64,000 nucleotides of DNA from Amphibalanus amphitrite. Lineage: Eukaryota > Arthropoda > Thecostraca > Balanomorpha > Balanidae. Shown here in pieces: positions 1 to 64,000 of the stretch. The stretch spans positions 1,054,001 through 1,118,000 of the forward strand of contig NW_024881519.1 of the NCBI RefSeq assembly GCF_019059575.1, written 5' to 3'. The notes beneath the pieces are model-generated. The model was not told the origin of the DNA and ran no database searches. It worked only from the letters and a program-made list of their open reading frames with translations. Within the stretch, counting starts at the first letter, position 1; every line of letters starts with the position of its first letter. The position numbers were made by a program, and so were the translations under genes.

Positions 1-415
1 GCTACACCGATCCGTCGCCATGGTGCAGTGGCCCGACCGGTGGAAACACCGTGGGGCGGGAAATGGAACTGGTGATTTTGCCTTAAATTGTGCTTAAAGA
101 TTCCACGCACGAATGACATGGATGAAGCATAATTAGTGCCAACTGCGCGGCGCCTCGTGGACGTAAAAATTAGCCGATCACCCCCCCCCCTCCGGTGACG
201 GATAAATGTTATGTCCCGCGAGTGTGAGTTTGCCCTCCCCCCTTTTGCTAGCGGCTGCGACCGCCAGTGCACCTACTGTTGGCGTTTTGCGGCCGCTAGC
301 ATAAATTATATACCTACCCAAAAATAACTGAAATTCAAACGCAGTATATGGCGTACCATTCAAGAGGTAAATGTTCTACATACACATATCACAAACGAAG
401 CAATAAGGTACCCAA
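1..415. other. Unassigned leader sequence
   Basis: No gene, RNA or repeat boundary is recognised here. A C-run at about 181-190 and a GC-rich patch around 230-300 are present. The open frames are short and compositionally biased, so I treat them as non-coding. The next element begins directly after the TTAA at 416-419. Confidence 0.4.
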
Positions 416-419
416 TTAA

Positions 420-1866
420 CCCTCGCCGGCCGATGGGGGGACGGCGGGTGCCGCCCCCCCCTAGGGTTTTTTCCGCGATAGCTCCTAACACACTGGCGAT
501 AGAAAGCTGAAACTTGGCATACCTAACCTTTGATTCAAGCCGGACCTTTTGACACCAACGGCATTTTCGAGTCAGGTCAGGTCACTGACCTATGACGTTA
601 TAAGTGAACCTCTGCACGGTCTTCAGATGTCGCAACTTCACAACGCCCTCCCAGAGGAAACTCACAGGGAAATGAAACTTGCAGGATCAAGTATCCATAA
701 CGAGTCTCACAACTTGTATATCTCGGATTTTTCCTAAAGGTCATATGAGGTCAGGTCATTTTCGTGACCTCACCATTAAAAGTCAATGGGGAAAAATGAA
801 AACTGCTATTCTGGCGCCGGGAACGATCTCCAACTATCTCAAGCACACAGAATCGTGATTTGATGTACTCCTTGCAAGGTTACATGCGTCACTTTTGCAA
901 TGTTGACCTTGCGTGACGTCATTTACAACGTCATCAAGGTCATTTTAGTTTTTCGTCAATCACTCCCGATCAAATTGAGCTAGCGAGCCAGGAAAGCTAC
1001 CAATGAACGCAGGAAGACCCGCCGAATCGAATGATATACGACATGACCTCTTTCGACCAACTTCGTGACCTGGGGGCGCTAATTTTACACCTATCCTTAA
1101 AATTTCATGACCCTGACCCTAATGGCCTTTGACCTGTGACCTACTACTTTTCGAGACCATGTTTGGCCGTAATCGCGATTCAGCGCATGTCGGCTCGCAT
1201 CAGCCGCGCGTTTGCAGTCTTTTCGTGGTTTCAAGCGTTCAAACATGGGATATGATGTTGCTCCCATGCATTAGGGTGGGTGTCAAGATCACCGGGAGGT
1301 CAGGTCAGGTTATTGACCTTTGATGACCTCGGTTTTCTTTTTTGGAGTTTTACATGTCTCTAGGCTAGTTTTTGGATCTGAATTCGAATTTAGCAACCAT
1401 TTGAACATTTACGAAGTAATTTTGGTGCATTCGTAACATGTTACGAAGCTGTCAGATGCGGTTGCCACCTACTACGAATACCCGGCAAAACCCTTACTGG
1501 TTGACCTGACCTGACCTGACCTGACCCGACCTGGCCTAAATGCATGAAGACATTATCTATGATCATTATTAACATGATATTCGTGATCATCACCCCGAAA
1601 AAAGAAACCTATAGCAGCCACCTTTACGACGTTCTAACATGTCCCGCTTTTCCCGACTTTTGGCCATTGACCTGACCTGGAAGGTTGGCCGATGACCAGG
1701 GACCTTAAAATTGGGTATCATCGGCTTTCTCTCGTCACGGGCAGCACGCTCGTTTTTTTCTGCGAAGGTCTAGCTTGATAAGGGGCGAAACGGCAAGGGG
1801 GGGGGGGGCAACAGACTCCTGCCCCCTATACGTTCGTGGCTGGAAAAACACCAATACGGGCGAGGG
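420..1866 (+). mobile_element. TTAA-flanked MITE with AGGTCA motifs (copy 1)
   Basis: The element is bounded by TTAA at 416-419 and 1867-1870. It starts CCCTCGCC and ends GGCGAGGG, so the outermost 8 bases are inverted repeats. A G-run and C-run hairpin lies just inside the left end (about 435-463). The body contains many TGACCT/AGGTCA hexamers, including the run of GACCT repeats at 1501-1530. TTAA target duplication and CCC termini are the hallmarks of piggyBac-type elements. There is no transposase frame, so it is non-autonomous. The 1080-1866 part is clearly related to 7480-8253, 37340-38134 and 61800-62366. The 480-1080 part is related to 36900-37243, so this copy may be a mosaic. Confidence 0.7.
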
Positions 1867-1888
1867 TTAAGAGTGTGTCCTTTAATAA

Positions 1889-3051
1889 CCCGCGCCCTGA
1901 TGGGGGGCCATTTTGGCCCACACCCTGTGGTTTTTCTTAAATAGCGAGAAAACGGCGGCGCGCAGCGCCGCCAAATTTTGGGTACCTTACCGGGCATCAA
2001 TTCGACACCTTCACACAAAATTTCAAGTCACAGGTCACCTCAGGTCAGGAGTTATTGAGGTCAAACTGAGGTCATGTTCGAGTAAAAATGAGCAAAAAAC
2101 ATGACATCTTGAAACGCTCACCAATTCTACAGTTAATAAACAATTTTAAAGTTCTTTATGTGGTTGTGTAGAGAAAAGACGTCGCTACAAAACTGCTATC
2201 TCGGATTTTCAAAATTTTGGGATTTTGACCCCCAAAAATAAAAAATTAATTTTTTTTAGAAAAACTCAAAAAATTTCCAAATATTTTCGAATTTCGGAAA
2301 AACCGGAATATATGTGATAGTCCCTGCGCTCTTCGATATACATACCAAATTTAAGATCGATACCTCTTTTTTTTGGCCAAGTTATAGCGAAAAAACTGTT
2401 AAAAATTGATGACGTCAAATTTTTGAACTCAATTTTTAGCACTTCTAGACCTTGTAGCGCAAAAAGGAGACCACCATTGAACTTCCCGTGACGAGCTGCA
2501 TCGAATCGGTACCCATTTTATGCAAAAATATCAACTTTGAAATTTGACCTAATTTGACCTGACCTTGATCTGACCTTGACTTGACCTTGACCAAAACGTG
2601 ACCTAGGCTGGCCTTAAAGTCTGCCTGATCTACATAATCGCATTTGTCATGTAAAATGGACCATGAAACATGTATCACACGACACTTTCATATTGTGACC
2701 CCCAGTGACCTGACCTCTGTGACCTGACCTGGTATCAGTGACCTCAAATAGCAAAATATGTGTTTGAAGAACATTTCCCCATTGATGATTGTCAATGAAA
2801 TGCATTTTACTCGATTTTACAACGCATTTCTTGAAATGCCTGTAAACGGTGAAAATTCGACCTTTGACCTGACCTGTGACGTCATCGGTTTGACCGAGGT
2901 CAATGAAATTAGATCACAAGGTAGTTCCCCGTTCGGGCAACGCCGTTTACCGCTTGTCGCTATGTTGCGTGGTTCTCGAGATCTTAGGGGGGCCAAAATG
3001 ACCCCCCCCCCATCAGAACGCGTTGCTAGGCAGACCCCATCAGGGCGCGGG
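1889..3051 (+). mobile_element. TTAA-type MITE, CCCGCGCCCTGATGGGG ends
   Basis: The left end CCCGCGCCCTGATGGGG and the right end CCCCATCAGGGCGCGGG are perfect 17-base inverted repeats. The right flank is TTAA (3052-3055). The left flank is ATAA (1885-1888), a one-base departure. The interior holds AGGTCA/TGACCT motifs and a block around 2140-2530 that recurs at 33860-34300 and 40170-40640 in the other orientation. Only 22 bases separate it from the preceding element. No coding capacity. Confidence 0.75.
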
Positions 3052-3055
3052 TTAA

Positions 3056-3964
3056 CACAAAAGGCTATTGTGTATTTGTGTTATTGTGTATTATTGGGTT
3101 TCTGAACCTGTTGATGGTATGCAATAAAAACAAAATAAATACAAGTGTAGAAGGTAACGGTTGTGGGAATGGTAGGTCGTTACAGGGCTCGCGGGTTTTA
3201 GCGGTAGGTTTTGCACCTAGAAAATTTAGTGTACTTCAGGCTATATCTTCGTCGTCTTAAGCTTTTAAGTGTTGAAGATGCAATCGACATGTTGGGTAAC
3301 AAGCCGGCCATGATCGTGTAAAATTACTTCATTGTAGATCGATTAGTTTCTGAGATATAACCGGAAATGTAAAAGTGCCAAACCTACCGCTTAATCTCGC
3401 GAGACCTGTACAAATAAAGGCTTGCATAGTATTGACGGTATTGACGATATTTCGGAAAGTTTGGGCCCCCATCTTGTTTGGGCCCTTTTTCTGAAAACCT
3501 GCCCCCGCAAGGCGAAATCCGTGGCGCCGTCCCTGGTGCTGGGGGGGGGGGGGGGGGTCCTGGTCGGCCTGTCCATTCGGACGGGCTAAGCCCCGGCGAC
3601 TCTAGGCCCTAGGGTGTCTGCCCAGACAAATGTCTCCCCCTAATTCCTATCATTCTTCCGGCTCTGAAATGGTCTTGTCAGACCGAAAGGGCCTAACCCA
3701 ACAAAACAAAAACAAGCAAGCAGCGTGCGCCAGTCGCAGCTGGGCTGGCTGTGCAGCGCCGGCTCTCGATGACACGTCTATGGCCGAGTGGGAATGGGCG
3801 TGAATTGGTGCGTGTGCCTGTACTATAGCATAAGTGACCAACCTGAGCTGTTTCTACTTTGATATATTGAGCCTGACTCTGGAATAGCCACACTTGAGTG
3901 GAACGGATCTAATTGGGACGTGAACTGAATAAATGTATGACTATGACTAAGCAAGTATGAGTAA
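3056..3964. other. Unassigned stretch with a G-tract
   Basis: Nothing protein-like is supported. A run of 17 or more G lies at about 3541-3557, resembling the subterminal G-tract of the TTAA elements, but I could not pair it with a second end. The rest is unique-looking AT-moderate DNA. Confidence 0.35.
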
Positions 3965-6435
3965 GCACACAAAATGCAACATAAATCGGTTTCTTCGTTG
4001 GTGATATCACGAAAACGTGTTGGCAATAGTCTAATTATGTTACAAAAATGCGTGATAAAATTACTCAAATTAATTTGAAAATTCATAGATGGCGTCAGGG
4101 TACCGAAGTTGGCAGGTGAAGTCGATCTCCCTTTCTTTTCCGGGGTCCACCTATGATCCACCTGGCACCTCTTGTTCACTTGTGAACCTACAAAAAATGT
4201 TCATTTCAATCGCTATTGCCTTTGTTATTTTACACACTTAACGTCATGATCTGAGTAGAAAATATTCGCTGTGTGTAATTACTTTCCAATACCTTCCAAC
4301 ATTCACTGGACGCGCCTAGATATTTTTTTAATGTATAGCTTGCAAGTGTTCCAGAACTTAACTGAATTGAGTCACTCCAGGACAATCTAACTATTACCAA
4401 GCCGCTCATCAAATGCTACGTTGCATATCAATATCACACCCCTTTTTTGGACGCCTAGATCGTGCTATTATAACCCTCGCCCTGGCAGGGCATTTTTCGT
4501 AACGCGGCCTGGGGGGGGGGGGGGGGGGGGGCGTGATCCGACCTCCTGGCGTTTCGAAACTAAACGTCGTAGCGCTTCCCAACAAAGACAAGTCGATTGC
4601 TCTTTACGAGTATTCGCGACTGGTGATACCTATATTTTTATCCTAGGTCAATATTTGACACCGTTTTGGCTAGTCAACGATCAAATTACGGGGAAAAGCT
4701 AAAATTTTCCAAGCTATTTAGCCAATAATGGCAAATCTATGAAAGATATCAACATGAAACTTTCACGACCGTGTTTCCCAATGAATTAGCAACAAAATGA
4801 TGCATAGTTCACTGCAGTTCAGTCATTACTGGCGTGACATAGTCCCCGGGAACACGAGAGTCACACCCGCCGCTGGCGAGGACGGTCCTAATTGACCTGA
4901 GGTGACCTTGTACAGATCGAGGAACAATTTTGAAAGCATTTAGATGAAGATTGAACCACAGATTCGGATTCAGGACCTCGAGAAACCCCACTAAACACAG
5001 ACATGCGAGGTCAATGACCTTTGTTGACCTTAGAAATGTCAATATACAATTAATGTTTCATGTCCTGTCAAAATCTGACATAAGTCACAGAATAATTTCG
5101 TTCTTGTCGATGGGATCGCGTCCAGTTACGCCAGATGTACGATTTTGTCAAAAAGAGTCGGAGGTTTTACCTATTGTGAGGTTATAGCTCGGTGACCTGA
5201 CATGACCCGAAAATATTTTTTTACCGAAAGATTGAGCTGAAAGTTAGCAAGTAGGTAGGCACCCACTAAGCCATGCATATCCATGTGCCAGATTTGGGGT
5301 GCTGTTGCACGTGCGCACGTGCAGGGGTCGATTCCAGATCTCGAAGACGGCTGGACCGATTGCGCTCAAATTTGGTACACGGTTAGGGAGCAGTTGGTAG
5401 GGTGCCGTGCAAAAGTCAGTTGGGACCCAGTTGGCACGTGCGCACATGCAGGGTGCCGCTTCCAGATCTCGAGAACGGCTGGGCCGATTGCGCTCAAATT
5501 TGGCACATCACTAGGGACCGGTTAGTAGGTCTTGGGGTGCAGTGCACAAGTTATTTGGTGGTACCCCCTCGCAATTTCGCACGTGCAAGGCCCACCCTCC
5601 CGCTCACTCCGTTGGTCGCCCCAAAAGGCGTTTTACTGGTGTGCACGATTACTTTATAAAAATGCTGAAGTGTTGCAAGTGATTGACAAATATTGTCCAA
5701 AGCATGCTGCCTTTGCCCAACCAAATTCCGATTTGGGCATAGGACAAAATCGGAATTCGGAAGGTACAAAATCCAATTGGCACCACTCTAACAGATGTGG
5801 TAAGGTTGTGATAGGTTTTACCGAACGGAGATATAGACGATCTGCACAACTGACGAGAGAAGCCAACCTCTGTCAACTGGCTGGTGTGCAGCAAGCAGAT
5901 ATTGATATTCTGCAACGGTTATTTTTGTTGTTGTTTTAATCTTTCTTCAATAAGGTACCTATGTTAGAGCTGTTGTGCCTATTTGTTTATACACCAAACA
6001 ACATCGGTGATAGCCAGATAACTATTTCATGGCGTGCAAAGAAAGACTGTTCAAGTTACCCAACGGTCGGGTTATTTGAATACACCGTCACTTGACGGAG
6101 AAGCAAGGCTTTACTTCACATTTTTCAAAAAAAAAAAAAATATGTTCAACTTGAAACTTGATGCACTCTATGGCAATGACTCTTGTGAAGTTGTTCTTAG
6201 GAAAATAAAAATTTATTTTATTGGCTTCCACTCGCCAAACCCGCTTTTCCTATAGCTCAATCAAGGGATGAATCACTGGGTGGTTCTTTCGACCCCTCCT
6301 CACCCTCCTGCAATTGAAGTTAGCCGTTGGCAAAGACACTAATTCGTGCAGGGGCTCATTTTCACTTGTCCTTTTAATGTAATCGGTGACTAAGCCAGCC
6401 GGCCAAATGAACAAAAATCCATACAAACCCAGGTG
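3965..6435 (+). repeat. 2.4-kb segmental repeat, copy 1
   Basis: This segment recurs at 15889-18775 in the same orientation. Both begin at GCACACAAAATGCAAC and both end at CAAACCCAGGTG. Inside are a CCCTCGCCCTGGCAGGG-type element end (about 4472), AGGTCA motifs (4880-5040), and a CACGTG-rich block (5250-5650) that recurs inverted at 57784-58170. Copy 1 lacks the 480-bp TTAA element found in copy 2 and so shows the approximate empty site (about 6390-6400). No gene is recognised; the open frames at 5283-5939 lie within repeated DNA. It may be a composite transposon whose ends I cannot define beyond the copy boundaries. Confidence 0.7.
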
Positions 6436-6439
6436 GCTC

Positions 6440-6930
6440 AGGCCCGGGTGACCTACGCCCGGGTGGCCTACGCCCGGGTGACCTACGCCCGAATTGCCTA
6501 CTCCATCGAATGTCTACGCCCGGGTGACCTACGCCCGGCTGACCTACGCCCGAATCGCCTACTCCATCAAATGTCTACGCCCGGCTGACCTACGCCCGGC
6601 TGACCTACGCCCGAATCGCCTACTCCATCGAATGTCTACACCCGGGTGACCTACGCCCGGCTAACCTACGCCCGAATCGCCTACTTCATCGAATGTCTAC
6701 GCCCGGCTGACCTACGCCCGGCTGACCTACGCCCGAATCGCCTACTCCATCGAATGTCTACGCCCGGCTGACCTACGCCCGGCTGACCTACGCCCGAATC
6801 GCCTACTCCATCGAATGTCTACGCCCGGCTGACCTACGCCCGGCTGACCTACGCCCGAATCGCCTACTCCATCGAATGTCTACGCCCGGCTGACCTACGC
6901 CCGAATCGCCTACTCCATCGAATGTCTACT
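6440..6930 (+). repeat. 61-bp satellite array 1
   Basis: Tandem units of 61 bp are measured from successive ATCGAATGTCTA words at 6751, 6812 and 6873. Each unit is built from three related 15-base subunits of the form CGCCCGGCTGACCTA plus a 16-base subunit containing ATCGAATGTC. The first units are more divergent (CGGGTGACC variants). The period is not a multiple of three, so protein-like readings across the array are not meaningful. The array directly follows segmental copy 1. The same unit forms arrays 2 and 3 at 19.1-20.3 kb on the opposite strand. Confidence 0.9.
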
Positions 6931-7370
6931 GCTCCCCTCCTGTCCGATTAACGAGTGAAGATTTCGCATACCAAAGTGACCCTTCCGGGGGACCGGCACC
7001 CACAGTCAGGTAACAATGGGAAGGGTCGGAGGGACCGACCGCCGCGCCGCATGGTGACAGGTGATTCCCGGGACGCTCAAGCGTCGCTTTTCAGACGCAT
7101 CGCCTGCCTCCCCCTCCCTCCGCGCCGTGCCGCGCCGCGCCGCACAAAGCAGACGGACGCTGTCGCGGTGCGAACTACCCGACCAGGCTGTCATCATCGG
7201 CGGAGAGCCTGAATTGCTTGTTCTCTTTGAATCGTTGAGCTGATCAAGCTTGAGTAGCCATGCTTGCGTATTTCACGCTTCAGCCCTGCTGTGAGCCATG
7301 TTTTGATTTATCATTTCAGATCTTAACAATGATCTTAGGTAGGAAGAACCGTGCGAAACGCCCCTCCCCC
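6931..7370. other. GC-rich block, no gene recognised
   Basis: A CpG-rich stretch at about 7000-7200 resembles in composition the GC blocks at 12846-13030, 18776-19010 and 31170-31440. Open frames exist on both strands only because of the high GC content. No domain or splice pattern is recognisable. Confidence 0.35.
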
Positions 7371-7374
7371 TTAA

Positions 7375-8253
7375 CCTTCGCCGGTATAGGGGGGGGGGGG
7401 TCGAACAGCCCCCTCTCGGTTTTTCGCAAATAACTCACGTAAAAAGCCGCTGATCGCGACGAGACTTTCATTACCCTCGCGTTCATCAATTTTACACCTA
7501 CCCTGACATTTTCATGACCCTGACCCAAATGACCTCAGACCTGTGATCTACTTTTCGAGACCATGTTTGGCCGGAATCGCGATTCGGCGTATATGTCGTC
7601 TCCTAATAGCCGCGCGTTTGCACTCTTTTCGTGGTTTCAAACGTTCAAACATGTGATATGATATTGCTCCTATGCATTAGGGTGGGTGTTAAGTTCACTT
7701 GAAGCTCAGGTCAGGTCACTGAACTTTAATGACCTCGGTTAACTTTTACATGTTTCTAGGCTAGTTTTTTAGCTGAATTTGAATTTAGCAACCATATGAA
7801 CATTTACGAAGTTTTGGTGCCTTCGTAACATGTTACGAAGCTGTCAGAGGCTGTTGACACCTACTACGAATACCCGGCAAAACCGCTACTGGTTGACCTG
7901 AACTTAGCTGACCCGACCTGGCCTAAATGCATGAGGACATCATCTGTGATAAAAACTAACATGATATTCGTGATCAGCACCCCGAATAGCCCCGTAGCAG
8001 CCTCACTTTACGACCTTCTAACTGGTCCCGATTTCCCCGACTTTTGGGCCGTTGACCTGGCCTGGAAGGTCAACCAATGACCTAGGACCTTGAAATTGCG
8101 TATCATCGGCTTCCTCTTGTCATGGGCAACACGCTCGTTTTTTTTTTCGCGAAGCTCTAGCTCGATCAGGGGTGAAACAGCGAGGGGGTCAAACGGACTC
8201 CCCCTTCCCCTTATAAGTGCGCGGCTGAAAAAAAACACCAATACGGGCGAGGG
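7375..8253 (+). mobile_element. TTAA-type MITE, decayed copy
   Basis: The left flank TTAA (7371-7374) is followed by CCTTCGCCGGTAT and a G-run hairpin. The right end reads ATACGGGCGAGGG, its inverted counterpart, but the right-hand TTAA is lost. The body is collinear with 1060-1866 and 37300-38134, including the words GACCATGTTTGGCCGGAATC and TAACATGTTACGAAGC. No coding capacity. Confidence 0.65.
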
Positions 8254-8370
8254 GGAGTGTGTCACCGCTAGACTAGTTATTTGACCATATACTATCAGGT
8301 GTTTATTTATATTTATTTATTTACGATCTCAAGCCTCCACGTGGTAGGTTTTAAAGCTTACGTCATTGTA

Positions 8371-8581
8371 CAGTCTGTCTTAAAAGTACCGCGCAAAGTA
8401 ACAGTGGATCCATCAAGCCTGACCGAGGAAGGACTGCTGGATTTGAGTCACCGAAACAATGGATATCCTCGTCCATTCCCCAGGTCAATTGATTCAGTGA
8501 CTTTCAAATTAACACAGGCTCTTCCTCGGTCAGGGTTGATGGATCCACCGTCACTTTGTGCGGTACTTTTAAGACAGACTG
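8371..8581. mobile_element. Tc1/mariner-type MITE
   Basis: A 211-bp element is flanked by TA on each side (8369-8370 and 8582-8583). It begins CAGTCTGTCTTAAAAGTACC and ends with the reverse complement. Near-perfect inverted repeats extend for roughly 60 bases, past the words GGATCCATCA and CTGACCGAGGAAG. TA target duplication with CAGT-type termini is typical of Tc1/mariner derivatives. It has no transposase. Confidence 0.8.
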
Positions 8582-8614
8582 TATATAACTTGAACTATAA
8601 TATTATATAGAACT

Positions 8615-9293
8615 ATATACCTTGAACTATAATATGACCTTGAAAGAACAACTTGTAAATTTGACCTATGGTCAAGGTGATGACCTGACCGGAAAAAGGT
8701 CATGTTGCATATCAGCCGATCCGCAACCTCGAGCCGAATACATCTAAGGCGTTTTCAGCGCTCTAGAACGACTCTATCAGAAGTTATTAGCGAAAAACTG
8801 TTAGATTCTGTTCGTGACCTGAGATGACCTCGGGGACATAACGAGGGGTCACAGTAGCCATTTTCCGGTTCAGTGTGTCAATTTTACCTACATCTCGATG
8901 TTTGAGAGTGTCTAGGATAGCGTTCGTGCAAAACAGACGCTTTTCAATTTTCTCAATTTGACTTATAATGGAGAGGCCGCAAAATTGACCTGACCTCAGG
9001 TCTACGATATAAAAATTCCGAGATATACATTTTATAGATAATGTTGCTCTTATCAATCGCTGAAACTTTCAAAGCAATCGATCAATCGGTGTAGCTATGA
9101 CGAGCATTCTAATTTTTTTCTGGGGTGAGGTCACTTGGCGTGACCTGGTGACCTGACCTAAGCCGACCTGGGTCTGAAATTTTCACAATATGTGCGGAAA
9201 AGATGCACGAACAGGTGTGCCAAAAACGACGGCGCACCTGCGAAAAATCGCAGGGGGGGGGGGTGTTCAAACACCCCTCCGGCCCGGCGCGGG
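8615..9293 (-). mobile_element. 5'-truncated AGGTCA-type TTAA element
   Basis: Collinear with 30299-30982 and 60230-60908, up to the terminus CCGGCCCGGCGCGGG at 9279-9293, next to a TTAT (9294-9297). The other end is missing: sequence similarity starts abruptly near 8615, shortly after the Tc1-type element. It contains TGACCT/AGGTCA motifs and the subterminal G-run hairpin (about 9252-9275). Confidence 0.6.
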
Positions 9294-9297
9294 TTAT

Positions 9298-10359
9298 TAT
9301 ACATCAATTTGACACGTTCCCTGAAAATTTGAGCGATGTCCGTCGGATTTTTTTTTAGAAAATGACGTTTTAGTGACGTCATGTTCGCCATTTTCGCCTC
9401 AAAAACGGCAGAATTTCAAACGCCGCTAACATCTTCCTTTTTTAAGGAATCAAGACATAACAAAAAGGTTATAGGTACGTGATTTTACTTTGTCCATCAA
9501 ATGGTTATCTCGGTTTTTTGAAAGTTTGGATTTTGGCCCAATTTTTTCTAAAAAAAACTGACTTTTTTGGGAAAATAATGATAACATCCAAAATTTTGAG
9601 TGTATCGAAAAAAAAAAACGGCGGACATGTCCGAGAACTGGTCTATGTGCACCTACATACCAATTTTTAGAAGAAATGGTTAAAAAATGTGGGAGTTATT
9701 CAAAATTTTATGACGTCACGACACACAAAATTTTTGAAAAATGATTTTTTGGAAGTTCTAGACCTTGTACGGAAACAAAATTAGCACCATTCGATTCGCC
9801 GTGAAAAACTGCAGCAGATAGACACCTTTGTAGGCCTTAACAACCAACTTCAAAATGTGACCTCACTTGACCTGACCTTGACCTGACCTCGACCTGAAAT
9901 TCATCCAGAGGTGGTCCATATCACTTATTGAGTGTGCCTATTGAATTCTATGAATAAAATGACCCATAAAACATGTGTCGCACATGCCCTTTTCTATATT
10001 TTGTTGTTGGTGACCTGACCTGACCTGACCTGACGTGACCTCGAACTATATTGTATGCAACGAATATTGTCTTGGTATCCTAAGAACACGTTTTGGGCAA
10101 TCAGTCTCAGTCCATTCTTTGGCAACTACGGTGCAAGGCCGATACTGTAGAAACTTGCATTTTGTACCCTTGACCTGACCTTGACCTGACCTCTGACCTA
10201 CTTAAGCAAAAAATTTGGGCTCTGAAGATCCGCCTTGTTGAGAGCTTTCGATTGCCGTTTTCCCCGTCTTTCTACAACCATCGGTTCGGAAGTTAGACAG
10301 GGGGCAGAATCTGCCGCCCCCCCAGCAGGGCGCGTATGGCTGAATAGCCGGGGCGCGGG
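9298..10359. mobile_element. Composite of AGGTCA-rich element fragments
   Basis: Contains TGACCT runs (9860-9895, 10010-10038, 10165-10200) and a terminus GGGCGCGGG followed by TTAT at 10360-10363. A second, inner terminus-like CCCCCCCAGCAGGGCGCG lies at 10316-10333. The left boundary is not a clean TTAA end, so this is a mosaic rather than one intact copy. No gene. Confidence 0.45.
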
Positions 10360-10604
10360 TTATCTATCGGTATGTCTGTCATTTGGCACTGCTTTATGTG
10401 AATACCTACTATTTACCTTTCTAATGACGGTCACGTTGTAAGGAAGCCTCTGCTTGGAAAAGAAAAAAAAAACGAAGGCCATCAGTGCGAAGTAATCTTT
10501 TGCAGAGAAATGAAACTTGCACGAAGAAGCAGGCTTTCGAGTCTTCTCAACTTGCAGGTAGCTAAATCTCAGATCGTAAGGGACACTTTCTCAGGCGACC
10601 TTAT

Positions 10605-11141
10605 CCCTCGCGGGCCCGGGGTGGGCGTTTTCGCCCCCCCCCCCCCTGGCGAATATTTGCGATAGCTCCCGAACGCTTAGGGATAGGAAAGCGAAACTTT
10701 CAGTACCTTTTATCCCATGAATTTGACATCTTCTGAGGCAAAAATTTTGGCCTAGCCCCAATGATGACGTCACAGGGTCGATTTTTTTTTACCCCTGCAC
10801 GGCAAATTTCGGCGTCACAGACGCGATTTTCAAATAGCTGCTAAAAATAGAGTTTTAGAGATGAAGACAAATTGCGAGCACGGTTGTGTAGCGTTTGACC
10901 TAGAGATAAATAGAAAAATAGTTTTGGTGACCTGAGGTCAGAGGTCAGGTTAACGACCCCGAGCTGTGGCTTTAGTTTTTCGCAAATAACTTCGACAAAA
11001 ATGTGTAGAATTGGTTGATGATAGGGTGTGTTGAAAACGGCGGCGCTCCACGCCACCCTTTTTGAGATATCCGCGAAAAACAGCAATGAGAGGGGATGTT
11101 CAAACACCCCCTCCCCCAGCAGGGCACCGGCTAACACACTT
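10605..11141 (+). mobile_element. Mosaic AGGTCA-type element
   Basis: Begins after TTAT (10601-10604) with CCCTCGCGGGCCCGGGG and a G/C hairpin, like the 420 element. It finishes with a decayed CCCCAGCAGGGCACCGG terminus of the other family at about 11140. The two ends do not match each other, so the interval is probably a fusion or nested remnant. Confidence 0.45.
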
Positions 11142-11532
11142 TTACCCCAGTAGTCAAAATTCCTTAGCCGAGGCCCTGGTTGGGGGGGAGGGGGAGCAAA
11201 AGCAATCCGTCCCAGCTCAAATAACAATATCTATAATCAAATTCGTTATCAGCACCCCGAAAAAGCCGCATTGCAACCTTTTTTACGATGTTCTAGCAGG
11301 GTCCAATTTTCCCGACTTTTGGGTTATTGACCTGACCTGCAAGGTCAACCAATAACCTAGGGTCTTAAAATTGGGTATCATTCGCTTCCTCTTTTTACGG
11401 GCAGCACGCTAGTTTTCTCCCGCGAAGCTGTAGGTCGATCAGGGGCCAAACGGCAAGGGGGGTCCAACGGAACGGACCCCTCTCCCCTTATATACGTTCG
11501 CGGCTGGCAAAACACCCGAATACGGGCGAGAG
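11142..11532 (+). mobile_element. 5'-truncated TTAA-type MITE end
   Basis: From about 11236 this matches the 3' part of the 7375 and 37248 elements (GATCAGCACCCCG-like and TAAAATTGGGTATCAT words). It ends ATACGGGCGAGAG immediately before TTAA at 11533-11536. The last bases carry one change from GAGGG. The first part (11142-11235) is unassigned. Confidence 0.5.
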
Positions 11533-11536
11533 TTAA

Positions 11537-12470
11537 CCCGCGAGTTGCTGGGGGGGGGGGGGGGGGGGGCGTTAAACGCCCCCAGTTTTTTTCGCCGGGC
11601 CATAGCATACAAACGGCGCGCTGCAGGCGCGCCAAATTTTGGGTACCTGTAGGGAATTGATTGAAGTTTATTGTGACAAAGTTTCAAAAAAAATCAGTCC
11701 GAAAATTTTTGAGATTTCGAGGTTATAGTGACGTCATGATTTCTGAGTTTTCGACCAAAAACGGCATATGTTCAAAAAATGATATAAAATCACAGAATAG
11801 ACATACAGACATGTCGTAAACGCCATTAGACTGCCAATACCATGAACAATCAAATGTCCATCTTCGATTATTGATTATCGTTCCGCATTTTCCAAAATCT
11901 TTAACTGAATCTTGGCAATTTCTAGTGACTGCTTCACTACCATGATACATGCATTTCTTAAATTGAACTTTTTGAGCCAAACACGTACACATATGATAAA
12001 ATGAATGTCACCATCGTGTTCTACGCCCCAAATTACCCATAAAACATGTGTCACAGGCTGCGAATATCAGTTTTGATTTTCGGGGATATGTGCCTACCCG
12101 GTTGACCTGACCTTGACCCTGACCTATGCTTGACTGACCCTTACATGGAGCTGACACTCTTGTAGGCCTTATATGATGGATTGTGCACCGTTTTGACAGA
12201 GGTTATGACGAGAGGCGCCCATTGCGAAGTCCTGAAGTCCATGTTACTGAAAGCCCGATTTCAGGTGTTTGACCTGACCTTGACCCGACCTGTGACCTCA
12301 AAATTCAACTTTAAAGTACTCATCTGAAGCGTCTCGTCGCGTTCTTTCTTTTGCCGCCTCGTGCGTTTCGCTGCGCCTATTGGTTCTCGAGTTATCGGCT
12401 GGGGGCGTTTAACGCCCCCCCCCCCCCCCCAGCAAACGGTGGGTGGCGAAATACCCCAGCAACTGCCGGG
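11537..12470. mobile_element. TTAA-flanked MITE with long G-tract
   Basis: Flanked by TTAA at 11533-11536 (shared with the preceding element) and at 12471-12474. The left end CCCGCGAGTTGCTGGGG and the right end CCCCAGCAACTGCCGGG are imperfect inverted repeats. A G-run of about 20 followed by CGTTAAACGCCCCC forms a hairpin inside the left end (11548-11586). A similar GGCGTTTAACGCC hairpin lies near the right end (about 12404-12430). TGACCT motifs occur at 12100-12300. No coding capacity. Confidence 0.75.
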
Positions 12471-12474
12471 TTAA

Positions 12475-13781
12475 TGCATTGAAACATTGAAGCAATGATG
12501 ATGGCTTTGATGACGCTTTGAGTTGACATAAACTAATTGAGATTGATTCTATTCATAGCAATACTGAAAAGAAATGCAACTTAGTTTTGCACCAATATTT
12601 ACGAAAAAAACACACTTCGGAGTCGATCGTATGTGTGCATGTAAAACTAACAGTTTCGGGTCATCTTGTCCCCTTGTCAAAGTTTACACACATTGCACTA
12701 CCTTAATTGGTTTGACCTGAGTACGGCTACCGGCAACCCCTACATCGTATATAGTCACGTGAGAGATCATGTTACACTGCACAAATAATACACACTATAA
12801 ACAAGGTCATATAAATCGACTTGATTATGTAAACACTGAGCTCATGTACGGCCGGCGCTGTGCGGCCCGGCACCGGGAGCCCGGCCCCAGCCGGGAGGGC
12901 GCGGTGCGGGAGCGCCAGACCGTCTGGGAGGTGGCGTCCACCCCCTATTCACGGCGCGGTCCCGGCTCGCCTCACGGTCACGCTGCCACCACCGCGCCGT
13001 TCAGATACGCCCCCTGTCATGAGACGGCAGGGGTGGGAAGCTGATTGATGGGGTTACCTTTGAGGTGGGTCCGAGATTTGTTCCGCTGCCCGATACGCTC
13101 TTACAATGGGCGCATCCGATGGTCGGCTCAGTGACGGGGCCCGTCCCCTGCGCTGCCCCAGCCCACTTGCGGATCTCCTATGGCGCCGCTCACTCGTCCA
13201 TTAATTGAGCAACTAGTGCATCCCAAGATGAAACATGCTAAGAATCACCTATGAACCTATTTCAACCAGATCGCACCGAATGTGGCAAAACTTATGCCAG
13301 ATGAACGTTTTGAAAATGGCTATTGTCTTGTCAAATGTCATTTCCACATATCTTTGTGATAAACTACCTAGTTTTTACAGGTTGGGTGTCCAAGTCACAT
13401 GAAGATCAGGTCAAGGTCATTTTCCTTAGATAAACCTGTTTGTCGTTTCATAAATTCTCAGCGTAGTTTTTTTAGGAGCTGATTTCATTTTACCCTATTA
13501 GTGGCAGGCTCCTGGCTACCCCTAGTGGCAAGGGGGGCTGTTTAGGACCCCCTTGTTATCTCGAGATCTATCCGGCCGATTTTTCAAAATTCAAGCAGTA
13601 TGCGATTATGCTTCGCGTGATCTATGAAAAAACAAAGGTAAAAAAACAATAGGGGGTAGTAGGGGGGGGGGGGGGGTAAACACTGCAGATGATACAAAAT
13701 TTTTAAACTGCTCACCACGTCCATGCTTTTTTAACTAATTTTGAAATAATTACTGCCGATCGATGCAGAATGAACCAGATA
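12475..13781. other. Unassigned stretch with GC block and element scraps
   Basis: A GC-rich block at 12846-13030 has open frames on the plus strand but no recognisable domain. A scrap of the AGGTCA-type element is visible around 13380-13480 (GGTGTCCAAGTCAC, GATCAGGTCAAGGTCA). A G-run of about 15 lies at 13661-13676. No gene is supported. Confidence 0.35.
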
Positions 13782-13785
13782 TTAA

Positions 13786-15820
13786 CCCACGCCGCGCCGG
13801 GCCGGGTCGGTGTTTGAACACCCCCTGCGGTTTTTCGCATATATCTCAAAAACCCTGTTCGTGCATCTTTTCCACACATGTTGTGAAAATTTCAGACCCA
13901 GGTCGCCTTAGGTCAGGTCACCAGGTCACACCAAGTGACCTCACCTCAGAAGAAATAAGAATACTCGTCATAGCTACACCGATTGATCGATTGCCTTGAA
14001 ACTGTGAGCGATTGATTAGAGCAACATTATCTATAAAATGTATATCTCGGAATTTTGCTATCGGTGACTTAAGGTCAGGTCAACTTTGCGGCCTATCCAT
14101 TATCCCTCGCACATGGGGGGAGGGTGGTCACTCCCCCCCCCCCCCCGGTAGTCTTTCTGCTCTGCACTCAACATTTTTAGAGCTAGAAGCCTGCCTGATT
14201 TTTCGTATAGCTGCTCCTCTATCCTTTCTTGATGTCCACTGAAAATTTCAAGTTTCTGTGGTTTTTTGTTTCGGAGATATGACCTTGTATTTCAGGTCAT
14301 GTCATGACCCAAATGACCAATTCAATACATCTTGCGTTGGCTATGGGCCTTGTGAGCTTTTGACACCTTGATTTCGACCTTTTTTGCCAGTCGTACCTCC
14401 CATCTATCATGGAACATGTTTTTCGACGATGTACAGATGTCAAGATCAGGGAAAAGGTAAAGCTAGGTCATCTAAAATAATTGCATTTTGGGCAAGCTGA
14501 ATTTACTTTTCGTGAAGTTTTTTGACTGTATTTTTGGCAAAAGCTTTCAGATCATGATTTCATGTAATATGGACACATAAACAATCGGTACACACATCAA
14601 CATACACACAGACACACACAGACATACAAACGCATATCATTGACCTTGACCTAACTTGACCTGAAATGACCTCAGCAGCAAAAACCTGGTCCGGTAGTGT
14701 GACAAAGAGGTTCTAGTTGGCTTGGCACCAGAAAACGGCATCGTCATCGGTATATGATAAGCAGCGCACTTGATATCCAACGGTGACCCAAAACAGCAAC
14801 ATTTTTCATTTTGACCTGACCTGGAAGGTCAATGACTGACCTGAGAAAGTAAAACTGGGTATCATTGGATTCGTCTCTTCCCAAAGAATCTTTTTGGTCC
14901 TTACCGCGAAGCTTTTTCTCCAACAGGAACGAAATAGCGTGGGGGGTGGGGGTGGTAACCACCTCCCTCATGTGCGTTCTAGGATGGGAAAATGGCATGT
15001 GCGGGCGAGGGTTATAAGTCAATGGGAGAAAATTGAAAAGCGTCTGTTTTGCACGAACGCTATTCTAGACACTCTCAAACATCGAAATGTAGGTAAAATT
15101 GACACACTGAACCGGAAAATGGCAACTGTGACCCCTCGTCATGTCCCCGAGGTCATCTCAGGTCACGAACAGAATCTAACAGTTTTTCGCTAATAACTTC
15201 TGATAGAGTCGTTCTAGAGCGCTGAAAACACCTTAGATGTGTTCGGCTCGACGTTGCGGATCGACTGATATGCAACATGACCTTTTCCGGTCAGGTCATG
15301 ACCTTGACCTGAAGTCAAATTTTCAAGTTGACCTTGCAATTCGACGCGTCTCGACGAAAGGAACACAATGCTGGCAAAAGTAATGTCATCGCTCTTTTGA
15401 GTCAATAGTTATTGCCGAAAAACGCTTTTCGTAAAAACGGCTATTTTGGGAGTTTTTGCCCTCTGGAGGCTAAACCGTTGACCTGAGGTCAAATCTGAGA
15501 ACAATACACAGAAAGGTCTGTAAAAGGGCTATCGAATGCGCTTTTCCGCGGCGCTGTAGCTCTATCGGTTCCCGAGATAGCCATTGGCACTTTCCAAAAT
15601 GTTGAAATAGTCAACATTTTATCTTTGGTGACCTCTGGTGACCTGACCTTTGACCTAACCCAAAAAATGACTGAAGTGTTTTCGTCCTTATTTTGGACGT
15701 TCTCTCGAGTGCCGCTTACCGCGTGTCGCTACGTGACCCAGGAAACGAGTTAGAAGGGGGGTGTTCAGACACCCCCCTCTCGGCCCGGCGCGGAATCTCA
15801 GAGCACCGGCCCGGCGCGGG
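13786..15820 (+). mobile_element. TTAA-flanked MITE interrupted by a second MITE
   Basis: Flanked by TTAA at 13782-13785 and 15821-15824. Left end CCCACGCCGCGCCGGGCCGG, right end CCGGCCCGGCGCGGG. Removing the nested element at 14104-15011 and one copy of its TTAT leaves a normal-sized member of about 1.1 kb, collinear with 59734-60908. The body carries AGGTCA motifs, for example 15290-15312 and 15620-15655. No coding capacity. Confidence 0.75.
14104..15011 (+). mobile_element. Nested MITE inserted at TTAT
   Basis: The left end CCCTCGCACATGGGG and the right end CATGTGCGGGCGAGGG are inverted. The flanking duplication is TTAT (14100-14103 and 15012-15015), not TTAA. The host sequence rejoins as CCATTATAAGTCAATGGG, which exists uninterrupted in the related copies at 30630-30650 and 62739-62753. 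Its sister copy is at 31975-32875. No coding capacity. Confidence 0.8.
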
Positions 15821-17618
15821 TTAACATGAATCATAAATATAACCATTCCGAAATATCAAAGGCGGATACATGTAATCGAATTAAGGAGGCACACAAAATG
15901 CAACATAGGTAAATCGGTTTCTTCGTTGGTGATATCACGAAAACGTGTTGGCAATTGTCTAATTATGTTACAAAAATGCATGATAAAATTACTCAAATTA
16001 ATTTGAAAATTCATAGGTGGCGTCAGGGTACTGAAATTGGGAGGTGAAATCGACCTCCCTTTCTTTTCCGGGAACATCCTATAATCCACCTGGCACCTCT
16101 TGTTCACTTGTGATCCTACAAAAATGTTCATTTCAATCGCTATTGCTTTTGCTATTTTACACACTTAACGTCATGATCTAAGCATAAAATATTCGCTGTG
16201 TGTAATTACTTTCCAATACCTTCAAACATTCAGCAACTGGACGCGCATAGACTTTTTTAATATATAGCTTGCAAGTGTTGCAGAACATAACTGAATTTAA
16301 TCACTCCAGTGCAATCTAACTATTACCAAGCCGCCCACCAAATGCTACGTTGCATATCAATATGAAACCTCTTTTTTTTTGGACGCCTAGATCGTGCTAT
16401 TATAACCCTCGCCCTGGCAGGGCATTTTTCATAACGCGGCCTGGGGGGAGGGGGATGATCCGACCTCCTGGCGTTTCGAAACGAAGCGTCGTAGCGCTTC
16501 GCAACAAAGACCAGTCGATTGCTCTTCGAGCATTCGCGACTGGTGGTATATTTTTATCCTAGGTCAATATTTGACCATGTTTTGGCTGGTCAACGATCAA
16601 ATTTCGAGGAAAAGCTATAATTTTCCAAGCTTTTTAGCCAATATTGGCAAATCTATTGAAGATATCAACATGAAACTTTCAAGACCGTGTTTCTCAATGA
16701 ATTAGCAACAAAATGATGTATAGTTGACTGCAGTTCAGTCATTACTGGCGTGACATAGTCCCCGGGAACACGAGGGTCACACCTGCCGCTGGCGAGGACG
16801 GTCCTAATTGACCTGAGGTGACCTTGTAAAGATCAAGGAACAATTTTGAAAGCATTTAGATGAAGATTGAACCACAGATTCGGATTCAGGACCTCAAGAA
16901 ACCCCACTAAACACAGCTCATATCACGGAAGTCAGCCCGTGAACATGCGAGGTCAATGACCTTTGTTGACCTTAGAAAGGTCAATATACAAAGTAAGGAT
17001 TCATTCCCTGTCAAAATCTGACATAAGTCACACAGAATAATTTCGTTCTTGTCGATGGGATCGCGTCCAATTACGTAAGATATATGATTTTATCAAAAAC
17101 AGTCGGAGGATTTACCTATTGTGACGTCATAACTAGGTACCTGACATGACCCGAAAATATTTTTTACCGAAAGATTGAGCTGAAAGTTAGCATGTAGCAC
17201 CCACTAGGCCATGCATATCCATGTGCCAGAGTTGGGGTGCTGCTGCCCGTGCGCACGTGCAGGGGTTGATTACAGATCTCGAGAACGGCTGGGCCGATTG
17301 CGCTCAAATTTGGCACATCACTAGGGACCGGTTAGTAGGGCTTGGGGTGCAGTGCACGAATTATTTGGTGGTACCCCCTCGCAATTTCGCACGTGCAAGG
17401 CCCACCCTCCCGCTCACTCCGTTGGTCGCCCCAAAAGGCGTTTTACTGGTGTGCACGATTACCTACTTTATAAAAATGCTGAAGTGTTGCAAGTGATTGA
17501 CGAATGTTTTCCAAAGCGTGCTGCCTTTGTCCAACCAAATTCCGATTTGGGCATGGAACAAAATCGGAATTCTGAAGGTACAAAATCCAATTGGCACCAC
17601 TCTATCAGATATGGTAAG

Positions 17619-17659
17619 GTTGTGATAGGTTTTACCGAACGGATAAAACCTATCACAAC
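17619..17659. repeat. Perfect 16-bp-arm hairpin
   Basis: GTTGTGATAGGTTTTA at 17619-17634 is repeated inverted at 17644-17659 with a nine-base loop. In copy 1 (about 5803-5833) only the first arm is present and the sequence continues directly, so the second arm is an insertion specific to copy 2. Confidence 0.75.
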
Positions 17660-18249
17660 GGAAAATATAGACGATCTGTCAACTGACGAGAGAAGCCGAC
17701 CTCTGTCAACTGGCGGGTGTGCAGCAAGCAGATATTGATACTCTGCAATGGTTATTTTTGTTGTTGTTTTAATCTTTTTTTCAATAAGGTATGTTTAGAG
17801 CTATTGTGCCTATTTGTTTATACACTAAACAACATCGGTGATAGACAGATAACTATTTCATGGCGTGCAAAGAAAGACTGTTCAAGTTGCCCAACGGTCG
17901 GGTTATTTGAATACACCGTGACTTGACGGAGAAGCAAGGCTTTATTTTACTTTTTTTTTCTTCAAAATATGTTCAACTTGAAACTTGATGCACTCTACGG
18001 CAATGGCTCTTGTCAAGTTGTTCGAAAAGTCAAGGCTGTTCAAGTTGTTCTTAGGACAATAAAAATTGATTCCATCGGCTTCCACTCGCCAAACCCGCTT
18101 TCCCTATAGCTCAATCAAGGGATGAATCACTGGGTGGTTCTTTCGACCGCTCCTCATCCTCCCCTGCAATTTAAGTTAGCCGTTGCGAAGACACTAATTC
18201 ATGCAGGGGCTCATTTTCACTTGTCCTTTTAATGTAATCGGTGACTTAA

Positions 18250-18729
18250 AGGGACCCTCCCACCTTAACATTAGATTTGAGTTGAGATAGCCAAAATGGG
18301 GTCCCTGGCTCACAATTACCGGTGTCGGCACTCACAACATCGAGAAATGCCTTAAATCGGAAATATTGAATTTCAAAATTGCAGCATTTTGATCCAGAGG
18401 GGCTAATCAGCTTAGGAATACCCCTCTGAATGTGTGACGTCAGCGCTGATATCTAACGATTTTTAAATGTTTGACTAAAACGTTTTGTAGCACGCGGTGG
18501 TATATGCTATTTGCGCGCAACATCTGCCGCAAACGCCGCACTTCTAAGATAAAGTCGCTAGAAACAGCGGAGATCCCAAAAAAGTAAACAAAAGTAAAAG
18601 CCTAATATCTTGAAAACCGGTGAATATTTTTCGGTGAAATTTGGTAGATATTCGTTTTCGCTCTTTCTGAACCGAGCGACATCACTTTCATGCCAATTCA
18701 TAAACTTTTTTGAAGGTAGGAGGGTCCCT
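18250..18729. mobile_element. TTAA-flanked MITE, AGGGACCCTCCCACC ends
   Basis: Flanked by TTAA at 18246-18249 and 18730-18733. Left end AGGGACCCTCCCACC; right end GGAGGGTCCCT. The interior lacks AGGTCA arrays and G-tract hairpins, so it is a different family from the CCC-ended elements. It matches 39645-40148 in the opposite orientation (shared words ATCTCAACTCAAA and TTTGAGTTGAGATAGCCAA). The approximate empty site is seen in segmental copy 1. Confidence 0.8.
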
Positions 18730-18775
18730 TTAAGCCAGCCGGCCAAATGAACAAAAATCCATACAAACCCAGGTG

Positions 18776-19567
18776 ATGCCACGGGCCCACGGCCCTCATC
18801 CTTGTCAGTGTCCACTGTCCAGTCCCTCGGCGGCGGCGGCAGCGGCGGCCCGCCGTGCCGTGTGCCGCGGCATGCTACCTCCCGCCGCGCCAGGGGCCGC
18901 TGGGCGGGACGCTACCCCCCGCTGCGCCAGGCGACCCCCGGGCCTGGGCACCGCCGCGGCGGGCGACGGACGACAATAGAGCAAACAAAGGATGGGGCCG
19001 CCAGTCAGCCGGCGTAGTGAATGGGTAAATCCTTACTCGATAATACAGCAGGGACTGCTCCACGAACACGGGCAGGCTGTGCGGTAGTAGACATTCGATG
19101 GAATAGGCGATTCGGGCGTAGGTCAGCCGGGCGTAGGTCACCCGGGCGTAGACATTCGATGGAGTAGGCGATTCGGGCGTAGGTCAGCCGGGCGTAGGTC
19201 ACCCGGGCGTAGACATTCGATGGAGTAGGCGATTCGGGCGTAGGTCAGCCGGGCGTAGGTCAGCCGGGCGTAGACATTCGATGGAGTAGGCGATTCGGGC
19301 GTAGGTCAGCCGGGCGTAGGTCAGCCGGGCGTAGACATTCGATGGAGTAGGCGATTCGGGCGTAGGTTAGCCGGGCGTAGGTCAGCCGGGCGTAGACATT
19401 CGATGGAGTAGGCTATTCGGGCGTAGGTCAGCCGGGCGTAGGTCAGCCGGGCGTAGACATTCGATGGAGTAGGCGATTCGGGCGTAGGTCAGCCGGGCGT
19501 AGGTCACCCGGGCGTAGACATTCGATGGAATAGGCGATTCGGGCGTAGGTCACCCGGGCTGATCCCA
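18776..19567 (-). repeat. 0.8-kb higher-order repeat unit 1 (GC block + satellite array 2)
   Basis: A GC-rich block (18776-19010, containing a GGC run and CGACGGACGACAATAG) leads into a spacer (CGATAATACAGCAGGGACTG). A reverse-strand array of the 61-bp satellite follows at about 19087-19560. The whole unit, from CCAGGTGATGCC to GGCTGATCCCA, is repeated next to it. Open frames through the GC block are on both strands and look non-coding. Confidence 0.8.
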
Positions 19568-20296
19568 CCCAGGTGATGCCACGGGCCCACGGCCCTCATC
19601 CTTGTCAGCGTCCACTCCCTCGGCGGCGGCGGCGGCGGCCCGCCGTGCCGTGCACCGCGGCATGTTACCTCTCGCCGCGCCAGGGGCCGCGGGGCGGGAC
19701 GCTACCCCCCGCTGCGACAGGCGACCCCTGGGCCTGGGCACCGCCGCGGCGGGCGACGGACGACAATAGCGCAAACAAAGGATGGGGCCGCCAGTCAGCC
19801 GGCGTAGTGAATGGGTAAATCCTTACTCGATAACACAGCAGGGACTGCTCCACGAACACGGGCAGGCCGTACGGCAGTGTAGACATTCGATGGAATAGGC
19901 GATTCGGGCGTAGGTCAGCCGGGCGTAGGTCACCCGGGCGTAGACATTCGATGGAGTAGGCGATTCGGGCGTAGGTCAGCCGGGCGTAGGTCACCCGGGC
20001 GTAGACATTCGATGGAGTAGGCGATTCGGGCGTAGGTCAGCCGGGCGTAGGTCACCCGGGCGTAGACATTCGATGGAGTAGGCGATTCGGGCGTAGGTTA
20101 GCCGGGCGTAGGTCAGCCGGGCGTAGACATTCGATGGAGTAGGCTATTCGGGCGTAGGTCAGCCGGGCGTAGGTCAGCCGGGCGTAGACATTCGATGGAG
20201 TAGGCGATTCGGGCGTAGGTCAGCCGGGCGTAGGTCACCCGGGCGTAGACATTCGATGGAATAGGCGATTCGGGCGTAGGTCACCCGGGCTGATCC
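19568..20296 (-). repeat. 0.8-kb higher-order repeat unit 2 (GC block + satellite array 3)
   Basis: A head-to-tail duplicate of 18776-19567 that starts at the same CCAGGTGATGCC word and ends at GGCTGATCCCACT. It has fewer satellite units (about 19877-20290) and minor substitutions. The last satellite unit abuts the Penelope-like coding remnant. Confidence 0.8.
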
Positions 20297-20909
20297 CACT
20301 CAAGAGGCTCCTCAGAGAGGTACAAAACGACAAACGGACAAAGCAAAAACGTGGGGACACACAGAAGGCGGGGGATGACGGTTATTTGACTTTGCCATAC
20401 ATCGATGAGCATTTACTGTGCAAAGTGAAAAGCATTATTAAGAAATCTGGACTCAATGTTAAGCTGGCTTGGCGAAGTGATATGAAGTTAAAAAAAACGT
20501 TTAGTTCGTTCAGCATTTAGCAAACCTCGTTGTCCAGGGGAAATAGGTGTAAGTTGTGCAAGAGTGGGTTCAAAGGCCAGTGTACACAAAAGAATGTAGT
20601 CTACATGTTGACATGTAAACTGTGTGGTGCAGGAACGACCAGTGCACAGTACATAGGAGAAACGAAAGGCCGATACGGCTTAGGTACAATGAGCATGTGA
20701 GAGACGCCATTGGCAACAAACCAGACACCCCCATGGGCGATCACTTTGGAAATGTTCACCCAGATGCCAGGGACATTCCTTCTAGCATAAGTGTGTCAGT
20801 GCTATATAGGGCAATGGATCACCCAGATCGCAAAATCGCAGAGTCTATTTTGATTAGAAAACGCAGACCGGAACTGAACTCGAATGTATCGTCTTGGCCT
20901 ATTATGTAA
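20297..20909 (+). pseudogene. Penelope-like element 3' end: RT-endonuclease linker and GIY-YIG domain
   Basis: A reading frame from 20297 contains LPYIDEHLLCKVKSIIKKSG and NVKLAWRSDMKLKKTF, the linker after the reverse transcriptase in Penelope-like elements. A TAG in frame at about 20518 interrupts it. The frame then gives the Cys motif CKLCKSGFKGQC, then KNVVYMLTCKLCG and the YIGET of a GIY-YIG endonuclease. Just after YIGET the frame shifts, and the second frame supplies RLRYNEHVRDAIGNKPDTP, GDHFGN and the C-terminal RKIAESILIRKRRPELNS, ending at the stop 20907-20909. The reverse transcriptase itself is absent; the left boundary is the satellite. One stop and one frameshift make it a dead copy. 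Family knowledge: such elements use this endonuclease for target-primed integration. Confidence 0.85.
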
Positions 20910-21177
20910 GTGTATGGATGTGTGTCACTGGATGTACATACCTGTCTCGTATATGTAGATGAGTGTTAGAATGCAGTGCGCCAATTTAGGATTTTGATTT
21001 GTATTTTCTAAATTCTAATGTAAGAAGTTTGTTAATTAGGCTTAACAAATTTCAGTTACGTGTATTCGTATATCGACTAAAAGTTACCATGATTTGAAAA
21101 ATGGATGTACTTAAGATTTAATTGCTCGTGATAACGAATAGTGAAATAGGAGATAAAGATAGGAGCAGACAAGAAAT
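20910..21177. other. Unassigned AT-rich stretch
   Basis: Probably the 3' tail of the Penelope-like remnant followed by unique sequence. No feature is recognised. Confidence 0.3.
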
Positions 21178-22199
21178 CTATATTACTATTTGAGGAGGGT
21201 GCGTCTGTCCGTTACCGAGGTCCCGACTTGGTGGTGCTTTGCGTGGACTATACGCCAGACCGTTGCACCTAGCCCGGTGAAATTTGCACAACTTATAGAT
21301 CAAGAATGCGCGACGTGCCTTTGAGGGGTCTCAGCTCGATCGGATTGATAGGGAGCGCGTGGCGCGTGCTCAAAAAGTGCAAATTCGCGTCATAGACTTT
21401 ACATGTATAAATCGGCGTGCGAAATCGGGCGATAACGGCTAATTTTGGCCGACACGGGTCCAGTTCCCGTGCAATATCTTGGTGACCAGGGGTCCGACCG
21501 GCACAGGGAAAACAGCATCGTGTACAGAATTGAACGGGCTATTGAATGGTGTGCAATGCAGAGGATAGCACGCGCCACGTGCACCGGAGAGGGCACTTTT
21601 ATTTGAAAAATTGCGGTTTTTGAGGGATTTTGGAATTAATTTTATTTTTAGGTGACTGTTAAATGGAGCGAGTTGAATCAACGCCTATTTGCAAGAGAAA
21701 GGTACCGCCTATCATATAAAAATTGTGAAAAGCTGATTGATCCAAATCAAGGTGGTACAAATCACGGGAGAAAATGGCGTTTGTCAATTTTGTGCCACTT
21801 TATTCCTCAAAATGGTTTTGCTCCATGATCTGATACAGCTGGCAAATAAAAATGGCACCGTTGGAAAGAGCATTCAATTCTGTCCAAGGTTCAGTCTTCA
21901 TTTTTGCATGATGAGCTACAGTATCCTTAAAAATGTAAATGTTCCAAACCATTGCATCGTCATTTTTAGCGAAATTCATCGATGGCCCTCAAAAGACTTC
22001 ACGCCAGTTTTCGAATCATTCTAAAGTAGAACGCATGATAATACGACACGGGCACCTCGGTGCGATGTATCTTTTTTGTTTTGGCCGTCAAAAAGCATTT
22101 GAGCGAAATGGATACCAACCAAGTCGACACAGACCAACCCAATACCCACGGGTCACAAATAACCCTTCTTCGCGTTGCGGAGCACGCGGGTAACCCTAG
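21178..22199 (+). repeat. 1-kb dispersed repeat, left copy of an inverted pair
   Basis: The reverse complement of this segment is at 51509-52544, about 30 kb away. Shared boundaries are CTATATTACTATTTGAGG at one end and CGCGGGTAACCCTAGT at the other. The interior includes GTCTGTCCGTTACCGAGG and words such as GCGCGTGCTC. No open frame with a recognisable domain exists; it behaves as an interspersed repeat of unknown class. Confidence 0.75.
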
Positions 22200-23130
22200 T
22201 GTATTCTGTCTTTTGTTAACAATTCCGACGAAGATCTGTGATCGAAATATCAATATCAATATATCCTTTTTGCTAATTTATATTTTACGAGGAAAGGTCA
22301 TATGATACTAAAACTGCAGTTATTATGCATAAAATCTAGTCATTGGCCAAACGTAACGGCCACTGACCGTAGGTTGACGACCCCGAAATTTGGAGTTGAA
22401 TAGTGATGTAAATGTGGCCACAGTCTACAAACACGATAACAAATATCGATTGCGCTTCTCTCAACCAGAGCCATGCTCGTTCTTGCTCATGAAACAGTGC
22501 ATCCCCATAAAATGAAAAGTCTGAACGAATGCATTCAGGTTCCTACCTCTGAATCACCTTATATTGAGATCCGTTTGTTAACAGGAACACAAACGCGGCC
22601 CATCAATTTGTCAGTACTAAGGCAACAGCGTCTGACAAGTGACAACGCATCCAATGGACAACTTCTGACACTATCTACCAATACGGTTACGGCAATAAAA
22701 TTGCATTGCAAAATGCAAATAATATTGCACCATTTCCAAACGCAGCTTGAAACCAAGTGCGACCAGCTAGTGTCATTTTCACAACCAAGGGCGACCAGTT
22801 AGTGTCTCGAGACACATTCCAACTACATAGGTACCGCAGTAACCCATTAGGGGCGAAAGGAAACACATGACTTGTGTACGACCAGCGTTCTGTCAGCGCG
22901 TACGACGCATAAAGCAGACTGCTCAAACAACTGTGATCCCGAACAACACAACACAGAGCTCCGAAACGAATGGTTTACAAAAGCCTACGACTGACGACAT
23001 CGAAACAGTACGTTCATCGGGACTAGTCACATGACTCGCTCAACCCAGCTGGGTTATGGGTACTAATTGCGCTTCAAATTGACCTCTGGCAGCCATTTAC
23101 TTAAGCTAGTTTGATGCATAAAACTGTAAA
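22200..23130. other. Unassigned stretch
   Basis: No domain, RNA or repeat boundary is recognised. A plus-strand open frame at 22473-22802 has no similarity that I can recall and no exon-like flanks. Confidence 0.3.
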
Positions 23131-23137
23131 TTGAAAC

Positions 23138-23600
23138 TCAAGCGGCAGCACATGGGTCTCCATCAAGGTGGTTATATACAACAGAGCACCTCGCTAAAAC
23201 GAGCGCGAGCCGCACTGTCCCACTGACAGTTAGCACTGAGCCGCGAGTCGTGACAGTCATATGCACGCAGATGTCGCACTCACGGCACCGTTGCTGGCAC
23301 TGCGCTGCGGGTGGACACGCGCGGTGCAGTAGCTCCACGGTGTGCGGCTCACCGGAGGGATTACCAGTCTCCGACCGGACACTGGACAGTCCAGGCGGGA
23401 AGTGCGGTGTCTTCAATCATGACCGCCGTCCCCGTCTCCGCGGAGTGCCGCACGGCGGCGACGCGGCGGCGTCGGATGAGCTGGTGGACACTGGACTCCT
23501 GCCAGAGCTACCAGCTTCAGCCCTTCAGCATCCTGTCATCAGCAAACTCCAGCAGAGCTCCAATGCAACTGGGAAAATAAAATTTATGCTGTTAAGCTAA
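23138..23600. other. GC-rich possible first exon or CpG block, unrecognised
   Basis: A TATATA-containing segment (about 23171) precedes a CpG-rich stretch (23240-23480) with open frames on both strands. One plus-strand frame starts at the ATG near 23419 in the context ATCATGACC and runs to about 23580. I recognise no domain in any frame. It could be a promoter and first exon of an unknown gene, or simply another GC block like those elsewhere in the window. Confidence 0.25.
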
Positions 23601-23604
23601 ATCA

Positions 23605-24499
23605 TGCAAAACATTTCCTTGCACAGGATTCTCTTGCGCAGTTCAGCAAAATCTTCTGTGATATCCATGGCAGTGACAAGAGGACTTGATGCCATTGTAA
23701 AAAATATAGGTTCATTGGTTCTCATTTACCCACATCGAGCCTCTATAGGTACCATTCATTTGTATATCATGAAGTATGTTAACTGCACAATATTTATGCA
23801 ATAGACTGACATGAAATAAGTAGGAATGGCAAGAGAGATGGGTAAATAAGCCAAATAGGTTGCAGGATTTATTGGCACCAAACAGGTCAGAAAGTAGAAG
23901 TTCAAACAATCTTACAAACTACACCAGAGAAAGTCTTTGAATTAGGTACAAAATTATGCCACAGAAATAAAAACAATGCAGTTTTGTAGAGCATTTCCCA
24001 AAAGATAATTGTGATTCAGCCTTGCTCCCATTCTGAGATTGAATAAATACAAATTATGAGGTGAAAGTCACTAAAAAGCAGTTTTTTTTTAGAAAACAGC
24101 TTCAATCCATGTTTGCCTGATTTCAAACTCAAGGCAACATCTCATAGCTTTGACAGCATGAAATTTCATTATTGAGGTTACAATATCCATAATCTTGTCA
24201 CAAACAGTGCACTTTAATATGGATAACTAAAACCAAATCAGCCAACCTTGTATCTTCATCTGGTGAAACTCAAGAAACCAATAAAGCAAACAATTTCTGA
24301 GCAAAACATTTAGGTATTTGACAAGCTCAAGCACCAGCCACTGGAGCGGTATGATGGGGTCTCGTAACTTGAACGTTCAGTCTGTAAGAGCATGCCTGAC
24401 TTAACTGCTTTGAGGCATTACAAAGACCTTTGCAGCAGCTCCTCCTATTCTTTTTTAACATAAACTTAAACTATCATTACCATGCTATGATGATGAGGT
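23605..24499. other. Unassigned AT-rich stretch
   Basis: Nothing recognised beyond short A/T runs. There is no open frame of note. Confidence 0.3.
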
Positions 24500-26162
24500 C
24501 AGTTGGGCAAACTAGGCGGCGGGAATCAAAATATGGAGGCATCAAAATATTGATTCTAGTGGGCGGAGCTTTGACCATATATGGGCATAGAATCAATATT
24601 TTGATTCAATTTGGGACATTCCCACCTTCAGACGACCCGTTACGGCGGAAATAACCCCCATGACGGCGAGATTTTTTGACAAGTCAATACAAAAAACTTC
24701 CCCGCTTCAATTTTTCGCTGCATGGCTATCAGCCGTTTGTCGCGCGTACCTTTACGAATGGCATAAAGATTTCGCCGCCATAATTCAACAAAAACGTGCT
24801 GTTAAAACTTGCTCTGTTTATCATTAACGACGAGCCTATGTAATTTTTTCATAATTTTGTCTAAAAGAAAATAAAAAAATGCGTTATTTAGTTGTATAAT
24901 TCATTTATAAGAAATATTCTTTTTCTTTGTATCTAGCCACGATTTCCGGTTCCCGCCATTTCGCGCCGGCGTCGTGGGTGTTTAGATGCAACGTAGTGCT
25001 CCCGGTTGTATTTTGTTTAAGCGACCTTTTCTGAAGTGTAAGTAACAATGGATCATATTTTAAGATACTTTGAAGTGTGTTTTTCAATTTCAGGCATGTG
25101 ATCTTAACGTTTCTTACCGAAAACTCGTTTTAAGAGATGGTTTTAGGAACATGGCGCGGTAGCGACGTCAGCGGCGCGGGACGCCTTTTCATTCTTCTAT
25201 TGTCTTTTTAAGCTATATTTTTTTTGAAAATGATGTCTGAGGTGTAGTATTTCAGTGAAATATGATGTCCTTTAAAAGTTACGGTACAAATTAGTTACAA
25301 GAAGCCTAATGTTTTGTCTCACATGATAGAATTGTTGGGTGGACTCATGAAATGGGGGCAGTGCATGTCCAGTATTTTACATAATTTGGATGTTTTAGCC
25401 TCTGATTGTGTCTCACTCACCCAATTGTTGCTACAACTTTAATTTGTAGCATTTTAATTTTTAAGGGCAACTAGGTTATTGACTTGTTCCGAGTTAAGAT
25501 TGAAAGGTCGTAGTGCATGTTCGTGTTTGCCTTATATTAATAGTAGGTATGTATGCTTGGCTTGTAATTGCTTCGCCCAATTTTGCTACATATTTAATGA
25601 TGCTTATTTTAAGTGTAACAAAAGCAAGTTGCTGAATGGTGTAAGCCATATTTACATTATGCGTGATCTTCAAGAAAATTACGTGTAATGTACGTCAGTC
25701 CAGGGAATGCTGGATAGTTAATTTTCAGGATTGTCCATGCCAAAGTTAATTTTAGAGGCCAGTTTTATCAACACAAATAGCTGCCTGCTGGAATTTTTTG
25801 CCTAAAGACTGCTTCACATATGGAGCGTTAACATGATGGGCACGTAAACGGATAGGGCTGTACCGTTCATGCTCTGTATGTGAAGTAACTTTTAGACAAA
25901 AAAAATCCAGCAGCCACCTATTTTTCTGTTGGTACAACTGGCCTCAGATCTACTTTTTTGGCAGAATTTATATAACTGCATGAGATGACAGTTGTTGGCG
26001 CACCTGGTGGCGTTCAGTGGAAATTTAAGTGACATTAAGTATTTAATTTTTTATTGAATATATTCTAAAATTAATAGTTGCTGAACAAGTAGATTAATAA
26101 CACATATAGTTTCCTAATTTATTGTCCACAAATGTCCTAATTATTGTGTTCTGTTGTTTGCT

Positions 26163-26570
26163 GCAGGTCAACCAAGGATCAAACACTGGTCGTTGCGGGG
26201 ATCGGCTTCAGAGGGTCAAGGATGGCGTCTTGAATCGCTGTTCAGTCGACAGGCAACTGTATGACAACGCCATCCCTGTCAACCAGAGCGTCGACCGAAG
26301 TAGGGCGGCGTTCGCGGACCTGGCCGCACCCGACCAACCGGTGGAGTACCTGACTCGGGCTGGGCGGAGACTACCTACATCACGACCTTTTGAACTTTAA
26401 TCTCGTGGCGAGAAACAATATGACGTAAGGAAGTGTGTATGTGGCTGGCGGGGCCGAGGGTGAGATGCGCCACGTGTTTATCCTGCCGGATGACGACAGC
26501 GTCACCAACCTGTCAAAGAACGAGCTGGTGCAGCGCGTGATGACTGCTATCTCGTCCCTAGGACCCGAGT
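26163..26570 (+). other. Possible exon of unknown gene inside the inverted-repeat interval
   Basis: A pyrimidine-rich tract ending GTTTGCTGCAG (about 26155-26165) is followed by an open frame to the stop at about 26400. A second short frame (MRHVFILPDDD..., 26472-26570) follows in another phase, ending at a TAG. The codon content is balanced and GC is higher than in the surroundings, which is exon-like. No family is recognised with confidence and no donor site is clear. Confidence 0.25.
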
Positions 26571-27367
26571 AGAAAAACGTGCGCATAGCCCAAATGAAGC
26601 GAACCAAAACACAGACAGGACTGATAGCTTTTCGGTCGAGAATGTTCTGAAGATGCTGATCAGTAGACCAATTGGTGACCGTTTTCAGTGGTAATATGGG
26701 ATCTTGTGGTGTTCCAAAGCGACCTGCTTTGGGTGTGGACATAAGTGGCTCAACCTGACAGGATTGATGTTTTAGGTAGCCGTGCTAATCATAAACCCTA
26801 TATTGAGTGTATCTGTACCGTTTTGATGTATTTGATTCGAAACCGAAAATTGCTCTTTGTAATTAGGCAACATCGAGACGTTGAGGTCATTCTCCAGACG
26901 TTTATTTGTTTTTTCTTACCTGTCCACGGTATGTCTTAGTGGTTAGGTCTCAGTTTCAAATATTATTAACTGCATGTTTTGCAAATACGTAACCATATTG
27001 AATAAGAGACGTGTCCTAAAAGTGAGTATTGCTTTGCATGGGATGTGAGCATCAACGACAGGGCTTTGTGATGGCAAATGTGTGGCAATTGCAGGGATCG
27101 TTGTGAAATATGTTATGAATATCATCATCGAATTATTTGCGAATGCAAATACATCCGTGTATCATATTTTCATTCAAATTGTGCAATTTGTGCAACGGGC
27201 TTGAGTATATTGTTCGGCGAAATATCTCTTACTGTAGGTACTCCACAGAAATGGGACGGGATACAGATGCGTAGAAACACATTCATGAACACGTGAAAGA
27301 CGATAAGTTAACTTTTTTAACTCAAAATCAATGTTACAAAGCAGGGATGTGGAGCCGTGAAAATGTC

Positions 27368-27470
27368 AGACGGCTTCGGCTCCGGAGGAAAAAATCGGCT
27401 CCAGCTCCGGCTCCGGCTCCGAGTAAAATGGTCAGGCTTCGGTTTCGGCTCCGACTCAATACAACCCCTA
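27368..27470. repeat. GGCTCC-type hexanucleotide repeat
   Basis: Degenerate CGGCTC/CCGGCT repeats preceded by the word GGGATGTGGAGCCG. This is a diverged relative of the GACTCC repeat at 41700-41985, whose lead word is GGGCTGCGGAGTCG. Confidence 0.6.
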
Positions 27471-28376
27471 TACGAAGGTCAGCACGGCTCCCTTAACGCA
27501 TTCCCTCGAAGGCTTGCAGCTTTGAGCAGGGAGCCAGGGTGAGTGCTGAAAATCCCTGGTCTACCGTGGGAATAAGGTCTAGAAAAAAATTACACGATCC
27601 TGTGCTGATATCTTCATGAATTTATTTAATTTGCATTATTTGCACACAAGAAACATTCCATAAATCAATTTGAAGAGTGAGGTACGTCTGCAGAAAGTCA
27701 GTTCGCAGAGTCAATATATTGATAAACCAGCTGATTTCAGAATCAAAATAATGATTAGCCAGCTGTTTGCGGAATCAAACTATTGATTCTCGCCGGGATT
27801 AGCCGCCGTGATGAATCAATATCTTGATTATTTTCAAGACGCTTTCCTAAACTAACCAAAGAGGTTAGGGCTATTGTTTCGTGCCTGGCGGGTAGCTTCA
27901 ACATTGCTCTTCATTTTGTGAAGAAACTATCTTGAAATTGTAGCCGGCTGCTGAAGAATTGACGTTTCTGTGATGGTCTGCACGTATGCCCATATATGGT
28001 CAAAGCTCCGCCCACTAGAATCAATATTTTGATGCCTCCATATTTTGATTCCCGCCGCCTAGTTTGCCCAACTGAGGTGGCTGGTTTCGGGCGCATGAAA
28101 AGTAGCAGCCCTTCTTTCATTCAATTTCCTTGTTTTCACATGCTGCACAAAATGTTTTCTCTTCCACGTTACTTCTGTCATTATGAAAAATAATAGGTAT
28201 CATAATTGCTTCACTTCTTCTTTATATTCCAACACATCTCCCGTTAGTAAACCATTGCCCTATGGCCGCTAAAGTAAATAAGTGGAATGCGCCAGAAACT
28301 GTCAAAATCGCGCCAAAATAGCAAACTAAGATGAAAAAAATGACCGCACCCTTTGGCTGGCGGCGGGTGATACAAG

Positions 28377-28456
28377 TCTACTAATACCTATGCACTCAAA
28401 GTACCACTCAAAGTACCAGTACAAATCTACTAATACCTATGCACTCAAAGTACCAT
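28377..28456. repeat. 49-bp tandem duplication
   Basis: A 30-base word beginning TCTACTAATACCTATGCACT occurs at 28377 and again at 28426. An extra partial CACTCAAAGTACCA lies between them. Local slippage is the simplest explanation. Confidence 0.7.
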
Positions 28457-28608
28457 CTAGCAATATCAGCTTTGGCTTAGTTTTTGGCCCAATGCAATAA
28501 ACAAGAGCAAAACAATGATTCCTCTATCAGCTAAACTGAGCATGGCACCAGTTTATCATAACCTAAATACACATCGGAGCCTTAATAGTGACCATGGTGA
28601 AACTTTAA

Positions 28609-29792
28609 CCCGCGCCCTGCTGGGGGGGGGGGGGGAGGGGCGGGTGTTTGAACACCCCCCCTTGTGGTTTTTCGCGAATATCTCAAAAACGGCGGCGCGT
28701 ACACCTTATCATACATCAATTCTACACATGTTGTGAAAATTTCAGACCAAGGTCATTCAAGGTCAGGTCACCAGGTCACTTGAAGTGACCTCACCTCATT
28801 AAAAGTTTCAATGTCTGTCATAGCTACACCGAGTGACCGATCGCTTTGAAACTTTCAGCGATTGCTAAGAGCACTAGCATGTACAAAATGTATATCTCAA
28901 TTTTGATATTGATGACCTAAAGTCAGGTCAATTTTGCGACCTCCCCATTATAAATCAATGGGAGAAAATTGAAATGCGCCTCTTTTGGACGAAAGACATT
29001 ATAAACACTCCCAAACACCGAATTACAAGTGGTTTAGACACACTGAACATGAAAATGGTGTCCGTGACCCTTGTTTATGCCCTGAGGTCATCTTAGGTCA
29101 CGAATGGTATCTAATAGTTTTTCGCAAATAACTTTTGATAGAGGCATGCTAGAGCGATGAAAACGCCTTAGATGTGTTCAGCTCGACGATATGGATCGAC
29201 TGATATGCAACATGACCCTTTCCGGTCAGGTCATGACCTTGACCTGAGGTCAAATTTTCAAGTTAACCTTTCAAGGTCAAGGTATAGCTCATTCGATGCG
29301 TCTTGACGAGAGGAACACGATGCCGGTAAAAGTAAGCTCGTACAGGGCTTGGGTCAAAAGTTATTGCAGAAAAACTGTTTCCAAAAAAAAAAATCGGCTA
29401 TTTTTGCAGTTTTTGCCCCCTGCAGGCAAAACCGTTGATGTTAGGTCAAATCTGAGAGAATTGCTCAGAAAGGGCGTTAATAGGGCTATCGAATGCGCTT
29501 TTCCGCGGCGCTGTAGCTCTATTGGCTCCCGAGTTATGCGCTGGCTTCTTGGAAATTTTCGACATTCGACCTGGAAATCGGCGAAATTTTGCCTTCAATG
29601 ACCTCTGGTGACCTGACCTTTGACCTGACCAAAAATTGACCGAAGTGATTTCGTCATTATTTTTGACGCTCTTTCGAACGCCGCCTTCCGCGTATCGCTA
29701 CGTGGCCTAGGAGCCGTTACAGGGGGGGGGGAGGGTGTTCAAACACCCCCCCAGCAGGGCGTGGAAATCCAGGACCCCCAGCCGGGCGCGGG
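28609..29792 (+). mobile_element. TTAA-type MITE, left half of a palindrome
   Basis: Flanked by TTAA at 28605-28608 and 29793-29796. Left end CCCGCGCCCTGCTGGGG with a G-run and the hairpin GTGTTTGAACAC; right end CAGCCGGGCGCGGG. Just inside the right end a second terminus-like CAGCAGGGCG is followed by a 25-base spacer (TGGAAATCCAGGAC), so the end is extended. The body carries AGGTCA-type motifs, for example 28750-28780 and 29225-29280. No coding capacity. Confidence 0.85.
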
Positions 29793-29796
29793 TTAA

Positions 29797-30982
29797 CCCG
29801 CGCCCGGCTGGGGGTCCTGGATTTCCACGCCCTGCTGGGGGGGGGTGTTTGAACACCCCCCCTTGTAACTCGGCTCCTGGGCCACGTAGCGATACGCGGA
29901 AGGCGGCGTTCGAAAGAGCGTCAAAAATAATGACGAAATCATTTCGGTCAATTTTTTGGTCAGGTCAAAGGTCAGGTCACCAGAGGTCATTGAAGGCAAA
30001 ATTTCGCCGATTTCCAGGTCGAATGTCGAAAATTTCCAAGAAGCCAACGCATAACTCGGGAACCAATAGAGCTACAGCGCCGCGGAAAAGCGCATTCGAT
30101 AGCCCTATTAACGCCCTTTCTGAAAAAGTCTCTCAGATTTGACCTAACGTCAACGGTTTTGCCTGCAGGGGGCAAAAACTGCAAAAATAGCCGATTTTTT
30201 TTGGAAACAGTTTTTTCTGCAATAACTTTTGACCCAAGCCCTGTACGAGCTTACTTTTACCGGCGTCGTGTTCCTCTCGTCAAGACGCATCGAATGAACT
30301 ATAACTTGACCTTGAAAGATCAACTTGAAAATTTGACCTCAGGTCAAGGTCATGACCTGACCGGAAAGGGTCATGTTGCATATCAGTCGATCCGTATCGT
30401 CGAGCTGAACACATCTAAGGCCTTGTCTTTGCTCTAGCATGCCTCTATCAAAAATTATTTGCGAAAAACTGTTAGATACCATTCGTGACCTAAGATGACC
30501 TCAGGGCATAAACAAGGGTCACGGACACCATTTTCATGTTCAGTGTGTCTAAACCACTTGTAATTCGGTGCTTGGGAGTGTTTATAATGTCTTTCGTCCA
30601 AAAGAGGCGCATTTCAATTTTCTCCCATTGACTTATAATGGGGAGGTCGCAAAATTGACCTGACCTTAGGTCATCGATATCAAAATTCTGAGATATACAT
30701 TTTGTACATGCTATTGCTTTTAGCAATCGCTGAAAGTTTCAAAGCGATCGGTCACTCGGTGTAGCTATGACAGACATTGAAACTTTTTATGAGGTGAGGT
30801 CACTTCAAGTGAGCTGGTGACCTGACCTTGAATGACCTTGGTCTGAAATTTTCACAACATGTGTAAAATTGATGTATGATAAGGTGTACCAAAAACGGTG
30901 GCGCTCCGCGCCGCCGTTTTTGAGATATTCGCGAAAAACCACAAGGGGGGTGTTCAAACACCCCCCCCCAGCAGGGCGCGGG
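29797..30982 (-). mobile_element. TTAA-type MITE, right half of a palindrome
   Basis: The reverse-complement partner of 28609-29792, sharing the single TTAA at 29793-29796 and ending at TTAA 30983-30986. It differs by scattered substitutions and small indels only. Termini are CCCGCGCCCGGCTGGGG and CCCAGCAGGGCGCGGG. Confidence 0.85.
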
Positions 30983-31293
30983 TTAAACAAGCAGAAGTAT
31001 AAGGCACATGTTGCACATGAAACACTTCGAGGAAAAATATCCAGATCCCTGAAAACTGTACACACTAGTATGGTAAGTCACGTGGGACGCTAACACATTC
31101 CAGTCTCGCCCAGAAATCGATTGATGTCTGCCTCCCGGGAATGGTAGGGCCTGAAGTCCCTGTCCTTCCTGGCCATCCCCTCCCCTCCTCCCGCGCTGGA
31201 CCGTGGGTGGTCGGGACGGGGTTACCTGGTGGCGAGCCGGGCGCACACAATGACTCGCTTCCGGGGGTGATATCAGTTCTGCGGCCGGGTTTC

Positions 31294-31647
31294 TCAGTTG
31301 GGGCGACCGCGGCGGCGCTCCGTCACCCAGGCGTTGACGGCGTCGGTCCTCGCCCAGGATGGGTCGGCACCCCGCTGTGCCAGACCGGTCACACCAGCCG
31401 CGGTCCGGCGTGGTCGGAATTCAGCCAGCGCGCCGGATCCCACGATTGCCTCTAGGTCTGTTATATCAGATATCTGGCTTGCAGCCTCCCGCTCTGTCTT
31501 CTTTACTTTTACGTTGCCGTTGGTGGTGTACGTCGCCCAGAGCAGTTTTCTCTGTTTAAGTCGCCGAGCCACGTACAGCAGATGCTGGTTTTTGGGCGTC
31601 AGACACTCGGAAATGAAGGTCTTGCTGATTGGTTGAAGTTTTAAAAC
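31294..31647 (-). pseudogene. LINE ORF1-like (FP-type) fragment
   Basis: Reverse-strand frame from about 31647 down to the stop at 31294. It includes KTFISECLTPKNQHLLYVAR, KLLWATYTTNGNVKVKK and ISDITDLEAIV. This pattern (SE-x-LTPxNxxLL-x-AR followed by a W-T-x-x-G-x-V-x-V strand) recurs at the C-terminus of DNA- or RNA-binding proteins encoded by some non-LTR retrotransposons and related FP-domain proteins. No upstream coiled coil or finger is present, so it is a fragment. The GC-rich stretch just downstream (31088-31293) may be more of the same element. Confidence 0.5.
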
Positions 31648-31970
31648 TTTTGCAATCGAATCTATCGTAACTATCGTTTTACTTATGTGCTAAGCACATT
31701 TTACATGAAGACATTATATATTGTTAGCGGTAGTGACAACAGTGTTACCCGATGTCTCAAAATCCCGATGATACCCACCTCGTCAAACCTCAACGTATAC
31801 CAAATACAGCTGATGATTGTGATGTCAAGGCCCTAAAACAGGTGATATGATGCATCCTAAAGACTTACCGTCATCTACCTAAGGTGTATCAAACGTTCGA
31901 GAGGAACACCGATAAATCGGCCATGGGTTCATGGTACTTTTGGCAGCAAGCAATATTTACACTTTGTAAC
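31648..31970. other. Unassigned stretch
   Basis: No gene or repeat end is recognised. It leads directly to the TTAA at 31971. Confidence 0.3.
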
Positions 31971-31974
31971 TTAA

Positions 31975-32875
31975 CCCTCGCCCGCACATGGGGGGGGGGG
32001 GGTGGTTGCCACCCCCCAGGTAGTCTTTTTGCTCTGCACTCAACATTTTTAGAGCTAGAATGCTGATTTTTCGTATAGCTGCTCCTATATCCTTTCTTGA
32101 TGTCCACTGAAAATTTCAAGTTTCTGTAGTTTTCGGTTTCAGAGATATGACCTTGTATTTCAGGTCATGTCATGACCCAAATGGCCAATCCTCAACATCT
32201 TGCGTTGGCTATGGGCCTTGTGAGCTTTTAACACCTTGATTTTGGCCTTTTTTGCCAGTCTTACCTCCCAACTATCATGGAACATGTTGTTCGACGATGT
32301 ACAGATGTCAAGGTCAAGGTCAAGGCCAACCTAGGTCATCTAAGATAATTGCGTTTTAGGCAAGCGGAATTTACTTTTTGTGAAGTTTTGTGACTGCATT
32401 TTTGGTAAAAGCTTCTCAGATCATGATTTCATGTAACATGGACACATAAACAATCGGTGCACACATCAGTATACACACAGACACACACAGACATACAAAC
32501 TCATATAATTGACCTTGACCTAACTTGACCTGAAATGACCTCAGCAGCAAAAACCTGGTCGGGTAGTGTGACAAAGAGGTTCTAGCCTGCTTGGCACCAG
32601 AAAACGGCATCGTCATTATATGATAAGCAGCGCACTTGATATCCAACGGTGACCCAAAGCAGCAACATTTTTTAGTTTGACCTGACCTGGAAGGTCAATG
32701 ACTGACCTGAGAAGGTAACACTGGGTATCATTGGATTCGTCTCTTCCCAAAGAATCTTTTTGGTTTTTACCGCTAAGCTCTATCTCCAACAGGAACGAAA
32801 TGGCGCTGGGGGGGTGGCAACCCCCCCCCCCCCATGTGCGTTCTAGGATGGGAAAATGGCATGTGCGGGCGAGGG
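31975..32875 (+). mobile_element. TTAA-flanked MITE, CCCTCGCCCGCACATG ends
   Basis: Flanked by TTAA at 31971-31974 and 32876-32879. The 16-base terminal inverted repeats CCCTCGCCCGCACATG are perfect. A G-run and GTGGTTGCCAC hairpin lies inside the left end. The body matches 14104-15011 closely (CTCTGCACTCAACATTTTTA, GGTTCTAG). AGGTCA motifs occur at 32305-32330 and 32505-32540. No coding capacity. Confidence 0.85.
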
Positions 32876-32879
32876 TTAA

Positions 32880-33788
32880 CCCTCGCCCATGTAGGGGGGG
32901 GGGTTGGTGCAACCCCCCTGAGGTTTTTCTTAGCTACACGCCGAACCGTTTCAGATAGCCTGCTCAAATTTTCAGTACCCTATGGGGCATCCTTTGCGCA
33001 ACTTTCGGTATTTTTTTTTGTCAAGGTCATGTCAGGTCACGGAGTTATGACGTCATAAAGGGAACAACCTCCGGCCAGATTTACGCTAAATTTGAGATTG
33101 CTTCACATTGGTATAAATGCCGACTGACCTGACACACTGATGGATTGTTTTAGAATCATAACTGGCTGATTTGACATTGGCACAATGTCCGTTGACCTTT
33201 TCAAGGTTACTAAAGGTCAAGGTCAGGTCAGTGACCTCGGTTGACCTGTAATGACTTCTTGCACTTGTATGCCTTTTCGGGGTATTTTGATGCCCTGAAT
33301 TCGAATTTGCTATCCATTTCAGGCATCGTTGGTTGTTTCTTGTAGTTCATTTTAGGTCAGGGTCAGGTCAGTGACGTCACACGCCTGACGTGACCCAATG
33401 CACAAATGACCTTGCAGACTTCCGATGCTCCTAACGCATCATTTTTAGAGTTATGACATCGAAATTCACACCAAACGATAGAGAATTGATCAAGGATCAC
33501 GATAGTGAAGGTTTCAAGTCGATATCTCTTACCGTTTTGCCGCAATCGGCGCGGAAATCTGAAAAAGTTAGATTTTTCCGAAAATTTGACCTTTGACCGG
33601 TCATAAGTAGGTCAAATGTTGACCTAGGACCAAAAAATATACCACCAATCGCGAGATCTCGTTGAGAGCAATCCGTTGGTCTTTTCTGCTAAGCTCTACT
33701 ACGCTCCGTTTTCAAACGCCAGGGGGGTCGCACCAACCCCCCCCCCCTGCATGGGCGAAGGTGGCAAAATACCGTTTACGGGCGAGGG
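32880..33788 (+). mobile_element. TTAA-flanked MITE abutting the previous one
   Basis: Shares the TTAA at 32876-32879 with its left neighbour and has its own at 33789-33792. Left end CCCTCGCCCATGTAGGGG, right end TTACGGGCGAGGG, so the first 9 bases are inverted. A G-run with the hairpin TTGGTGCAA lies inside. The interior differs from the neighbour, so these are two families. AGGTCA/TGACCT motifs occur at 33190-33245 and 33350-33375. Confidence 0.8.
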
Positions 33789-33792
33789 TTAA

Positions 33793-34489
33793 TACGACCA
33801 TCCAGTTTGTGACGATATTAGTTCCCTTTATGAATTTGTGTAATGTGCATATAATTTTTGCATAAAATGGATATTGATTCGATGCAGCTCGTCACGGCGA
33901 GTTACACGCTGGTCTTTTTTGCTTTACGTTGTCTATAATCGCTAAAAATTGAGATTGAAAATTTTACGTCATCAATTTTGAACAGTTTTTCGCTATAACT
34001 TGTCCAGAAAAAGAGGTACCGATCTAAGACTTGGTATGTTAATATAAGTCGGTAAGGGCTATCACTAGTATCCCGGGTTTTCGAAAATCATTTTTTTTTG
34101 ATTTTTTGGCAATAATATTTAAAAATTTGTTTTTGCGGGGTCACAATAAAAAAAACAAAATTCCGAGATAGCAGCTTTGTAGCTCTGCTAATTCTACACC
34201 TTTTATGTCTTAAACGTTTTTCTGTATCTTCAAAGCTATAGGCCTGACAGCTCTTCCCGCGAAACCTTTTTTGGGTCGAAAAAAGGAAGAACATGATGTC
34301 ACTCAGACGTCATTTGCGGCAAACCTATCATAGACTTTGGAAAATTTTGGTCATAATATGTAAAATTGATGCCCGAGAGGGTACTGAAAGTTTGGTGACG
34401 ATCGGCGCAGCGGTTCTGGATATATATATCGAAAAGTCTGGAGGAGAGGGGGACAAAAAATAGCCCCCGGCACCAAGGCGCGGATTAAC
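33793..34489 (-). mobile_element. AGGTCA-family fragment (opposite orientation)
   Basis: Matches the interior of the 1889 element (2140-2530) and 40170-40720 (shared words TTCGATGCAGCTC and GTCTTTTTTGCTTT, and the dinucleotide-poor T-runs). It ends near a decayed terminus, GGCGCGGATTAA (34479-34490). No coding capacity. Confidence 0.5.
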
Positions 34490-35252
34490 GCTCTTTCGCC
34501 AGCATGTCCTCAGATTTGACCTCAGGTCAACGGTTTAGCTTTCAGAGGGAAAAGAACTCCAAAAATAGCCGTTTTTACGAAAAGTGTTTTTTTGGCAATA
34601 ACTTTTGACTCAAAGGAGCCACGACATTACTTTTGCGAGCATATCGTGTTCCTCTCGTCGAGACGATTCGAATGAACCATAATTTGACCTTGAAGGTCAA
34701 CTTGAAAAATTAACCTCAGGTCAAGGTCATGAACTGACCGGAAAAGGTCATGTTGCATATCAGTCGATCCGCATCGTCCAGCCAAACACATCTAAGGCGT
34801 TTTCATCGCTCTAGCATGCCTCTATCAGAAGGTATAAGCGAAAAACTGTTGGATATTTGTGACCTGAGATGACCTCGGGGACATAACGAGGGGTCACAGG
34901 TGCCATTTTCCGGTTCAGCGTGTCAATTTTACCTGCATTCCGATGTTTGAGAGTGTCTAGAATGGCGTTCCTGCAAAAGAGACGCTTTTCAATTTTCTCC
35001 CATTGACTTATAATGGAGAGGCCGCAAATTGACCTGACCTTAGGTCACTGATATCAAAATTTCCAGATATACATTTTATAGATACTGTTACTCTTACCAA
35101 TCGCTGAAAGTTTTAAGGCAATCGTTCAGTCGTTGTAGCTATGACGAGCATTCAATTTTTTTCTGAGGTGAGGTCACTTGGCGTGACCTGGTGACCTGAC
35201 CTTGAGCGACCTGGGTCTGAAATTTTCTCAACATGTGCGGAAAGGATGCACA
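34490..35252 (-). mobile_element. Truncated AGGTCA-type TTAA element
   Basis: Collinear with 60040-60800 (TTTGACCTCAGGTCAACGG, GGTCATGTTGCATATCAGTC, TCATAACGAG-like stretches). It stops abruptly near 35252 without a terminus. TGACCT/AGGTCA motifs are dense. No coding capacity. Confidence 0.6.
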
Positions 35253-35399
35253 AACAAAAGATTTTGTCAGGTTTCGGAAGGTCCGTCATATGACTGAAAA
35301 CAGTTTTCCGGCCTGATAGCCCAGGATTTATAGTCACATTATAAGTTTAAATAGCGTATAGTCAAGGCCCGAAAGAACCAATCCAAGGCCTAGGGTCGC

Positions 35400-35510
35400 C
35401 CGTTCTAGAGCATGAGAGGGCCCATCTCAGGCCTGAGAGGGCCCATTTCATCCCTGAAGGGGTCCATTTCAAGCTTGAGAGGGCCCTAATTGAGGGCCCA
35501 TTTCAGTCTC
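35400..35510. repeat. GGGCCC-containing short tandem repeat
   Basis: Four to five imperfect units of about 25-30 bases of the form GAGAGGGCCCATTTCA. The units contain the palindromes GGGCCC and AAGCTT/AGGCCT. Confidence 0.6.
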
Positions 35511-35602
35511 CTTGACCATGATCATATCGTACCCATATCGTATATAGGGCCTTGATCGTACCAATATCGTATCACAATGTCAGCTGACTGCTGCGGCGAT
35601 AA

Positions 35603-35926
<324 letters not shown>

Positions 35927-35929
35927 CAA

Positions 35930-36879
35930 CGCAACTCGTTACTATGTGAATAAGCACTAAATTACACACGGATTTAAGTGCCTCGAGGATTGCCAGCTAG
36001 ACCTATATGATACATGTAATCTAACCACTTGGTTGCAGGCTGCAGCTCAATTTGAAATATATAACAGAGACAATTTTTTCGGCTTGATATTTTATTTCGG
36101 CGGCCGGCGGGTATTTTTTTTTTTTTGTTGTTGTAAAACTGGCCTCAGCACCCCGAAAAACCCCATGGCAACGGGCAACCGCACTTTTTTCCCGAAATAA
36201 ATCAATTTATTGGCAAAAGATATCATACAATAAATACAACACAAAACAGATTTCATACAACATGCAATGCACGCCACACCCCCGCCCGCGCTGCCCCGTG
36301 ATACACCTGCCACGGGGCAGCGCCCCTATCACCGGCCGGGCCTGCGACGCGCCTTCTCGCTTAAGCGGCGCGCCGCAGGCCCGGCCGGCCAACCGACCTT
36401 GCGACAGTGCAAGGGCCGGTCGACGGGTTATCCCGGATGGGTTAGGGGCGGGGGCCGGTCACCTTGTAGTTTTTTTCATACATTTCTTATACAATCACCG
36501 TGAGCCACACACACACACACACACACACTTTCAATAGCTGCAGCCTGCATAACCTCAGTTCATCCTCTCTTTTTGTTGCACCTCCAAAAAACGGCTTCAT
36601 TACAGTGTACGCATAAAAAACGCTGCAAATGTACAAACTGGCCTTCGCCCCCGCCCGCGCCGCCTCGCACCTCGGTGCGCGTATCACACACGAGGCGACG
36701 CCCCCTGACCACCGCGGGCCCGTCCAGCGCGGGCCACAGGCGCACACTGGTCGGAAACGCTCCAGCGAGAGGCCAGCGGCCTTTCCGCAAAAGTTTTTTG
36801 CTTGTTATTCCATAACTAGTGAAGCAAACTTCATAAAACTTTGCATACCTTCTCTGTCATATGTAAGCTATCATTTGGA
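35930..36879. other. Unassigned stretch with GC palindromes and a CA microsatellite
   Basis: A T-run lies at about 36114-36127 and a GC-rich segment at 36270-36470. That segment includes the near-palindrome around GGCCGGGCCTGCG and CGCAGGCCCGGCC (36337-36391). A (CA)n tract lies at 36507-36529, and a second GC segment at 36640-36790 has partial matches inverted at 39350-39400 (GGTCGGAAACGC, GAGAGGCCA). No gene is supported. Confidence 0.4.
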
Positions 36880-37243
36880 TGTCAAGCACTAAATATATGA
36901 CGTGAATCTGTTAAGTTATGACGTCATAATTGAGTATAATACAGGATCTAGCAACACTTTAAGTCAACAAGGGAAATTGGGAGCTGCTATTCGGGCACCG
37001 GGAATGGTTTCTTGCACTCCTTGCAAGGTCCAGTGCTTCACTTTAGCATTGTTGACTTTGCGTGACGTCATTTATGACGTCACTAAGGCCATATAAGTTT
37101 TTCGTCAATAACTCCTGATCAGATGGAGCTAGAGAGTCGGGAAAGCCACCATTGGACTCAGGAAGACCTGCCGAATCGAATGATATACGATATGACCTCC
37201 TTCAACCATTTTCGTGACCTGAGGGGCTCCGACCTGACCCACC
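36880..37243 (+). mobile_element. AGGTCA-family fragment
   Basis: Matches 780-1075 (TGCACTCCTTGCAAGGT-like, TGCGTGACGTCATTTA, CGAATCGAATGATATACGA). It was split or truncated where the 37248 element starts. No coding capacity. Confidence 0.5.
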
Positions 37244-37247
37244 TTAA

Positions 37248-38134
37248 CCCTCGCCGGCACAGGTTGATGCAACCCCCCTAAGGTTTTTCGCGAATAACTC
37301 GCGTAAAAAGCGGCCGATCGCGACGAAACTTTCAGTACCCTCGCATTTATCAATTTTACACCTACCCTGAAAATTTCATGACCCTGACCCCAATGACCTT
37401 TGACCTGTGACCTCTTTTCCGAGACCATGTTTGGCCGGAATCGCGATTCGGCGTATGTCGGCTAACATTAGCCGCGCGTTTGCAAGCTTTTTGTGGTTTC
37501 AAACGTTCAAACATGTGATTTGATGTCGCTCCCATACATCAGGGTGGGTGTCAAGGTCACCTGAAGGTCAGGTCAGGTCATTGACCTTTGGTGACCTCGG
37601 GTGACCTCGGTTCACTTTTTCGAGTTTTACATGTTTCTAGGCTAGTTTTTGGAGCTGAATTTGAATTTGGCAACCATTTGAACATTTACGATGTAGTTTT
37701 GGTGCCTTCGTAACATGTTACGAAGCTGTCAGAGACGGTTGACACGTATTACGAATACCCGTCACAACCCCTACCGGTTGACCTGACCTGACCTGACCCG
37801 ACCTGGTCTAAATGCTTAAAGACATCATCTCTGATCAAAACTAACACGATATTCGTGATCAGCACCCCGGAAAACAACACAGCAGCCACAATTTACGACT
37901 TTCTAACAGGTCCCGATTTTCCCGGTTTTCGGGTCATTGACCTGACCTGGAAGGTCACCCGATGACCTAGTACCTTAAAATTGGGTATCATCGGCTTCGT
38001 CTCGTGACGGGCAACACGCTCGTTTTTTCCGCGAAGCTCTAGCTCGATCAGGGGCCAACGCGAGGGGGGGGGGGTCGTACCAACCCCCCCCCTTGTGCCG
38101 TCGAAGGACGCAAAATGGCCTGTGCCGGCGAGGG
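37248..38134 (+). mobile_element. TTAA-flanked MITE, CCCTCGCCGGCACAGG ends
   Basis: Flanked by TTAA at 37244-37247 and 38135-38138. Perfect 16-base inverted ends CCCTCGCCGGCACAGG. The body is the best preserved member of the family at 7375 and 61693. It has tandem GACCT words at 37780-37806 and AGGTCA words at 37565-37600. A G/C hairpin lies near the right end (38065-38100). Confidence 0.85.
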
Positions 38135-38138
38135 TTAA

Positions 38139-39479
38139 GTTGACTTCATCCGAACACCAAGTATAGCATTCAACGCGCCTGAGCTAGACAAACACGATGA
38201 TGCCAAAATCGCGGCAGTGCGACCATTTTTGGCAAAGTAATTAACCTAAAACCGAGCCCGTGCCTTGTGGCACTTACCTGACCAAAGAGGCCACTGGCTG
38301 ACCTAAGACCTTAAAATCGGGTAGTACCTAATTGTTGCGTCTTATAACGGCACACAAGCTCGTTTTTTCCGCGAGGCTGTAGCTCAATTAGAGGCGAAAC
38401 GGCGAGGGAGTTGTACCAACCCTCCCCGGTCAATATAGAAAACCAATCGGTCCGGCCAGGTTTAAATACGGGAATTGTGATCTAATGTAAAAAGACGGCC
38501 CAAGGTAACCCGACGTCAGTGACAGGTGTCCTATATTTGCAGCGTCTTATATTCACGAAGGTTTCAATTTCCACTTTCTTCAGCCGAGTGATGGCTCAAT
38601 GGCTGTCAATAGCAAGGCTCTCTAAATGCAAGCCGTAATCGCCACGCAATATGTGGAAGGCTTTTGATGTGAATGCATACATAAATGCATACATAAAACG
38701 CGCTTTTCACAAAATTCATAAACTCAAGCGCATCTGTTTTTAATGACCAGTCAACTACGCATGGATGCGTGCAGGCCATACAGGTCAGCGTAAGCCGGGC
38801 GCGGCGGCCGAGCCGAAACTGGGGCGGGGCGGGCGGCACTTGGGTAGGAAGAGCGGCTCCTGCAAATTTTGCGCAAATATGCGCAGTTAGCTTTTATGTT
38901 GCCCTGGTGTAAATTTAAATCCTGCTTCAGCTCACAAAAAATCAGAGTGGGACTAGATGGGACTACCTGTTGTTTCCTTACCTAAACTTTGCAGTTATAT
39001 TCCAGAATCACTGTAGGAGAGCCTTCATAAAAAAGCTATAGTACATCTTAGTTAGGGAAAAAGTATACCGAAAATTTTGCACTGACCAGTCGGCAACTTC
39101 ATAACGAACATTTTGATGCATAATATGTGGGATTTCAATTTGGTGTCTATCAGCAATAAGACTCTGAATATCCGGCTCAAGAAACCTCTTGCTCCGCGTC
39201 AGTTTCCGAGTTCTGGGATACCCCATCTTCGGGGGCTGATTACAGTTATTTTTGGTCACCCGGATTAGTTTTTTTGGCCTAAGTATAATAATTTGATCAA
39301 TTTCAAATCGATCTACATTAAAAATAATCCGAAACTCCGGAATCGCCCGTGGCCTCTCGTGAGGGCGTTTCCGACCAGTGTGAGGCGGTCCGCGCGACGG
39401 GCCGGCGGCCCGGCCTGCCCAGCATATGCAGGGGGGCCGGGCACGGGTTAGCCAGGGCGGGGGCGGCCAGAGGTCAGGC
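38139..39479. other. Unassigned stretch with element scraps
   Basis: An AGGTCA-family scrap lies at 38280-38435 (CGTTTTTTCCGCGAGGCTGTAG). GC segments at 38780-38850 and 39350-39470 contain the palindromic CGGGCCGGCGGCCCGG. A reverse-strand open frame of 165 codons (39008-39505) crosses repeat junctions and shows no domain, so I do not call it a gene. Confidence 0.35.
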
Positions 39480-40740
39480 CACAAAAGGTCACAATATAAA
39501 TTCAACTATGCTAGGGTCGTGTGATACATGTTTTATGGCCAATTTTACATTTCAAAATCAATGGTGTGGGCTAGACAACCATTGAGGCCGGTTTAGATTA
39601 CGTTCTGGTGAAGGTCAGGTCAAGGTCAGGTGAAAGAAGGTTAAAGAGACTATCCCACCTTCTAAAATGTTGTTGAAACCAGTTAAATTGTGCCCGACTT
39701 TATAGATTGGATGACCAGGAACACGGTTCTGGCATTTATTTTTCATTAAACATCTTAGGCTTCCCATATTCCAAACACAAACTTTCAAATATGTGACGTC
39801 ACAGCCCAAAATTACCTCCTTCCCCAGGCCACATTACTGTCATAAAGCTGATTCTTTTTACTCTGTAGGCACCACAACAAAGTTCAGACCAAGTTTTAAG
39901 CGATTTTTCAACGAATAAACCCAATGACTAATTAAATCAGAATGACTAAACGAGGTGACGTCACACTAACGGTCGCTCCATGTTGAAGATAGGGCTTTGC
40001 ACAAGGCCCATTTTCAAATGAAGGGAACGAATTTCTTCAACACCAAGAGGCCGCGGGGGTTGCAACCTAGATAGATAGTGGTTTCTGAACCTCGCCGCAA
40101 ACTTGGCTATCTCAACTCAAACCCCATGTTAAAGGTGGGATAGTCCCTTTAAATTTCGAAGTTGATATTTTGCATAAAATCGGTAGCCATTCGATGCAGC
40201 TCATCACGGAGAATCCAATGGTGGTCGGTCTTTTTTGCTTTGTGTGGTCTAAAACAGCTAAAAGTTGAGTTTGGAAATTTTGCGTAATAAATTTTGAGTA
40301 TTTCTTTTGTTTTCACCACAGCTTTGCTAAAAATGGAGCTATGGAGCTCACGTTTGGCTTGTGTGGGTATAGCAAACCAATAGTTCTGATATTTTTGGGT
40401 TATGATATAAAAATCAATTTTTAGGTTTTGATGGTCAATTTGTTTAATCCGAGCTGGCAGTTTTGTAGCCCTGTTTATTTTACATCTTCTTTATCTTGAA
40501 CATTTTTCGTTATCTTCAAAGCTGTAGGCGTGACAGCTCTTCTCGCTGAACCTTTTTTGGGTCGAAAATGGCAGAACATGACATGAATCTGACGTCATTT
40601 GAGGCTAAGCTTTCAAAGTCTCTGAAAAAATTTGGTCATAAGATGTAAAAATGATGCCCGAAAGGGTCCTGAAAGGTGGGTGGTGATATCTGCTAGATAT
40701 CGACTGAAAAAGAAAGCGGGGCCGTCTTGCCCCCGCTTCC
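39480..40740 (-). mobile_element. AGGTCA-family element interrupted by a TTAA element
   Basis: The stretches 39490-39640 and 40153-40720 together match the interior of the 1889-3051 element in reverse (ACATGTTTTATGG, TTGATATTTTGCATAAAAT, ATTCGATGCAGCTC). They are split by the insertion at 39645-40148. The outer ends are not preserved. No coding capacity. Confidence 0.55.
39645..40148. mobile_element. TTAA-flanked MITE (same family as 18250-18729)
   Basis: Flanked by TTAA at 39641-39644 and 40149-40152. Left end AGAGACTATCCCACC, right end GGTGGGATAGTCCCT: 15-base inverted repeats with a single mismatch. The right portion reversed matches the left portion of the 18250 element. No coding capacity. 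Confidence 0.85.
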
Positions 40741-41302
40741 ATGACAAAATATCGAAACGCAAAATATCGAAGCGCAAAATATCGAACGCAAATTATCGAA
40801 AGCAAAATATCGAAGTCGCAAATTATCAAAATTGCAAAATATCGAAATCGCAAAATATCGAATTACAAAATATCGAAATCGCAAAATATCGATTTCGCAA
40901 AATATCGAATCGCAAAATATCGAATTGCAAAATATCGAAATCGCAAAATATCGAATAGCATAATATCGAAAGCAAAATATCGAAACGCAAACTATCGACA
41001 CGCAAAATATCGAAACGCAAAACATCGAAAGACAAAATATCGAAAGACAAAATATTGAAAGACAAAATATCGAAAGACAAAATATCGAAAGACAAAATAT
41101 TGAAAGACAAAATATCGAAAGACAAAATATCGAAAGGCAAAATATGGAACGCAGAATATCGAAAAGACAAAATATCGAAAGCAAAATATCGAAAAGGCAA
41201 AATATCGAACGCAAAATATCGAAAAGGCAAAATATCGAACGCAAAATATCGAAAAGACAAAATAACGAACGCAAAGTGTCGGAAAGGTAAAATATCGACT
41301 TG
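40741..41302 (+). repeat. AAAATATCGA minisatellite, left arm of a fold-back pair
   Basis: Roughly forty short units of 11-17 bases, each containing AAAATATCGA with a variable CAA/CGC/AGAC joiner. The reverse complement of this array and of the ~60 bases after it (words GGCCCTCTGCGGACTCCTTA) occurs at 50400-51083. Apparent proteins on either strand are low-complexity readings of the repeat. Confidence 0.9.
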
Positions 41303-41699
41303 AAATGGCCCTCTGCGGACTCCTTAGAGCTCTGCCGAACTCATCGGGCCATCTGTTATCTGCAGGCCTCAAAGAGCAATCAGCGGGTCCATGACAGACT
41401 TGGAAAACTCTGATATTGTTTTGTAGATCTCAGCAGTGGCGGCGGAAGGTAATTTCGGATGGGGGTGCAAAGTTTTCTCAAGGGGCCCCTCTGGAAGTTT
41501 CGCCCCCCCCCCCCGATATGTTTTAGAGTGATTATCATTGCTTTATGAAAAACGAAGATTTTGGAAAACTATCCCCAAACACACAAGTTCTGCAAAATAT
41601 TTGAAATTACAGTGTACCTAACTCAAATAAAGCATAACGAAGCAAATGCAGATAGTTTTTATCATCTAATCTTGTTTTAGTCTAGCCACCAGGGCTGCG
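41303..41699. other. Unique-looking stretch with hAT-like terminus scrap
   Basis: The first 60 bases belong to the inverted pair. At about 41434 the word CAGTGGCGGCGGA resembles the hAT-type end at 59139. No paired end or gene is seen. Confidence 0.35.
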
Positions 41700-41990
41700 G
41701 AGTCGATGGATTTTCGGCGACTCCGACTCCGACTCCGACTCTGGCTTCCAAAAACCAGCTCCGACTCCGACTCCGACTCCGGGCAGAATTGTCGACTCCG
41801 ACCGACTCCAACTCCCGACTCCGACTCCGCAGACCTAGCAGGGCTGCGGAGTCGACAGATTTTCGGTGACTCCGACTCCGACTCCGGCTCGGGTTTCTAA
41901 AATCGACTCCGACTCCGACTCCGACTCCGGTCACAACTGTCGACTCCGACCGACTCCGACTCCGACTCCGACTCCGACTCCGCAGCCCTG
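41700..41990. repeat. GACTCC hexanucleotide repeat array
   Basis: Runs of CGACTC/GACTCC interrupted by the words GGGCTGCGGAGTCGA (two forward copies, about 41690 and 41840) and a reverse one at the end (TCCGCAGCCCTGCT). The Ser/Arg/Asp-like translations are repeat artefacts. Confidence 0.85.
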
Positions 41991-42262
41991 CTAGCCACCA
42001 CCCTCAGTATCTTCAACCCACTTTTCTGGATCCGCAGTGGACCATTAAGGGCCCTACGAGACCGTTCTTAGAAGACCGTGTTTAAAAGCCCCTTGGAAAC
42101 CGACCCCTTAGAGGCTCCTCCAGAGACCTACATGACTCCCCAGACCGAATGAGCCCTCCGACCAGGGTCGGTCCCTCAGAAGTTGCTGAAGAGTTTCAGA
42201 AAGCAGTATACTCGTAGGCTCGAAAGGCTTTTGATGGCTCTCAGAGACTGGCATCGGACCCT

Positions 42263-42332
42263 ATTATTTGCGTAACGGTAGTCCGGTGTTTATATGTTAT
42301 CTCGACGCGCGGAAGGCGTTTGATCGTGTTAA
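42263..42332 (+). pseudogene. LINE reverse transcriptase, piece 1 (motif A)
   Basis: The frame ends with VFICYLDARKAFDRV, the reverse transcriptase motif A with its catalytic Asp, and then reaches the TTAA where the next element is inserted. Upstream sequence is not LINE-like, so this is the 5' truncation point. The frame resumes at 43415 with HWTLFDKLLDRD. Confidence 0.8.
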
Positions 42333-43414
42333 AGGTAGTGTGCCAGCTTTCCTGGACCGTATGGAGTTAATGACCCAGATAAGGAGAACCGGATTTTTAG
42401 AGCTTATCCATACCTTCAAAACTCATGGAAACGTCTTAAATTCTTCAAATTTTGAGTACCCCAGTGCGAAATTCGCCCCGACGGGTTGTCGGTCGTACCC
42501 CAACCACATTTCACACCACTATGAACAATAAACGCACACACTGAAATCGCTATTACCGATATGCTCATCCAATCAAGTTTCGATAAACCCGTTCATCATC
42601 ATCTCCTGCGGTTTCGAACACGCCTGTTAGGTGGTGCAGTAGACCGCGCCCAAAGCCAGGGCCCCGGTAACGTGAGGTAGCCGAGTTGGGGCAGCGTGCG
42701 CTGACCCAAGCCGGGGCCGCGCGTCCTCCCGGTGTCATGTGATAGCCCGGGGCTGCCCGCGGGGATGCGGTAGACCGCGCCCAAAGCTGCGGCCCCGGCG
42801 TGGGTCAGCGCACGCTGCCCCGACTCGGCTACATCACGTTACCGGGGCCCTGGCTTTGGGCGCGGCTTCTGCTCATACTTTGTGGTGCGGTTGTGGTGCG
42901 TCGGGCCGCGCGCTCTGACTTCGGCCAAGAAAAATGCGTCAGCTGATCATTGTCATTTCTGCCACTTGCGTGTGGTGAAATGGGGTCATAACTTAAGAGA
43001 CGGCTTTTTCATATCAATTATTTTACATAAAATCATATTTCAAACCATAAATAATGTTCGACAGCCAAATAAAAGAAACAATAGCAATACAGGCTTACAG
43101 TTTAAGGCTCGACATTGTGTTGTCTACGATTAGACAGCTGATAACTCATTCCCGTACGTCGTAACATGTCGTAACTCTATAATGACCTTTGCTTATTGTC
43201 ACATGTGCGCCGCATTCGCGATTGTTGCCGACGCCTGTTTGCAGGCCAGCCCACTACAGTTGTTATACATATCGAAAAACCGATAAACTTTTAGGCGAAA
43301 AAGGCACTATTCCAGGCCCATTTTTGATTTTTTTTTGCGATATTAGGTAAAAACAGAAGCTTCTCATCCAAGGAAAAATAAAATGGGAAATCTTTCAAAG
43401 GTGGCACACTACCT
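42333..43414. mobile_element. 1.08-kb TTAA-flanked element inside the LINE
   Basis: Flanked by TTAA at 42329-42332 and 43415-43418. Left end AGGTAGTGTGCCA and right end TGGCACACTACCT are exact 13-base inverted repeats. The insertion falls within the LINE reading frame right after motif A. The interior contains GC-rich repeated segments (42640-42880) arranged as an imperfect inverted repeat (CGCGCCCAAAG, GGCCCCGG, CGCACGCTG words). No transposase is seen. The ends differ from the other TTAA families in this window. Confidence 0.85.
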
Positions 43415-43770
43415 TTAACCATTGGACTCTGTTTGATAAATTACTTGATAGGGATATTGAACCTCACTTGGTGAAACTAATCTATTCTTGGTATAGGACT
43501 CAAGAGTTTCAGGTTCGTTGGGGTAAGTCCGTGTCCGAAAGCTTCCATGTTTCTAACGGTGTTAGACAGGGTGGCATGTTGTCACCCTTCCTGTTCAATG
43601 TTTACACAGATGATCTGTCCACGGCTCTCAATCGGAGTGGTTATGGATGCCACTATCTGGGCAGCGTGAATCATTTATATTATGCAGATGATATGGTGGT
43701 GTTGTCTCCGTCCCCATTTGGCCTACAAAAATTGTTAAATATATGCGAGAGCTATGCGGTGAATCATGAT
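43415..43770 (+). pseudogene. LINE reverse transcriptase, piece 2 (motifs B and C)
   Basis: The frame has VKLIYSWYRTQEF, then RQGGMLSPFLFNVYTDDL (motif B region) and YADDMVVLSPS (motif C, the catalytic YADD). It is cut by the BEL/Pao insertion at 43770. Motif spacing is normal for a non-LTR reverse transcriptase; I do not assign a clade. Confidence 0.9.
43766..43770. repeat. Target-site duplication of BEL/Pao element (left)
   Basis: ATGAT here and again at 49484-49488, directly outside the two LTRs. A 5-bp duplication is standard for BEL/Pao integration. Confidence 0.9.
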
Positions 43771-44493
43771 TGTAGCCGCCGAATACGTTATTATGTTTTT
43801 GTTCCTTTCTTTCTTTCTTTTCGTTTCCTTTACCGTGCCCTATCCTTCCCTGCCCTGCTCTTTGGTTTCGGTCTGGATCTTTGTTTGCGCGCTCTAGTTT
43901 AGTTTCTGTCTGTGACCTCAGGCTAGGTCACGTGGTGTCTGTGCCCGGGAGCGATGGGCCGGGTCAGTGCGGTGAGGGAGAGCGGCGGCGGCCAGGGGCC
44001 AGTCTGGTCTGAGTGGCGAGCGAGAGAGCTACGGCCCGTAGCGAGTGTGAGCGCACAACGAACGGGAGAGTGCACGGGAGAGCGCGCTCGATAAGTGACG
44101 AGAGAGGTGACGAACGGGAGAGCGTTGAGCCGCTTCACCGAGTGCAGCGGGAGTTCCAGTATATCATTCGAGGGCGCAATTGCCGGTAAGAATCTATCTG
44201 TACTGATTAGTTTTTGATTGATATTGATGTTCGATGTTTCAATGTTAGAAAGTTTGAGCCAGACCGATCGATTTAGCTATTTATTTACGTAAAATTCAGA
44301 GGCGATGTTTTAGGGATGTTCGTTGTCGTTTTCAGTGTCATGGCGTTGAACGATGTTGTTCTTTCGTATCAACGGCAAGTATTGTCACGCAAAGGCGTGT
44401 GTTGGCGAGTACATATATCGAGTGTTGGCGTTGTGCAATACAGCCAGTCGCGGAGCACGTCCTTTTTTGGTGGAGCACCGGGGAGCGGCTACA
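43771..44493 (+). repeat. 5' LTR
   Basis: Begins TGTAGCCGCC and ends GGAGCGGCTACA, with an inverted TGTAGCCGC at its two ends. It contains a CTTT run (about 43803-43820), a GAGAGCGCGCTCG palindromic patch and a segment of GAACGGGAGAG repeats. The following leader starts at 44494; I could not identify a convincing tRNA primer-binding site there. Confidence 0.9.
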
Positions 44494-45366
44494 GTTGCGG
44501 CAAAGCCTTCTGCCGGGTGGCCTGCCCGACCAGTAGCGGCAAGCCCGGCCGCAGTTGCAGCGGCCACATTCTGCCGTGTGGCCTGCATCCCGGCCGCAGT
44601 TGCAGCGAGACGCACTTCTTGGAGGCTGCTGCGGAGTCTACTGCTGGGTGGCCTGCCCGACTAGCTCCGGTAGCGGCCAAGCTGATCGCCTGTCGCGGTA
44701 ATCATCGGCCCGCCTTCGGCGCGGGATCATCAGCCCGCCCGTGCACGGGCGGGCTGATGATCCCGCGCCACGGCCGTGGCGCGGGAGCATCGGCCCGCCC
44801 GTGGCGCGGGATCATCAGCCCGCCCGTGGCGCGGGAGCATCGGCCCGCCCGTGGCGCGGGAGCATCGGCCCGCCCGTGGCGCGGGAGCATCGGCCCGCCC
44901 GTGGCGCGGGAGCAACGGCTCGTGGCGCGGGAGCATCGGCCCGCCGGCGAGGGGACCTCAACGGACTTCTGCCGGGCCAGGTGTTGAGTGCGTGCGGGAC
45001 AACTTCACAAAAGTAAGCGAGACAATCGGGGTCTGTGTTGTGTGTTTGTTTATTTGTGTTGTGTTTAAGGGTTGTGCTCGATTGTAAGGTGTTTTAACTG
45101 TGATTGTGCTACCGTGGGGCTGGGCGATTGTTCGCTAGGTTATTTGTTTAGGTCGGGGCGAGAGGGCTGTCCTACTCCTTCCCTTTGAGAGCAGATCCCG
45201 CGGTTTCATTTCTACTCGGTCACTAGGTCAGGGCTTCAGGTATAGCAGGACACAGGTAATTGGTTAGGCGACCAACAGTCAGACGTCTTCGTTCACAGCC
45301 TTACCGGCTGACGGTGAGTTCGAGTTGTGAATTTATAATTTTGCGCTTTAAATTGAACTTTTTGCC
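44494..45366 (+). other. BEL/Pao leader with GC-rich tandem repeats and a 52-bp palindrome
   Basis: Several copies of a 25-base unit (GCGGGAGCATCGGCCCGCC plus CGTG) lie at 44776-44945. Just upstream is a perfect 52-base palindrome centred at 44743/44744 (44718-44769). Earlier, 44500-44640 has GGCCTGCCCGACC and GGCCGCAGTTGCAGCG repeats. The long open frames here (44316-45087 region) are driven by GC content and repetition. The gag start is at 45367. Confidence 0.7.
44718..44769. repeat. Perfect 52-bp palindrome
   Basis: Symmetric about GTG|CAC at 44743/44744, with no loop. The arms contain ATCATCAGCCCGCCC. Pairing stops at 44717/44770. It would extrude or fold strongly in single-stranded RNA or DNA. 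Confidence 0.85.
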
Positions 45367-47075
45367 ATGGCGACCAAGGAAGATTCATCCAGACTTAAAA
45401 CGTCAGACTTGCAGAGTCAGAGGGTCGCAGCCTCAGCACTGTGGGCAAAAAGCCAGAGTTGGTAGAGCGCCTTTGGGAGTCAATTTCTGGGGGCAACGCT
45501 GAGTCTAAGGTCGATCAGGGTGGCGAAGCAGGAGCAATTCATGAGCCGGCTCCATCAGCCCAGCTTTTGGTCACTAAACTTAAACTTCTCAAAGAGAAGC
45601 AGGAGATAGAGCAGGAGAAATTGAGGGTCAATTTTAGATCAGAGCAAATTGATTTGGAGCTGCAGCTTGCTGAGGTCACGGGGGGAGAGTTTGATCTGGA
45701 CTCACTGAAGTCCACGCAGATTCAGACAAACTCAGCGTCTGACACGAGCCCGGAACAGTCTGGACTCATGAGTTCTCATTTGCAGAGGATGTCACTCCCT
45801 CCCAACGAGCTAAAAAGGTTTTCGGGAGACATAGTCGAGTACCGTCTGTGGATCAGTGCCTTTGACGCTCGCATTGACTCAAATATTGGGGATGCTAGTG
45901 AGAAGCTCCATTATCTCGATCAGTTCACGTGCGGTGTTCCGAACCAGTTGGTGCGCGGGTGCATGTTTTTGAAATCGGACGGTTACCAGCAGGCTCGCAA
46001 ACTTCTTGAGGAACGCTATGGGGATTTGTATCGGGTCATGGATGAGTATTCCAAGAGGCTGAGGGAGTGGCCTCGGCTTCATGCTGATGACGTCTCGTCG
46101 TGGGACCGCTTGCTGCTCTTTCTGCGGGAGATATCGAACGTCGTGAGCGGTGTAAACGGTTCAGAGTTCGAGCATCCGATGACGATCAGGTCGATTCTCG
46201 GTAAGTTTCCTTCGGCTCTGCACGACAGATTTTTGAGACAGGTGGACTCCAGGCAGCAGAGGATGAAGGATTCACGGGTGACACTCGCTGATGTAGTAGA
46301 GTTTTTGGAAACTGAGGTGAGGGTTAAGAGGAACCCCCTGTTCGGTTCCAGTAAGGTCGAGGACACTCATCCCGTCAAACCAGATGGCAAGCGCGGTGCG
46401 TCTGGTTCTGGTTTCCCGAGTCACAAGGTAAATGCAGTTACCGATGTGACAGGGAGACAGCCTTGCACGTTCTGCAATGGTGATCATTTTGTGGCTTACT
46501 GCGAGCAGCTGCGATTTCAGCCGTTTCACGTGCGAGACGAGCATGTCAGGAGCAGGAGGCTCTGTTTGGGCTGTCTGCGCAGTGGTCACTTGATCAGGTC
46601 GTGTAAGAAGCGTCTGACGTGCACGATTTGTAAGAGACCCCACCCGACCTTACTGCATAGGTCGCCGACTGATTTACCGTCCGTGCGCGCTGGTGCGGGT
46701 GTGGTCGCTCCGGCGACGCTAGCGCCACCTGCGCGGTCGGAGCCAGCGCCATCTGGGCGCTCTGTGCTGTCACCGTCTGCACGCTCTGCGCCGGCGCTGT
46801 CTGCTCCCACGGGGCAGCAGGTTGCGGTGCAACCAGCTGGGAGCCCCTCAGTGGTGACTGCGGGTGTCGCGGTGAGCGGTAGTGACCGCCAGGCATTTAT
46901 GCCTGTCGTGGCAGTGAAGCTGAAGGCGCCGTCGGGTAAGGTGGTAGTCTGTAACGCATTTTTGGATGGAGGCTCTAGCGGCTGCTTTGGGACGGAAGCG
47001 CTTGCTGAGAAGCTGGGAGCTTGTATGGAACAGACCACAGTGTCTGTGGAACACAGTCTGTGGCCAGAGGCAGGC
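45367..47075 (+). pseudogene. BEL/Pao gag and protease region (SAP, DUF1759, zinc knuckles, aspartic protease)
   Basis: The likely start ATG lies at 45367 in the context GCCATGG. The first frame reads a SAP-like SRLKTSDLQSQ and then closes; the second half of the SAP fold (GKKPELVERLWESI) is in another frame from about 45441, so there is a frameshift near 45420. Counting residues from 45441: a coiled stretch rich in KEKQEIEQEK (about 50-70), the DUF1759 capsid-like region (about 115-300), zinc knuckles CTFCNGDHFVAYC (from 342), CLGCLRSGHLIRSC and CTICKRPHPTLLH, an Ala/Pro/Ser-rich linker, then the protease FLDGGSSGCF with Asp at 509. The usual D-S/T-G is D-G-G here. The homologous frame ends near 47075, where a second shift occurs. 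Confidence 0.85.
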
Positions 47076-47965
47076 TGTCGAGTCGTCCATGTTGGACAAT
47101 GTTCAGGTGTCTGGTCTGGGCGGAGAGTCGTGGCACCAGCTTCCCACGGTGTTCACGCTGCAGAGCCTGCCGGTCACTGTCGAGGATCGGTGTCCAATTG
47201 AGGAGGTGCGAAAGTGGGCTCATTTGTCAGATGTCCAGACTCAGCAGGTGACTGCTCCGGTCGAGTTGCTGATCGGGGTAAATGCGCCCCACCTTCACGT
47301 GGCGACGGATGTCAGGACGCCCCCGGATGGTGTCGGTCCGTACGGGATTCGTACCGTACTCGGGTGGTACTTCATGGGCTCTGTGGAGGGAGAAGGTCGA
47401 AAATCGGGTCACCTGGTAAATTTCTTGATGGTTCAGGAGTCAGTGAGTCAGATCGGGTCACGTGACTCGCAGCCGGAGGAGACCGGTGAGTGTTCGGGAA
47501 TTGACGCGATTCATGGGAGGCTTAATCAGGAGGTCGAGGGTGCTGTCGATGACGGTGAGGGGCCTTCGGTGAGCTGTACAGAGCGATCAGAGTTTGTTCC
47601 CTCTAATTCGAAGGAGTCCGAGCGAGCTCACGTGTCGTCGGAGTCAAACCCTGTAGATGCGGGCTCTCGGGGCTGCTCGCCGAGCGAGCTGGGCGAGATG
47701 TGTCTGATCGGCTCATCTTTCCTAAAGCAGGATTCCGATTGTTGGCCGAGTGAGCCCTCCGAGCTACCCGATGTTCCGACAGACGGGATAAAGGGTCAGT
47801 CTCCTGTCTGCACTGCAGTGGAAGAGCTTGCAGTGAAGTCTCCCAGCGACAGGATGATCGAGTGTCATTCGAGCTTTCTGACACTGAAGAGGGCGGTAGC
47901 ATGGTTTCAGAAGTTTTCCGAGTACGTCCGGAGAGGATCCTTTTGTAGAGCAGTGATGGCGAGAG
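47076..47965 (+). pseudogene. BEL/Pao polyprotein with RT/RNase H and integrase core deleted
   Basis: After the frameshift the reading continues SSMLDNVQVSGLGGESW, PVELLIGVNAPHLHV and GPYGIRTVLGWYFMGSV, the segment that normally precedes the reverse transcriptase. A non-matching linker follows (about 47430-47620). The frame then picks up HVSSESNPVDAGSRGCSPSE, normally found after RNase H (the NPAD-SRG motif), and LKRAVAWFQKF, normally just before the integrase zinc finger. No YxDD box, RNase H or DDE residues lie between. The missing block is therefore an internal deletion and not sequence divergence. Confidence 0.85.
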
Positions 47966-47966
47966 G

Positions 47967-48386
47967 ATGGGGGCTCGGACCAAGCAGGGAGAGGTGGAGC
48001 CGCTCACCCCTTCTCATCTGTTGCTGCTTCGTGGTGGCGCCATTCCCGTGACCTCATGCTCTGATGCCGACTCAGTTTCGCAGCGTCAGTGGCGACGCGT
48101 TCAGTATTTGGCCGATCAATTTTGGCTCAGGTGGACCCGGGAATTCGTACCGACGCTGCAAGTTAGGCAAAGATGGACAGATGTTTCGAGGAACCTGGCG
48201 CCAGGAGATGTAGTGCTAGTGGTTGACCGAGATGTGCCCAGAGGCCAGTGGCTGATGGTTAGAGTACAGAGAGTTTTCCCGAGCAGTGACAATCTGGTCA
48301 GAAATGTCGCAGTAAAGACTGCGAGCTCTTTGCTCCTCAGACCGATTCACAAACTGGTAGTGATACTGCCAAACACAGACTTGTAG
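47967..48386 (+). pseudogene. BEL/Pao integrase C-terminus (DUF5641)
   Basis: Third frame: LTPSHLLLLRGGAIP, WRRVQYLADQFWLRWTREF, NLAPGDVVLVVDRDVPRGQW and RPIHKLVVIL, ending at a TAG at 48384-48386. This is the DUF5641 tail of BEL/Pao integrases. The preceding frame overlaps it, so the join with 47965 is out of phase, consistent with a second deletion breakpoint near 47940-47970. Confidence 0.9.
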
Positions 48387-48479
48387 CAGGTGAGTCGTGT
48401 GACGTTTCGGAAGTTCAGTCGGAAGTTTTCATTTAGTTATCGGTAAGTATAGGTGTTTAGGGACTCACAAGCGTGAGAA

Positions 48480-48615
48480 ATAGGTGCGCGGTCGCGACAT
48501 TGCGCTCACAGGCGGGTGCTCACGGGTGTGGGCTCAGGTGTGTGCTCACGGGTGTGTGCTCACGGGTGTCGGCTCACGAGTGTGTCCTTGTGAGCGTGGG
48601 CTCACGGGTGGGCTC
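48480..48615. repeat. GTGCTCACGGGTGT minisatellite in BEL/Pao 3' region
   Basis: Imperfect 12-16-base units of the form GGCTCACGGGTGTG, between the end of pol and the polypurine tract. Confidence 0.75.
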
Positions 48616-48752
48616 GCCTGCGTGAGCTGGAACTGTTAGATGGCGCAGTACTTAGTGGTAAGATCCGAGAAGTTGTAACTTGTATGTGTGCATATGTCGG
48701 AGAGACCTCGGCGGCGGCGATAGTTGACCGCTTCTGGCGGTCAAGGGGGGAG

Positions 48753-49483
48753 TGTAGCCGCCGACTACGTTATTATGTTTTTGTTCCTTTCTTTCTTTCT
48801 TTCTTTCTTTTCGTTTCCTTTACCGTGCCCTATCCTTCCCTGCCCTGCTCTTTGGTTTCGGTCTGGCTCTTTGTTTGCGCGCTCTAGTTTAGTTTCTGTC
48901 TGTGACCTCAGGCTAGGTCACGTGGTGTCTGTGCCCGGGAGCGATGGGCCGGGTCAGTGCGGTGAGGGGGAGCGGCGGCGGCCAGGGGCCAGTCTGGTCT
49001 GAGTGGCGAGCGAGAGAGCTACGGCCCGTAGCGAGTGTGAGCGCACAACGAACGGGAGAGTGCACGGGAGAGCGCGCTCGATAAGTGACGAGAGAGGTGA
49101 CGAACGGGAGAGCGTTGAGCCGCTTCACCGAGTGCAGCTGGAGTTCCAGTATATCATTCGAGGGCGCAATTGCCGGTAAGAATCTATCTGTACTGATTAG
49201 TTTTTGATTGATATTGATGTTCGATGTTTCAATGTTAGAAAGTTTGAGCCAGACCGATCGATTTAGCTATTTATTTACGTAAAATTCAGAGGCGATGTTT
49301 TAGGGATGTTCGTTTTCGTTTTCAGTGTCATGGCGTTGAACGATGTTGTTCTTTCGCAGCAACGGCAAGTATTGTCACGCAAAGGCGTGTGTTGGCGAGT
49401 ACATATATCGAGTGTTGGCGTTGTGCAATACAGCCAGTCGCGGAGCACGTCCTTTTTTGGTGGAGCACCGGGGAGCGGCTACA
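48753..49483 (+). repeat. 3' LTR
   Basis: The near-identical partner of 43771-44493. It has eight extra bases in the CTTT run, and single-base differences such as GACTACG against GAATACG and GTGCAGCTGG against GTGCAGCGGG. It ends GGCTACA before ATGAT (49484-49488). Confidence 0.9.
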
Positions 49484-50067
49484 ATGATATTCTGTTCAAT
49501 TCCAAAAAGTCTGTTTGTATGGCAATGTTACCTAAGAGATTTCCCGACATGACCTTACCGACGGTTTTTCTCTGTGGTCAAATTCTGAACTTTGTCAATA
49601 ATTATAAGTATCTTGGGTATCTGATGTCTTCTGACTTCGCCAGAGCGGACGATCTTGAAATTCGACAGCAGTATAGGCTGCTATGTTGTAGAGCTAATTC
49701 CCTTATTCGTAAATTTGCTTTGTGTACGCACTATGTGAAGAAATACTTGTACGATATTTACTGTTCTAATATTAGCAACATGCACCTGTGGCATTCCTAT
49801 CACATGTCAGATTTGAGAAAGTTTAAGGTCTGTTTTAATAATGCTGCCAGGATGTTTTTTGGTTACGATCGATATTGCAGTGCCTCGGAAATGTTTGCTC
49901 AGCAGAATGTAGATGGCTATGACGCGGCTCGCCGCAAATCGATGTGGAATTTTTTGTCTCGAATAAGCATGTCAGAAAATCGTATCATATCGACGTTATA
50001 TCATAGTGACTTGGCATGCACATCATCTATGAGGAAGTTGTGGTCAAGAGCTCTCTATGGCTGGTGA
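49484..50067 (+). pseudogene. LINE reverse transcriptase C-terminal part, piece 3
   Basis: The frame resumes with ILFNSKKSVCMAMLP (motif D/E region), then NNYKYLGYLMSSD and a long C-terminal domain ending SMRKLWSRALYGW before TGA (50065-50067). KYLG is the typical motif E. This exact continuation of piece 2 shows that the BEL/Pao element is a single clean insertion. Confidence 0.9.
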
Positions 50068-50145
50068 CTGTCATTGTTGTACCCATGTGTAAAGTGTGAA
50101 TATCCCCTTCATTCCCATTTGTGGACCACGGGTCTGTAAATAAAG

Positions 50146-50146
<1 letters not shown>

Positions 50147-50217
<71 letters not shown>

Positions 50218-50230
50218 TCTCTCTCTCTCT
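50147..50230. repeat. CT microsatellite tail
   Basis: An almost pure (CT)n tract with one CCCT interruption, directly after the AATAAAG of the LINE 3' end. It is likely the LINE tail, or its expansion. Confidence 0.9.
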
Positions 50231-50399
50231 TCGTAGGGCCCACAAAGGTCGTTCTGAGTGCCCTCTGAATCTGAACTCTGCGGAGCCCTTAGAGGCCAGC
50301 ATGTCCCCTGGCACCTGCCTGCGTTGATTTGAGACCATCCGAGACCCTCCGAAAACTCTGGGTTGGATCCGCCTATGTTTGATAGCCCCGGAAGATCTG

Positions 50400-51083
50400 T
50401 CGAGCGAAACCTAATTTCGACAGAGTTCGACAGAGCTCTAAGGAGTCCGCAGAGGGCCATTTCAAGTCGATATTTTACCTTTTCGACGCTTTGCGTTCGT
50501 TATTTTGTCATTTCGATATTTTGCGTTCGATATTTTGCCTTTTCGATATTCTGCGTTCGATATTCTGCCTTTTCGATATTTTGCGTTTGATATTTTGTCC
50601 GTTCGATATTTTGCGTTCGATATTTTGTCTTTTCGATATTCTGCGTTCGATATTTTGTCTTTTCGATATTCTGCGTCCCATATTTTGCCTTTTCGATATT
50701 TTGTCTGTTCGATATCTTGCGTTCGATATTTTGTCTTTTCGATATTCTGCGTTCGATATTTTGCCTTTTCGATATTTTGTCTTCCGATATTTTGTCTTTC
50801 GATGTTTTGTCTTTCGATATTTTGTCTTTCAATATTTTGTCTTTCGATATTTTGCGTTTCGATATTTTGCTTTCGATATTATGCTATTCGATATTTTGCG
50901 AGTTCGATATTTTGCAATTCGATATTATGCAATTCGATATTTTGCGATGTCGATATTTTGCGGTTCGATATTTTGCGATTTCGATATTTTGCGCATTCGA
51001 TATTTTGCTTTCGATATTCTGCCACTTCGATAATTTGTCTTCGATATTTTGCTATTCGATATTTTGCTTTTCGATATTTTGTC
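50400..51083 (-). repeat. AAAATATCGA minisatellite, right arm of a fold-back pair
   Basis: The inverted counterpart of 40741-41360: first the shared unique segment (GAGTTCGACAGAGCTCTAAG, 50420-50470), then units of CGATATTTTG with variable joiners to about 51083. The outer end is TTTTGTCCGGAACCCC. It includes some units absent from the left arm. Confidence 0.9.
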
Positions 51084-51508
51084 CGGAACCCCTTGCCCCC
51101 CCCATCCCACAACGAGGCGCCGGGCTTTCAATAGCTGCTCTCACAGTCTCTCTGAACTCTTTGTTAAATTACAGAGTAACGGAATTGCAAGTGGCAATAT
51201 AATCTTCCTGTCTGCGCCGGACGAGAATTTAAACATGCAGGATGAGTTGTAACATTTAAATTTTAAATTTTTAAACCGTTGAGCTTTTAAAAAGTTGTAT
51301 GAACTGTTCAGCTCCTTTTTTGGTCCATCACAGCGGGCTTGTATGCCATTTGCCAATCAAAATCGAATGAAAACTTTTTTTATGAGGTCAGGTAACCTCG
51401 CCAAGTTCTTAACTGATTCGCTTAGTAGCTTTCGATTGGCACTGCCCACGTTGTCTGTCTATGACACGAGTAGAGGCTGCTGACGTCGTTTGTCGCGGCT
51501 AGATAATA
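51084..51508. other. Unassigned stretch
   Basis: No gene, and no repeat that I can match within the window. Confidence 0.3.
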
Positions 51509-52544
51509 ACTAGGGTTACCCGCGTGCTCCGCAACGCGAAGAAGGGTTGTTTTTGACCCGTGGGTATTGGATTGGTCTGTGTCGATTTGGTTGGTATCCA
51601 TTTCGTTCGATTTCTTTTTGACGGCCAAGCATTTTGTAATAAAACAAAAAAGATACATCGCATCGAGGTGCCCGTGTTGCATTATCATGCGTTCTACTTT
51701 AGAATGATTCGAAAACTGACGTGAAGTCTTTTGAGGGCCATCGATGAATTCCGGTGAAAATGACAATGTAATGGTTTGGAACATTTACATTTTTAAGAAT
51801 ACTGTTGATCATCATGCAAAAATGAAGGCTGAGCCTTGGACAGAATTGAATGCTCTTTCCAACGGTGCCATTCTTAATTGCCACAGATACCAGATCATTG
51901 AGCAAAACCCGTGTGACTAATAAAGTGGCACAAAATTGACAAACACCATTTTCTCCTGTGATTTGCACCACCTTGATTTGGATCAATCAGCTTTTCACAA
52001 TTTTTATATGAGAGGCGGTACATTTCTCTTGCAAATAGGCGTTGTTTCAACTCGCTCCATTTAACGGTTACCTAAAAATAAAATTAATTCCAAAATCCGT
52101 CAAAAACCGCAATTTTTCCAATAAAAGTATCCTCACGGGTGCACGTGGCACGTGCCATCCCTGCACCGCACACCATTCAATAGCCCGTTCGATTTTCTAC
52201 ACGATGCTGTTTTCCCCGTACCGATCGGGCCCACGGTTACCGAGATATTGCACGGGGATCGGACCCGTGTCGGGCAAATTTAACCATTTTCGCCCGATTT
52301 TGCAAGCCGATTTATACATGTAAAGTCTATGACGCGGATTTGCACTTTTTAAGCACACGCCACGCGCTCCCTACCAATCTGATCGAGCCCAGACCCCTTA
52401 AAGGCACGTCGCGCATCCTTGATCTATAAGTTGTGCAAATTTCAGGGCGCTAGGTGCAACGGTCTGGCCTGCAGTCCACGCAAAGCACCACCAAGTCGGG
52501 ACCTCGGTAACGGACAGACGCACCCTCCTCAAATAGTAATATAG
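51509..52544 (-). repeat. 1-kb dispersed repeat, right copy of an inverted pair
   Basis: The reverse complement of 21178-22199 with the same boundaries. Identity is high but with many substitutions, so the two insertions are not recent duplicates. The region near 52140-52160 contains CACGTGGCACGTG. Confidence 0.75.
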
Positions 52545-52846
52545 ACAAGCGGCTGCGCCACTTGCTTTGCTGCGTGGTAGGAAAAAATTGCGGCACCAGC
52601 CAATTTGCTTTCGAATGGTGTTTGATTCATGTCGATGTGTCGTCTAGAACTATAGATATGGACGGAAATGTGAAGAGAATTTAAAAAAACTGTTCTGAGG
52701 GCGTTTTTGGATGAAATTTGGGTGATACGGGGTCAAGACGGGTCAAAGGGGTCAGCCCCGATCACTTTGGGTCAGGCCAGGTCACATAGGTCACCTCTCG
52801 TCCGCTGGGATCAGCCCGGGCCACTGTTCTGCTTTTGTCTCCACCA
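52545..52846. other. Unassigned stretch with GGTCA words
   Basis: GGGTCA/AGGTCA words recur at 52730-52800 without an element end. No gene. Confidence 0.35.
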
Positions 52847-53122
52847 CTACCCCTACCACTACCCCTACCACTACCCCTACCACTACCCCTACCACTACCC
52901 CTACCCCTACTACTACTACCCCTACTACTACCCCTACCACTACTCCTACCACTACCCCCTACTACCGCTACCCCTACCCCTACTACTACTCCTACCACTA
53001 CCCCTACCCCTACCTCTACCACTACACTACCCCTACCACTACCCCTACCACTACCCCTACCACTACCCCTACCACTACCCCTACCACTACCCCTACCACT
53101 ACCCATACCCTTACCCCTACCA
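52847..53122. repeat. CCACTACCCCTA minisatellite
   Basis: Twelve-base units CCACTACCCCTA with CTACTACC variants. The minus strand is G-rich with closely spaced GGGG runs, so it has quadruplex potential. Tyr/His/Pro- or Gly/Ser/Arg-like translations are artefacts. Confidence 0.9.
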
Positions 53123-54440
53123 ACACCGCTGGGTCATGTCAGGTCACAGAATAATTGGATCCAATCAGTACTAAAATATCAGACTTAAGTGTTCCCAGCC
53201 CTGCCCCTATTCGTGCCATTCCATTACCCTTACTCGATTTTGTCGGAAATGGCGCTTTGTGGCAAATGTGGCGCATTGCGGCAAACGTGGCGCATCTGAA
53301 CCTGTTGGTTGAGCATGCATCCTGGCACCAAATTGCACCCATATCGGGCAATATTTGACAAAACTATGCGAGCTGCGGCAAAAATGACGCCCTGAGACAA
53401 ATGTGGCGCATTGCGGCAAACACGGTGCATTTGTATACTCGTATCGCAAACTGTTCCCATTGAACGCAAATCAACACATTCTCTCGCCACTTTTCATTCA
53501 AATTAATAACTTGCCGATCCGCCAATGCGAGGCACCCGCCACCGATCGGCATGCATTTAGTCCACAAAGTTCTTCGACCCCGGCTCTCAATGAAGATCGA
53601 CGAACCGATCAAAATTTCATTGGCGATCTTCCGGCGCGCCCCACGCGCGAACCGTGCACCCCAGCGAGTCGGAACCTAGAAAAGGCGCTGACCCGCTCTG
53701 TCACCTAGAAGGTGTGCAAATTTCAACCCCCTACGATATACCGTCTGCCCTGTAGGCCGGCTAAATTGAACCCACTACACGGCGTGGCAGACAGACAAAC
53801 AAACAGACAGATGGATCCTGTTTAAATAGTAAGTTAGATACCAAATACCAATCGATGTCCCAGTGGCTACGCGATCGCAATTTTCCTAGCCCACCTCTCC
53901 AGCCAGGCTAAACTTTGCTCGGCACAGCCGTCGCCTCAGTGCCCCGGGCGGTGACCCGTTCAAAGAGGCTTACAATTCGTATGGTGCCGTGGCTCTTAAA
54001 CCAACACAGAGCAGTGAAACACACAGGCTCACTTTCCATATAAGGCGAACAGCTGATTCTGACGCCGGGGTTTCATTCATGCTAAGGCGCCCAATCACAG
54101 CGCCACATTTCTGATTTCAGTTAGTGTCGGGAGCAAATATGCTCCGCCCCTCCATCACGTGACCCTTCCCTCACGTGGCCTCAGTCACGTGGTGTTTCCA
54201 CTCCTTGGCGCATGGCGGCGCTAGTCTCGCAGGGGCGGTGGTAGCCTGCTCCCCCGCCGTCCGGGGGTGATGGGTAGCAAGTGCTGGTGACTGTACGTAA
54301 AATATAGGTCTGAGCTGCCACGAATGACGTCATCAAAGTATGTTTATTTTTGGAGACGCAATTCCCAGACATTTACCGAGCATAATTTGAAAGGGACCGT
54401 GTATGTGTCACCCCGGTGTGCGATACACACTTTTGACCGA
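53123..54440. other. Repeat-rich stretch with GTGGCGCATTGCGG units
   Basis: Short tandem words AATGTGGCGCATTGCGGCAAA occur at 53258-53290 and 53400-53430 and again at 56190-56365. A tail of CAGACAGACAAACAAACAGA at 53790-53812 precedes an ATAGTA word, like the ends of the inverted 1-kb repeat. No gene is recognised. Confidence 0.4.
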
Positions 54441-54451
54441 CTTTGTAAATC

Positions 54452-54530
54452 TCAGTTGACCGTCTAGCCTAATGATGAAGACGCGTGCTTTGTGTTACGG
54501 AGGTTGCGGGTTCGAGTCCCGTCGGCGGCG
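54452..54530 (+). ncRNA. tRNA-like sequence (possible SINE head or tRNA pseudogene)
   Basis: An A-box-like TAGCCTAATGATGAAGACGC is followed at normal distance by a strong B box, GGGTTCGAGTCCCG, with a 5-bp T-stem. The anticodon stem is weak and the acceptor arms do not pair, so it is not a functional tRNA. A tRNA-derived SINE or a decayed tRNA gene is the likeliest reading. Confidence 0.4.
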
Positions 54531-54691
54531 GTGCCTTTTCCCGCGGGTTCACTTTTTCTTGGTGGCGGTAGGGTAGGTCCGCGGCCGACCGACAAGTTTA
54601 AAAGCACCAATGCAATATGGAAAGTGACGTCTAAATGCTCGTGGCGAAGCAGTGCAGTGCCGAAGGCAATGCCTTAGGAGAGATTACAGGC

Positions 54692-54787
54692 AATGGTAAG
54701 TCAAATGTTTTTAGGTTAAGTGGTTGTGTATCTGGCAAGCCTGATGCACAACCACTTAATCTAAAAATATTTGACTTACCATTGCTT
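54692..54787. repeat. Hairpin with about 43-bp arms
   Basis: CAATGGTAAGTCAAATGTTTT and its following AGGTTAAGTGGTTGTG word are repeated inverted to 54787 with three or four mismatches. The short loop is around CTGGCAAGCCTG. It may be a very small MITE; no target duplication is clear. Confidence 0.65.
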
Positions 54788-54959
54788 GCAATCTATTCAT
54801 GCGAGTAACTTCTTCCTTAATCCTTATCCACGGGTAGGCAACAATCAGTTGGTGAGGTTAGGTAAGGTTTGGTTATGTGTCTTTTAAGATTTTGGTGACG
54901 TGTGAGTACCTATTGTTAGGATGTCAAAAATGGAATTACTTCAAATCACGCCTCCAATG

Positions 54960-55250
54960 GAACACGTTACAACGCTCGGGTGTGTTAAAATTAATGGCTT
55001 GTGCTGTATAGGTAAATCACACCTCCGTGCTGGCTATTTTCACACCTTGGTGTTGCGTACACATTTCACTTTCCATCAGTAAAACTCACAAAGGTGTGAT
55101 TTAAAGTATTTTGTGCTAATATGTACGTAAGTTTTTGCCAGGGTGTCACGTACACATCTGCACCATTCCTTCGTATATCACACTTTGGTGTGATTTACAC
55201 ATCGGCCGTATTTTGTGTCCGTAACACCCCGTGGTGTGCTATACACGCGC
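54960..55250. repeat. TGGTGTGATTTACAC dispersed short repeat
   Basis: Imperfect palindromic words (CACACTTTGGTGTGATTTACAC-like) recur about every 40-60 bases. No gene is present. Confidence 0.45.
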
Positions 55251-55448
55251 CCTATTTGAAATGTAATATTTTTGCGGTAAGAACTTCCTCGTCAGACACT
55301 TAACCTGCCAAAACTCACGTAAGAGCTTCAATAATGAACTTGGAGCCAGAGTCCTTTTGAATAAAAAATAAAAACCAGTATAAGGCCCGGGCAGCGCTTG
55401 TCGAACAGCACTGCGGATCCGAAGGTTGGGACTTTAATTGTGAAAAAC

Positions 55449-56170
55449 CGCCCGCCCGCCGCCAAATGCAAACACCGCAAAACGCGCAAAACGCACGCCG
55501 AAAACGCCAACGCAAACTTCGCAAAAAAACAATCGCCCGCCCGCCGAAAACCGCAGAAAAAACGCACAAAATGCCGCAAAAAAAACGCGCGTCCGCCGCA
55601 AAACAAAAAACACCGCAAAAAACGCAAACACCGCCACCGCAAAAAAAAACGCCCGCATCGCCCGCCGTCCCGCGAAACGCCGCAAAAAAACGGCCGCCCG
55701 CCGCGAACCGCAAATCGCCGCAACAACGGCCGCCCGCCGCAAACCGCTAAACGCCGCAAAAAACGACCGCCCGCCGCCCGCCGCTAACCGCAAATAACGG
55801 CCGGCCGCCGGCAACCGCTAAACGCCGTAAAAAACGGCCGCCCGCCGCAAACCACAAAACGCCGCAAAAAACGGCCGCCCGCCGCAAACCGCAAAACGCC
55901 GCAAAAAACGGCCGCCCGCCACAAACTGCCGCTAAAACGGCCGCCCGCCGCCAAACGCAAACAGCAAAAACACCCGCATCGCCCGCCCGCCCGCCGCCAA
56001 ACACAAAAACCGCAAAAAACGCAAACACCGCCGCAAAAAACGCCCGCAACGCACGCCCGCCCGCCGCCAACCGCAAAACGCCGCAAAAAAACGGCCGCCC
56101 GCCGCCAAACGCAAACACCACCAAAAACGCAAAAACGGCCGCAAAAAACGCCCGTCGTAGGCAAAACGCT
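55449..56170. repeat. GC/A-rich minisatellite (CCGCAAAAAACGGCCGCCCG)
   Basis: About 720 bp of degenerate units around 30-36 bases, combining CGCAAAA and CGGCCGCCCGCCG modules. The long open frames in several phases (Lys/Arg/Pro/Ala-rich forward, Phe/Arg/Gly-rich reverse) are repeat artefacts: they have no unique sequence and no start context. Confidence 0.85.
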
Positions 56171-57700
56171 AACACTGACGCATTAAGACAAATATGGCGC
56201 CCTGCGGCATATGTGGTACATTCATATCTGCCGTGTAAGCAGCCATCCCTTAATTACAGCGCATCCTAATCGTCCAATGTTCGACAAAGTTGCGCACATT
56301 CTGCGCTTTGCGGCAAAAATGGCGCTTTGAGACAAACGTGACGCACTGCAACAAACGTGGCGCATTCGTTCATGTCGCTTAACAATTCATCCACCCACCA
56401 AATTCTAGTCCAATCGGACATAAACTGACAAAGTTATGTTCATTTGAATATTTCACTATAAAATATCTCCGCAACGGAGGTGCCCAGATTTGCACGTGTG
56501 CCAAGTGACCACCGGTGGTGCAAGCAGGACTTGTCCCCTCACTGATTGCACCATTTCAGTGTTCCTGGCTTGTGCTGTTTTCGTGCTATAAGGCCACAAA
56601 TCGGCAAAAACACGATAATCTGGGAGGTACGCGACTCAAACACGTGGCCACGTGACACGTGCTGGACCTTTGATAGCTTCACCGTTCACGCCACGTGATG
56701 ACCCATCGACGTGGCCATCAGCATATAAAAGATGACCCCGGCCGGTGTCACTGTCCCTGAACAGTGGACGGCTAAACTCGAAAAACGGGAAAATTTAGTG
56801 AAATTTCACCTTTCGAATATATAATTTCCCCAGAATTTTGAATTTTTCATTTTACACAAAATCCGAGATAGCAGTTTTTTAGCCCCCTTCATTCTGTGTC
56901 TATACCCGTTTTCAGACCGACCCTATCATAAAAACTGACGGCCTGACGGCTATTTCCCCCATTCCTTGCATTTCACAATGCTAGTATATTTAAGCACCAA
57001 AATTGACCCCGTGCCACGGCACGTGCAATAGCACGTGCGCCACGTGACCACTAGTGCGACAAGCTGGACTCATCTGCTCACCGGCTGCGTTGATTTGGTG
57101 TCGCTAGGTGGAGTGGTTTCCACGCCATAGGACCCCCAGTTGGCCAATGTCGGATTTTCCCGGAGGTTACCCCATCAAACACGTTTGCACGTGGCACGTG
57201 CTTTTCAATTGCCCCATATCTGACCCATACCACGTGGTAGCCGACACCCCGGGGCACAACATATTGGAAAATTTTCAAAATCTAACGTGGAAATTTTTGG
57301 CAAAATCGATTTGAAAATAATTTTTCGAAATCGCCATAGGCTCAACATGGGGTAACTGTCCGTCACGATTACCCGAAACTGTACCCTATGATTTTTAAAT
57401 AATTACCCCCATAAGGTGAGGTGCCAGCCCAAGAACTGACCCTAAAAAAGTGGACAAATATTACTGAACAGATTTTGCGCAAATCGGATTTTAAATTTTT
57501 CCCCATGTTAACCCTATGGGAAAATGCACGTGCCGATTACCCCAAAACGGGCCCATTATATTTTATGCAACTTTGCCACAAGGTAGCTCCCCCATACGGG
57601 ACCAAACGCTGAAAATGGCAAGAAAGTTGACCGTGCCGTTTTCGCGGGGATCAAAATGACCCAAATCGCGGCCGAAACGCTAAACACCCCCCTAGAGAGG
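56171..57700. other. CACGTG-rich repeat region
   Basis: Many CACGTG palindromes lie at 56490-57240, for example CACGTGGCCACGTGACACGTG (56641-56661) and GCACGTGGCACGTGC (57187-57201). They are embedded in sequence related to the block at 5250-5650. No gene. Confidence 0.5.
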
Positions 57701-57710
57701 TAGCTCAGGT

Positions 57711-57777
57711 TGGGATTTTCAATAGAAAATCACAATTCTAAAGAATAGTGATTGTTCTTAATTGAAAAGTCCCAACC
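57711..57777. repeat. Hairpin GGTTGGGATTTTCAAT
   Basis: GGTTGGGATTTTCAATAGAAAATCACAATTC-type arm with its imperfect inverse ending TTGAAAAGTCCCAACC. The arms are about 30 bases around AAAGAATAG. Confidence 0.6.
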
Positions 57778-57783
57778 TTCGGA

Positions 57784-58380
57784 TACGCCTTTTGGGGCGA
57801 CTAACGGAGCGAGCGAGAGGGTGAGCCTTGCACGTGCGAAATTTCGACGAGGTACCTCCAGCTGACTTGTGCACGGCACCCTACTAACCGGTTTCTAGCG
57901 ATGTGCCAAATTTGAGCACAATCGGCCCAGCCGTTCTCGAGATCTGGAAGCGGCACCCTGCACGTGCGCACGTGCAAAATGGGTCCCAACTGAGTTTTGC
58001 ACGGCACCCTACTAACCGGTCTCTAACCATGTGCCAAATTTGAGCGCCATCGGTCCAGCTGTTCTCGAGACCTGGAATCGACCCCTGCACGTGCGCACGT
58101 GCAGCAGCACCCCAATTCTGGCACATGGATATGCATTGCCTAGTGGGTGCCTACCTACATGCCAACTTTCAGCGCAATCGGCCAAGTACTTACCGAGATA
58201 TTGCAACAATTACAAAAGTGACACCTCTTCGTTTTGCACGTGGCACGTGCATAAGGGGTCACCCACATGCATCGGCAATAGTCCAATACTTGGTAGAAGG
58301 AATGAAGCTACCCTACAAAAATTACCGCGTGTAAATCGGTCAAGTGGTTGCTGAGATATAAGCGTCGCAGAATCGTGACC
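57784..58380 (-). repeat. CACGTG-rich repeat, inverted relative of 5250-5650
   Basis: Reverse complement of the internal block of the 2.4-kb segmental repeat (shared GATTGCGCTCAAATTTGGCAC in reverse and GCACGTGCGCACGTGCA). It also has a tandem internal duplication of the CGAGATCTGG module. Confidence 0.7.
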
Positions 58381-58760
58381 ACGGCCGGCCGCTCATACTC
58401 AGAAATTTCCGTTAATCTAAGGAAAGACTACGCTCGCTTCGCTCGCTCCGTAAACAGACTATAGAGAGGGCGGGTGAACGCCCCTCTTTATGGCGAAACT
58501 TCTCAGTAAAGGCCGTCGTCCACTGGTTGAGTAGTGAGTACGCGCTGAATTTAACATTGAAGTCTATGGGCTGCGCGCCGAATGCGGATCAGCGCAGAAT
58601 GCCGCCGAATAGGCGACTGAAGAATACTCTGACGACTCTTGACGACTTGAAATACTTCAACTTTTCAGCGCGCGACTATTACGCGCAAAATGCGTGCCTG
58701 ACCAGTGCGTGGAGAGCGGCCTTAACAGGACACGATAGAGCTAACTTTAATATATCTTTT
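58381..58760. other. Presumed intron upstream of the homeobox exon
   Basis: An open frame at 58527-58769 contains no homeodomain and runs straight through the splice acceptor, so I treat it as chance. The first half of the homeobox was not found upstream in this window. Confidence 0.4.
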
Positions 58761-58763
58761 CAG

Positions 58764-58877
58764 ATTTGAGCTCGCTGAAAGCTTGAGTTTGACAGAGACT
58801 CAGATAAAAATATGGTTCCAGAATCGTCGTGCAAAAGACAAAAGGATAGAGAAGGCTCAGGCTGACCAACAGTACAG
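58764..58877 (+). CDS. ro: Homeobox exon encoding helices 2-3 of a rough-class homeodomain
   Basis: A 114-base exon. The acceptor tract TATATCTTTTCAG ends at 58763 and the donor GTAAGT starts at 58878. One base completes codon 31 of the homeodomain. The exon then encodes [26 protein letters not shown] and [10 protein letters not shown], plus two bases of the next codon. W48, F49, Q50, N51 and R53 of the recognition helix are intact; Gln50 implies the common TAAT-type specificity. The tail [11 protein letters not shown] with DQQYR is what I recall as typical of rough. It should be a nuclear transcription factor; in flies rough acts in eye and photoreceptor patterning. The flanking exons lie outside the window or across repeats. 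The symbol is by resemblance to the family, not by synteny. Confidence 0.75.
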
Positions 58878-59098
58878 GTAAGTTGGTGCCCGCTGTACGC
58901 TCTGCTAGCGGCCTGGAAAAGCGCTAGAAATCCCCCCCAAAAAAACTGTCAACAATATGAACAAAATGGGTGTCATTTTATCCCAACATGATCGAAGAAT
59001 GTGATTCCGATTCGATTTTTGCTCTAGTGTCGAAATTGAGGTCGTCAGTTGTCACCAAACACAAGACACTTTAGACTCTCTAGTGCCCACCACATTAA
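58878..59098. other. Presumed intron downstream of the homeobox exon
   Basis: Starts with the consensus donor GTAAGT. No further exon was recognised before the element at 59099 or in the rest of the window. Confidence 0.5.
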
Positions 59099-59138
59099 CC
59101 CGCGCCCCACTGGGGGTCTGCGTATAACGCGCCTTAAC
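59099..59138 (+). mobile_element. TTAA element terminus (solo end)
   Basis: TTAA (59095-59098) followed by CCCGCGCCCCACTGGGGG. Only about 40 bases remain before the hAT-type element. The matching right end was not found. Confidence 0.45.
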
Positions 59139-59726
59139 CAGTGGCGGCGGATTCGATTTTGGCGTGGGGGGGGGGGGGGCAAGATCCCAGTCGAGATGAT
59201 GTCATAGGCGGATCCAGAAAGGCGTTTTCGACGCTGTAGGGGACATACCCCCAAAAAAGTGTCCAAAATCCAAAAACTCCTCGGATTTTGATTCCTTACT
59301 GCTAAATAGTATAAAACAAACAAAAAATCCTGATAAAAGTGTTATTATTAGGAAACATAAGGTACGTTTTGTCCATTTCGGGCGATGCCGAGGCCAGAGG
59401 GAGGGGGAGTAAATATTTGCTTTAAATGCCCGCTCCCTGGATCCGCCAGTGGACGATGTAACGCTTTTCGTATTGCTGTATTAGAAAAAGCTCCAATGGG
59501 AAAAATTGTGCCATAACCCGATCGCTTATCAGATGTTGAAGAACGGTGCCAAACCTTTTGAAGTAGGCGAGCGCTATTCTTCTCGATTCTCAGGCACTAG
59601 AGAATCGAGTGCCTGAATCGAGAATCAAGAAAGCACTCGAGAAAAAGATACTTTTGCCCCCCCCCCCCCGCGATTTTGCCAGGGGGCAGCTGCCCCACTG
59701 CCCCCCCCCCGAATCCGCCGCCCCTG
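59139..59726. mobile_element. hAT-type MITE with 8-bp duplication
   Basis: Starts CAGTGGCGGCGGATTCG and ends CGAATCCGCCGCCCCTG, inverted repeats of about 17 bases with one mismatch. The 8-bp word GCCTTAAC flanks both sides (59131-59138 and 59727-59734), which is the hAT signature. G-run and C-run tracts lie near both ends. An internal second terminus (GGATCCGCCAGTGG, about 59438-59451) suggests a nested relative. No transposase. Confidence 0.85.
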
Positions 59727-59733
59727 GCCTTAA

Positions 59734-60908
59734 CCCGCGCCGGGCCGGTGCAGTGCTCTGAGATTCCGCGCCGGGCGGGGGTGTCTGAACACCCCCGTCT
59801 AACTCGGCTCCTGGGCCACGTAGCGACACGCGGTAAGCGGCAATCGAAAGAACGTCCAAAATAAGGACGAAAACACTTCAGTTATTTTTTTGGGTTAGGT
59901 CAAAGGTCAGGTCACCAGAGGTCACCAAAGGTAAAATGTTGACTATTTCAACAGTATGGAAACTGCCAACGGCTATCTCGGGAACTGATAGAGGTACAGC
60001 GCCGCGGAGAAGCGCATTCGATAGCCCTTTTACAGACCTTTCTGAGTAATGTTCTCAGATTTGACCTCAGGTCAACGGCTTAGCGTCCAGAGGGAAAAAA
60101 TTCCAAATATAGCCGATTTTACGAAAAGCGTTTTTTTCCTCAATAACTTTTGACTCAAAAGAGCCATGACATTACTTTTGTCAGCATCGTGTTCCTCTCG
60201 TCGAGACTCGTCAGATGAACTAAGATTTGACCTTGAAAGGTCAACTAGAAAATTTGACCTCAGAAGGTCAAGGTCATGACCTGACCGGAAAAGGTCATGT
60301 TGCATATCAGTCGATCCGCAACGTCGAGCCGACCACATCTAAGGTGTTTTCAGCGCTCTAGCACGCCTCTATCAGAAGTTATTAGCGAAAAACTGTTAGA
60401 TTCTATTCGTGACCTGAGATGACCTCGGGGACATAACCAGGGTTCCAGTTGCCATTTTCCGGTACAGTGTGTCAATTTTACCTACATCTCGATGTTTGAG
60501 AGTGTCTAGAATAGCGTTCGTGCAAAACAGACGCTTTTCAATTTTCTCCCATTGAATTATAATGGAGAGGTCGCAAAATGGACCTGACCTTAGGTCACCG
60601 ATATCAAATTTCCGAGATGAACATTTTATAGATACTGTTACTCTTACCAATCGCTGAAAGTTTCAAGGCAATCGATCAATCGGTGTAGCTATGACGAGCA
60701 TTCTTATTTTTCTGAGGTGATGTCACTTGGCGTGACCTGGCGACCTGACCTAAGGCGACTTGGGTCTGAAATTTTCACAACATGTGCGGAAAAGATGCCC
60801 GAACAGGTGTGCCAAAAAAGCGGTGCTCCGCGCCGCCGTTTTTGAGATATCTGCGAAAAACCGCAGGGAGGGGGGGGGGGGGTTCAAACAACCCCGGCCC
60901 GGCGCGGG
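59734..60908 (+). mobile_element. TTAA-flanked MITE, CCCGCGCCGGGCCGG ends
   Basis: Flanked by TTAA at 59730-59733 and 60909-60912. Left end CCCGCGCCGGGCCGG, right end CCGGCCCGGCGCGGG: perfect 15-base inverted repeats. The left end is compound: a second CCGCGCCGGGCGGGGG terminus lies 37 bases in. The body carries AGGTCA motifs (59895-59935, 60230-60300). The hAT element landed on its left TTAA. Confidence 0.85.
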
Positions 60909-60912
60909 TTAA

Positions 60913-61688
60913 GGGGAGGACTATTCATAGCCCCCCTCCTAACTCCGAAACTACTGAGCTGATCGGCAAAATTCAAATGGTGTCTGATAGCCTTGGAAAA
61001 AGTATAGGGCGGAACTTAATTTCATTGACCTCGAGTTAACTGATGACGTCACAGGTCAGGTCAAAGTAAAAGTTGTCGGTGCTTGGTTTATTTGCATATT
61101 GGGCTCTGCTCGCCGGCTTACAAATCAAATTAGGCTCATTTTTGGTTTCAACACTCGTAAATAGATGCTTTAGATACCCTGAGGGTACCAAACTTGTACT
61201 CTGATTGTCAGGTGAAGGCCAGGTCATCTTAGGTCACGGAATTTTTTTATGCATCGGTCACGAGTCGCAGGTTTTATGGTCCATTTCAGCCATAGATTTC
61301 GAAAACAAAATCACCTGTGTCATATAAGCCCATTTTTAGCTGAATATAGCTGAGGTCAGGTCACTTTCAAGTAAGAAGAAGTCAAATTTGAAATTAAGAT
61401 TTTTCCCATACGCCGAGATATCCCTTTAGCATTATCCTAGCCGTGCGGTAAACATTTGCACGTGATCTTTCCTGCACTGTTTTCCGGCACGGGTTGATGA
61501 CCTACAGTTCTGGTGATTTTTTATAAAACTCTTATAAAATGTGATTTCAATCATTAAACTGTGAGTTTCTGAATAGATATTAAACGACGTATGGGAAATA
61601 TCTTACTGAACTTGCTCTGGGAAGAAAATGGAAATCTCGGTCTTCAAAAAATATCCGGCACTCGGCTACGCCTCGTGCCTACAATTTT
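60913..61688. other. Unassigned stretch with AGGTCA scraps
   Basis: GGTCAGGTCA-type words lie at 61050-61068, 61208-61237 and 61353-61365, without recognisable element ends. No gene. Confidence 0.4.
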
Positions 61689-61692
61689 TTAA

Positions 61693-62366
61693 CCCTCGCA
61701 TGTGTAGGGGGGTCGGATAGACCCCCCATGGTTTTTCGCGAATAACTCGCGTAAAAAGCGGCCGATCACGACGAAACTTTCAGTACCCTCGCATTGATAA
61801 TTTGACACCTACCCTGAAAAATTCATGATCCTGACCCAAATGACCTTTGACCTGTGGCCTCTTTTCCGAGACCATGTTTGGCCGGAATCGCGATTCCGCG
61901 TATGTCGGCTCACATTATCCGCGCGTTTGCAAGCTTTTCGTGGTTTCAAACGTTCAAACATGTGCTTTGATGATGCTCCCATGCATTAGGGTGGATGTCA
62001 AGGTCACCTGAAGGTCAGGTCAGGTCATTGACCTTTGGTGACCTCGGTTCACTTTTTCGAGTTTTACATGTTTCTAGGTTAGTTTTTGGAGCTGATTTCG
62101 AATTTAGCAACCATTTGAACATTTATGAAGTAGTTTTGGTGCCTTCATAACATGTTACGAAGCTGTCAGAGGCGGTTGACACTTATTACGAATACCCGTC
62201 ACGACCCCTACCGGTTGACCTGACCTGACCTGACCCGACCTGGTCTAAATGCTTAAAGACATCATCTCTGATCAAAACTAACACGATATTCGTGATCAGC
62301 ACCCCGAAAAACCTCTTAGCAGCCACACTTTACCACTTTCTAACAGGTCCCGATTTTCCCGACTTT
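61693..62366 (+). mobile_element. TTAA-type MITE, 3'-truncated
   Basis: TTAA at 61689-61692, left end CCCTCGCATGTGTAGGGG, body collinear with 37248-38040. It breaks off at CCCGACTTT (62366), followed by a (TGTAT)n tract and then another element. TGACCT runs occur at 62216-62241. Confidence 0.75.
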
Positions 62367-62390
62367 GTATTGTATTGTATTGTATTGTAT
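62366..62390. repeat. (TGTAT)n pentanucleotide
   Basis: Five copies of TGTAT at the junction between two TTAA elements. The last T provides part of the next TTAA. Confidence 0.85.
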
Positions 62391-62393
62391 TAA

Positions 62394-63585
62394 CCCGCGC
62401 CCTGCTGGGGGGGGGGTGTTTGAACACCCCCCCTTGTGGTTTTTCGCGAATATCTCAAAAACGGCGGCGCGGAGCGCCGCCGTTTTTGGTACACCTTATC
62501 ATACATCAATTCTACACATGTTGTAAAAATTTCAGACCAAGGTCATTCAAGGTCAGGTCACCAGGTCACTTGAAGTGACCTCACCTCATAAAAAGTTTCA
62601 ATGTCTGTCATAGCTACACCGAGTGACCGATCGCTTTGAAACTTTCAGCGATTGCTAAGAGCAATAGCATGTACAAAATGTATATCTCAGAATTTTGATA
62701 TCGATGACCTAAGGTCAGGTCAATTTTGCGACCTCCCCATTATAAGTCAATGGGAGAAAATTGAAATGCGCCTCTTTTCGATGAAAGACATTATAAACAC
62801 TCCCAAACACCGAATTACAAGTGGTTTAGACACACTGAACTTGAAAATGGTGTCCGTGACCCTTGTTTATGCCCTGAGGTCATCTCAGGTCACGAATGGT
62901 ATCTAACAGTTTTTCGCAAATAACTTTTAATAGAGGCATGCTAGAGCGATGAAAACGCCTTAGATGTGTTCAGCTCGACGATACGGATCGACTGATATGC
63001 AACATGACCCTTTCCGGTCAGGTCATGACCTTGACCTGAGGTCAAATTTTCAAGTTGACCTTTTAAGGTCAAGTTATAGTTCATTCGATGCGTCTTGACG
63101 AGAGGAACACGATGCCGGTAAAAGTAAGCTCGTACAAGGCTTGGGTCAAAAGTTATTGCAGAAAAACTGTTTTCGAAAAAATCGGCTATTTTTGCAGTTT
63201 TTGCCCCCTGCAGGCAAAACCGTTGACGTTAGGTCAAATCTGAGAGAATTACTCAGAAAGGGCGTTAAAAGGGCTATCGAATGCGCTTTTTCGCGGCGCT
63301 GGAGCTCTATTGGTTCCCGAGTTATGCGTTGGCTTCTTGGAAATTTTCGACATTCGACCTGGAAATCGGCGAAATTTTGCCTTCAATGACCTCTGGTGAC
63401 CTGACCTTTGACCTGACCAAAAAATTGACCGAAGTGATTTCGTCATTATTTTTTACGCTCTTTCGAACGCCGCCTTCCGCGTATCGCTACGTGGCCCAGG
63501 AGCCGAGTTACAAGGGGGGGTGTTCAAACACCCCCCCCCCCCCCCAGCAGGGCGTGGAAATCCAGGACCCCCAGCAGGGCGCGGG
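62394..63585 (+). mobile_element. TTAA-flanked MITE (same family as the palindrome halves)
   Basis: Flanked by TTAA at 62390-62393 and 63586-63589. Left end CCCGCGCCCTGCTGGGG with a G-run and GTGTTTGAACAC hairpin; right end CCCCAGCAGGGCGCGGG after a duplicated inner terminus. Near-identical to 28609-29792 over its whole length. AGGTCA-rich. No coding capacity. Confidence 0.85.
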
Positions 63586-63709
63586 TTAAACATCCGTAGA
63601 GCATCCGCGATAACCGAGGCTAAATTGCTTAGTGTCAAACGCATGCATAAAATTAAAACGAGTGGGGAGGTAGAACAAGCATTCAAAACATGCACACCAG
63701 CATCCGCGC

Positions 63710-64000
63710 TTAGCCCATCACATCTGCGCCGCCACCCCGCGCCAGGTGGCGCTTCACTCCCCCGCAGAACGGTCCAACCGGTCGTTCGGTCAGGGCCGGG
63801 GGGAGCGCGTTGTAAGCCACCGCGGCGCGGTATGCGATGCGCCTTTGACCGCATGCCGTCCTACAGCGGGGTGCGCGGAGCGCCTCGTCCTGCCGCGTCC
63901 GTCGGTCACGCACATCACGACAACGGCGAAACATACCCGCCAGCTCCTCGGGCTCGCCTTGCCTCTGGACTTTGTGGGCCAACATCAGGGTATGATATCG
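63710..64000 (-). pseudogene. LINE reverse transcriptase C-terminus (runs off the window)
   Basis: The reverse-strand frame enters from the right edge and ends at the stop 63710-63712. It reads TRQDEALRAPRCRTACGQR, IAYRAAVAYNALPPAL and a final VKRHLA. The pattern LR-x-PR-x-RT-x-x-G-x-R ... A-x-x-WNALP is the usual C-terminal tail of many non-LTR reverse transcriptases. No catalytic motif is inside the window. The terminal part is GC-rich. Confidence 0.6.

What the first reader, a model, noticed from the sequence alone, without database searches (positions are those of the whole stretch)
420..63585. Several families of TTAA-flanked MITEs share one architecture: CCC terminus, G-tract hairpin and AGGTCA arrays
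At least ten bounded copies (for example 1889-3051, 11537-12470, 28609-29792, 31975-32875, 37248-38134, 59734-60908, 62394-63585) have TTAA or near-TTAA flanks and start CCCKCGCC. Each also carries a variable G-run, a short hairpin whose core differs by family (GTTTGAAC, GTTAAAC, TTGGTGCAA, TTGCCAC) and a C-run, usually followed by GGTTTTTCGC or a variant. The interiors are unrelated between families yet all are packed with TGACCT/AGGTCA. TTAA plus CCC ends is piggyBac-like. The conserved subterminal hairpin with an exchangeable loop, together with the shared hexamer, looks like a recognition module common to one transposase.
Basis: partly seen in the sequence, partly recalled or inferred. Interest (0 to 1): 0.75.

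Follow-up and report, generated by a model that had tools for sequence, protein, structure and literature searches.

The report
Jumping DNA with built-in nucleosome spacing
An animal-like genome carries many seemingly gene-less mobile DNA elements whose ends are laid out like those of the piggyBac transposon and whose middles read like a written-in string of nucleosomes separated by binding sites for a host protein, suggesting that these parasites carry instructions for their own chromatin.

Summary
In detail: 14 bounded elements of six interior families have TTAA-type flanks, CCC[G/T]CGCC tips, a G-run/palindrome/C-run, and about 15 times the AGGTCA density of other window DNA. Two things were missed. 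(1) Each of the 14 has one short and one long end. The long end repeats its tip motif, shifted by exactly 27 bp in 8 of 9 family representatives (null mean 0.25); palindromes sit about 29 and 55 bp from the tips. This is the asymmetric LE35/RE63 layout of piggyBac; the "hairpin" is best read as the duplex palindrome gripped by the transposase CRD dimer. Tips and palindromes differ between families and match within most elements, so one common transposase is unlikely. (2) AGGTCA forms clusters of nuclear-receptor-type half-sites at a nucleosome-like pitch (19 of 25 gaps 145-210 bp). The clear stretches between clusters (median 143 bp) have AA/TT periodicity near 10 bp (z 9.6), and AGGTCA is preferentially conserved between subfamilies. 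Best reading: nonautonomous piggyBac-type elements whose interior encodes a positioned-nucleosome array with host-factor-bound linkers. No autonomous copy, species name or chromatin data could be obtained; the chromatin step is inferred from sequence.

The parts
420..1866 (+). Element B1 (short end left, long end right), TTAA|TTAA; looks chimeric: left half unlike other B copies
1889..3051 (+). Element E1, ATAA|TTAA; CATTTTGG in the palindrome at both ends
4474..6390 (-). G1: long end at 4474; short end not found; right limit uncertain (duplicated with flanks as G2)
7375..8253 (+). Element B2 (right flank degraded), TTAA|GGAG
8623..9293 (-). Truncated A copy (A7) with its short end at 9293
9340..10359 (+). 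H1: long end at 10359; left limit assumed, no short end found
10605..11532 (+). Element B3, TTAT|TTAA; contains an inverted A-type short-end fragment at about 10998-11138
11537..12470 (+). Element F1, shares one TTAA with B3; palindrome core CGTTAAAC at both ends
13786..15820 (+). Element A5, interrupted by C2
14104..15011 (+). Element C2 inserted in A5, TTAT|TTAT; empty site present in six paralogous A copies
16406..18246 (-). G2, duplicate of the G1 region; right limit uncertain
28609..29792 (+). Element A1, TTAA|TTAA, palindrome around GTGTTTGAACAC
29797..30982 (-). Element A2, inverted, long end to long end with A1 across one TTAA
31975..32875 (+). Element C1, TTAA|TTAA, GGTTGCCAC in the palindrome
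32880..33788 (+). Element D1, shares one TTAA with C1; palindrome core TTGGTGC(A/G)A
34484..35256 (-). Truncated A copy (A6)
37248..38134 (+). Element B4, TTAA|TTAA; short-end G-run eroded
59099..59733 (-). I1: a long end at 59099 without a recognised partner; extent uncertain
59734..60908 (-). Element A4, TTAA|TTAA
61693..62393 (+). B5: short end plus interior, cut off before the long end; interior about 92% like B4 but different tip and palindrome
62394..63585 (+). Element A3, TTAA|TTAA
28609..28662 (+). Example short end: tip, G-run, palindrome, C-run
29730..29792 (-). Example long end: tip, insert, tip copy shifted 27 bp, palindrome
28750..29626 (+). Example interior (A1): six AGGTCA clusters at element bases 142-183, 305-322, 477-492, 620-671, 835-840, 991-1018, with clear gaps of 121-163 bp

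Best explanation
These are nonautonomous DNA transposons of piggyBac type. Step 1 (shown): they sit in TTAA-like tetranucleotides, in one case with a demonstrated 4-bp duplication, and have CCC tips. Step 2 (layout shown, binding inferred): each has a short end (tip plus palindrome) and a long end (tip, insert, second copy of the tip shifted about 27 bp, palindrome), so that transposase can sit at each tip while C-terminal domains grip the palindromes, as in piggyBac LE35/RE63. The 'hairpin' is a two-fold symmetric protein site in duplex DNA rather than a folded strand. Families use different tip/palindrome pairs and so probably answer to different transposases. Step 3 (sequence signals shown, chromatin inferred): the interior is laid out as a nucleosome array: cassettes of about 143 bp with ~10-bp AA/TT periodicity, separated by linkers (6-70 bp) carrying AGGTCA half-sites, in register with both ends. 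A host AGGTCA-binding protein, most likely an orphan nuclear receptor, would occupy the linkers and fix nucleosome positions. Step 4 (inferred): this keeps the element accessible in germ-line chromatin, leaves the ends outside the array, and may fold the fibre so that the ends meet. Selection for mobility keeps AGGTCA while the rest of the interior drifts.
For: Ends: unrestricted palindrome search put the best centre at 51-63.5 bp in 14 of 17 long ends and at 22-41.5 in 12 of 16 short ends; within set ranges the medians over 14 elements are 55.25 and 28.75, median difference 27.5 (single differences 11-38). Tip copy at lag 27 in 12 of 18 long ends (16 of 18 at 26-28) and 0 of 16 short ends (2 at 28); family level 8 of 9, null mean 0.25, maximum 3 in 500. 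piggyBac has this layout: RE bp 34-63 almost identical to LE bp 7-35, palindrome at LE bp 17-33 bound by the CRD dimer (passages of PMC7351741). Target: TTAT|C2|TTAT with the empty site in six paralogues. Clusters: 19 of 25 gaps in 145-210 bp in seven representatives, null mean 25%, 0 of 5000 reach it; last cluster 171-193 bp from the long tip in 9 of 9 elements, first 152-184 from the short tip in 7 of 9. No simple tandem repeat. Clear gaps: median 143 nt over 29 gaps; AA/TT/TA power z 7.4 at 10.0 bp in 18 gaps of seven representatives, z between -0.8 and 1.3 at 8-9.4 and 11.2-13; power 0.674 at 10.2 bp against at most 0.509 in 300 background sets; AA/TT alone z 9.6, AA/TT/TA peak 10.05 bp, in 21 gaps. 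Conservation: AGGTCA kept 74-87% between A subfamilies (~80% identity) against 32-40% of other non-CpG hexamers and 35-52% of its permutations. Half-site: AGGTCA 109 against 3, GGGTCA 16 against 3.
Against: No transposase was seen and no autonomous copy could be sought (genome search did not complete). No chromatin data. H1 shows only z about 1 for the 10-bp signal; single elements reach z 2-4, E1 also 4.2 at 9 bp; background DNA has a slight signal (z 2.0); left terminal segments give 3.0 at 8.5 and 2.2 at 9.8 bp. The AA/TT phase is not always reset: B1's first three gaps agree, so element-wide curvature is not fully excluded. B2/B1 shows no AGGTCA conservation (8 of 20 against 38%). D1 is irregular (gaps 96, 96, 154, 230); F1 and H1 lack clusters in their first ~500 bp. 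With looser motifs B1 (AGGTC) and E1 (GGTCA) have one more site nearer the long end. With B1 as B representative the period test is weaker (180 bp, P 0.009). Other A and B long ends have shifts of 26, 28 or 31, and H 23. B1-B3 lack matching palindromes; G1, G2 and I1 gave no clear one. Clusters contain no AA/TT, so they lack that signal trivially. Families share some descent.
Confidence: 0.6

Rival explanations
1. AGGTCA repeats are transposase binding sites: an internal extension of the subterminal repeat arrays known from other DNA transposons, raising transposase occupancy.
For: Conserved direct repeats, 50 of 132 close same-strand neighbours at 5 bp and 30 at 10 bp; piggyBat has repeated transposase sites in its left end (passages).
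Against: They run through the whole interior, not only the ends; the motif is identical in families whose tips and palindromes differ; nucleosome-like pitch and 10-bp AA/TT cassettes are not explained.
Confidence: 0.15
2. The interiors are enhancer-like cargo: nuclear-receptor response elements spread because they drive transcription or recruit host factors, with nucleosome spacing a by-product of enhancer architecture.
For: RGGTCA consensus; 16 of 109 sites read TCAAGGTCA, an extended half-site of monomeric orphan receptors (recalled); receptor sites occur in Alu repeats (PMC3252374, title and start of abstract in the listing).
Against: Clusters in register with the ends, and preservation in families with largely different interiors, argue for a role for the element itself; no linked genes known.
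Confidence: 0.15
3. The 10-bp AA/TT signal works like the periodic An/Tn clusters of C. elegans, protecting the element from germ-line silencing, without AGGTCA acting as a nucleosome spacer.
For: AA/TT/TA periodicity also in hexamer-poor interior (E1 z 3.8, H1 z 3.1, F1 z 1.9); PATCs can prevent germ-line transgene silencing (passages of PMC7725773).
Against: Does not explain why AGGTCA clusters interrupt the periodic stretches every ~170 bp.
Confidence: 0.12
4. The arrays are telomere-like (TCAGG)n repeats caught in transposons; (AGGTC)n is the same string.
For: 5-bp spacing is the commonest (50 of 132); a (TCAGG)n probe is listed in PMC5452029 (passages); TCAGG as the beetle telomere unit is recalled.
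Against: The unit is a hexamer: AGGTC followed by C, G or T is near background (2/2, 6/3, 3/3); 6-, 7- and 10-bp spacings and mixed orientations occur.
Confidence: 0.03
5. The regular spacing is only shared descent from one ancestral element, with no present function.
For: End-proximal parts are distantly homologous between several families, and E/H, A/B1, F/H and D/G share inner stretches; A, B and C share the gap order ~165, ~200, then 155-176 counted from the long end.
Against: AGGTCA is kept while surrounding bases diverge, which drift alone does not give.
Confidence: 0.17

Closest known systems
piggyBac of Trichoplusia ni (LE35/RE63), passages of PMC7351741
   Same: TTAA target, palindrome at LE bp 17-33, long end with insertion and duplicated segment, shift of 27-28 bp; CCC tip (recalled)
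   Different: Tip and palindrome letters differ, G/C-run arms, no transposase gene seen here, interior with AGGTCA/nucleosome-like pattern
piggyBat of Myotis lucifugus, passages of PMC11707139
   Same: Repeated tip motif followed 3 bp later by an imperfect palindrome bound by two CRDs
   Different: Three motif/palindrome pairs in its left end and no such palindrome in its right end; here each long end has two tip copies and one palindrome
Coral CMITEs (PMC2872659; abstract, introduction, most of the methods and first part of the results read)
   Same: TTAA-flanked nonautonomous families with different tips, piggyBac-linked, tandem arrays, a new element assembled from old ones
   Different: About 100 bp long with a conserved 75-bp interior; no AGGTCA or nucleosome-scale design in the parts read
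Alu repeats
   Same: Sequence compatible with two positioned nucleosomes (passages of PMC8228248) and nuclear-receptor HNF4 alpha sites (listing of PMC3252374)
   Different: Retrotransposons; no end-registered periodic array of linker half-sites known to me (recalled)
C. elegans PATCs (passages of PMC7725773)
   Same: Periodic A/T clusters in noncoding DNA acting on germ-line expression
   Different: Not described in the passages seen as transposon units with spaced receptor half-sites

Membership tests
piggyBac superfamily (nonautonomous) | TTAA target-site duplication | tested here: met
   10 of 14 bounded elements TTAA|TTAA, 1 TTAT|TTAT with paralogous empty sites, 3 with one deviating flank
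piggyBac superfamily (nonautonomous) | 12-19-bp terminal inverted repeats with a CC[C/T]T terminal motif (wording of PMC2872659) | tested here: inconclusive
   CCC at 26 of the 28 tips of bounded elements; CCCT in B, C, D, but CCCG (A, E, F) or CCCA departs from the strict motif
piggyBac superfamily (nonautonomous) | Subterminal palindrome (CRD-dimer site) | tested here: met
   Unrestricted search: 14 of 17 long and 12 of 16 short ends in the expected zone; G1, G2, I1 without a clear one. Protein binding not tested
T. ni piggyBac-type end pair | Asymmetric ends, internal tip copy at a shift of 27-28 bp in the long end only | tested here: met
   Lag 27 in 8 of 9 family representatives; 16 of 18 long ends at 26-28; short ends 0 of 16 at 27, 2 at 28
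piggyBac superfamily (nonautonomous) | Mobilised by a DDD transposase of the superfamily | not testable with these tools
   Genome search unanswered; 20 window ORFs scanned gave only DUF1759 and RVT_1
MITE in the strict sense | Small size (usually under 500 bp; PMC2872659) | tested here: not met
   Bounded copies run from 879 to 1447 bp
MITE in the strict sense | Noncoding | tested here: met
   10 ORFs of 82-147 codons in or overlapping elements, a part of those listed, gave no Pfam match
Nuclear-receptor half-site array | RGGTCA consensus | tested here: met
   AGGTCA 109/3, GGGTCA 16/3; ACGTCA 18/3 is an unexplained extra, a few others are 2-3-fold up
Positioned nucleosome array | ~147-bp units with ~10-bp AA/TT periodicity between linkers | tested here: met
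   Median clear gap 143 nt; z 7.4 to 9.6 near 10 bp
Positioned nucleosome array | Nucleosomes observed there in chromatin | not testable with these tools
   No MNase, ATAC or Fiber-seq data at hand

The most novel reading that the evidence does not exclude
A class of cut-and-paste transposons that carries its own chromatin: the interior is selected not for coding but as a positioned-nucleosome array whose linkers are loaded with a host nuclear receptor, in fixed register with piggyBac-type ends, and this array is needed for mobilisation. Tip/palindrome modules turn over on top of a preserved chromatin chassis, letting the element switch transposases.
Probability: 0.4. Interest if true: 0.9.

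Novelty: new variant of a known kind. Interest (0 to 1): 0.75.

Why it matters
The asymmetric ends of piggyBac have been called enigmatic (passage of PMC7351741). Finding the same ~27-bp register in families with different tip and palindrome letters says that the geometry is what is conserved, and offers a natural series of matched tip/palindrome pairs. The interior, if it really is an encoded nucleosome array with host-factor linkers, would be a direct case of a transposon selected for its chromatin structure, testable by mapping nucleosomes on copies and by scrambling one motif.

Tried and rejected
Underlying ~165-bp tandem repeat: not supported; with hexamers masked, identity at lags 120-239 averages 25-27% with maxima of 28-33% in 8 of 8 elements, though some short segment pairs score above shuffles (best z: A1 8.1, inverted; E1 6.8; B4 5.2). 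Whole-element DNA curvature: not favoured, since AA/TT phases differ between most gaps, but B1's first three agree. Mutation bias as cause of AGGTCA conservation: non-CpG hexamers and permutations of the same letters are kept far less. Telomere-like pentamer: see rivals. RNA families: none at gathering threshold. Relatives elsewhere: three viral contigs patterns and one genome contigs pattern gave 0 loci (55). Literature: nine answered searches listed no title or abstract start reporting AGGTCA- or nucleosome-phased TTAA elements; this covers the held open-access library, several lists were cut (for example 30 of 228 papers, 12 of 356), and only six papers were opened.

Rows dropped: the spacing test used seven representatives, run twice (B1 or B4 for B); A2-A5, B2, B3, C2 were left out as family duplicates (A4 was printed, not tested) and G1, G2, B5, A6, A7, I1 as truncated or uncertain. 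Periodicity tests kept gaps of 91-219 nt, leaving out one B1 gap (58), two D1 gaps (85, 62) and the 470-nt gap of E1; the last, with F1 and H1 interior, was tested apart. H1's left limit (9340) was assumed. The family count used A1 and B4 for A and B; other copies of these have 26, 27, 28 or 31. One search searched palindromes only in set ranges and took a wrong one for the eroded B4 short end; that value stays in its medians and core comparison. One search chose inner palindromes at four short ends and odd ones at G1, G2, I1.
Full report
What is there. The window holds 14 elements whose two ends could both be placed, plus seven truncated or one-ended copies (A6, A7, B5, G1, G2, H1, I1). Bounded interiors fall into families A (A1-A5), B (B1-B4), C (C1, C2), D, E and F. 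Flanks of the 14 are TTAA|TTAA in 10, TTAT|TTAT in C2, TTAT|TTAA in B3, ATAA|TTAA in E1 and TTAA|GGAG in B2. C2 sits inside A5, and the joined flanks match an unbroken site in six paralogous A copies, each with a single TTAT, so for C2 the boundaries and the 4-bp duplication are shown by comparison. Three pairs share a single TTAA: B3|F1, A1|A2 (long end to long end) and C1|D1.

The ends. Read inwards from the tip, each bounded element has one short end (tip, G-run, palindrome, C-run, often GGTTTTTCGC) and one long end. An unrestricted search put the best palindrome at 51-63.5 bp in 14 of 17 long ends and at 22-41.5 in 12 of 16 short ends. Within set ranges the medians over 14 elements are 28.75 and 55.25 with a median difference of 27.5; single differences run from 11 to 38, largely with G-run length. 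The long end carries its family's tip motif twice. The best shift is exactly 27 bp in 12 of 18 long ends and 26-28 in 16 of 18 (the others 23 and 31); in short ends it is 27 in 0 of 16 and 28 in 2. With one representative per family 8 of 9 have 27, against a null mean of 0.25 and a maximum of 3 in 500 shuffles. Because tips differ between families (CTGATGGGG, CGCACATG, CGGCACA, TTGCTGGGG and so on) the inner copy has changed along with the tip. In T. ni piggyBac, RE bp 34-63 are almost identical to LE bp 7-35, the RE has an insertion and a duplication relative to the LE, and the palindrome at LE bp 17-33 is gripped by a CRD dimer (passages of PMC7351741). The layout is that of piggyBac; piggyBat is arranged differently (passages of PMC11707139).

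Modules. Palindrome cores agree between the two ends in A1-A3 and F1 (8 of 8 bases), A5, D1, E1 (7), C1 (6), less in A4, B2, C2 (5), B1, B3 (4); B4 scored 3 through a script error (by eye its cores TTGATGCAA and TTGGTACGA are alike). Between families the mean is 3.7 and 1 of 30 comparisons reaches 6. B4 and B5 are about 92% identical inside but have different tips and palindromes. I infer that end modules change faster than interiors and that several transposase specificities are in play.

The interior. AGGTCA density is 14.6 per kb in the bounded elements plus B5 against 0.9 per kb in 36,325 nt outside elements, relics and satellites. Among 132 close same-strand neighbours 50 are 5 bp and 30 are 10 bp apart (all copies; 24 and 13 of 60 with one element per family). 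Counts of single-base variants in seven representatives give AGGTCA 109 (3 expected), GGGTCA 16 (3), ACGTCA 18 (3), the rest 0-8 against 2-5; AGGTC not followed by A is near background. This fits the nuclear-receptor half-site RGGTCA (recalled).

Pitch. In seven representatives 19 of 25 gaps between cluster centres lie in 145-210 bp (null 25%, 0 of 5000); with B4 for B, 17 of 21. A free-phase period test gives 172.5 bp (0 of 2000) with B4 and 180 bp (P 0.009) with B1. The last cluster lies 171-193 bp from the long tip in 9 of 9 elements examined (A1, A4, B1, B4, C1, D1, E1, F1, H1), the first 152-184 bp from the short tip in 7 of 9; F1 and H1 lack early clusters (H1 has no known short end) and D1 is irregular. 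With the looser motifs AGGTC or GGTCA, B1 and E1 respectively gain one site nearer the long end. No simple tandem repeat underlies this.

Nucleosome signal. The AGGTCA-free gaps have a median of 143 nt over 29 gaps from nine elements. If they hold nucleosomes they should carry a ~10-bp AA/TT rhythm. Eighteen gaps from seven representatives give z 7.4 at 10.0 bp and 6.7 at 10.2, and values between -0.8 and 1.3 at 8-9.4 and 11.2-13. Single elements give about 2-4 near 10 bp, H1 about 1; E1 also gives 4.2 at 9 bp. Terminal segments between palindrome and first cluster give 1.2 (7 left) and -0.5 (9 right) at 10.0, with left values of 3.0 at 8.5 and 2.2 at 9.8. Background (178 pieces) gives 2.0 at 10.2; random background sets reach at most 0.509 in power against 0.674. 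With 21 gaps AA/TT alone gives z 9.6; the AA/TT/TA peak is at 10.05 bp; phases differ between most neighbouring gaps, though B1's first three agree. WW/SS opposition was also seen but follows in part from exclusion.

Selection. Between A subfamilies AGGTCA is kept 74-87% where other non-CpG hexamers are kept 32-40% and permutations of its letters 35-52%; C1/C2 92% against 67%; B4/B5 92 against 67; B4/B2 64 against 44; B5/B2 62 against 41; B4/B1 71 against 42; B5/B1 76 against 38; B2/B1 40 against 38, no effect. Identity over the hexamer is 89-99% by position against 75-90% at most flanking positions. These pairs are not independent of each other.

How it most likely works. Shown: target, tips, palindromes, asymmetric register, half-site consensus, pitch, AA/TT rhythm, preferential conservation. 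Inferred: transposase synapsis as in piggyBac; a host receptor in the linkers; nucleosomes in the cassettes; benefit to mobility through accessible ends, resistance to silencing or end-to-end folding. That AGGTCA is a host site rather than a transposase site is argued from its sameness across families whose transposase-facing parts differ.

Limits. One window; species unnamed (an ORF with DUF1759 is taken as BEL/Pao and hence animal from recalled knowledge); no autonomous copy; no chromatin data; families share some descent. At 879-1447 bp the elements exceed the usual MITE size given in PMC2872659 (abstract, introduction, most of the methods, first part of the results), so 'nonautonomous piggyBac-type elements' is the safer name. 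On checking, the overall confidence was lowered slightly (0.62 to 0.60) because inner matches between families and the partly shared AA/TT phase were stated too lightly at first.

Noticed in passing
6453-6903 and 19087-20290: A 61-bp minisatellite in opposite orientations whose unit contains TGACCT/AGGTCA; 40 of the 365 hexamers lie here, outside any TTAA element.
   Followed up: partly
420-1866 and 37005-38134: B1 looks like a chimera: its bases 437-657 match 37005-37225, just outside B4, and from base 662 on it matches B4 from base 105; a deletion across B4's short end in a B4-like locus would give B1.
   Followed up: partly
43768-44493 and 48750-49483: Direct repeats 97.8% identical around an ORF with DUF1759 (45399-47198): probably a young BEL/Pao-type LTR element, perhaps inserted in a non-LTR element whose reverse transcriptase fragment lies at 43351-43899.
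   Followed up: no
3965-6391 and 15889-18246: About 2.4 kb duplicated at ~88% identity including the G1/G2 long ends and their flanks.
   Followed up: no
21177-22205 and 51505-52545: Inverted pair, ~1 kb, 90% identical, unidentified.
   Followed up: no
40745-41298 and 50467-51083: Tandem repeats of related AT-rich units (15 and 30 bp) in opposite orientations.
   Followed up: no
elements A1, B1, C1, D1, E1, F1, H1: ACGTCA/TGACGT is also enriched (18 against 3), perhaps a second factor site near the clusters.
   Followed up: no
61026-61498: Eight AGGTCA outside the annotated elements, between A4 and B5: perhaps an unrecognised decayed element.
   Followed up: no
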